Under the pieces are notes generated by a model. That model was not told the origin of the DNA. It searched no databases and worked only from the letters and a program-made list of their open reading frames with translations. A DNA stretch of 36,397 nt from Marinobacterium litorale DSM 23545 (lineage in GTDB: Bacteria > Pseudomonadota > Gammaproteobacteria > Pseudomonadales > Balneatricaceae), in contig NZ_AUAZ01000037.1 of NCBI RefSeq assembly GCF_000428985.1, positions 1-36,397 of the forward strand. The letters are read 5' to 3'. The position numbers were made by a program, and so were the translations under genes. Below, one piece after another: positions 1-36,397 of this stretch (position 1 is its first letter; every line of letters begins with the position of its first letter).

Positions 1-267
1 AGCTTCGAGGCGCTGGATGGCTGGATCCGCCGGCATCTGCGCAAAATCCTCTGGCGTCAATGGAAGCGGCCGTTCACCCGGGTCAAGATGCTGATGCGAC
101 TGGGTCTGTCTGAAGACAGGGCTTGGCGCAGTGCGACCAATGGGCGTGGTCCTTGGTGGAACTCATGCGCCTCGCACTTGAATCAGGCATTGCCGAAGAA
201 GGTGTTTGATCGCATCGGACTGGTATCGCTGATGGATCAGTATCATCGGCTTAAATGTGTATCATGA
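1..267 (+). CDS. ltrA: Group II intron reverse transcriptase/maturase, C-terminal fragment
   Basis: An open frame runs from the window edge to a TGA at 265-267 and encodes 88 residues of the maturase-specific (X/thumb) domain. It is rich in Trp and Arg, with the pattern LRKILWRQWKRP, then a GRGPWW motif, and ends in the FDRIGLVSLMDQY signature common in bacterial class C intron proteins. No HNH endonuclease domain follows, which also fits class C. The protein splices and mobilises its own intron. The N-terminal reverse transcriptase domain lies outside the window, so completeness cannot be judged. The stop codon runs directly into intron domain V, the normal arrangement. Confidence 0.9.
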   Translation, partial: SFEALDGWIRRHLRKILWRQWKRPFTRVKMLMRLGLSEDRAWRSATNGRGPWWNSCASHLNQALPKKVFDRIGLVSLMDQYHRLKCVS

Positions 268-338
268 ACCGCCGTATGCGGAACCGCACGTACGGTGGTG
301 TGAGAGGACGGAGGTCGCAAGACCTCCTCCTACTCGAT
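266..338 (+). ncRNA. Group II intron domains V and VI
   Basis: Domain V is a hairpin at 268-299. The arms ACCGCCGTATGCG and CGCACGTACGGTGGT pair with a two-base CG bulge and a four-base loop (GAAC). The 5' strand carries a CGC in the place of the catalytic triad, as in class C introns. Domain VI is the perfect stem GGAGGTC-GCAA-GACCTCC at 310-327, followed by a short 3' tail with an A that could be the branch point. The catalytic RNA core of the 3' half looks intact. Confidence 0.75.
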
Positions 339-348
339 CAGGCGTAAT

Positions 349-361
349 AATCAAGAAGTGA
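349..361 (+). promoter_or_regulatory. IHF-like site upstream of styA
   Basis: AATCAAGAAGTGA matches the IHF consensus WATCAANNNNTTR except for one base in the TTR part. IHF is known to bend the styA promoter in Pseudomonas. This site overlaps the left half of the putative PaaX operator at 359-364. Short AT-rich matches are common by chance, so this is weak. Confidence 0.3.
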
Positions 362-396
362 TACAAAGCGGGAAAGCCTCGATAAAAATCGTATCA
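359..396 (+). promoter_or_regulatory. Putative PaaX operator in the styA promoter (TGATAC-N26-GTATCA)
   Basis: TGATAC at 359-364 and its exact reverse complement GTATCA at 391-396 are separated by 26 bases. Almost the same bipartite element, with a 27-base spacer, occurs at four paa-side promoters here. From memory, PaaX of Pseudomonas sp. Y2 represses PstyA through a TGATTC-N27-GAATCA element, so PaaX is the obvious candidate. The right half ends three bases before the StyR box, so bound repressor would lie beside the activator. The operator assignment is inference. Confidence 0.65.
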
Positions 397-399
397 ATC

Positions 400-413
400 T
401 AAACCATGGTTAA
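400..413 (+). promoter_or_regulatory. StyR-binding box (sty box) of the styA promoter
   Basis: TAAACCATGGTTAA contains the perfect palindrome AACCATGGTT and is nearly identical to the StyR target known in Pseudomonas styrene promoters, which is centred near -41. With the centre at 406/407, transcription would start around 447. A TAGTCT at 437-442 is then a plausible -10, giving a leader of about 36 bases before the styA ATG at 483. Confidence 0.82.
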
Positions 414-436
414 TTGTTCCGGTATTGGGTGAAAGC

Positions 437-442
437 TAGTCT
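437..442 (+). promoter_or_regulatory. Candidate -10 element of PstyA
   Basis: TAGTCT sits where a -10 is expected for a class II activator bound at the StyR box. There is no good -35, as expected for an activator-dependent promoter. The placement is inferred from geometry, not from strong sequence match. Confidence 0.35.
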
Positions 443-482
443 GAAGTTGCTTCCAGATAACAATAAAATCGAGGTCAACTTC

Positions 483-1730
483 ATGAGTAAGCATATAGGT
501 ATCGTTGGTGCCGGCGCGGCTGGTCTGCATTTGGGGCTGTATCTGCGTCAGCACGATATCGATGTAACCATCTACACAGATCGGCGCCCTGAGGCCTATC
601 AGGATATACGTCTTCTTAACACCGTAGCGCATCACTCAGTCACTATCGCTCGCGAGAGCGACATGGATGTGAACAAGTGGCCAGTCAACGAGCACGGTTA
701 TTACGGCCACTACTACCACGTGGGTACGCCTACCCCCCTGAACTTCTACGGCGACCTGCATCAGCCAAGCCGGGCTGTCGATTATCGTATCTATCTGCCC
801 GAATTAATGAACGCCTTCACTGATAATGGCGGCAAGATCGTTTATGAACAGATCGCCGCAGAGGATATGGAGCAGCTGTCCGAGCAGTACGACCTGGTGG
901 TGGTTTGCGCCGGTAAATACGCTTTCGGCGAGATGTTTGATACCCGTGAAGATGCTTCGCCTTTCAAAACCCCTCAACGTGCATTGTGCGTTGGCCTGTT
1001 TAAAGGCATCAAAGAATCCCCCATCCGTGCGGTGACCATGTCTTTCTCGCCGGGAGCCGGTGAGCTAATTGAGATCCCGACGCTCTCCTTTGACGGAATG
1101 TGCACGGCTCTTGTACTGGAGAATCACATCGGTGGTGAGCTGGAAGTTCTGTCTACCACTCGCTATGACGACAACCCGCGAGCATTCCTGGATCTGTTGT
1201 TGGAAAAACTGCACAAACACCATCCGACGGTTGCCGAGCGAATAGATCCGGAAGAGTTCGATCTGGTTCGCGATTCTAACGACATTCTTCAGGGGCGTGT
1301 TACGCCAGTTTACCGGAAAGGTTCAGCACGACTAAGCAACGGGAAGTCCGTTGTTGCCTTGGGAGATATGCTGGCTACGGTTGATCCGGTGCTGGGACAG
1401 GGGGCCAATATGGCATCCCATGGTGCCCGAGTTCTGGGGGAAGAGATTGTCAGTAACGATGTATTCGACGACCGCTTTATCGAGCATGTGGAACGCCGGC
1501 GCGAAGATCGCACTATCTGTGCTACCCGCTGGACCAACTACATGCTGAAAAACTTGCAAGAGCTTCCGCCAGAGTTCCAGCAGTTTATCGGTACCCTCAG
1601 CCAGAGCCGTGCTATGGCCGATGAGTTTACCGATAACTTCAACTATCCGGAAAAACAGTGGGATTACTTCTCCAGCCCTGAGCGGCTTCTGGAGTGGTGT
1701 CAGAAATATGCGCAAGGCATTGCTGCATAA
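483..1730 (+). CDS. styA: Styrene monooxygenase, oxygenase subunit StyA
   Basis: Encodes a 415-residue FAD-dependent monooxygenase that converts styrene to (S)-styrene oxide using reduced FAD supplied by StyB. The Rossmann motif GAGAAG is at residues 9-14. Typical StyA stretches follow: [27 protein letters not shown], and the second FAD motif GD at about 294-295 within [15 protein letters not shown]. The length equals that of Pseudomonas StyA. The ATG at 483 is chosen over an in-frame start 69 bases upstream because the product then begins [11 protein letters not shown] as in the family and a GAGG ribosome site precedes it; the longer frame would overlap the StyR box. It is the first gene of the styrene operon; styB follows after 60 bases. 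Confidence 0.97.
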
Positions 1731-1790
1731 GTCTACTTGTGGCCGTCCAGTTACGGGCGGCCTCAATCTTTTGATTATGAGGAGTCAACT

Positions 1791-2306
1791 ATGACTGCCC
1801 AGGAATTGTCTGTATCTAAAGCTATTGATGACCAATCCTTTCGTCAGGCGGTGTCACTTTTCGCGACCGGCATCGGTGTTGTTAGCGCCGAAGAGCAGGA
1901 CGGCACTATCCATGGGATGACCGTGAACAGTTTCACATCTATAAGCCTGGACCCACCCACCATCATGGTCTCGTTAAAGCCGGGGAAAATGCACCAGCTT
2001 ATAACCGCTGGGCGTAAATTTGGAGTGAGTATTCTTGGCGAGAATCACAAAGAATACTCGGCCTATTTCAGCAAGCGTAATCTGGATGGGGCACCTGCCC
2101 CGGAGTTTACGAAAAGGTGTGAACTAGCCACGTTGAGTGATGCTATAGCATGGTTTGAGTGTGAAGTGGATCAAAACGTTGAAGTCAGTGATCACACACT
2201 GTTTATTGCCAAGGTTACTGCCTGCGGTAGAGTCGGCGAGGAGAATCATGCTCCTCTGTTGTTCTTCGCCAGCAAATATCACCATAAGCCCTGTCCGGTG
2301 ATCTGA
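1791..2306 (+). CDS. styB: Styrene monooxygenase, NADH:flavin reductase subunit StyB
   Basis: Encodes a 171-residue flavin reductase of the HpaC/StyB family (flavin reductase-like, FMN-binding split barrel). It reduces FAD with NADH and passes it to StyA. Recognisable motifs are FRQAVSLFATGIGVVSA near the N-terminus, the flavin-binding segment GMTVNSFTSISLDPP, and DHTLFIAKV near residue 140. The ATG at 1791 has an ATGAGGAG ribosome site; the in-frame extension to 1737 lacks family similarity. The gene is co-transcribed with styA. A TGATAC occurs over its stop codon but has no partner half-site at the right distance. Confidence 0.95.
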   Translation: MTAQELSVSKAIDDQSFRQAVSLFATGIGVVSAEEQDGTIHGMTVNSFTSISLDPPTIMVSLKPGKMHQLITAGRKFGVSILGENHKEYSAYFSKRNLDGAPAPEFTKRCELATLSDAIAWFECEVDQNVEVSDHTLFIAKVTACGRVGEENHAPLLFFASKYHHKPCPVI

Positions 2307-2364
2307 TACGACACGTATATAAAACCAATACTCCAATTAAATAAAATAACTACCTGGAGGTTAT

Positions 2365-2844
2365 ATGTATAACAACTTTCAAAAAGTAATGGCTGGGCAT
2401 GGAATTCTAATGATCTTTTCCACGCTGCTCTTTGGCGTGGGATTGTGGATGAATTTGGTTGGAGGGTTCGAGCTAATCCCCGGCTACATCCTGGAATTCC
2501 ATGTCCCTGGAACCCCTGAAGGTTGGGCAAAGGCACATTCTGGCCCGGCACTAAATGGAATGATGGTGATCGCCGTCGCTTTTGTACTCCCCCACCTGAA
2601 CTTTGACGAAAAAAAGGAAAAACTACTCGGGTGGATCGTTATTGCCGATGGTTGGGCAAATGTAGGCTTCTACTTCTTCTCAAACTTTACCGAAAACCGT
2701 GGCCTTACCTTTGGCGCTAATAAGTTTGGTGAGGGAGACGTATTTAGCTTCCTGGCTTTAGCTCCCGCCTATCTTTTTGGTGTCCTGGCACTATGGGCGT
2801 TACTGGTGATTGGCCTAAAAGCGGTTCGAATTAATAGTAAATAG
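2365..2844 (+). CDS. styC: Styrene oxide isomerase StyC
   Basis: Encodes a 159-residue membrane protein with about four transmembrane helices that isomerises styrene oxide to phenylacetaldehyde (Meinwald rearrangement) in the inner membrane. The sequence closely follows Pseudomonas StyC: MAGHGILMIF, FGVGLWMNLVGG, AHSGPALNGMM and ALAPAYLFGVLA. Residues described for the haem-containing enzyme are all present at the expected numbers: His58, Asn64, Asp95 and Tyr103. It is about ten residues shorter than the Pseudomonas protein, at the C-terminal tail. A strong TGGAGG ribosome site precedes the ATG. Third gene of the operon. Confidence 0.96.
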   Translation: MYNNFQKVMAGHGILMIFSTLLFGVGLWMNLVGGFELIPGYILEFHVPGTPEGWAKAHSGPALNGMMVIAVAFVLPHLNFDEKKEKLLGWIVIADGWANVGFYFFSNFTENRGLTFGANKFGEGDVFSFLALAPAYLFGVLALWALLVIGLKAVRINSK

Positions 2845-2923
2845 ATATGAATATAGCTGTAATTTAGTAGCTTTATGAAATTCTAAGATCAGTATCTCAC
2901 GATAAAAATAATAGAGAATTATT

Positions 2924-4297
2924 ATGATCAAAAATACAGTTCGATATACCTCGATCAGTATCTCTTTGCTGTTTATCTCTCAGTATGCACAGGCCACTGA
3001 AGGCTTAAGGCTGGAGGGGTATGGCCCTGTTTCCCGAGCAATGGGTGGAACAGCTATGGCTCAGGACACGGGTACAGCGAGCATCATGGGGAACCCGGCT
3101 ACAATGGCTCTGGCCCCGTTGGGCAAGCGGTTAAGTGTCGGCGCGGATATCATCACGGCAGAGATAACCAATACCGATCTTGGTAGCGGGGAGAAAGTAA
3201 GCTCCTCCCATGAAAGCCAAAACCGTCATCCCTATTTTGCACCGCAGATTGGCTATACCGACAATCGAGGAAAATGGGCCTGGGGTGTCGGCGCATTCGC
3301 GCTAGGAGGCTTGGGCACCGAATACGGGGATAAAAGCTTTCTGTCGGATGGTAGCAGCGGAAATCCCACCGAGTTGGAAAATAGCAGCCGGCTGTTTGTG
3401 CTCGATATTCCGCTTGCGTTGAGCTATCGGATTAATGATCGCCTGGCTTTCGGAGCCACCGTCGACGCCGTGTGGAGTGGCATGAACCTGAACATGCTTC
3501 TGGGTGCCAATCAGGTTGGCTCCCTGGTAGCAGAGGGGCGTGTAGGAGGTGGCTTGATGCCTACTTTGGGCGGCCTACCTGCTCTGGATGGGGCTCACCT
3601 CAGTTTTACCAAAGATAAGCCTTTAAGCAGCGGAGCCGATGCCTGGGGTGTCAGCGGCCGTATAGGCTTGATATGGCAAGCGACACCAACGACTGTCGTA
3701 GGTGCCGCCTATAACCTCGGTACAAAGCTCAATGATCTTAAAGGCAAGGCAAGGCTAACGGCCTCAGATGCAGTGCTGGGTAATATTCCTTTGGATGGGT
3801 CAATCCGTATTAAGGATTTCCAGATGCCGGCGTCATTAACGGCTGGCATTACCCACAAAGTGAATGATCGCTGGCGTATCTCGGCTGATCTATCCCGGGT
3901 GTTCTGGAACGATGTGCTAAAAGATATCGATGTTTCCTTCACGAGTGCCGGTGGCGGAGATCTGAATATATCGCTTCCTCAAAACTACAAGGATCAAACG
4001 ATTATTGCGCTCGGCACCAGTTATGACATCGGTAACTGGACACTGAGAGCCGGCTATCGCCAGGGTACGGAGGTTGTACCCAGTGAAAATCTGTTCGTTA
4101 CTTTGCCAGTAACTCCGACGCGGATCGCCTCCATGGGCTTTAGCTATCGCATTGCCAAGAGTGGCCAAATCGATTTTGCGTACTCACATAATTTTGAAAT
4201 TGAACGTACCAATGGTGCGAGCACAAATACGGGAAACCCGGTGCGCAATAAAGAATCACAAAATAACTTTGTGATTGGTTATACAGCTAGATTCTGA
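2924..4297 (+). CDS. FadL/TodX-family outer-membrane hydrocarbon channel
   Basis: Encodes a 457-residue beta-barrel protein of the FadL/OmpP1/TodX family, which moves hydrophobic substrates across the outer membrane. A signal peptide covers about residues 1-24 (hydrophobic ISISLLFIS, cleavage after AQA). The mature start has the family features SRAMGGTAMAQDTGTASIMGNPA, with the conserved NPA motif. Many alternating amphipathic strands follow, and the protein ends in Phe, as outer-membrane barrels do. The position inside the styrene operon points to styrene uptake, analogous to TodX in toluene clusters; this role is inferred. It is not similar to the short membrane protein called StyE in some Pseudomonas clusters as far as I recall, so no symbol is given. 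Confidence 0.9.
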   Translation: MIKNTVRYTSISISLLFISQYAQATEGLRLEGYGPVSRAMGGTAMAQDTGTASIMGNPATMALAPLGKRLSVGADIITAEITNTDLGSGEKVSSSHESQNRHPYFAPQIGYTDNRGKWAWGVGAFALGGLGTEYGDKSFLSDGSSGNPTELENSSRLFVLDIPLALSYRINDRLAFGATVDAVWSGMNLNMLLGANQVGSLVAEGRVGGGLMPTLGGLPALDGAHLSFTKDKPLSSGADAWGVSGRIGLIWQATPTTVVGAAYNLGTKLNDLKGKARLTASDAVLGNIPLDGSIRIKDFQMPASLTAGITHKVNDRWRISADLSRVFWNDVLKDIDVSFTSAGGGDLNISLPQNYKDQTIIALGTSYDIGNWTLRAGYRQGTEVVPSENLFVTLPVTPTRIASMGFSYRIAKSGQIDFAYSHNFEIERTNGASTNTGNPVRNKESQNNFVIGYTARF

Positions 4298-4306
4298 GGG
4301 TGTGCG

Positions 4307-4618
4307 ATGAAAAAGCTAATGGTTTTATATCCTGAACCAGAGAATAGAAGTTCATTTTTAGAATATTACCGAGTAGAGCACCTGCCGATGGTTAAAAAAC
4401 TCCCAGGTTTGGTGTCGGCAGCTTTTAGCGTCACGGAAGAAGAGGGAAGCCCCTACTTCGTATTCTTTGAAGCGGTGTTTGAGAATATTGACGCCCTGCA
4501 CCGGGCCATGTCGTCTGCAACCGGCGAAGCCTTAGCTCAGGATGTGCCTAACTTCTCTCCGCAGGGGGCGGTAATAGTAACTGCGGATCTCGAAGTAATT
4601 AAGCCGGAGCAGGCTTAA
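4307..4618 (+). CDS. EthD-family small protein in the styrene operon
   Basis: Encodes 103 residues forming one ferredoxin-like dimeric alpha/beta-barrel (EthD) domain: MKKLMVLYPEP, then EYYRVEHLPMVKKLPGLVSA, where family members have the conserved YxxxHxPLxxxxPG pattern. EthD proteins are found beside several hydrocarbon-oxidation operons, and in ETBE degradation EthD is required, but their chemistry is mostly unknown. The gene starts nine bases after the fadL-like stop, so the two are translationally close. A role in handling styrene oxide or phenylacetaldehyde, or in protecting an enzyme, is only a guess. It is not part of the standard styABCD set. Confidence 0.8.
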   Translation: MKKLMVLYPEPENRSSFLEYYRVEHLPMVKKLPGLVSAAFSVTEEEGSPYFVFFEAVFENIDALHRAMSSATGEALAQDVPNFSPQGAVIVTADLEVIKPEQA

Positions 4619-4670
4619 CGAGGCGGGTTGTGACTTAAACATAGAGCCGAATTTAATACTGGAGAGTAAC

Positions 4671-6089
4671 ATGCAATATGAACCTTACCTCACGATTGCA
4701 GGTGAAAAATGTTCCGGTGAAGCGGCCCCGATTAAGGTGGTCGATCCCGCTAACGGAGAAGTGTTCGCGGTCTGTCCGGGGGCTTCTTTTTCTCAACTAA
4801 ATCAAGCTGTTGATGCCGCCGGTCGAGCTTTCCAAAAGTGGAAACGCAGTTCCGATCAAGACGTCAAAGCGTTGCTGCATCTGATTGCAGGTCGAATTGA
4901 AGCACATACCGATGAGCTGGCTGAAATTATCGTCAGAGAGCAGGGTAAGCCATTAGCCATGGCACAGCTTGAGGTGGGGGCTGCTGTTGGATGGACACGT
5001 TACACCGCAGAACTCGAGCTTCCGGTAAAAGTGATAGAGGATAGCGATACCCGGCTTGCGGAGCTGCATCGTAAGCCCTTGGGTGTTGTGGGCTCCATCA
5101 CACCTTGGAACTGGCCCCTTATGATCGCGGTCTGGCATATCATGCCGGCACTGCGCTCCTTCAATACGGTGGTTATTAAACCCGCGTCGTTAACGCCACT
5201 CAATACATTGAAATTGGTCGAAATCATTAATGAGGTTCTGCCTGCCGGCGTCGTGAATTGTGTTACCGGTGATGCCGAAATTGGCAGTGCGATGAGTTCC
5301 CATCCGGACATCGCTAAGCTGGTCTTCACAGGGTCCACGCCAACGGGCCAGAGCATCATGCGCAACGCTGCGGGTAACCTCAAACGACTCACCCTGGAGC
5401 TGGGCGGTAACGATGCAGGTATTGTGCTTGAGGATGCCGATATTGATCAGATCGCACCAGCTATCTTCCAAGGCGCATTTCTTAATATGGGGCAGACCTG
5501 TGCAGCGCTGAAGAGGTTGTACGTTCATGATTCGATGTACGATGCATTGGTACAGCGTCTGGTAGAGCTGGCGCAGCAGCAGGTTCTAGGCAGCGGTTTG
5601 GACTCCAGTGTGACTTTTGGTCCTGTGCAGAATAAGAAACAGCTTGAGTTTGTATCTGAACTGGTGGCCGATGCAAAAGCACAGGGTGCGAATATCCTCT
5701 GTGGCGGTGAGCCGTTGCCGCGGGAAGGCTACTTTTATCCGCCTACCATTGTTGCAGAGGTATCTGATGGAACAAGACTGGTAGATGAAGAACAGTTCGG
5801 CCCTGTCTTGCCGGTGATTCGATACAGCAGTGTGGATGAAGTGATCCAGCGGGCTAACGACAATGTGAACGGACTGGGTGGGTCTGTTTGGGGACGGGAT
5901 TTAGAGCAGGCCCGAAAAGTGGCGCAGCAGCTTGAGTGTGGCACTGTATGGATTAATAACCATGCTGAGGTTTTACCTCACTGTCCCTTCGGAGGCTGTA
6001 AAATGTCCGGTATTGGCGTGGAGTTCGGGGAAGAAGGACTTCTCGAATATACAACCGCACAACTTGTCAGTGTTAACCGAATAGGGTGA
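4671..6089 (+). CDS. NAD(P)-dependent aldehyde dehydrogenase, probable phenylacetaldehyde dehydrogenase
   Basis: Encodes a 472-residue aldehyde dehydrogenase. Catalytic residues are all visible: Asn147 in TPWNWP, Lys170, Glu243 in LELGG and Cys277 in NMGQTCAALKRLYV. As the last gene before the operon terminator it fills the StyD position, oxidising phenylacetaldehyde to phenylacetate. Its motifs differ from classical StyD/FeaB proteins, which are about 30 residues longer and carry a different catalytic-loop sequence. It therefore seems to come from another aldehyde dehydrogenase subfamily (AldA-like). Function is assigned by context and residues; the exact substrate is not proven. A GGAGAG ribosome site precedes the ATG. 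Confidence 0.85.
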   Translation: MQYEPYLTIAGEKCSGEAAPIKVVDPANGEVFAVCPGASFSQLNQAVDAAGRAFQKWKRSSDQDVKALLHLIAGRIEAHTDELAEIIVREQGKPLAMAQLEVGAAVGWTRYTAELELPVKVIEDSDTRLAELHRKPLGVVGSITPWNWPLMIAVWHIMPALRSFNTVVIKPASLTPLNTLKLVEIINEVLPAGVVNCVTGDAEIGSAMSSHPDIAKLVFTGSTPTGQSIMRNAAGNLKRLTLELGGNDAGIVLEDADIDQIAPAIFQGAFLNMGQTCAALKRLYVHDSMYDALVQRLVELAQQQVLGSGLDSSVTFGPVQNKKQLEFVSELVADAKAQGANILCGGEPLPREGYFYPPTIVAEVSDGTRLVDEEQFGPVLPVIRYSSVDEVIQRANDNVNGLGGSVWGRDLEQARKVAQQLECGTVWINNHAEVLPHCPFGGCKMSGIGVEFGEEGLLEYTTAQLVSVNRIG

Positions 6090-6106
6090 CCAAGCAACCC
6101 TCCTTT

Positions 6107-6128
6107 AGAGCCGCAAGGCTCTTTTTTT
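6107..6128 (+). terminator. Rho-independent terminator after the styrene catabolic genes
   Basis: AGAGCC-GCAA-GGCTCT forms a six-base-pair stem with a GCAA tetraloop, followed by seven T. It lies 18 bases after the aldehyde dehydrogenase stop and separates the catabolic operon from styS. Confidence 0.9.
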
Positions 6129-6186
6129 ATTTTATGGTTTTTGGGATTAAATGGATTATTTGCTATTATTTACAAGATTGATTTTT

Positions 6187-6192
6187 TATAAT
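6187..6192 (+). promoter_or_regulatory. Candidate -10 of the styS promoter
   Basis: A perfect TATAAT lies 23 bases before the styS ATG in the 86-base gap after the terminator. No good -35 stands 16-18 bases upstream. A separate weak constitutive promoter for the sensor genes fits what is known of styS in Pseudomonas. Confidence 0.4.
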
Positions 6193-6214
6193 CCTTTCAA
6201 TTAGAAGAATAAAT

Positions 6215-9160
6215 ATGAAGAAAAATATTTATAGAATAATAAATAATATATTTAAAGGTATTGGTAAATTTAGAATCGGAAGCGTCTCTTTAAATGAGGT
6301 AGATGAGTATCAAACCCAGAGAGAGAAGTTTGCTCGTATTATTCTAGATCAGATGTACCATTTTGCCGGTTTGTTGGATGCGGATGGAAATATTCTTGAA
6401 ATAAACCTCCCTGCACTCAGGGGGGCCGGTCTTGGCATGGATGATGTGCTGGGAATTCCTTTTTGGGAGGCTCGATGGTTTGCACTGTCTGATGAGAGTA
6501 AGGCGCTACAGCGCTCGCTTGTCAGGCGCGCGGCATCGGGAGAATTTATTCGTCGTGATATAGAGGTCTACGGGGAGGCGAGTGGTGAGAAAACCATAAT
6601 TACAGACTATTCGCTATCCCCTATACGAGATGAAGATGGAGTTGTCAGGTTTATTCTCGCAGAAGGGCGAAATATCACAGAGAAGAAGAAAATTGAGATA
6701 GAAGTAGAAAGAAAAAATAGTGAGCTAAAAGAGCTGCTTAATAAAAATAGACAGCTTGATGAACAGAAGAATAAATTCTTCGCAAATATAAGTCATGAAC
6801 TAAGAACACCCCTGTCTCTTATAATAGGTCCTGTGGATGATATGCTCGAGGATTTGGAGAGTATATCGGCGAGAGATAAATCAAATCTTTCCGTTATTCG
6901 CCGTAACGCGGTAACTATGCTGACATTGGTGAATGAGCTCTTGGATCTAGCGAAAATTGATGCAGGTAAGGTTCAGCTTTTTTATGAGAAAATAAGACTG
7001 TCGCAGTTTATTCAAGATATTGCTTCCCACTTCGAGATGATCGCCCACCAGAATAATATAAGTTTCGCAGTGATGGTGCCCGACGAGTTGGAGATTGAAG
7101 CGGATAGAGAGAGGCTCAGTCGGATAGTCTTTAACCTAATTTCAAACGCTTTTAGTGTGACGCCAAGAGGCGGGCGGATCAGTTGTACCGTTGAAAGCAT
7201 CGAAAGTGAGAAGATTCTTATCCATGTTAAGGATACCGGACCCGGCATCGATAGTGATCAAATAGCTAAAATCTTTAAGCGGTTTGAACAGGGCGATGGT
7301 TTGTTACAAAGCTCCAGAAAGGGGAGTGGCTTAGGTTTAGCGATCGTTAAAGAGTTCGTGGATCTGCATAACGGTACTGTGACGGTCACAAACTCCTCGG
7401 TGGGAGGAGCGATCTTTATGATCGAGTTGCCCGAGAAGGCGCCGGCGGGAGCAGGGGTAAGTAGGGACCGTAAAGTAATTTATCACGATGCAGAAATACT
7501 CGTTGCGGGAGTGGTTGATAGTCCTTCTGACCCGGACTTGGGTGGCAGTTATGATAGGGCCTCAGTTCTGGTTGTGGACGACAACTATGAGATGAGAGAG
7601 CTGATTAAGAGAATCCTTGGGCAAACCTATCACGTGATAACTGTTCCTGATGCTGAAGAAGCCTTGGCAGCAATGGAGCGTTACCAGCCGGACCTGATTA
7701 TCACAGATCTGATGATGCCGAATATCAGTGGGGATCAATTAATCAGAAAAATACGAGAAAAGGTAGATACGGCTCAGATACCGATTCTTGTTCTATCGGC
7801 ACGTGCTGATGAAGGTATCAAGAACGAATTGCTGTCGAGGTATGTACAGGACTATGTGACCAAGCCGTTTTCGGTTCCCGAGCTGGTTTCCAGGGTACGC
7901 AACCTGATAATGATGAGAGAAGCCAAGCAGGCACTTCAAAAAGAGTTGGAGACTCATAACACCGACTTAATGTATCTCACCAGAGAGGTAATAGATGGTC
8001 GGCGAGCGCTCAGGGCCAGTGTCGATGCACTCCAGAAATCGGAGAGTCATTGGCGAGCTATATATGAAAATTCAGCAGTCGGTATAGCCGTAGTCAATCC
8101 CGCATGGGCTTTCGTGAAGGTGAATCCGGCTTTTTGTCGGATGTTGGGTTTCACGGCGGAGGAGCTTTTGGGCAGGTCAGTCATTGAGTTCACGCACCCG
8201 GCGGACAAGGAGTCAACTGGCGAGCGACTCACGCGGTTGATTAGAGGAGAGTTGGAAGGGTATCACTATCAAAAGCGGTTTATTAATCGGCAGGGGACTG
8301 AGATTTGGACCAGCTCCAGTGTTACGGTGATTCCAGAGACCGAAGACTCGCCGCCTTTGTTACTGGGTATTGTCGAAGACATAAGCGCTAGTAAGCAGGC
8401 TGAGCTCGAGCTTGAGGAAGCCAGGATTGAGTTGGCGAGGGTGATGCGTGTTACCTCCATGGGTGAATTGGTGGCTTCAATTACCCACGAAATAAATCAG
8501 CCTCTTTCGGCCATAGTGTCTAACAGTCAGGCCGCGCTTAAATGGCTTTCTCATGAGCCACCCGACTATATCGAAGCTAATAATGCTATCAATAATATTC
8601 TCCGTGATGGTAAAAGAGCTGCGGAAGTGGCGATACGGATTCGCGGATTTATGAAGCGCGATCAGAAGTATATTGAACAAGTCGACTGGTCTGTGTTGAT
8701 ATCAGAAGTTCTGGACTTTGTGAATGAAACCCTCTGGAAAATTGGCATAGAAGTTCAGGCTAATGTGCCCGCCGACCTTCCGGACTTGTACAGCGATAAA
8801 GTCCAACTGCAACAGGTCTTACTGAATTTGGTGCTTAATGCCATCGATGCTATGCGAGATCCTGAGCTTACCGAAAGACTCCTGCAGATAGATGTGCACT
8901 ACGCTGAGGATATTGATCACGTGGTCGTGCGAATATCGGACTCGGGAAAGGGAATTGATGCCGATGTAGAAGATAAGCTTTTTGAGCCCTTTTGCACGAC
9001 CAAGGAAAATGGTCTTGGAATGGGCCTTTCAATATGCAGGTCTACAATATCTCGCCTAGGAGGTGAACTGAAACTGCTTGATAATAAGTCGACTGAAAAA
9101 GGCTGCTCGTTTCAGTTCAGTATTCCAACACTAGAGAATAAAAATAATGCAGAAGGGTGA
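6215..9160 (+). CDS. styS: Styrene sensor hybrid histidine kinase StyS
   Basis: Encodes a 981-residue soluble hybrid kinase with the order PAS (about 45-155), a short coiled segment, histidine kinase 1 (phospho-acceptor His194 in FFANISHELRTP, ATP-binding DTGPG and GSGLGLA around 340-376), receiver (about 450-560, Asp498, Lys550), PAS (about 605-730) and histidine kinase 2 (His758 in SITHEINQP, ATPase to the C-terminus). Length and order match Pseudomonas StyS and TodS-like sensors. No transmembrane segment is evident. It senses styrene and phosphorylates StyR. The first 80 bases are very A+T-rich. The 3' end overlaps styR by 14 bases. Here styS and styR follow the catabolic genes, whereas in Pseudomonas they precede styA. 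Confidence 0.95.
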   Translation: MKKNIYRIINNIFKGIGKFRIGSVSLNEVDEYQTQREKFARIILDQMYHFAGLLDADGNILEINLPALRGAGLGMDDVLGIPFWEARWFALSDESKALQRSLVRRAASGEFIRRDIEVYGEASGEKTIITDYSLSPIRDEDGVVRFILAEGRNITEKKKIEIEVERKNSELKELLNKNRQLDEQKNKFFANISHELRTPLSLIIGPVDDMLEDLESISARDKSNLSVIRRNAVTMLTLVNELLDLAKIDAGKVQLFYEKIRLSQFIQDIASHFEMIAHQNNISFAVMVPDELEIEADRERLSRIVFNLISNAFSVTPRGGRISCTVESIESEKILIHVKDTGPGIDSDQIAKIFKRFEQGDGLLQSSRKGSGLGLAIVKEFVDLHNGTVTVTNSSVGGAIFMIELPEKAPAGAGVSRDRKVIYHDAEILVAGVVDSPSDPDLGGSYDRASVLVVDDNYEMRELIKRILGQTYHVITVPDAEEALAAMERYQPDLIITDLMMPNISGDQLIRKIREKVDTAQIPILVLSARADEGIKNELLSRYVQDYVTKPFSVPELVSRVRNLIMMREAKQALQKELETHNTDLMYLTREVIDGRRALRASVDALQKSESHWRAIYENSAVGIAVVNPAWAFVKVNPAFCRMLGFTAEELLGRSVIEFTHPADKESTGERLTRLIRGELEGYHYQKRFINRQGTEIWTSSSVTVIPETEDSPPLLLGIVEDISASKQAELELEEARIELARVMRVTSMGELVASITHEINQPLSAIVSNSQAALKWLSHEPPDYIEANNAINNILRDGKRAAEVAIRIRGFMKRDQKYIEQVDWSVLISEVLDFVNETLWKIGIEVQANVPADLPDLYSDKVQLQQVLLNLVLNAIDAMRDPELTERLLQIDVHYAEDIDHVVVRISDSGKGIDADVEDKLFEPFCTTKENGLGMGLSICRSTISRLGGELKLLDNKSTEKGCSFQFSIPTLENKNNAEG

Positions 9161-9761
9161 AACGGTATACGTCGTCGATGATGATGTGTCCATGCGTGAG
9201 GCTTTGAACGGTTTATTACGATCCCATGGGTTCCATGTTCTTATGTTTGATTCAGCACAGGCACTGCTGGATGTTTTCGCCCCTGAGGGACCTAGTTGTC
9301 TTGTGCTGGATGTAAGTATGCCCGAAATGACTGGGTTGGAATTGCAAGAGAATTTGATTGCGCTTGGAGAAACTGTACCCATTGTTTTTATAACGGCTTA
9401 TGGCGACATACCCATGACGGTGCGGGCTATAAAATCCGGAGCAATCGAGTTTCTCCAAAAGCCAGTTAATGATGATGAGCTTGTGGCCTCTGTGGAGCAG
9501 GGCCTAAAGCAAGACACTATTAACAGGGCGAAACGTGAAAAGAGAGACAGTGTTAAGGTCAAGCTCGAGACGCTCACACCCCGAGAACGCGAGGTTATGG
9601 AGGAGGCGATCAAGGGCCGCCTTAATAAACAGATAGCGGCTGATTTAGGCGTGACGGAAGTGACCATTAAGGTGCATCGGCATAACATGATGCAGAAAAT
9701 GGGCGTGCGTTCGGTAGCCGAGTTGGTGCGAATGGTTAGTCAATATGAAGAGTCACAGTAG
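9147..9761 (+). CDS. styR: Styrene response regulator StyR
   Basis: Encodes a 204-residue FixJ-type regulator. The receiver domain has acidic residues DDD at 11-13, phospho-acceptor Asp55 in VLDVSMPEM, Thr/Ala switch region at ITAYG and Lys105 in LQKPV. A LuxR-type helix-turn-helix covers about 140-204 (LTPREREVM, LNKQIAADLGVTEVTIKVHRHNMMQKMG). Phosphorylated StyR dimers bind the AACCATGGTT box at 402-411 and activate styA. The start overlaps the end of styS by 14 bases, so translation is coupled. IS256-family DNA begins 38 bases after the stop. Confidence 0.95.
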   Translation: MQKGETVYVVDDDVSMREALNGLLRSHGFHVLMFDSAQALLDVFAPEGPSCLVLDVSMPEMTGLELQENLIALGETVPIVFITAYGDIPMTVRAIKSGAIEFLQKPVNDDELVASVEQGLKQDTINRAKREKRDSVKVKLETLTPREREVMEEAIKGRLNKQIAADLGVTEVTIKVHRHNMMQKMGVRSVAELVRMVSQYEESQ

Positions 9762-9790
9762 GTTTTTTATAGGGCAAAGATTGTAAATCA

Positions 9791-9798
9791 TATGTTGT
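9791..9798. repeat. Target-site duplication of the IS256-family element, left copy
   Basis: TATGTTGT directly precedes the left inverted repeat and recurs directly after the right one at 11095-11102. Eight bases is the usual duplication length in this family. The two copies are identical, so the element probably inserted here by transposition. Confidence 0.9.
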
Positions 9799-9822
9799 GA
9801 GGGCGTTCAGAATTCTGTGTCA
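9799..9822. repeat. Inverted repeat of the IS256-family element (transposase 3' side)
   Basis: This repeat pairs with 11071-11094. The inner 18 bases differ at one position; the outer six bases are less conserved (GAGGGC against GGTAGT). Confidence 0.88.
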
Positions 9823-9833
9823 GCTAAAAGCTG

Positions 9834-11038
9834 TTAGATTTTAACCACCTGGTCCAGGCGCCCTTCAAAATGAATTGCCAGTTGGGATAATGTCAGCGCC
9901 CAGTTCTGGATAGGCATTGTCCATTTCTTCGAGGCATTCAACATGCCAGCATAGAGCAGCTTCATCAAGCTATTCTCGTTCGGGAAAGCGCCTTTGGTTT
10001 TTGTCAGTTTGCGGAATTGACGGTGCACAGCCTCGATAGCGTTGGTGGTGTAGATCGCCTTGCGCACATATTCAGGGTATTTGAAGTAGGCTGACAGGTA
10101 GCTCCACTTGCGACGCCAGGATTGCAATACGACTGGATAAAGCTCGCCCCATTTGGCCTCCAGCTCATCCAGGGCGGCTTCCGCCGCCTCACGCGTTGCG
10201 GCACGATAAACGGGTTTCAGGTCTGCCATAAACGCCTTCTGGTGCTTGCTGGCCACATACTTCATCGAGCTGCGGATCTGATGGATAACGCACTGCTGCA
10301 CCTCAGTGTCGGGATAGATGCTGGCAATCGCTTTAGGGAAGCCGGTGAGACCATCGACACAGGCGATCAGGATATCCTTCACTCCCCGGTTATGCAGGTC
10401 TGTCAGTACTGATAACCAGTAGTTGGCCCCTTCGTTTTCCGACAGGTACAGGCCCAGCAGCTCTTTGCGGCCTTCCACATTCAGTCCAAGCAGAGTGTAC
10501 ACCGCCTTGCTGATGTAGCGACCGTCTTCCCGAATCTTGTAATGGATCGCGTCGAGCCAGACGATGGGGTAGATCGCTTCCAGCGGCCGCTGCTGCCAAC
10601 TTTTGAGTTCAGGGATCAGTCGGTCAGTAACACCGCTGATAACGGCTTCCGAAACCTCTAGGCCGTACATATCCTCAACATGACCACGGATATCCCGGTA
10701 ACTCATACCGAGGGCGAACATCGAAAGTATCTTCTCCGGTCGATTTCGTCGGTAAGTTTGGTCTGGTTCTTCTTCACCAGTTCGGGCTCAAATGTCCCGG
10801 CGCGGTCACGCGGTGTCTCCAGTTCAAAGCGGCCGGTAGCGGCTTTGACGGTTTTGCGGCTACGGCCATTGCGCCGGTTGGGCTGTGTATCGTCGGAAAG
10901 ATGCTGATCAAGCTCTGCACTCAGCGCTGCTTCGGTCAGCTGTTTGATCAACGGGGTAAGGACACCGTCCTTGCCGGTCAGGTCCTTGCCTGAACGAAGG
11001 GCTTCAAGTGCTTTGTCGAAATCGAATTTGTCGGTCAT
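9834..11038 (-). pseudogene. IS256-family DDE transposase, frameshifted
   Basis: Two reading frames together make one IS256 transposase of about 400 residues. The upstream frame (11038 to about 10720) holds the N-terminal part, starting MTDKFDFDKALEALRSGKDL. The downstream frame (ending 9834) carries the catalytic core: WLDAIHYKIRE (first Asp), CVDGLTGFPKAI (second Asp) and TTNAIEAVHRQFRK (Glu). The frames meet near 10735-10745, where the usual DEIDEKILSM reads DEIDRRR in the upstream frame, consistent with two extra bases. No slippery heptamer is visible and programmed frameshifting is not typical of this family. It is therefore probably inactive unless complemented in trans; a sequencing error would also explain it. 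Confidence 0.85.
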
Positions 11039-11070
11039 GTGCCATTCCTGTTTCGCATATGCTACTGAAA

Positions 11071-11094
11071 TGACACAGATTTCTGAACACTACC
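11071..11094. repeat. Inverted repeat of the IS256-family element (transposase 5' side)
   Basis: Reverse-complement partner of 9799-9822, lying 32 bases upstream of the transposase ATG. Confidence 0.88.
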
Positions 11095-11102
11095 TATGTT
11101 GT
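11095..11102. repeat. Target-site duplication of the IS256-family element, right copy
   Basis: TATGTTGT, identical to 9791-9798. It ends six bases before the paaX stop codon, so paaX itself is intact. Confidence 0.9.
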
Positions 11103-11108
11103 CCCCCT

Positions 11109-12041
11109 CTAATCGTCACTTAGCCCACCAAAACGTTTATAGAACGAGGGCGCGGGCGGCGGAAGTGGCCCGTCGGCGGTTTCCATCATGCGTGTGATGT
11201 ATTGCTGAGAGCGTTTGCAGACCAGACTGTAGAGGTTATGGCATAGCTGACGGGCAGCGGCGCCGTTCCAGTCGGAGGGCAGGAGTTCCGCTGGCAACTG
11301 AGGATCGCGTAGGAGCACCTTGCGGTACTCGTGGATCAGCAGCGTCCGGGCTATAAAGCATTCCTGAGGATCGAGCTGGTCGGCGCTGCTCATCTCCTGC
11401 CAGACCGGGCGGAACTGTTCAAGGAAGCTCTGGTAACTGTCACTGATCTGGTCCAGGTTCCAGCACTCCCGGGACTGAGCACGTAATGCACGGGACGAGG
11501 ATTCGTCGCACTCTTTGGTATCAAAAAGAATCGTGGCCTCCAAAACACCCAGCTCCTGCAGGGTGCTTCGTACCTCCTGAGGGTCGCAGTGGGGCGTGGC
11601 GACCAGCGTTGGACCGAAAGCGCCAAAGCCCTGCCACTGCAGCTCTTCGCGCACCTGCTGGCGCATCTCGGCGGGTACCTGCGTTAGTACAGCCAGGCAC
11701 CAGCGCCCATCCCACTCCCGGGTTGCCGGTACATAAATTCGTTTGAACGCCTGATCGAACCGTTTCCGGCCCTGGGGCGTGAGGCTGTAATAGGCGCGGC
11801 GCCCCAACTGCTCAGCCTGCAGCCAGTTCTCCTCTTTGCTTAGCCGATAGACCGATGTACGCACCAGACGCTGATTAAGGCCCAGGGGTTCGAGCACATT
11901 AATCAGACTACCGAGCCAGACCTTACCGCCGCGGGGGACAATGGAGTCACCGAAAATGGTGATGATCAGAGAACCGGCGCGAATAGGGCGCTGCTCGCGG
12001 AACTGGTTGATCAGCGTGTTGAGTGAGGAGGAACTGCTCAT
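11109..12041 (-). CDS. paaX: Phenylacetyl-CoA-responsive repressor PaaX
   Basis: Encodes a 310-residue PaaX-family transcriptional repressor. The N-terminal winged helix-turn-helix covers about residues 15-100 (RAGSLIITIFGDSIVPRGGKVWLGSLI, then LVRTSVYRLSKEENWL and a TPQGRKRF wing). The central and C-terminal domains follow, with REWDGRWCLAVL and DPQECFIARTLLIHEYRKVLLRDPQLP typical of the family. PaaX represses paa genes until phenylacetyl-CoA releases it, and in Pseudomonas it also represses styA. It lies at the 3' end of the paa block, downstream of the TRAP genes with a 115-base gap, so it may have its own promoter. The IS256-family element ends just after its stop codon. Confidence 0.96.
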   Translation of the reverse strand: MSSSSSLNTLINQFREQRPIRAGSLIITIFGDSIVPRGGKVWLGSLINVLEPLGLNQRLVRTSVYRLSKEENWLQAEQLGRRAYYSLTPQGRKRFDQAFKRIYVPATREWDGRWCLAVLTQVPAEMRQQVREELQWQGFGAFGPTLVATPHCDPQEVRSTLQELGVLEATILFDTKECDESSSRALRAQSRECWNLDQISDSYQSFLEQFRPVWQEMSSADQLDPQECFIARTLLIHEYRKVLLRDPQLPAELLPSDWNGAAARQLCHNLYSLVCKRSQQYITRMMETADGPLPPPAPSFYKRFGGLSDD

Positions 12042-12111
12042 GAATAGTTGAATGCCTCAACAGATTAGTGGCTCTATTTTACTGCTGAAGTTGAATCTCG
12101 CAAGGCGATTA

Positions 12112-12150
12112 CGATACGGCGACTATTATAAGCCCCCGTATTTCGTAACC
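12112..12150 (-). promoter_or_regulatory. Degenerate PaaX-operator-like element upstream of paaX
   Basis: Read on the minus strand, GGTTAC-N27-GTATCG has the same geometry as the operators at dctP and paaA but several mismatches. A TATAAT lies within the spacer on the same strand. It may mark a weakly autoregulated paaX promoter; chance similarity is quite possible. Confidence 0.25.
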
Positions 12151-12156
12151 AGAGTA

Positions 12157-13485
12157 TCAGCGATAGAGCAGTTCGGGCAGGAACATGGCGATGGGAGCCA
12201 CCAGCGTAATCAACGCCAGACGCACAATGTCGGCACACCAGAACGGTGTCACGCCTTTGAAGATAGTGCCGGTCTTCACATCCCGCAACACCGCACTGAG
12301 CACGAACACGTTCATCCCCACCGGCGGTGTGATCAGGCTGATCTCGGTGACCACCACAACAACAATACCAAACCAGACCAGATCAAACCCCAGGCTGGAC
12401 ACCAGCGGGTAGAACACCGGTACCGTCAGCAGCATCATCGACAGGCTCTCGAACACCATCCCCAGCACGATGTAGATCCCCAGGATCGCCAGGATCACCA
12501 CTATCGGTTCCACTTCAAGACCGGTGACAAAGCCCAGCAGCGCATCCGGCAGGCCCGCCCGGTTGATGAAGTCGGAGAAGATCAGCGCCCCGATCACCAC
12601 GGCGAACAGCATGGCCGAGGTGCGTACCGTATCGGTCAGCGTATCGAACAGCGTAGTCAGGCTCAGCGAGCGGCGGGCCAGGGCGATGACAAAGGCACCA
12701 CCGGCACCGATACCGGCCGCTTCGGTGGGGGTGAAGATACCCAGGTAGATACCGCCCATGACGATGGTGAACAGCAGCAGCACACCCCAGACCCCTTTCA
12801 GGGCCAGCAGCCGTTCGCGCCAGGGCATCTTTTCACCGGCCGGGCCTTGAGACGGGTCACGCCAGACCACATAGCGCACAGCGGCCAGATAGAGCAGGAT
12901 GCCCAGCATGCCGGGAATAAAGCCGGCGGCAAACAGCTCACGGATGGAGGATTCGGTCAGCAGACCGTAAATCACCAGGATCACGCTGGGCGGAATCAGG
13001 ATACCCAGGGTACCGCCGGCGGCGATGGAGGCCGTGGCCAGGGCATCGGAGTAACCGTATTTGCGCATCGGCGGCATGGCGACCTTGGCCATGGTGGCCG
13101 AGGTGGCCAGGCTGGAGCCACAGATGGCGGAGAAGCCGCCACAGGCGACCACGGTGGCCATGGAGAGACCGCCCTTGCGGTGGCCCAGAAAGGCGTTGGA
13201 CACATGGTACAACTCGTGGGAGAGCCCGGAGCGGGTGACCAGGTTACCCATCAGGATAAACAGCGGGATCACCGACAGGCTGTACTCCTGCACGGTATCG
13301 ATCACGCGATAGGACGCCATCGACAGAACGCCGCTCCAGCGGAAATCAGCCAGGTTACTCCACTCCAGCCCCTGCAGGGCAGCGAAGCCGAAGAACCCGA
13401 CCAGACCCATACCGAAGGCGATGGGCATGCGGACGACGATGATCAAAAACAGAAGAACGGCAAAACCGATCAACACGATAGACAT
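12157..13485 (-). CDS. TRAP transporter large permease (DctM type)
   Basis: Encodes a 442-residue inner-membrane protein with about 12 transmembrane helices, the DctM-like permease of a tripartite ATP-independent periplasmic transporter. Family features include the N-terminal FLIIVVRMPIAFGMG segment, SVIPLFILMGNLV, the GGFSAICGSSLATSATM motif and GTLGILIPPSVILVIYG. It works with the DctQ-like and DctP-like proteins encoded just upstream, driving uptake with a sodium or proton gradient. Location between paaZ and paaX suggests phenylacetate or a related aromatic acid as substrate. The long open frame on the opposite strand is a shadow. Confidence 0.93.
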   Translation of the reverse strand: MSIVLIGFAVLLFLIIVVRMPIAFGMGLVGFFGFAALQGLEWSNLADFRWSGVLSMASYRVIDTVQEYSLSVIPLFILMGNLVTRSGLSHELYHVSNAFLGHRKGGLSMATVVACGGFSAICGSSLATSATMAKVAMPPMRKYGYSDALATASIAAGGTLGILIPPSVILVIYGLLTESSIRELFAAGFIPGMLGILLYLAAVRYVVWRDPSQGPAGEKMPWRERLLALKGVWGVLLLFTIVMGGIYLGIFTPTEAAGIGAGGAFVIALARRSLSLTTLFDTLTDTVRTSAMLFAVVIGALIFSDFINRAGLPDALLGFVTGLEVEPIVVILAILGIYIVLGMVFESLSMMLLTVPVFYPLVSSLGFDLVWFGIVVVVVTEISLITPPVGMNVFVLSAVLRDVKTGTIFKGVTPFWCADIVRLALITLVAPIAMFLPELLYR

Positions 13486-13547
13486 AGAACTCTACTCGTT
13501 ATCGTTATTATGTGCTGTCCGACAGAGCGCCGGTGACATTGGTCCGG

Positions 13548-14063
13548 TTACTTCACGGGGTTGGTCAGAATCCGGTAGATACCGTAGGTGATCATCCCCA
13601 GCGCCGTAAACCAGCTCATGATCGCAATATATTCGACCACATAACCCGCAGGCAGGCCCAGATATTCGGTGACAACGCCTCTGCGCAGTGAGCGTTCGGC
13701 CAGCTCGAAGATACGTGCGCCCAGGAAATACATGGAGCTGGAAATCACCAGCGCCGCCAGTAATCCAAGCGCCTTGACGATTTTGCTGCCCAGAACACGA
13801 TCCAGCAGGTCGACAACGATATGGCCGCCGCGCCAGGTGACAACCGGCAGCTCGGCAAAGATCATGATCGCCAGACCGATGCGGGTCAGTTCGGTGGCAC
13901 CATCGAGCGAGTTGGAGAACAGATAGCGCCCGGCCACATCGACACAGGTGATCGCCATCAGCGAGAAGAGTACGACTGCAGCCACCAGTTCGAGAGCAAA
14001 GGCCAGCCATTTGACTGGCCCGATCTCGTCATAGTGTGCACTAACCCATGCACTCAGAGACAT
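13548..14063 (-). CDS. TRAP transporter small permease (DctQ type)
   Basis: Encodes a 171-residue membrane protein with four predicted transmembrane helices. The DctQ signature is visible: FALELVAAVVLFSLMAITCVDVAGRYLF, then GATELTRIGLAIMIFAELPVVTWRGGHIVVDLL. It couples the binding protein to the large permease. The gaps to its neighbours are 62 and 73 bases, in one transcription unit. An AAAGG ribosome site precedes the ATG. Confidence 0.92.
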   Translation of the reverse strand: MSLSAWVSAHYDEIGPVKWLAFALELVAAVVLFSLMAITCVDVAGRYLFSNSLDGATELTRIGLAIMIFAELPVVTWRGGHIVVDLLDRVLGSKIVKALGLLAALVISSSMYFLGARIFELAERSLRRGVVTEYLGLPAGYVVEYIAIMSWFTALGMITYGIYRILTNPVK

Positions 14064-14136
14064 CTGAAGTTACCTTTACTTCGTCTTGGAGGTGACAGCC
14101 GCAGAGAGCTGCGGCTGTGTCTGGCTGTCCCTGTGC

Positions 14137-15156
14137 TTACTTGTCGTAGTTGCGTGCAATCTCACGCAGTTCCTTGAGGGCGGCTTCGGCATCGACACCG
14201 GTATCCTTCACCGACTCGACCCAGGCGTCGACCATACCCTTGGTCAGTTCGTTGAACTCCTGAGCCATGGGATCGTTCTCTGCCACGTCTTTGACGTTAA
14301 CGCCGGAAGTCTTGCTGGCAGCCAGTGCATCGGTGCCGCACTGATCCCAGACCTGACCGGCCATGCGGGACAGCTTCTCACCGGAGACGCTCATGATCGC
14401 TTCGCGGTCTTCCTCAGACAGGTCAGCGAAGAAGTCTTCGTTGCCGAAGATCGCGAAGCTGCCCAGGTACATGCCACCCGGCAGCAGCGTCAGCTCTGTA
14501 GCCACTTCACTCAGACGCAGAGTCTTCTGTTCACAGACCGGCATGAAGGCGCCGTCGATAACGCCCTGCTGCATCATTTCGTACATCTTGGAGGCCGGTG
14601 CGTTAACGGCGGTCACGCCCATGCGCTCGCCCAGTTCACTCTGGATACCGCCACCCAGGCGGATCTTCTTGCCTTTCAGGTCTTCCAGGCTGTTAACCGG
14701 GAAGGAGGTCTGGAGCTGACCCGGGGCGTGGGTGAACAGGCCCAGCAGTTCCAGGCCAACGTGCTCATTGGCTTCGGCCAGGTACTTTTCGTGAACGCGC
14801 CAGTAGGCAACGGATGCCGCTTCAGCGTTGGCACCCAGGCCCGGCTGCTCAACGATCTGGGTAAGACGGAAGCGACCCGGGACATAGCCGTGGAAGGTCC
14901 AGCCGGCATCGACGACACCGTCTTCAACCAGGTTGAACATATCCTTCGGGTGGCCCAGGTTGTACTCCACTTTCATGGTGACCCGGCCATCAGTGGCTTC
15001 CTCAATCCACTTACCCCAGGTGGGCAGTACGGTGGTGTTGTGCGGGTGTGTGGGGGGCAGCCAGCTACCCACAATCATCTCGGTCTGAGCCATTGCGGGC
15101 AGAGCCGTGAGGGAGAAAGCCAGTGCGGATGTACCAAGCAGTGTTTTCAGGTTCAT
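14137..15156 (-). CDS. TRAP transporter periplasmic substrate-binding protein (DctP type)
   Basis: Encodes a 339-residue secreted binding protein. The signal peptide is about residues 1-23 (MNLKTLLGTSALAFSLTALPAMA, cleavage before QTEM). The mature part has the DctP-family layout, including LKGKKIRLGGG with the residues that usually contact a carboxylate, VDGAF-like VIDGAFMP and a C-terminal ELREIARNYDK helix. The ATG at 15156 is chosen over an in-frame start 36 bases upstream because it gives a proper signal peptide and an AAAGGA ribosome site. A putative PaaX operator with a promoter lies just upstream, so the transporter belongs to the paa regulon and probably imports phenylacetate or another aromatic acid. 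The ligand is inferred. Confidence 0.92.
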   Translation of the reverse strand: MNLKTLLGTSALAFSLTALPAMAQTEMIVGSWLPPTHPHNTTVLPTWGKWIEEATDGRVTMKVEYNLGHPKDMFNLVEDGVVDAGWTFHGYVPGRFRLTQIVEQPGLGANAEAASVAYWRVHEKYLAEANEHVGLELLGLFTHAPGQLQTSFPVNSLEDLKGKKIRLGGGIQSELGERMGVTAVNAPASKMYEMMQQGVIDGAFMPVCEQKTLRLSEVATELTLLPGGMYLGSFAIFGNEDFFADLSEEDREAIMSVSGEKLSRMAGQVWDQCGTDALAASKTSGVNVKDVAENDPMAQEFNELTKGMVDAWVESVKDTGVDAEAALKELREIARNYDK

Positions 15157-15227
15157 TGTTGTGTCCTTTTTATTGTTTTGCGGATTTTCCAATGAACGGC
15201 GCTGATAGACAGGCCGGTTTCACAGGG

Positions 15228-15256
15228 ATTATATGATACGTATTTATAAAGTCTAA
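15228..15256 (-). promoter_or_regulatory. Promoter of the TRAP transporter genes
   Basis: On the minus strand a TATAAT (15228-15233) stands 17 bases downstream of TTAGAC (15251-15256). The -10 directly abuts the GTATCA half-site of the operator at 15234-15272. The leader to the dctP-like ATG is about 65 bases. Confidence 0.6.
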
Positions 15257-15272
15257 TTTTTATTATGTGTCA
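15234..15272 (-). promoter_or_regulatory. Putative PaaX operator at the TRAP promoter (TGACAC-N27-GTATCA)
   Basis: Both half-sites face each other with exactly 27 bases between them, as at paaA and paaF. The -35 lies in the centre of the spacer and the -10 touches the inner half-site, so binding would block RNA polymerase. PaaX as the binding protein is inferred. Confidence 0.65.
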
Positions 15273-15285
15273 CTAGTCGAGTATT

Positions 15286-17331
15286 TCAGTCCTCCTTGCG
15301 CGCCACCAAGGTGAGGATGTTGTAGATCGCGACAGGCGTATCTTCCTGATTACGAACCTCCACATCCCAGACCACGACGCCGTTAGGCTGTTCCTCTTCG
15401 GAGCGACGGTCTTTCTTGATCTTCTGCTTGCAGGTCAGGCGAACCTGTATCGTGTCACCGATACCCACCGGCTCCACAAAGCGCAGGTTTTCCATGCCGT
15501 AGTTGGCCAGAACCGGGCCGGGCGAGGGCTCCACAAACATGCCGGCGGCGGCGGAGATCACGAAGTAGCCGTGGGCCACACGTTTGCCGAACATGGAGTC
15601 TTTGGCGGCGATCTCATCAAAGTGGGCGTAGAAGTGATCACCGGACAGACAACCGAAGTTGACGATGTCAGCCTCGGTAACCGTGCGGCGGTGGGTGATC
15701 AGCGTCTCACCGATCTGAAGATCTTCAAAGTACTTGCGGAACGGGTGTACCGCGTCGGTGATCTGCTCGGAGCCCGGGTTGAACTCGTTGGTAATCGCTG
15801 TCAGCGTGGTCGGATTACCCTGGATCGCGGTGCGCTGCATGTAATGCTTCACGGCGCGCAGGCCCCCCAGCTCCTCGCCACCGCCGGCACGACCGGGGCC
15901 ACCATGGACCAGTGTCGGCAGTGGAGAACCGTGACCGGTTGACTCCTTGGCGCAGTCCGCATTCAGTACCAGCAGGCGGCCATGATAGGAGGCGCAGCCC
16001 AACACCAAATCCCGCGCTTCGCGGTTGTCGCCGGTCACGATAGAGCCGACCAGACTGCCCTTGCCGAGTTTGGCGATGGCGATCGCCTGATCGATATCGT
16101 CGTAGGCCATCAGCGTGGAAACCGGACCGAATGCTTCGATACTATGCGGTGCATCTGCTTTCAGCGGCTGATCCGCGTAGAGCAGAGTGGTCGGGAAAAA
16201 CGCGCCCTTGCTGGCATCGGCTCCGACAACGTCAAATTCTCGCTGGCCGCCGTGGATCAGTTCGCAGCTTTCGCGCAGTTTATCCACCTGGCTCCAGACA
16301 TCATCCACCTGGTCGCGGCCGACCAGCGGGCCCATGCGGACGCCTTCAACGGAGGGATCACCCAGCGTAGTTTTTGTCAGGCGTGCAGAAAGCGCGTCAG
16401 CCACGGCATCGGCGCGATTGCGCGGCACGATGGCGCGGCGGATCGCGGTACATTTCTGACCGGCTTTGACGGTCATCTCCCGCGCGACTTCCTTGATAAA
16501 GAGATCGAACTCGGCCGAACCCGGTTCCACCGTTTCACCGAGGATGCTGCAGTTCAGCGAGTCAGCTTCCATGGTGAACGGAATCGAGTTGGCGACGATA
16601 TTCGGGTGGGTGCGCAGCTTCTGTCCGGTGGAGGCAGAACCCGTAAAGGTGACCACATCCTGCTCGTCGAGCCGGTCCAGCAGATCGCCAACACCGCCGC
16701 AGACCAGCTGAATCGCGCCTTCCGGCAGCAGTCTGCTATCGACGATGGCGCGCACCATGGCCTCGGTCAGGTAGGCCGACACCGTCGCCGGTTTAACAAT
16801 CACCGGCATACCGGCGGCGAGGCTCGGCGCGATCTTCTCCAGCATTCCCCAGCAGGGGAAGTTGAAGGCGTTGATATGAACGGCCACGCCCTCTTTAGGC
16901 ACCAGAATATGACGGCCGATAAACGAGCCCTTGGCCGACAGGCGCTGGGCGTCGTCTTCCACCAGGAAGGTTTCGTTGGGCAGCTCGCGGCGCACCAGGC
17001 TGGAGTAAGTGAACAGAGTACTGATACCGCCTTCGATATCGACCCAGCCATCGGTGCGGGTGGCGCCGGTCCAGGCGGAGATGCGATAGAACTCCTCCTT
17101 CTGCGCCATCAGCAGTTTGGCGATCTCTTTCAGTGCATTGGCGCGCTCGTGGAAGGTCATTTTGCGCAGGGCCGGACCGCCTTTCTGGCGTGCATGACGG
17201 ACCACATCGCCAAAGTCGATGCCGCTACTGCTTACGCTGCAGACCGACTCACCGGTGACGGCATTAAGCACTTCACGACCGCTGTCATTGCCCTCGACCC
17301 ACTGGCCGCCGACATAGCTCTTGAGTTTCAT
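15286..17331 (-). CDS. paaZ: Bifunctional PaaZ: oxepin-CoA hydrolase and semialdehyde dehydrogenase
   Basis: Encodes a 681-residue fusion protein. The N-terminal aldehyde dehydrogenase domain (about 1-520) has catalytic Cys in [12 protein letters not shown] and Glu in TMEADSLN; it oxidises 3-oxo-5,6-dehydrosuberyl-CoA semialdehyde. The C-terminal MaoC-type hydratase domain (about 540-681) has the SGDHFYAH motif with Asp565 and His570 and opens the oxepin-CoA ring. Length and both active sites match E. coli PaaZ. The ATG has an AGAGG ribosome site and follows paaE by 27 bases. A second, PaaN-type aldehyde dehydrogenase is encoded at 28028-29716. Confidence 0.96.
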
Positions 17332-17358
17332 AACTGAAAACCTCTTGAATCGTTCGCG

Positions 17359-18432
17359 TTAGTGGTCGTAGTCCAGAACAACCTTATCGGTCACCGGATA
17401 GCACTGGCAGGAGAGCACGTAGCCTGCTTCCACCTCGTAATCCTCCAATGCGAAGTTGGCGTCCATCTCCACCTCGCCCTCAACCACCTTGGCGCGGCAG
17501 GTGGAGCAGACACCGGCTTTGCAGGAGTAGGGCAGGTCGGCACCGTGGGCGATACCGGCATCGAGAATGTTCTCGGTATCACGGCCCAGCTCGAAGCTCA
17601 GTTGACGGCCATCGGCGATGACGGTGACATCACACATCTGCACCTGGCCTTCGGCTTTGGGCGCATGATGTTTGCGCGCTTGGTTGCCGCCGGTGGTGGC
17701 GAACAGTTCGAAGTGAATTCGTGAGCGATCCAGGTTATGACCTTCCAGCTCTTCACGCACCGTCTCGATCATGGTCTGGGGGCCGCACAGGAACGCCGCG
17801 GTCAGGTTGGGTACATCCAGCCAGTGGTCGAACAGCGCCTTGCACTTCTCGCCATCGATACGACCGTTGTACAGGTCGATATCCTGCTGCTCGCGGGTCA
17901 TCACGTAGACCAGATTGAGCCGCTCCATGAAGCGGTTCTTCAGGTCTTCGAGCTGCTCGCGCAGGATGGTGCTCGCTGTAGCCCGGTTACCGTAGAACAG
18001 GGTGAATTCACTGTTCGGTTCGGTCTCCAGCGTCGTTTTGATGATCGAGTAGATCGGTGTGATACCGCTGCCTGCGGCCACGCCCAGGTACTGACCGGCG
18101 CGGTTCGGGTCCAGATCGATATGGAAATGACCGGCCGGTGGCATCGCTTCGATCTGCATGCCCTTACGGACCTGATCGTTCAGATAGTTGGAGAACAGGC
18201 CGCCGGAGATCCGTTTGACCGCGATACGCAGTTCTTTATCTGCCGGGGAGGAGCAGATGGAGTAGGAGCGGCGTACTTCCTCGCCATCGATTTCGGAGCG
18301 CAGCACCAGATGCTGCCCCTCACGGTAGCGGTAATCGTCCTGCAGTGCTTCCGGTACCGCAAACGCAATGGAGATGGCGTCGCGGGTTTCCTGGCGGACG
18401 TCGGTGACTTCCAGGGTGTGAAAACGGCTCAT
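17359..18432 (-). CDS. paaE: Phenylacetyl-CoA epoxidase, reductase subunit PaaE
   Basis: Encodes a 357-residue electron-transfer protein that passes electrons from NADPH to the PaaABCD complex. Order: FAD-binding domain (RRSYSICSSP near residue 57), NAD(P)-binding domain (YLGVAAGSGITPIYSI; FLCGPQTMIE), then a plant-type [2Fe-2S] ferredoxin domain with the PYSCKAGVCSTCRAK cysteine cluster and a fourth Cys in VLSCQCYP. The ATG at 18432 gives MSRFHTLEVTDVRQ, as in the family. The in-frame extension of 98 codons upstream overlaps paaD and has no similarity to the family. Confidence 0.96.
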   Translation of the reverse strand: MSRFHTLEVTDVRQETRDAISIAFAVPEALQDDYRYREGQHLVLRSEIDGEEVRRSYSICSSPADKELRIAVKRISGGLFSNYLNDQVRKGMQIEAMPPAGHFHIDLDPNRAGQYLGVAAGSGITPIYSIIKTTLETEPNSEFTLFYGNRATASTILREQLEDLKNRFMERLNLVYVMTREQQDIDLYNGRIDGEKCKALFDHWLDVPNLTAAFLCGPQTMIETVREELEGHNLDRSRIHFELFATTGGNQARKHHAPKAEGQVQMCDVTVIADGRQLSFELGRDTENILDAGIAHGADLPYSCKAGVCSTCRAKVVEGEVEMDANFALEDYEVEAGYVLSCQCYPVTDKVVLDYDH

Positions 18433-18457
18433 GATCTTCTCTCTTTTCTTGTCTTTA

Positions 18458-19051
18458 TTAGATGCACTTGAAGTAGTCGAACGGCTCAAGACAGCTGTTA
18501 CAGCGGTACAGCGCCTTGCAGGCGGTTGATCCAAACTCGCTGACTCTTGATGTGTCATGCGATCCGCACTGTGGGCAAGCCACCTCCGGCTCCTCACCCA
18601 GCAGGGTCCGTTTGGAGGCGGAACCCACGGGCGGTGCAATACCGAAGGCGCGCAGCTTTTCGCGCCCGGCATCGGTGATCCAGTCGGTGGTCCAGGCCGG
18701 AAATAACTGCTGCTCCAGACGTACATCCGCGATGCCTGCCGCGTGCAGCGCCTCTTCGATCGCCTGTTCGATAAACTCGGTGGCCGGGCAGCCGGAGTAG
18801 GTCGGTGTTACCTTGACCACCAGCTGCTCGTCCGCCCAGGCCAGGTCGCGCACGATGCCCAGATCGACCACGCTGACCACCGGGACTTCCGGGTCCGCCA
18901 CCTCTTCCAGCAGCTGCCAGATCTCCTCCAGCGCAGGACGGATACCGGATACACCGCTGCGACCGGCACGGTCGCTGGCGATCAGACGGTCCACACTACT
19001 GGTTTCAAAAGCGACCGCATCGGAGCGGCTGTTATCGGATTCCCGGATCAT
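18458..19051 (-). CDS. paaD: Phenylacetyl-CoA epoxidase maturation/assembly protein PaaD
   Basis: Encodes a 197-residue PaaD protein. An MIP18/DUF59-like domain covers about residues 40-125 (VADPEVPVVSVVDLGIVRD, then TPTYSGCPATEFIEQ with its conserved Cys). A C-terminal metal-binding-like segment follows, with paired CPQCG and CNSC motifs. PaaD is needed for the epoxidase and is thought to help iron or iron-sulfur assembly. The N-terminus is about 30 residues longer than in E. coli PaaD; this part is variable and a downstream start is possible. Gaps of 25 bases separate it from paaC and paaE. Confidence 0.93.
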   Translation of the reverse strand: MIRESDNSRSDAVAFETSSVDRLIASDRAGRSGVSGIRPALEEIWQLLEEVADPEVPVVSVVDLGIVRDLAWADEQLVVKVTPTYSGCPATEFIEQAIEEALHAAGIADVRLEQQLFPAWTTDWITDAGREKLRAFGIAPPVGSASKRTLLGEEPEVACPQCGSHDTSRVSEFGSTACKALYRCNSCLEPFDYFKCI

Positions 19052-19076
19052 GGTTGCACCTCAAGTGATCAAAGGG

Positions 19077-19838
19077 TTACCAGCTGGCGCCGGGGAAGGA
19101 GCGAGGCAGGAACTGCATCTCTGCCAGCAGATAGCCGAGCTGCTCGGTGTGCATCCCCTGCTTGCTGCCGGTCTGCATAAAGGCATCCATCGGCGGGCAG
19201 GCCAGGGTGGCCTCCTCCAGTGTGGTGGTCAGATCGCTCTGCCATTTCTGCTGGAGCGCGTTCAGGTCCGGCGCAATTCCGGCATCGGCCAGCAGACTGT
19301 CCACCTCGTCGGCGATGAACATCTCACCGGCGTAGGTCCAGATTTCGTCGATCGCTTCCTGCATCTTGGCGTGGCTCTCCTCGGTGCCATCGCCCAGGCG
19401 CTTGATCCAGTTGCCGGAGCGACGCAGGTGATAGGTCACCTCCTTGAGTCCCTTGGCGGCGATTGCCACGATCCGCTCATCGCTGGATTGGCTCAGCGCG
19501 CTCAGCAGGTGGTAGTGCCAGAGATCGAACAGGAACTGCCGCGCCATGGTGTCGGCAAAGTTGCCGTTGTCCTGCTCCACCAGCAGCAGATTGCGATAGG
19601 CGCGCTCGTCCCGCGTGAAGGCCAGATCGTCGGCACTGCGACCGGCATCTTCCAGCTCAGCCGCGTATTCGAGCCAGGAGCGGGCCTGGCCGATCAGGTC
19701 CAGCGCCACGTTGCCGATGGCCATCTCTTCCTCAAGAGCGGGGGCCTTGCCGACCAGTTCGCACAGGCGCTGGGCCAGGACCATGTCGCTGTCGCCCAGG
19801 CGCAGCAGGTATTCAAACAGGGCTTGGTTCTGATTCAT
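19077..19838 (-). CDS. paaC: Phenylacetyl-CoA epoxidase structural subunit PaaC
   Basis: Encodes a 253-residue ferritin-like helical protein that pairs with PaaA as the structural subunit of the epoxidase. Family segments include NQALFEYLLRLGDSDMVLAQRL at the N-terminus, EDNGNFADTMARQFLFDLWHYHLL-like sequence in the middle (here starting EQDNG) and KEVTYHLRRSGNWIKRLGDGTEES. The ribosome site AAGGGAG lies 12 bases after the paaB stop. Confidence 0.96.
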   Translation of the reverse strand: MNQNQALFEYLLRLGDSDMVLAQRLCELVGKAPALEEEMAIGNVALDLIGQARSWLEYAAELEDAGRSADDLAFTRDERAYRNLLLVEQDNGNFADTMARQFLFDLWHYHLLSALSQSSDERIVAIAAKGLKEVTYHLRRSGNWIKRLGDGTEESHAKMQEAIDEIWTYAGEMFIADEVDSLLADAGIAPDLNALQQKWQSDLTTTLEEATLACPPMDAFMQTGSKQGMHTEQLGYLLAEMQFLPRSFPGASW

Positions 19839-19850
19839 CGTCAGGCTCCC

Positions 19851-20132
19851 TTACATGTGGCCCACTTCTTTGGGCAGATCGTAGAAGGTGGCGTGGCGAT
19901 ACACCTTGTCATCGGACGGATCGAACAGCGGTTCCTTTTCGTCCGGCGAGGAGGCGGTGATGGCGGCAGAGGGTACAACCCAGATGCTGACGCCTTCACT
20001 GCGGCGGGTGTACAGCTCGCGGGCGTTTTCCAACGCCATGGCCGGATCGGCGGCATGAACGCTGCCAACATGCTTGTGGTTCAGGCCGTGCTTGCTGCGC
20101 ACGAATACTTCAAAAAGAGTCCAGTCAGACAT
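19851..20132 (-). CDS. paaB: Phenylacetyl-CoA epoxidase small subunit PaaB
   Basis: Encodes a 93-residue PaaB protein that bridges PaaAC dimers. The pattern WTLFEVFVRSKHGLNHKHVGSVHA is highly characteristic, followed by ALENARELYTRRSEG and WVVPSAAITAS. Length matches E. coli PaaB. A GAGGAA ribosome site precedes the ATG. Spacing is 20 bases after paaA and 12 before paaC. Confidence 0.96.
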   Translation of the reverse strand: MSDWTLFEVFVRSKHGLNHKHVGSVHAADPAMALENARELYTRRSEGVSIWVVPSAAITASSPDEKEPLFDPSDDKVYRHATFYDLPKEVGHM

Positions 20133-20152
20133 TGTTCAATTCCTCTTATTAT

Positions 20153-21145
20153 TCAGGCAGCTGCGTTTTTCTGCTTCTGTTTGGCTGCATAGGCGCTGGC
20201 GGCTTCACGGACCCAGCTACCCTCTTCGATGGCTTTGCGACGGGTGCGCAGGCGGTCGCGGTTACAGGGACCGTTACCCTTGACCACGTCGTAGAACTCC
20301 TTCCAGTCGATCTCGCCGAAGTCGTAATGGCCGCGCTCTTCGTTCCATTTCAGGTCCGGGTCCGGGGCTGTGCAGCCCAGGTATTCCAGCTGGGGAACAG
20401 TCTGATCGATAAAACGCTGACGCAGATCGTCGTTGGTCATGCGCTTGATCTTCCACGCCATGGACTGCGCGGTGTTGGGGGAGTCGCTGTCGTGCGGCCC
20501 AAACATCATCAGTGCCGGCCACCAGAAGCGGTTGATGGAGTCCTGCACCATCGCCTTCTGCTCTTCATTGCCGTTGCGCATCATGTCCAGCAGGATCTGG
20601 TAGCCCTGACGCTGGTGGAAGCTTTCTTCCTTACAGATGCGGATCATGGCACGGGAATACGGGCCGTAAGACGTTCTCTGTAACACAACCTGGTTGACGA
20701 TGGCGGCGCCGTCCACGAGCCAGCCGATGGTGCCCATGTCAGCCCAGCTCAGCGCCGGGTAGTTGAAGATGCTGGAGTACTTCACCTCACCGCTGTGTAG
20801 TTTGGCGACCTCTTCGTCACGGTCGGCACCCAGGGTTTCCATGGCGCTGTACAGGTAGAGGCCGTGGCCGCCTTCATCCTGAATCTTGGCGAGCAGTTGC
20901 AGCTTGCGCTTGAAGTTGGGCGCGCGCGTTAGCCAGTTCTTCTCCGGCAGCATGCCGACGATCTCGGAGTGGGCGTGCTGGGAGATCTGACGGATCAGGG
21001 TGCGGCGGTAGCCTTCCGGCATCCAGTTTTTCGGTTCGATCTTGATATCGGCGTCGATCTTTTCCTGGAATGCCCGCTCTTCCGGGGACATCTCTTCCAG
21101 GGTCTTCAGTCGCTTCGCGCCGGTGTCGACGAGTTGGGCGTACAT
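20153..21145 (-). CDS. paaA: Phenylacetyl-CoA 1,2-epoxidase catalytic subunit PaaA
   Basis: Encodes a 330-residue ferritin-like di-iron oxygenase that epoxidises the aromatic ring of phenylacetyl-CoA. Metal-ligand motifs are visible: [11 protein letters not shown] and [13 protein letters not shown]. Other family segments are [13 protein letters not shown] and [30 protein letters not shown] ribosome site precedes the ATG. A strong promoter with a putative PaaX operator lies directly upstream, so paaABCDE-paaZ can be transcribed independently of paaFGHIJK. Confidence 0.97.
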
Positions 21146-21201
21146 GGCTGACTCCTGTTGTTATGTATTGCTCTGTCAATGCGCCAGATCAATATTTAGT
21201 C

Positions 21202-21230
21202 ATTATATGATACTTAATAGTAAAGTAAAT
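21202..21230 (-). promoter_or_regulatory. Promoter of paaABCDE-paaZ
   Basis: On the minus strand a perfect TATAAT (21202-21207) stands 17 bases downstream of ATTTAC (21225-21230). The -10 touches the inner operator half-site. The leader to paaA is about 50 bases. Confidence 0.65.
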
Positions 21231-21246
21231 ATTATTTTGCGTATCA
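21208..21246 (-). promoter_or_regulatory. Putative PaaX operator at the paaA promoter (TGATAC-N27-GTATCA)
   Basis: A perfect inverted pair of six-base half-sites separated by 27 bases, the best match in the window. It straddles the -35 and abuts the -10 of the paaA promoter. Assignment to PaaX is by recurrence at paa promoters and by resemblance to the known PaaX element. Confidence 0.72.
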
Positions 21247-21251
21247 TATCT

Positions 21252-21288
21252 GGGCGTGCCTTGAACGATCCGGCACGCCCTTGTTTTT
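21252..21288 (+). terminator. Strong hairpin between paaK and the paaA promoter, T-tract on the plus strand
   Basis: GGGCGTGCC and GGCACGCCC form a perfect nine-base-pair stem with an 11-base loop. On the plus strand TTGTTTTT follows, which makes an intrinsic terminator pointing into the antisense side of paaK. In the paaK transcript (minus strand) the same hairpin has no U-tract and would act as a 3' stem, not a clear terminator. Confidence 0.6.
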
Positions 21289-21295
21289 GGGTGGA

Positions 21296-22627
21296 TTATT
21301 GCGGCGGGCGGTTATCGATAACGTGCTTCGCCTTGCCTTCGGAACGGGGCAGAGAGCCCGGCGCACCGACACGGACCTGGGTGCTGATGCCGATGCTGGA
21401 CTTGATATGATGCATCAGCTCTTTGGCAACCCGCTGCTCGCCGTCACTGCCGATGCCGGAGGCATCCGGCTTGAGCTCCACCTGCACCTCCATGTGATCC
21501 ATATGGCCTTTGCGGCTCAGGATCAGCTGGTAGTGTGGTGCCAGCTCGGAGACACGGAGCAGCTGCTCCTCGATCTGGGTCGGGAAGACGTTAACGCCAC
21601 GGATGATCAGCATGTCGTCGCTGCGGCCGGTGATCTTGTCGATGCGGCGCATGGGGCGGGCCGTGCCGGGCAGCAGGCGGGTCAGGTCGCGGGTGCGGTA
21701 GCGGATGATCGGCAGTGCTTCCTTGGAGAGCGACGTGAACACCAGTTCGCCATATTCGCCGTCGGGCAGGACTTCACCGGTAGCCGGATCGATGATCTCC
21801 GGGTAGAAGTGGTCTTCCCAGATGGTAGGACCATCCTTTGAATCGATGCACTCCATGCCTACACCCGGGCCCATGACCTCGGAGAGGCCGTAGATATCCA
21901 TGGCGTCGATCCCCAGGCGCTGTTCCAGCTCCGTACGCATGGTGCCGGTCCAGGGCTCGGCGCCAAACACGCCAAGGCGCAGCTTGAGCTCGTGGGGATC
22001 CAGCCCCTGGCGCTCCATCTCGTCGGCGATATTGAGCATGTAGGAGGGGGTCACCATGATCACATCGGGGTTAAAGTCGCGCAGCAGTTGGACCTGCTTT
22101 TCGGTCTGTCCGCCCGACATGGGAATCACGGTGCAGCCCAGGCGTTCGGCACCGTAGTGAGCACCCAGGCCACCGGTGAACAGGCCGTAGCCGTAGGCGA
22201 CATGGACCAGGTCACCGGCATGGGCACCGGCAGCGCGCAGCGATCGAGCGACCACATCGGCCCAGGTGTCGATATCTTTCTGGGTGTAACCCACAACGGT
22301 GGGCTTGCCGGTGGTGCCGCTGGAGGCGTGGATACGGACAATCTCCTCCATGGGGACGGCAAACATGTTGAACGGATAATTGTCCCGCAGATCGTTCTTC
22401 ATGGTGAACGGGAACCTGGCCAGGTCGTCCAGTGATTTCAGGTCACTGGGATGGACGCCGGCTTCATCGAACGCCTTGCGGTAAAAGTCCACGTTATTGT
22501 AGGCGTGGGCCAGGCTCCAGCGCATGCGCTGGAGCTGAGTGTTACGGAGCTCGTCGATGCTTGCGGTTTCGATCGGGTCGAGCAGGTTTTTGGAATGAGT
22601 CGCAGTGGCGGTTGCTGTGCTGTTCAT
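21296..22627 (-). CDS. paaK: Phenylacetate-CoA ligase PaaK
   Basis: Encodes a 443-residue adenylate-forming enzyme that activates phenylacetate with ATP and CoA in the cytoplasm, the entry step of the pathway. The P-loop-like motif SSGTTGKPT is at residues 102-110. Other family motifs are DIYGLSEVMGPGVG, YRTRDLT and GRSDDMLIIRGVNVFPTQIE. Its product is the effector that releases PaaX. An AGGAAGAG ribosome site precedes the ATG. A gap of 75 bases to paaJ contains a short hairpin (AGCCCC/GGGGCT at 22664-22682). Confidence 0.97.
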   Translation of the reverse strand: MNSTATATATHSKNLLDPIETASIDELRNTQLQRMRWSLAHAYNNVDFYRKAFDEAGVHPSDLKSLDDLARFPFTMKNDLRDNYPFNMFAVPMEEIVRIHASSGTTGKPTVVGYTQKDIDTWADVVARSLRAAGAHAGDLVHVAYGYGLFTGGLGAHYGAERLGCTVIPMSGGQTEKQVQLLRDFNPDVIMVTPSYMLNIADEMERQGLDPHELKLRLGVFGAEPWTGTMRTELEQRLGIDAMDIYGLSEVMGPGVGMECIDSKDGPTIWEDHFYPEIIDPATGEVLPDGEYGELVFTSLSKEALPIIRYRTRDLTRLLPGTARPMRRIDKITGRSDDMLIIRGVNVFPTQIEEQLLRVSELAPHYQLILSRKGHMDHMEVQVELKPDASGIGSDGEQRVAKELMHHIKSSIGISTQVRVGAPGSLPRSEGKAKHVIDNRPPQ

Positions 22628-22702
22628 TGGTACTCTTCCTGTTACTTATTCTTATTTATCGCGGAGCCCCTGTTGGCGGGGCTGCTAGCCGTGATCAAGC
22701 CG

Positions 22703-23908
22703 TCAGAGACGCTCGATCACCATGGCGATGCCCTGGCCTACACCGATACACATGGTACACAAAGCATAGCGGCCCTGGCGGTTTTCCAGTTCATTCAAAG
22801 CGGTGGTCACCAAGCGAGCACCGCTGGCACCCAGCGGATGGCCCAGTGAGATGGCACCGCCATTGGGGTTTACGTGCTCGGCATCATCCGGCAGGCCCAG
22901 GTCGCGCATCACGGCCAGTCCCTGAGCGGCAAAGGCTTCGTTCAGCTCGATCACATCCATCTGCTCCAGGCTCAGACCGGTCTGGGCCAGCACCTTGCGA
23001 ACGGCCGGTGCCGGGCCAAAGCCCATGATGCGCGGCGGAACACCGGCGGTGGCCATGCCGACCACGCGCGCGCGGGCTTTAAGTCCGTAACGCTCGGCGG
23101 TTTCCTGGTTGCTCAGCAGTAGGGCGCAGGCACCGTCGTTAACGCCGGATGCATTACCGGCAGTGACGCTGCCGTTTTCACGGAACGGGGTCGGCAGTTT
23201 TGCCAGCGCTTCCAGTGTGGTGGATGGGCGAGGGTGTTCGTCGGTATCCACAACCACGGGATCGCCCTTACGTTGTGGGATGGTGACCGGGGTGATCTCC
23301 TGCTTGAAACGGCCTTTTTCCAGCGCGGCACCGGTGCGCTGCTGGCTGCGCAGGGCAAAGGCATCCTGGTCGGCACGGGAGATATTGAAGTCGGCGGCCA
23401 CGTTCTCGGCGGTTTCCGGCATGGAATCGATGCCAAACTCGGCTTTCATCTGCTTGTTGACGAAACGCCAGCCGATGGTGGTGTCGAAAATTTCGGCTTT
23501 GCGGCTGAACGGCGTCTCGGCCTTGCCCATCACGAAGGGCGCACGAGACATGGACTCCACGCCACCGGCCAGCATCAGACCGGTTTCACCGGATTTGATG
23601 GCACGAGCGGCGATGCCGATGGCATCCATACCCGAGCCACACAGGCGGTTGACGGTGGTACCCGGAACCTCCGTAGAAAGGCCCGCCAGCAGTGCCGACA
23701 TCCGCGCCACGTTGCGGTTATCCTCACCGGCCTGGTTGGCGCAACCGTAGATGATGTCATCCACCTTGGACCAGTCCAGCCCTGGGTTACGCTCCATCAG
23801 GGCCTTAAGGGGAATCGCGCCCAGGTCGTCCGCCCGCACGGGGGCCAGAGCTCCACCGTAGCGGCCGAACGGTGTGCGGATCGCATCAATAATCAGCGCA
23901 TCGTTCAT
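22703..23908 (-). CDS. paaJ: 3-oxoadipyl-CoA / 3-oxo-5,6-dehydrosuberyl-CoA thiolase PaaJ
   Basis: Encodes a 401-residue thiolase. The nucleophilic Cys90 lies in [14 protein letters not shown]; the C-terminal motifs [11 protein letters not shown] (His) and [10 protein letters not shown] (Cys) complete the active site. It performs two thiolytic steps in the phenylacetyl-CoA pathway, releasing acetyl-CoA and succinyl-CoA. Its ATG overlaps the paaI stop by four bases, indicating coupled translation. A general PcaF role in the beta-ketoadipate pathway is possible, but the paa context favours PaaJ. Confidence 0.95.
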
Positions 23909-24390
23909 TGGTTGTTCTCCTGTGTTGAACTCTCGCCGGAGCCGTCCTGTTCAATGAGGATTCCCCGCGTCTGGTAGGACTTGCCGCGGAACAGGGCGAC
24001 GAGTTGGCCTTTCTGGTTTTCGATCCGGATGTCGTAAACACCGGTACGCCCGCCGCGGGACTCTTCTTTTGCAGTGGCGGTGAGCAGGTCACCCAGCTTG
24101 CCGGGGGCGACATAGTCGATGGTGCAGCCCTGGGCCACGGTGATGGCGTTATAGGTGTTGCAGGCATAGGCGAACGCCGAGTCTGCAAGGGTAAAGATGT
24201 AGCCGCCGTGGCAGCTGTCGTGACCCTGGATCATCGGTTCGGTGACGGTCATGGTCAGCGTCGCTTCACCGGGCGCCACGCGCTCAATCTTGATCGGTAG
24301 CGAGCGTACAGCAGTGTCGCGGCTGTACATGGCGTCAGCACACGCTTCCGCCAGCTGCTGCGGGCTCAGGTTCGAGATCTGTTCAGTCAT
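23905..24390 (-). CDS. paaI: Phenylacetyl-CoA pathway thioesterase PaaI
   Basis: Encodes a 161-residue hotdog-fold thioesterase. The helix motif CHGGYIFTLADSAFAYACN with the catalytic Asp is clear, as is the N-terminal LAEACADAMYSRD. PaaI hydrolyses ring-hydroxylated phenylacetyl-CoA compounds and frees CoA when the pathway stalls. The ATG at 24390 gives MTEQISNLSP; a longer in-frame start would lie deep inside paaH. It overlaps paaH by eight bases and paaJ by four. Confidence 0.94.
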   Translation of the reverse strand: MTEQISNLSPQQLAEACADAMYSRDTAVRSLPIKIERVAPGEATLTMTVTEPMIQGHDSCHGGYIFTLADSAFAYACNTYNAITVAQGCTIDYVAPGKLGDLLTATAKEESRGGRTGVYDIRIENQKGQLVALFRGKSYQTRGILIEQDGSGESSTQENNQ

Positions 24391-25906
24391 GGAAACGCTC
24401 TCCGGCGAAGACTTTCTGGCGCAGCAGGCGGGAGGGGCGATAGCGCTCCTCGCCATAGCTTTGCTGCAGGTTAATCAGGGTTTTATGAATTGCATCCAGG
24501 CCGACCGTCTCGGCCCAGGCCAGCGGGCCGCGGGGATAATTAACACCGAACAGCATGGCGCGGTCGGCATCACCTGCGTTGCAGACACTCTGCATCACCG
24601 CGTCGGAGGCTTCGTTGGCGAGCATGGCGACGGTACGCATAACCGCCAGGCCCGGGACATCGTCGAGGCGAGTCAGGGCGATACCGGACTGGTCGAACAG
24701 CGCCGTTACCGTGGCCAGCTCATCAGCGCTCACCCGTTGATCGTGGGCGATGGCCAGGCGGGTGCACTGGCTGTAGTCCACGGCCAGGTCCAGCAGTACC
24801 AGACGGTCGATGCCATCCTGGCTTGCCCGTTCGGTGGCCATGCGGCCATCGGTCAACGCCAGTGTGCAGCTGCCCACGCGCATCAAGCCGCGCCCTTCAC
24901 GCTCAACCACCTGAGTACCGTTACCGCGCAGGCGTTCAACCAAGGCACCCAGCACACCCAGGTCACCTTCCACGGTGATGGTGGCAGGTGCGCTGGCGTT
25001 GTCGTCATCCAATGTGGCGGGGGCTGTCTTCTCGGCACCTTCGCGATAATCGTAGAAACCCTGGCCCGATTTGCGTCCCAGACGACCGGCTTCCACCAGT
25101 GCCTGTTGTGTCAGGGAGGGTAGAAAACGGGTGTCGCCGTAGTAGGCGTTAAACACCGAGCAGGTCACGGCATAGTTCACGTCATGTCCGATCAGGTCCA
25201 TCAGCTCGAACGGCCCCATGCGAAAGCCACCGGCTTCGCGCATCAGCGCATCGACAGTGGCGTGATCGGCGGCACCCTCTTCAAGCAGGCGTAAGCCTTC
25301 CGCATAGAAGGGGCGGGCCAGGCGGTTGACGATAAAGCCGGGAGTCGACTTGGCGTGCACCGCTTTCTTACCCCAGTCGGTGGCGAGCTGGTGCAGGGTA
25401 CGAGCGACCTGTGGATCGGTTTCCAGACCCGAAACCACCTCGACCAGCTTCATGATCGGTGCCGGGTTGAAAAAGTGCAGGCCGGCCAGGTTTTCGGGGC
25501 GCTTCAGTGCGGCACCAATCGAGGTGATGGAGATCGAAGAGGTATTAGAGGCAAGCAGGGTATCCGGCTTACAGATCGATTCCAGCTGGGTAAACAGGCT
25601 GCGCTTGATCTCCAGGCTTTCAACAATTGCCTCGATAACCAGGTCCGCATCGGCCAGTTCGTCCAGTTCATTCACCGGGCGCATGCGCGCGATAATCCCG
25701 TCGCGGGTCTCGGCATCGATCTTGCCCCGGCTCACCAGCTTCTCCAGCCCTTTGGCGGTGTTGGTGATACCCTTTTCGGCAGCGCCTTCGGCATTGTCAT
25801 AGACCAGTACCGTATGGCCGGCGGTGGCTGCCACCTGGGCAATACCGGCACCCATGGCACCGGCACCGATGACGGCGATCACGGACTGGGTGTCAAATGT
25901 TTTCAT
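24383..25906 (-). CDS. paaH: 3-hydroxyadipyl-CoA dehydrogenase PaaH
   Basis: Encodes a 507-residue NAD-dependent 3-hydroxyacyl-CoA dehydrogenase. The N-terminal Rossmann motif is VIGAGAMGAGIAQVAATAGH; the catalytic region has NPAPIMKLVEVVSG and the first C-terminal domain GFIVNRLARPFY. A second, diverged C-terminal domain covers the last 120 residues (NYPRGPLAWAETVG), typical of the long PaaH type. The ATG at 25906, with a GGGAGG ribosome site, is preferred over a TTG one codon upstream. The paaG-paaH gap is 11 bases. Confidence 0.95.
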   Translation of the reverse strand: MKTFDTQSVIAVIGAGAMGAGIAQVAATAGHTVLVYDNAEGAAEKGITNTAKGLEKLVSRGKIDAETRDGIIARMRPVNELDELADADLVIEAIVESLEIKRSLFTQLESICKPDTLLASNTSSISITSIGAALKRPENLAGLHFFNPAPIMKLVEVVSGLETDPQVARTLHQLATDWGKKAVHAKSTPGFIVNRLARPFYAEGLRLLEEGAADHATVDALMREAGGFRMGPFELMDLIGHDVNYAVTCSVFNAYYGDTRFLPSLTQQALVEAGRLGRKSGQGFYDYREGAEKTAPATLDDDNASAPATITVEGDLGVLGALVERLRGNGTQVVEREGRGLMRVGSCTLALTDGRMATERASQDGIDRLVLLDLAVDYSQCTRLAIAHDQRVSADELATVTALFDQSGIALTRLDDVPGLAVMRTVAMLANEASDAVMQSVCNAGDADRAMLFGVNYPRGPLAWAETVGLDAIHKTLINLQQSYGEERYRPSRLLRQKVFAGERFHD

Positions 25907-25917
25907 CAACGCCTCCC

Positions 25918-26709
25918 TTACTGGCCGGTGAAGTTGGGCTTGCGCTTTTCCATGAACGCGGCGACACCTTCGCGGTAGTCGTCCGTGCGGCCGGCCAGGC
26001 GCTGGAGATCGCGCTCCAGATCGAGCTGTTCATCCAGCGTATTGGTGGTGCTGGCGTTCAGGGCACGTTTAATCAGCGCCAGGCCGCGGGTGGGCTGAGT
26101 GGCCAGGTTGCGGGCGCAGCTCAGCGCTTCATCCATCAGTTGGTCGTCATCGACACAGGACCAGATCATGCCCCATTGGGCGGCCTGCTCGGCGCTGATC
26201 TTGTCCCCCAGCATGGAAAGCGCCATGGCGCGTGCGTGACCGACCAGTCGGGGCAGGTTCCAGGTGCCACCGGAATCCGGTACCAGGCCGATCTTGCAGA
26301 AAGCCTGAATGAAGCTGGCGGAGCGGGCAGCAAATACGATGTCACAGGCCAGGGCGATATTGGCGCCGGCACCGGCGGCCACGCCGTTGACGGCGCAGAT
26401 CACCGGCAGCGGCAGGTCTCGCAGGGTGCGGATCATAGGGTTGTAGAACTTCTCGATGGAGGCGCCCAGGTCCGGCATTTCGGCATCGGCGGCCACATTG
26501 CGGTCGGACAGGTCCTGGCCTGCGCAGAAGCCGCGGCCATTGCCGGTGATCAGCAGACAGCGCACGCTGCCATCTTTACGCACCTGTTTCAGCGCTTCAC
26601 GCATTTCGGCGTGCATCTCGGCATTGAAACTGTTGAGGCTGTTGGGGCGATTCAGGGTCAGGATGGCAACACCTTCATCGACCCGATATTCAATGTGCTC
26701 GAAAGCCAT
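25918..26709 (-). CDS. paaG: Epoxyphenylacetyl-CoA isomerase PaaG
   Basis: Encodes a 263-residue crotonase-family protein. The oxyanion-hole segments are GNGRGFCAGQDLSDRN and VNGVAAGAGANIAL; the position occupied by Glu in hydratases is Asp in LVPDSGGTWNLPRL, as in PaaG. It converts the ring epoxide to the oxepin form. The ATG at 26709 has an AAGGAG ribosome site and matches the family start; a TTG six codons upstream is less likely. Follows paaF by 60 bases. Confidence 0.95.
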   Translation of the reverse strand: MAFEHIEYRVDEGVAILTLNRPNSLNSFNAEMHAEMREALKQVRKDGSVRCLLITGNGRGFCAGQDLSDRNVAADAEMPDLGASIEKFYNPMIRTLRDLPLPVICAVNGVAAGAGANIALACDIVFAARSASFIQAFCKIGLVPDSGGTWNLPRLVGHARAMALSMLGDKISAEQAAQWGMIWSCVDDDQLMDEALSCARNLATQPTRGLALIKRALNASTTNTLDEQLDLERDLQRLAGRTDDYREGVAAFMEKRKPNFTGQ

Positions 26710-26769
26710 GACTGGCAGCTCCTTCAATGTACGCGGATAAGACAGGGATCTGTCGGAAGCAAAAGGGGA

Positions 26770-27543
26770 TCAGCGCCCCTTGTACTCCGGACGGCGTTTC
26801 TCGATGAATGCGCGAATACCCTCGTTACGATCCTCGGTGGCTGCCAGCATTGTGAACGCTTTGCGCTCATAGCTGAGGCCCGCTGCGAGGTGCGTTTCCT
26901 GAGAGCGCAGCAACACATCTTTGGCCTGCTGGACCGCCAGCGGCGCCTGTTTGGCGATCTGGTCAGCGACCTGCAGGGCGCGTTCAAGGGTGAGTTCGGG
27001 TTCGGTCAGCTCGGAAACCAGGCCGGCGTCGCAGGCGCGTTCAGCGCTGATCGGCTCACCGGTGAGGACCATTTGGGTCGCCAGGGACTTGCCGACTGCG
27101 CGGATCAGTCGCTGGGTACCGCCGGCACCGGGAATAATGCCCAGCTTGATCTCCGGTTGTCCGAAGCGGGCATCGCGTCCGGCGATGACAATGTCGGCAT
27201 GCATCACGAGCTCACAACCACCACCCAGGGCAAAGCCGTTAACGGCCGCAACAATCGGTTTGGGAAAGGCGGCGATACGGCTCCAGCGCTGCGGACGCGG
27301 ATCGCTCATGACCCCGACCATGTCCAGGTCGGCCATTTCGCGAATATCGGCACCGGCGGCGAAGGCACGGCTGTCACCGCTGATGACAACAGCGCGCACG
27401 GCATCATCCGTGGCGGCGGCATCAAGAGTGTCGGCCAGTTCGCCCAGCAGCGCCGTATTGAGGGCATTCAGCGCCTCGGGGCGATGTAACTGGATACGCA
27501 AGACGCCGTTGGGGAGCGTCTCGGTCAGAAGATAGTTCAGCAT
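26770..27543 (-). CDS. paaF: 2,3-dehydroadipyl-CoA hydratase PaaF
   Basis: Encodes a 257-residue enoyl-CoA hydratase. Both catalytic Glu residues are visible, in ALGGGCELVMHADI and FGQPEIKLGIIPGAGGTQRL. The ending RRPEYKGR is typical of PaaF. It hydrates 2,3-dehydroadipyl-CoA in the lower part of the pathway. The ATG at 27543 gives MLNYLL; a GTG three codons upstream is an alternative. It is the first gene of the paaFGHIJK unit. A short stem (AAGGGG/CCCCTT, 26763-26781) overlaps its stop codon and could weaken read-through. Confidence 0.94.
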   Translation of the reverse strand: MLNYLLTETLPNGVLRIQLHRPEALNALNTALLGELADTLDAAATDDAVRAVVISGDSRAFAAGADIREMADLDMVGVMSDPRPQRWSRIAAFPKPIVAAVNGFALGGGCELVMHADIVIAGRDARFGQPEIKLGIIPGAGGTQRLIRAVGKSLATQMVLTGEPISAERACDAGLVSELTEPELTLERALQVADQIAKQAPLAVQQAKDVLLRSQETHLAAGLSYERKAFTMLAATEDRNEGIRAFIEKRRPEYKGR

Positions 27544-27665
27544 AGTTATCACTTAATTATTGTTGTTCTGTCTTTCTTCGGGTGATCCTCCGTATCGGGC
27601 TCAGCGCACGGCTGTGCCTACTACGGGGTCGGCCTCATTATTGATCTAAAGCTTAGCGCCTAATG

Positions 27666-27704
27666 TGATACATGAAAATACTAAAATTGATAAAATTTGT
27701 GTCT
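27666..27704 (-). promoter_or_regulatory. Putative PaaX operator upstream of paaF (AGACAC-N27-GTATCA)
   Basis: On the minus strand AGACAC and GTATCA are separated by exactly 27 bases. The downstream half is perfect, the upstream half has one extra mismatch. A CATTAG follows the inner half-site in the position where paaA and dctP have TATAAT, so the -10 is poorer here. The leader to paaF would be about 110 bases. Confidence 0.6.
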
Positions 27705-27904
27705 TAATGTTTGGTTTTTTATATCCATTGATCTCTTTGAAAGCGGTGTGTGAAGATGTTTTTAGCCCGGTGCAGGTACGATTTAAGTGCGTTTAAGTTG
27801 CTATAAGTCATTGTTTTATAGTAATTAATGGGGATCGGGTACGCGGATTTGGTCAGGCGATCATTGCGTGTCCGGAAAGAGGGCGTTGGCGGGATCTTTG
27901 TTTG

Positions 27905-27943
27905 TGACACTTATTATTTCTTTGACATTAAAAAAGTGTGTTA
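27905..27943 (+). promoter_or_regulatory. Putative PaaX operator upstream of paaN (TGACAC-N27-GTGTTA)
   Basis: The half-sites keep the 27-base spacing, now on the plus strand. It straddles the -35 TTGACA and ends one base before the -10, as at the minus-strand promoters. The right half has two departures from GTATCA. Confidence 0.55.
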
Positions 27944-27950
27944 CTAGCAT
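27922..27950 (+). promoter_or_regulatory. Promoter of paaN-paaY
   Basis: A perfect TTGACA (27922-27927) and TAGCAT (27945-27950) with a 17-base spacer lie about 78 bases before the paaN ATG. The 484-base region between the paaF and paaN starts holds this and the paaF promoter; between them (27705-27900) I see no supported gene. Confidence 0.6.
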
Positions 27951-28027
27951 CGCAGCTACAAAAACAACAATTGATCGTTCGCTCACCGGCTCTAGCGGGT
28001 GGCCGATCGGATAAGGAGAACCGTTCT

Positions 28028-29716
28028 ATGTCTGATGCCTCCGTGTTCTACGCACGACATCGGGAAACCCTCGCCAAGGCGGTTGAGGCCTCACGAAGCC
28101 GTGAATTCTGGACCCCATACCCCGAAGTCCCGAGTGGGCGGATCTATGGCGAAACGGCCAATGCCGACGGACGCGCCGCGTTTGATGCCCGCCTGAACAA
28201 CGCTTTTGATCTGGAGCTGCCGCAATCGGCTGGTGAGGTCGGGGAGGAGCGGTCCCCCTATGGGTTCGAGCTGGGAGTTCGTTATCCAAGCCCCGATACG
28301 GATGCCTTGATCTCACACATGCAGCAGGCGATGAACGCCTGGCGTGATGCCGGTCCTGATATTCGGGCCGGGGTCTGTCTCGAGATTCTGGAGCGTCTTA
28401 ACAAGCGCAGCTTCGAGATCGGTTACGCCACCATGCATACCACCGGTCAGGGGTTTGCCATGGCGTTCCAGGCCGGTGGGCCTCATGCTCAGGATCGCGG
28501 TCTTGAAGCGGTCGCGCTGGCATGGGAGCAGATGACGCGTGTTGCGTCGACGGCCCGCTGGATCAAGCCCCAGGGTAAACATCCGGCGCTGGCACAGCAG
28601 AAGAAGTTCACCGTGGTGCCCCGTGGGATTGCTTTGGTGGTGGCCTGTTCCACCTTCCCGACCTGGAATACCTACCCGGGCCTGTTTGCCAGCCTGGTGA
28701 CCGGTAACCCCACCATTATCAAACCCCATGCCGGGTCTGTGCTGCCGGTGGCGATTACCGTTGAAGTGGCGCAGCAGGTGTTGCGTGAAGCCGGTTTCGA
28801 TCCCTGCCTGGTCGCCATGGCCCCGGATAGCGCCGCCGAGCCGGTTACCAAAAATCTGGCCCAGCATCCCGCCGTCAAACTGATCGATTTCACCGGTTCC
28901 ACCGAGTTCGGCAACTGGTTGGAACGCAACTGCCCGCAAGCGCAGGTATTTACCGAAAAAGCGGGTGTTAACACACTGATCATCGACAGCACCGATAACC
29001 TCAAAGCGGTGGTCCGTAACCTGTCGTTTTCACTGAGCCTCTATTCCGGCCAGATGTGTACCACACCCCAGAACATCTACATCCCGCGGAATGGTATCGA
29101 TACCGATCAGGGCCACCTGAGCTTCGATGACGTCGCCCAGGCCCTGGCCGAGGGTGTGACCAAGTTTCTCGCCAAGCCGGATGTGGCCGTGAACGTACTG
29201 GGCGGTTTACAGAGCCCGGCCACCGCAGAACGCATAAGGCAGAGCGCTGAACTCGGTAAGGTGGTTCTGGAAAGCGTCCCGGTTGAACATCCCGATTTTC
29301 CCGACGCGCGTATGTGCACACCGCTGATGATCAGCGTGGATGCCAGCGAGCGCGAGGTATACGGCGAGGAACGGTTCGGCCCCATCAGCTTCCTGGTGGC
29401 CACCGACAGCACTGATCACAGTATCCAGATCGCTCGCGAGGTGATTGGCGAGAAGGGCGCCATTACGCTGGGTGTTTACTCCACCTCGGATGCAGTGCTT
29501 GAACAGGCCGAGGCGTTGGCGCTGGATGTGAAGGTGGCACTTTCCTGCAACCTCACCGGCGGTATTTTCGTCAACCAGTCAGCCGCGTTCAGTGACTTCC
29601 ACGCCACTGGCGGCAACCCGGCCGCCAACGCCTGTCTGACCGATCCTGCGTTTGTCAGCAGCCGTTTTGTGATGGTGCAGAGCCGTCACGATGTCGCCCC
29701 ACCGGAACAGGAGTAA
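28028..29716 (+). CDS. paaN: PaaN, aldehyde dehydrogenase-like phenylacetate degradation protein
   Basis: Encodes a 562-residue protein of the second PaaN type, an aldehyde dehydrogenase homologue without the MaoC domain of PaaZ. The likely catalytic residues are Cys344 in [16 protein letters not shown] and Glu310 in TEKAGVN. Family segments include [21 protein letters not shown] and [15 protein letters not shown]. The ATG at 28028 has an AAGGAG ribosome site; an in-frame start 90 bases upstream would lie inside the operator. Because PaaZ already covers the semialdehyde oxidation, the job of PaaN here is unclear. It may back up PaaZ or act on a shunt product. paaY follows after four bases. 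Confidence 0.92.
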
Positions 29717-29720
29717 AACA

Positions 29721-30314
29721 ATGCCCGTTTATAGTCTGGAAGGGGTGATCCCGGTTATCGACCCGACCGCCTTTGTTCATCCCACCGCCGTTCTGATCGG
29801 CGATGTGATTGTCGGCCCTGACTGCTACGTGGGTCCGAATGCGTGCCTGCGGGGCGACTTCGGCCGTCTGGTCATGAAGCGCGGTTCCAATATCCAGGAT
29901 AACTGTGTCATGCATGGCTTCCCCGAGAACGAAACCGTGATCGAAGAAGATGGCCATATCGGTCACGGTGCGATTCTGCACGGCTGCCACGTGGGCCGTA
30001 ACGCCATGGTCGGTATGAACGCCGTGGTGATGGATGGTGCCCGGATCGGGGAGGCGTCTATCGTGGCGGCCAATGCCTTCGTTAAAGCGGGTTTTGAGTG
30101 TCCGCCACGCTCGCTGCTGATGGGCTCTCCGGCGGAGGTCAAACGGGAGCTGCGTGACGATGAAATCGCCTGGAAGGGCGAGGGCACGGCGGAGTACCAG
30201 CGTCTGACCAAGCGTTGTCTGGATAGCCTGGAGCTGTGCGAGCCTCTGGCTGAGATCGACGCCGACCGGCCAAAGCTCAATCTGATCGAGATAAAACCGA
30301 AATATACCTCGTAA
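29721..30314 (+). CDS. paaY: PaaY, hexapeptide-repeat thioesterase
   Basis: Encodes a 197-residue left-handed beta-helix protein of the gamma-carbonic anhydrase-like family. Hexapeptide repeats run from about residue 15 to 130 ([34 protein letters not shown]), with putative metal-binding His in MHGFP, GHIGHG and LHGCH. PaaY hydrolyses dead-end CoA thioesters formed in the paa pathway. The ATG at 29721 has a CAGGAG site and lies four bases after the paaN stop, so the two are co-translated. Confidence 0.95.
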
Positions 30315-30321
30315 GAAGCGA

Positions 30322-30346
30322 TTACACGCTGTTACAAACGCTTACA
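30322..30346. repeat. Three TTACA repeats in 10-bp phase after paaY
   Basis: TTACA occurs at 30322, 30332 and 30342, exactly one helical turn apart, with a fourth at 30364. The 174-base gap 30315-30488 lies downstream of both flanking genes, so an ordinary promoter operator is not expected. No role is known to me. Confidence 0.5.
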
Positions 30347-30449
30347 TGCGGCGCGAACTTGGTTTACAGCACGTATGTAGCATAAGGGCCGTCAAGCAGT
30401 GACTTAGTTGTAGGTCCGTCATTACCCCTGGCATCAGTCTTGATGTGTT

Positions 30450-30476
30450 AAGGAGCCCTCAGTGGCTCCTTTTTTT
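30450..30476 (+). terminator. Rho-independent terminator after paaN-paaY
   Basis: AAGGAGCC-CTCAGT-GGCTCCTT is a perfect eight-base-pair stem followed by a run of T. It lies 136 bases after the paaY stop. Confidence 0.9.
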
Positions 30477-30488
30477 ATCGTCGCCGGG

Positions 30489-30917
30489 TTATTCCTTAAA
30501 GCCGCTGACCGCCTTGTTGGCGAGCTCCACAAACAGCGCCTGCTCCTGCGCACTCAGCCCCGGTAGTATTTCCGCCTGCAACGCCTCCACAACCGGGGAG
30601 ATCTGATCGAAAACCCGGGAACCCTCTTCCGTGAGGCTCACTTCCCGCGCGCGCCGATCCCGCTTGGAAACCGTGCGGTTGATATAGCCTTTCTGCTCCA
30701 GACGATCGATAACCCCCCCAATGGTTGCCCGGTCGTAGCCAATCTCGGCCGCTACGCTGGCCTGATCGATGCCGGGGGCGCGGGCGATGGCATCCATGGC
30801 TGCATACTGCACCGGCGTCAGGTCGATGCCCGTTTGTTGCATATGCAGGGTGAATACGTGGGTCGAATTCTGGTGTAGGCGCCGGATCAGGTGGCCGGGT
30901 TTATGGTGTAAATCCAT
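30489..30917 (-). CDS. mobR: MarR-family repressor, probably controlling the divergent mobA
   Basis: Encodes 142 residues of a MarR winged-helix regulator: LIRRLHQNSTHVFTLHMQQTGIDLTPVQYAAMDAIARAPG-like dimer and recognition region, DQASVAAEIGYDRATIGGVIDRLEQKGYI recognition helix, and RDRRAREVSLTEEGS wing. It is divergent from a MobA-like monooxygenase gene, the same arrangement as mobR-mobA in Comamonas testosteroni, where MobR represses mobA and 3-hydroxybenzoate relieves it. Three similar palindromes lie in the 183-base intergenic region. The symbol rests mainly on context. Confidence 0.82.
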   Translation of the reverse strand: MDLHHKPGHLIRRLHQNSTHVFTLHMQQTGIDLTPVQYAAMDAIARAPGIDQASVAAEIGYDRATIGGVIDRLEQKGYINRTVSKRDRRAREVSLTEEGSRVFDQISPVVEALQAEILPGLSAQEQALFVELANKAVSGFKE

Positions 30918-30976
30918 GTCACGATCTCGAAAAATTGATCTGGATCAATAAAACAGTACAGCTTAGGTTGTCTAAA

Positions 30977-31046
30977 TAGTAAGTGTACTTATTTTTGTTG
31001 ACGTCAACCAATAAGTATACGTACTATCGAAAAGGTAAGTGTAGTT
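30977..31046. promoter_or_regulatory. Operator cluster between mobR and mobA
   Basis: Three related palindromes are centred near 30985 (AAGTGTACTT), 31017 (AAGTATACGT) and 31041 (AAGTGTAGTT). The first two are arms of a long imperfect inverted repeat (30977-30993 and 31010-31026) around a perfect 12-base palindrome GTTGACGTCAAC at 30997-31008. That central palindrome contains TTGACG on both strands and can serve as -35 for both divergent promoters; TACTAT at 31022-31027 is a candidate mobA -10 (18-base spacer). Binding by the MarR protein is inferred. Confidence 0.62.
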
Positions 31047-31100
31047 ACTATTTTGTGCCCAACGCTTGTACAGACAACAAAAACGCGAGGAATGACGACG

Positions 31101-33026
31101 ATGCAGTACTATGTGGATGGTTTTCGCGGTGGTGATCCGGATCGTAAAAATGCAACTTCAAAGCGCCGTGATCGTGCCGAGTTTGCACCCCTGCCGGAGA
31201 CCGTAGACGTATTGATCGCAGGCTGCGGCCCCACCGGCCTGTGCCTGGCGGCCCAGCTTTCACAGTATCCTGAAATCGAAACCATGATCGTGGACCCCAC
31301 CCCGGGCCCTATCGAGAAGGGCAAGGCGGACGGCATCAACACCCGCACCATGGAGATGTTCCAGGCGTTCGGTTTCGCCGATCAGGTCAAGCGCGAGAGC
31401 TACTGGGTTAACCAGACCAACTTCTGGATGCCAAACCCGGAGAAGCCGGAACACATTCAGCGCATCGGCCGGGTCCAGGACGTGGCGGATGACTCCTCCG
31501 AGATGCCCCACATCCTGATCAACCAGGCGCGGGTCCACGAGTTCTTCCTCGAGTTCATGCGTAACTCCCCCACCCGACTGGAGCCGGACTACAACTGGGC
31601 GATCCGCGATCTTGAGGTGGATACCACCACCGATGAGTATCCGGTGACCGTCACGCTGGAGAACTTCGGCGTCAACAAGGGTGAAACCAAGATTGTGCGT
31701 GCCAACTACGTGGTTGGCGCAGACGGTGCGCGCTCTAACGTGCGTAAAGCGATTGGTGGTGAACTGCACGGCGACGCCGCGCACCAGGCCTGGGGTGTTA
31801 TGGATATCCTGGCCAACACCGATTTCCCGGATATCCGTCAGAAGTGTCTGATCACCTCCGCCCATGAAGGTAACGTGCTGGTACTGCCGCGTGAGGGTGG
31901 CTACCTGTTCCGCATGTATGTGGAGCTGGATAAGCTGAACCCGGATGAGCGTGTCGCCAACCGTAACTTCACCATCGATGATCTGATCAATGGTGCCAAC
32001 CGCATCATGCAGCCTTACAGCATCGATGTGAAAGAGGTAGCCTGGTGGTCCATCTACGAGATCGGTCACCGCATGACCGACAAGTTTGACGATGTGCCCC
32101 CGGGTGAACAGGCAACCCGTAACCCGCGTGTTTTCACCGCCGGTGATGCCTGCCACACCCACAGCCCGAAAGCCGGGCAGGGCATGAACGTTTCCATGCA
32201 GGATACCTTTAACCTGGGCTGGAAACTGGCGCACGTCCTTCAGGGCCGCGCCGATGCAAGCCTGCTACACAGCTACTCCGCCGAGCGCTGGGCCGAAGCC
32301 AAGCGTCTGGTCGATACCGACCACGAATGGGCCCGTATCATGTCCGCGCCGGCCGGTGAGTCCACCATGGATAACGGTGACGAGCCGCGCTTTGTACGTC
32401 AGTTCAAAGAGAACCTGGAGTTCACCGGTGGCCTGGCAGTTAAGTACGGCGAGTCTGCCCTGATCGGCCCTGCCACCAACCAGGCGCTGGCCAAGGGGCA
32501 GGAGATCGGTCGTCGCTTCCATTCCGCGCCGGTAGTCCGCGTATCCGACGCCAAGCAGATGCAACTGGGCCACGCCGCTGAAGCGGATGGCGCATGGCGC
32601 ATCTACGCCTTCGCCGGTAAAAACGACAGCTCCGCGCCGGGCTCTGCCATCCACAAACTGGCTGACTGGCTGGAAACCAACCCCAGCTCACCGGTGGTGA
32701 AGTTCACCGGCAAGGATGAAGATATCGATACGCTGATCGACCTGCGTGCGGTATTCCAGCAGACCTTCGACCAGCTCGCCTACGAGCAGATGCCCTCACT
32801 GCTGTGCCCGAAAAAAGGCAAGCTGGGCCTGCAGGATCACGAGAAAGTGTTCTGTGTCGATCACAAGGGCGTGGGTGATATCTACGACATGCGCGGCATC
32901 GACCGTGAGCAGGGCTGCATGATCCTGGTTCGTCCCGACCAGTACGTAGCGCATATCCTGCCGCTGGATGCCTACCAGGAACTCGCTTCCTTCTTTGACG
33001 GCATCTACCAGCCGGCAGCGAAGTGA
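31101..33026 (+). CDS. mobA: FAD-dependent 3-hydroxybenzoate 4-monooxygenase (MobA-like)
   Basis: Encodes a 641-residue class A flavin monooxygenase. The FAD-binding GxGxxG is at 41-46 in VDVLIAGCGPTG, the DG motif in YVVGADGARSNVR, and the GD motif in VFTAGDACHTHSPKAGQGMN. A C-terminal thioredoxin-like domain (about 440-641) ends in GIDREQGCMILVRPDQYVAHILPL, as in MobA and phenol hydroxylases. Length and many blocks match Comamonas MobA, which turns 3-hydroxybenzoate into protocatechuate. The ATG at 31101 is preferred because its GAGG site is ten bases upstream and the product begins MQYYVDGF; ATG at 31092 has the site too close. No protocatechuate ring-cleavage genes are in the window, so the product is metabolised elsewhere. 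A related phenol substrate cannot be excluded. Confidence 0.88.
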   Translation: MQYYVDGFRGGDPDRKNATSKRRDRAEFAPLPETVDVLIAGCGPTGLCLAAQLSQYPEIETMIVDPTPGPIEKGKADGINTRTMEMFQAFGFADQVKRESYWVNQTNFWMPNPEKPEHIQRIGRVQDVADDSSEMPHILINQARVHEFFLEFMRNSPTRLEPDYNWAIRDLEVDTTTDEYPVTVTLENFGVNKGETKIVRANYVVGADGARSNVRKAIGGELHGDAAHQAWGVMDILANTDFPDIRQKCLITSAHEGNVLVLPREGGYLFRMYVELDKLNPDERVANRNFTIDDLINGANRIMQPYSIDVKEVAWWSIYEIGHRMTDKFDDVPPGEQATRNPRVFTAGDACHTHSPKAGQGMNVSMQDTFNLGWKLAHVLQGRADASLLHSYSAERWAEAKRLVDTDHEWARIMSAPAGESTMDNGDEPRFVRQFKENLEFTGGLAVKYGESALIGPATNQALAKGQEIGRRFHSAPVVRVSDAKQMQLGHAAEADGAWRIYAFAGKNDSSAPGSAIHKLADWLETNPSSPVVKFTGKDEDIDTLIDLRAVFQQTFDQLAYEQMPSLLCPKKGKLGLQDHEKVFCVDHKGVGDIYDMRGIDREQGCMILVRPDQYVAHILPLDAYQELASFFDGIYQPAAK

Positions 33027-33075
33027 TAGTGCAGTAGCTTCCGGGCCGGTATGGCTTGGGTGTAAGAAGAGCGTT

Positions 33076-33106
33076 AAAGGAGCCGGGGTGACCTGGCTCC
33101 TTTTTT
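33076..33106 (+). terminator. Rho-independent terminator after mobA
   Basis: AAAGGAGCC and GGCTCCTTT form a nine-base-pair stem with a ten-base loop and a T run. The stem sequence is nearly the same as that of the paaY terminator. Confidence 0.9.
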
Positions 33107-33114
33107 GTCTTTTG

Positions 33115-34437
33115 TCAGGGATTCGTTTCGCCGGACAGCCCTTCCCGAGCCAAATCGGCCAACCGTCTAATTTCGCTCAGCTCCCCTTCAAGATCCTCGA
33201 AAGCGAAGGGGTTCAGGAACTGTCGCCCTCGGAACAGGTTCCGATCCACCTCTGAAAGTTCTGCTTCATCGCACACCGCCTGCCATTGCTGGCCGATCAC
33301 CAGTATCTGATGCATCACCTTTGCAATCGCTTCAGACGGAGTGAGTTGAAAATGCTCAGCCACAGTCAGGCAGTTTGATATCTGACTTAACTGACTCGGC
33401 CCATTAATCCGCATCGCCTGGGATGCCTCGCCACCGGTGCGTCCTTGCGGGCAGATGTCGTAGGCTGGCGTGAGCGTCAGTTGACGACCGTCCCAGAACG
33501 CCGCATGGTTGCGGGCATGATCATCGGTGTTGCCACACAGGATATTGAAAACAATCCGGCCAAACAGCTCATGCAGGGACTCTCTCGGCGTTGTGAAACG
33601 GTGACGGATTAAATCAGCAAGCTCCTGATATGACGCGTACCGTGCCATCATCTCGTTGAGCTCAAACATCGTCAGCGCGGACACCATCAAACGACGAGTC
33701 CAGCCTCCGGGGGTATAGTCCCTGTCAAAGCGTTCAACCAGAAGGACATCCTTATTACCGGATTTTACCATGGACACAGGAGCCACACTCAGCCCACACA
33801 GGCTCGCCAGGCGCATCGCAATGAATTCCGCTTTCACCACACTGTAGGTGTCGGTACTGGAGGAGAACTTGGCGATGTACTTTACCCCTTTCTCTTCAAT
33901 AGGGGCCTTTGGGCGAGCCCCCCCTAAGGAGGTACCGTGATTAAACGCCTGGTCCAATTCGGGGGCGATCGGCAACCCCTTTTCAACCCGTTCGGCAACC
34001 GTAAGTAACTCTTCAAGGCTGGCGGACTGCATCTGACGGGGCACATACTCTGTCGGGGATGCCTGGTAATCCAGCGCCCCTATCCGGTCAGACCCCGAGT
34101 TAATCAGAAACTGGAGTTCTCCGATCTTTTGATCGTCACGCCCCCCTTTCCCGAAGAGTTTGTTCAGGATGACCCGACGCCCCCAGGCATCAGGGGAGGC
34201 ATCGCGCAGGCAGCTCGCCATCTCAAGGCCCGGAAGGGGTTCGAGGAGGCCTTGAACAAGCGGGAGTTCAGGCTCATAAAGGGAGATGGCATTGTCCCGC
34301 TCAAGATAAGAGCGACCGTAGTTGAACATCAATCGATCAGCATCCTGAGTAATCAAGCCGGCCACAACGGGATCGGTTTCTCCCGGTAGCCAAACCCACA
34401 CATAGGCCTCATGGGGTGTTGTGCTTTCAGAAGTCAT
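33115..34437 (-). CDS. hipA: HipA-family serine/threonine kinase toxin
   Basis: Encodes a 440-residue HipA kinase. Visible features: N-terminal Couple_hipA-like barrel (10-115), the P-loop-like GTSLGGARPK at 168-177, the ATP-binding Lys190 in YIAKF, the catalytic loop GNTDDHARNH at 302-311 and the metal-binding AYDI at 325-328. All catalytic positions are present, so the kinase is probably active. HipA toxins phosphorylate aminoacyl-tRNA synthetases such as GltX; the target here is unknown. It overlaps hipB by 11 bases, so it depends on hipB translation. Confidence 0.93.
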   Translation of the reverse strand: MTSESTTPHEAYVWVWLPGETDPVVAGLITQDADRLMFNYGRSYLERDNAISLYEPELPLVQGLLEPLPGLEMASCLRDASPDAWGRRVILNKLFGKGGRDDQKIGELQFLINSGSDRIGALDYQASPTEYVPRQMQSASLEELLTVAERVEKGLPIAPELDQAFNHGTSLGGARPKAPIEEKGVKYIAKFSSSTDTYSVVKAEFIAMRLASLCGLSVAPVSMVKSGNKDVLLVERFDRDYTPGGWTRRLMVSALTMFELNEMMARYASYQELADLIRHRFTTPRESLHELFGRIVFNILCGNTDDHARNHAAFWDGRQLTLTPAYDICPQGRTGGEASQAMRINGPSQLSQISNCLTVAEHFQLTPSEAIAKVMHQILVIGQQWQAVCDEAELSEVDRNLFRGRQFLNPFAFEDLEGELSEIRRLADLAREGLSGETNP

Positions 34438-34771
34438 CCTTCACCGCCTTGCGGGTTTTGTTTATTGCCCTTTTGATTGATGGAGTTTTGAAGGCATCCC
34501 GGGAAGTGGCATAGCCCCCTGATGACTGCTCGTACCTGCTGGCCAGAGGAGAGAGCCCCACCAGAAGTGCCACTTCCAGAACAAGGCCAATCTCGACCCG
34601 AGGATCCCCCTGCTCGATGCGATAGAGGGTTTTACGCCCAATACCGGCCCGCTCAGACAGCTCTTCAGTCGTCATCTGTCGCTGCTTACGGGCGGATTGA
34701 ATCTCGTACCCGAGCTGCTGGATTATCAGACGGGTGGTATTCGAGTAGTTACGGATGCGAGAGGTTGCCAT
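34427..34771 (-). CDS. hipB: HipB-like antitoxin, XRE-family DNA-binding protein
   Basis: Encodes 114 residues with an XRE helix-turn-helix at about 22-75 (LGYEIQSARKQRQMTTEELSERAGIGRKTLYRIEQGDP). The C-terminal tail is basic and probably contacts HipA. As the antitoxin it binds HipA and represses the operon. Four palindromic operators lie upstream. The ATG at 34771 sits just after a short gap from the first operator. Confidence 0.9.
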   Translation of the reverse strand: MATSRIRNYSNTTRLIIQQLGYEIQSARKQRQMTTEELSERAGIGRKTLYRIEQGDPRVEIGLVLEVALLVGLSPLASRYEQSSGGYATSRDAFKTPSIKRAINKTRKAVKDDF

Positions 34772-34783
34772 ACATCACCATTC

Positions 34784-34908
34784 GAGTCATACGTGACTCA
34801 TATCGCCGGATTTGTGTCATACACGACCCATTTTAGTAGCGCTGGTACTAAAATCAAGAAATGGGTCATATGTAACCCATTTCGGTCAAATTGAGTTATA
34901 TATGACAC
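34784..34908 (-). promoter_or_regulatory. Four HipB-type operators upstream of hipBA
   Basis: Related 16-base palindromes of the form RRGTCATAYRTGACYC occur at 34784-34799, 34814-34829, 34863-34878 and 34893-34908. They form two pairs; within each pair the spacing is exactly 30 bases. Between the pairs lies another inverted repeat, ATTTTAGTA and TACTAAAAT (34830-34854). The arrangement fits cooperative binding of antitoxin dimers on one helix face, which is inferred. Confidence 0.75.
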
Positions 34909-35365
34909 GTGACGATCTGAATCGCCCCAAGGCTTGCATCATTTTTGCCCCCCCCCCCTCAGTGGAGGGTGTGCAGAGCAGGTGCACGTGGTTGGTCATT
35001 AAGACCCAAGCATGAGTGGGCTTGGCTTCGCCGGATGGCGAGTCAAGGGACTTGTGCGGACAAGTCCCTTAACAATCCCAAACCGCCCCTCAGTTTGACC
35101 CGCTTCGCGGGTTTCCCTGTGCTTCTCTTTCAGTCTGCGATGCTCGGCTGCACTGAAGGGGATAGGGCTGCACGTATTCTTGACTGACGACAGTGAGTGG
35201 ATGTTTTTAGCAGGCTCGGGGGTGGTTTATGAGCTCCTTTATATCAAGGCATGAGCAACCCGATAAGTTCCAGAATATAAATAGCTTTTCGTGAAATATT
35301 TGTTAGTGTCATTAACAATCTGTGCTAAAAACAAGTGCTTTTAAAATTATTACCAGAGACTTTCT
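34909..35365. other. Non-coding stretch between hipBA and the efflux gene
   Basis: This 457-base stretch has no supported gene. It contains a run of 11 C at 34948-34958, a perfect hairpin AAGGGACTTGT-GCGG-ACAAGTCCCTT (35045-35070) and a second hairpin ACCCGC-TTC-GCGGGT (35098-35112). Neither hairpin has a T-tract. The last 130 bases are A+T-rich and probably hold the promoter of the efflux gene. The hairpin-rich part could be a remnant of mobile DNA; I cannot identify it. Confidence 0.55.
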
Positions 35366-36056
35366 ATGAGCAAAGCGAGCATCCGCTTCGAGTTCCTGCT
35401 TCTGATGGCGACGATGATGTGCTTAACGGCACTGTTTGTTGATTCGATGTTGCCTGCATTGCATCAGATTGGGCAGGAGCTGGATGCGTTGGATAACAAC
35501 CGTTACCAAATGGTTCTTACCTCGCTGATGGTTGGTCTTGGGGTTGGGCAGCTGTTTTATGGGCCGATAGCCGATGCTTTTGGGCGCAAGCCTACAGTTT
35601 ATCTAGGCTTGGCCTTGATGCTGGTCGGTACCATGATCAGTACCTCCGCACAAAGCTTCGAGATGATGTTAGTCGGACGTGTGCTCCAGGGAGTGGGGGC
35701 GGCGGGGCCACGAGTCATGGTAGTCACGATTATACGTGACCGGTTTTCCGGTGCTGAAATGGCGCGAGTGCTGTCTTTGGTAATGACCATATTTATTTTC
35801 AGCCCAGTTGTTGCACCATTAGTTGGCCAGGTGGTGCTTCTATTCGCTGGATGGCGCGCCATTTTTGGATTGCTGGGTGTCATCTGCCTGGCGCTGCTGG
35901 TCTGGTTTGCAATACGTCAGCCGGAAACGCTAAAGACTGATAATCAACGCCCCCTCTCATTAAAACCGGTGATGCTGGGGATGAAGGAGGTCATTTCACA
36001 TCGCGTAGCCTTGGTTTATATCCTGGTTGCTGGATTATCTCACTCTTCGATCATAG
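35366..36056 (+). pseudogene. Bcr/CflA-family drug efflux transporter, truncated by an insertion
   Basis: The frame encodes about 230 residues of a major facilitator protein with six to seven transmembrane helices. The MFS motif FYGPIADAFGRKPTVYLG is in the first loop and the Bcr/CflA-like GRVLQGVGAAGPRVMVVTIIRDRF follows. Full-length relatives have about 400 residues; the frame ends at a TAG inside the IS3-family end that starts at 36057. The C-terminal half is missing from the window and may lie beyond the insertion. The protein is therefore almost certainly non-functional. Confidence 0.88.

Positions 36057-36397
<341 letters not shown>

Follow-up and report, generated by a model that had tools for sequence, protein, structure and literature searches.

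The window analysed here, the whole 36,397-nucleotide stretch of Marinobacterium litorale DSM 23545, carries a styrene operon, a StyS/StyR two-component system and a phenylacetate (paa) cluster with its own paaX gene (Table 1). The PaaX protein is an equivalog-level NCBIfam match above the curated cutoff and contains the domains PF07848, PF20803 and PF08223, and the dctPQM gene order is kept in three genomes of the same genus. The names of the paaF–K and paaA–Z genes agree with those of the annotated Pseudomonas sp. VLB120 genes that they matched; paaB is smaller than the length cut applied, and the check covers the other paa genes. With a StyR box upstream of styA and with styS-styR present, the region in front of styA has the make-up of a styrene promoter.

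Table 1. Features of the styrene and phenylacetate cluster, with operators given as candidates predicted from the sequence
Feature	Position	Strand	Details
Group II intron, 3' end	1..338	+	Rfam RF00029 at 267-338; 20 bp short of the styA candidate operator
styA candidate PaaX-type operator	359..396	+	TGATAC-N26-GTATCA; perfect half-sites; model score 20.5, fifth in window
StyR (STY2-type) box	399..414		CTAAACCATGGTTAAT; extent taken by us to be 16 bases; 2 bp from the styA candidate operator
styA, styB, styC, FadL-like gene, EthD-like gene, styD-like dehydrogenase	483..6089	+	NCBIfam StyA, StyB, StyC, EthD; FadL-like and styD labels are our own
styS-styR two-component system	6215..9761	+	Domains; StyS 55%, StyR 54% to VLB120
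Split Mutator-type transposase between styR and paaX	9834..11038	-	PF00872 on both reading frames
paaX repressor	11109..12041	-	Last gene after dctPQM; TIGR02277 305.5 bits, cutoff 264.55
dctM, dctQ, dctP (TRAP transporter)	12157..15156	-	DctP identified by NCBIfam; dctM and dctQ named by us
dctPQM-paaX candidate operator	15234..15272	-	TGACAC-N27-GTATCA towards dctP (forward TGATAC-N27-GTGTCA); 1 mismatch; score 32.8
paaF-G-H-I-J-K and paaA-(B)-C-D-E-Z	15286..27543	-	Preceded by the sites at 27666 and 21208
paaA-operon candidate operator	21208..21246	-	TGATAC-N27-GTATCA; perfect; score 35.5, window best
paaF-operon candidate operator	27666..27704	-	AGACAC-N27-GTATCA towards paaF (forward TGATAC-N27-GTGTCT); 2 mismatches; score 32.1
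paaN-paaY weak candidate operator	27905..27943	+	TGACAC-N27-GTGTTA over TTGACA-N17-TAGCAT; 3 mismatches; score 20.7
paaN-paaY	28028..30314	+	Domain and VLB120 matches
MarR-like protein gene	30489..30917		Beside the cluster

Five inverted half-site pairs had been listed in the initial annotation, and on recheck all of their coordinates proved correct. The half-sites, given there as TGATAC and GTATCA, are perfect at styA and paaA, whereas those of dctP, paaF and paaN depart from this spelling to an increasing degree; of the four promoters that had been counted as paa promoters, those of paaA, paaF and paaN are such, whereas that of dctP serves the transporter operon. The pattern TGATAC-N24..30-GTATCA matched twice in the window against an expectation of 0.03, a count reached by one of 100 shuffles, and in the whole 4.38-Mb genome the strict form TGATAC-N26/27-GTATCA is found at two places, the styA and paaA sites. 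A genome scan with TGAYAC-N26/27-GTRTCA, suggested with the initial annotation, returned the dctP, paaA and styA sites together with two places outside, both of them N26 and both within open reading frames; at N27, both genome places belong to the paa cluster. Pairs of the same half-sites over N20–34 occur at 15 genome places, 12 of which are beyond the window. The N27 pattern with one mismatch matched dctP plus five places outside and with up to three mismatches 1554 places, compared with 501 for the control. Because such mismatch-tolerant matches are so numerous, the paaF and paaN elements are indistinguishable from background by half-sites alone, and they are distinguished once flanking bases and position are counted.

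We scored the window with a PaaX-operator model derived from 70 training sites in 43 other genomes, with the genus of the window left out. The top five matches are exactly the five elements, the next scoring 14.1, and the best scores at dctP and paaA (0 of 20000 shuffles each) and at paaF–paaN (0 of 6000) were never reached by shuffled sequence. In the promoter regions of 66 PaaX loci we counted 53 half-site pairs at N27 and 34 at N28, whereas control spacings averaged 5.4; the N27 and N28 pairs are piled up upstream of paa, dctP and styA genes, and the site is present in 47 of these 66 regions. When whole regions (n=27) were used instead of promoters, the pile-up was nearly gone (74 at N27 and 62 at N28, compared with 29–70 at other spacings). 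As all 66 regions had been selected for holding paaX, the promoter pile-up alone cannot prove PaaX dependence. A stricter pattern was found in 20 of 27 PaaX-positive relatives, being absent from the other seven, and in four of 30 PaaX-negative relatives (Fisher p 3.7e-6), in counts that ignore kinship among the genomes and take most matches beyond the fetched regions regardless of their context. Operator spacers in relatives average 24% G+C (sd 12%), compared with approximately 42% for control spacers. In the alphaproteobacterial PaaX clusters of Paracoccus, Pseudosulfitobacter, Shinella and Marinibacterium, no model match scored 13 or more.

Taken with the conservation of individual sites, these data on position, statistics, spacing preference and association with PaaX form the basis on which we read the five elements as operators for the cluster's own PaaX, a reading to which we assign a probability of approximately 0.8. 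The model ranking, the N27/N28 enrichment and the co-occurrence with PaaX make it very likely that TGATAC-type pairs are the PaaX operator, as the initial annotation had proposed, and the styA element is probably one too. Sites corresponding to the dctP, paaA and paaF operators are present in the same-genus genomes G001, G005 and G006. On plasmid pSTY of VLB120 (L089) the sites share N27 and A at position 5, and the paaF site ends in GTGTCT as in the window, but the VLB120 half-sites begin with C (CGATAC, CGACAC), the paaF counterpart being CGATAC-N27-GTGTCT. At paaN, G005 and G006 have TGTTAC as their left half-site, weaker still than in the window, and the conservation seen there may be that of the promoter alone and not of an operator. 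In the literature covered, which lay mostly outside subscription papers, we found none that pairs TGATAC with PaaX.

The arrangement of these sites suggests how they would act. In the absence of inducer, PaaX would occupy the two half-sites (consensus TGATAC), whose centres are 32–34 bp apart or approximately three helical turns. At paaA and dctP a TATAAT abuts the inner half-site and a -35-like hexamer lies inside the spacer, and at paaN the -10 begins one base past the site, an arrangement conserved in the genus; a clear -10 next to the paaF site was not seen by eye, so that the promoter geometry originally described for all four N27 elements applies to three of them. With the -35 flanked by the half-sites and the -10 immediately behind them, bound PaaX would shut out RNA polymerase at dctP, paaA and probably paaN, and phenylacetyl-CoA would free the promoters again. 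The layout also suggests that paaX is cotranscribed with dctPQM from the dctP promoter, in which case PaaX would limit its own synthesis. In E. coli, PaaX is freed by phenylacetyl-CoA and sterically hinders RNA polymerase at Px, as summarized in the review PMC9493321. The geometry of the window promoters is not general: when 99 operators of the wider set were oriented, the highest-scoring -10-like hexamer began at the end of the operator in 11 cases and five bases inside it in 34, where the half-site TATCA itself scores.

The styA element is unusually placed, at approximately -90 to -53 and without overlap with a sigma-70-like promoter. It is conceivable, although unlikely, that the dctP, paaA and paaF (and paaN) elements are PaaX operators and that the styA repeat is a coincidence or the site of another protein, with the styrene operon under StyR alone. 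The N26 spacing is not enriched among the 66 PaaX loci (seven pairs against the control mean of 5.4), but N26 has a precedent in the Klebsiella and E. coli paaX promoters, which carry TGATTC-N26-GAATCA/G. The styA spacer, with 42% G+C, is control-like and atypical for operators and the left half scores only 8.2, but in shuffles of the 144-bp promoter region 339-482 the model score was reached in one of 20000 and a perfect N26–28 pair in none of 20000. The two further N26 pairs in the genome would suit a chance origin, as would the three compared sty promoters without such a site: G595, G789 and VLB120 gave no model match at styA, and in the vicinity of VLB120 styA none scored 12 or more. We take the PaaX site of Pseudomonas sp. 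Y2 to lie just inside styA, whereas the window site is upstream of the StyR box, and this placing is the new part of the finding; no Y2-type site was found in the window model scan (score 10 or more, N26–28), in which 359-396 was the only match near styA. That PaaX controls a styrene promoter at all has a parallel in Y2, where, as cited in PMC2442086, PaaX represses PstyA and both PaaX and StyR act on it, coupling the upper and lower pathways.

The styrene operon is probably a later acquisition. StyA is found in two of 390 genomes of the order (this one included), in one of 13 in the genus of G595 and in two of 116 in the family, at E up to 1e-60. The intron end at 300-338 was matched at six other genomic places (four identical, two at 95–97%), and the StyR box core, AACCATGGTT at 402-411, is common to the VLB120 and G595 styA promoters, with no second AACCATGGTT in L153. 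The styA element sits right at the point where homology with a related sty promoter breaks off; for 339-398 the best plasmid match had an E of approximately 1, which is not convincing, and in its own genome no convincing match extended beyond base 342. In P. fluorescens ST, the account of PstyA in PMC2442086 places STY2 at about -40 from the start site and an Upstream Regulatory Element, comprising STY1 and IHF, at -110 to -75, a position with respect to STY2 that roughly corresponds to that of the window styA site; the window differs in having a PaaX-type candidate operator there and a group II intron that cuts off the former upstream DNA. We tentatively suggest, at less than even odds, that a horizontally acquired styrene operon landed beside paaX and so came under the regulon of the resident PaaX, the N26 operator having arisen, or been joined on, where the former upstream element had been. 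Because the site abuts the StyR box, PaaX would act here as an anti-activator that keeps StyR off the promoter, and not as a polymerase excluder, and it would also keep off IHF if the region is used as in P. fluorescens ST. For full expression the styrene operon would then depend on two inputs together, the styrene signal passed on by StyS/StyR and phenylacetyl-CoA, i.e. an AND gate.

Another paa-linked regulator, such as the MarR-like protein whose gene adjoins the cluster or a TetR-type PaaR, which controls paa genes in other groups according to PMC9493321, is a very improbable binder, as the pattern co-occurs with PaaX and is the published PaaX site save for one position per half, and the MarR protein was rejected after tblastn (E up to 1e-15 or 1e-12 in two runs, with coverage filters) left no match in any of the other 65 regions. 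The published E. coli site is TGATTC(N27)GAATCA, a spelling that the initial annotation had ascribed to Y2; the Y2 site is called 'similar' in the same review. The E. coli operators (Pa, Pz and Px) share with those of the window the paired inverted half-sites at N26–N28, a repressor of the same family and their location at paa promoters, but the operon layout is different, paaX in the window following dctPQM, and position 5 is T instead of A. TGATAC had been described as changed at the fourth and fifth positions, but it differs from TGATTC at the fifth only. From this change it had been concluded that repressor and operator drifted together in this strain from a TGATTC ancestor. Such co-drift would agree with the T at position 5 of the E. 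coli and Klebsiella sites and with the differences of E. coli PaaX at residues 61, 64 and 69, adjoining R63, R66 and R71, but within the recognition segment the E. coli and window proteins share R63, R66, T67 and R71, and the window recognition helix resembles those of relatives. In addition, A occupies position 5 in 71 of 78 half-site positions (best N27/N28 pairs, 66 PaaX regions) and is common to same-order relatives and five class-level genomes, the named records including an Acinetobacter and VLB120, in both its paaA and paaF sites; seven genomes, as judged by reading, combine A-bearing sites with a plausible T-bearing one. These position-5 counts, mixed genomes and the conserved helix make co-drift very improbable.

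The TGATAC spelling is thus the usual form in related bacteria, and PaaX is most likely the repressor that shuts off the phenylacetate genes through TGATAC pairs. Among relatives of Marinobacterium, Pseudomonas and Halomonas, the PaaX operator can be described as TGATAC at N27 or N28, unlike the form that the review cites for E. coli. The unusually placed styA site would tie a probably later-acquired styrene operon to the old PaaX switch, and the locus is a compact natural example in which a candidate site set against an activator box may link an acquired catabolic operon to a resident repressor.

The five inverted-repeat elements lie exactly where the initial annotation had placed them, and its half-sites, TGATAC/GTATCA, are perfect at styA and paaA, but are matched less strictly at the other three. 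When the whole 4.38 Mb genome, of which the window is contig C34, was scanned for TGAYAC-N26/27-GTRTCA, five places were found, three in the window and two outside; both of the latter are N26 and lie inside reading frames (441 and 72 residues), and with N27 the pattern occurs at dctP and paaA only. Pooling spacings 20-34 gave 15 genome places, 12 of them beyond the window. With one mismatch allowed, the strict N27 pattern has five genome places outside, besides dctP, and with three it has 1554, compared with 501 for the control; because the mismatch-tolerant pattern is so frequent, paaF and paaN need other evidence.

Features discussed, in window numbering unless another record is named
Feature	Position	Spacer	Half-site mismatches	Model score	Dinucleotide shuffles reaching observed best score
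Multicopy group II intron, 3' end (contig starts within it)	1-338				
Rfam RF00029 match	267-338				
styA element	359-396	N26	0	20.5	1/20000
StyR box core AACCATGGTT	402-411				
styABC (basis NCBIfam)					
styS-styR, then split transposase, paaX, dctMQP					
Mutator/IS256-type transposase, two overlapping frames, between styR and paaX	9834-11038				
dctP element	15234-15272	N27	1	32.8	0/20000
paaZ-E-D-C-(B)-A, paaK-J-I-H-G-F, divergent paaN-paaY (names agree with annotated VLB120 genes hit; B presumed)					
paaA element	21208-21246	N27	0	35.5	0/20000
paaF element	27666-27704	N27	2	32.1	0/6000 (paaF-paaN)
paaN element	27905-27943	N27	3	20.7	0/6000 (paaF-paaN)
Enterobacterial TGATTC pair ending just before paaX	L169 and L091, 15959-15996	N26			
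Extra PaaX-type sites, same genus	L041 17232-17270 (G005); G001:C30:14065-14103; G006:C28:28670-28708	N27			

We compared 66 regions, comprising 26/26 other PaaX-bearing genomes, 25/47 and 8/18 further ones, six named records and the window. A first scan of 27 whole regions gave little signal (N27 74, N28 62, other spacings 29-70). When the scan was confined to the 128.8 kb that lie upstream of styA, dctP and the paa genes, and any base was accepted at position 5, there were 53 pairs at N27, 34 at N28 and seven at N26, and 1 to 11 at each other spacing from 12 to 45; control spacings averaged 5.4, so that approximately 11 of the 87 N27/N28 pairs are expected by chance. Pairs at N27/N28 in which each fifth position is A or T were present, once or more, in 47 of the 66 regions; the remaining 19 had none at that threshold, and include Pseudomonas sp. 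VLB120, which nevertheless reaches 29.5 and 25.6 in a weight model. This model (half-site plus four outer and seven inner flanking bases) was built from 70 training sites in 43 genomes, excluding the window's genus, and used to scan 2.316 Mb at N26-28. Its top five scores in the window are the five elements, the sixth being 14.1. Matches scoring at least 20 inside promoter windows (191 kb) and outside them (2.12 Mb) numbered 82 vs 8 at N27, 37 vs 3 at N28 and 11 vs 2 at N26, where they may include off-register readings of a neighbouring spacing.

As the 66 regions had been picked for paaX, the converse was tested in relatives with and without PaaX. Among 57 relatives, a stricter pattern (A/T flanks, N27/28) was present in 20 of the 27 that have a PaaX match vs four of the 30 that lack one (Fisher p 3.7e-6, optimistic given relatedness), and a control pattern in 1/27 and 2/30; genomic context was looked up for a minority of those matches that fall beyond the fetched regions. 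Among the four exceptions, G004 belongs to the same genus; its site looks real and its assembly is 87% complete, so its paaX may have been lost in assembly. Three same-genus genomes carry extra similar sites, that of G005 preceding a di-iron oxygenase-like gene by 57 bp (weak PF00268/PF11583, below cutoffs); in the window's own genome the strict pattern shows no counterpart of these.

The initial annotation had derived TGATAC from TGATTC by changes at the fourth and fifth positions, with repressor and operator drifting together, yet the two spellings differ only at the fifth base. A at this position was found in 71/78 half-sites at N27/28 vs 10/18 at control spacings at the tightest threshold, and in 146/174 vs 105/302 at the next. 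Within the order (GTDB grouping) A is the norm, and it also occurs at class level in G073, G130, G201, G222 and G257; the VLB120 sites are CGACAC-N27-GTATCG (paaA) and CGATAC-N27-GTGTCT (paaF). Unlike the window, the paaA sites of E. coli (TGATTC-N27-GAATCG) and Klebsiella (TGATTC-N27-GAATCA) have T. By our own reading, plausible T-bearing sites stand beside A-bearing ones in seven genomes (G022, G023, G420, G496, G523, G769 and Halomonas PA16-9). R63, R66, T67 and R71 of the PaaX recognition segment are kept in 63 aligned rows, except in G059 (R63 and T67 changed). S68A is found in E. coli and also in genomes with A-type sites; G61, F64 and L69, unique to E. coli among the aligned rows, are candidates for the T preference, albeit in a single lineage. 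Since A is widespread, both spellings coexist and the recognition segment is kept, we see no sign of a recent joint drift. The window's PaaX, whose nearest relatives found are all Marinobacterium (M. zhoushanense 84%, M. ramblicola 83%, M. lacunae 83%), has a one-residue insertion (residue 75) between recognition helix and wing, shared by its genus and near relatives (G009, G011, G024, M. rhizophilum, M. sedimentorum) and absent from other aligned rows.

Within the family, paaX promoters have N27 (G012, G018, G026) or N28 (G013, G014, G027, G028). N26 occurs in E. coli and, as a perfect TGATTC-N26-GAATCA, in Klebsiella at the paaX promoter, which is repressed by PaaX according to a review (PMC9493321), so that, on sequence, the styA element falls within the range of PaaX-type operators, though N26 is not enriched in relatives. 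Two bases separate it from the StyR box, whose core is common to the styA promoters of VLB120 and G595. PMC2442086 places the StyR box type STY2 of Pseudomonas fluorescens ST at about -40, by which styA transcription would start near 448 and the operator span about -90 to -53; at -110 to -75 strain ST has STY1 and an IHF site, where the window carries the predicted PaaX operator. Positions 300-500 yielded no sigma-70-like promoter. Homology with the G595 promoter (StyA 77%) is clear from 398 downstream, ending at the operator, and the model scan found no PaaX-type site at the corresponding place in G595. As the intron ends at 338 and a transposase is present, the sty block is bounded by both; the last 39 intron bases (300-338) match six other genome places, four identically. 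With G595 as single close comparator, this is suggestive of an operator at the joint of the sty block. A same-family styA (67%) in record L155 (G789) has one internal TAA and a different, TAAACTAATGTTTA-like upstream palindrome.

A styrene monooxygenase from M. litorale is described in PMC8001364. The paa-dctPQM-paaX order is identical in three same-genus genomes, where sty is absent, and StyA is absent from all seven other same-genus genomes searched. In the merged G731 region, which gave no match to styA, a StyC-like match (70%) at 6346 adjoins paa genes.

The operator is of a known kind. In the literature within reach of our search, which took in a minority of subscription papers and not that on Pseudomonas sp. 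Y2, we found neither the TGATAC spelling together with PaaX nor a PaaX-type site described upstream of styA. At dctP and paaA, TATAAT abuts the inner half-site and the spacer carries TAGACT or TTTACT; at paaN, the half-sites become weaker but TTGACA-N17-TAGCAT stays conserved. TATAAT-type placing directly at the operator end was seen in only 11 of 99 oriented operators in a wider set. Binding and transcription are throughout what we infer: the layouts at dctP, paaA and paaN fit a steric exclusion of polymerase by predicted PaaX occupancy, the dctP site would autoregulate paaX, because paaX follows dctPQM, and at styA the operator position fits PaaX blocking StyR.
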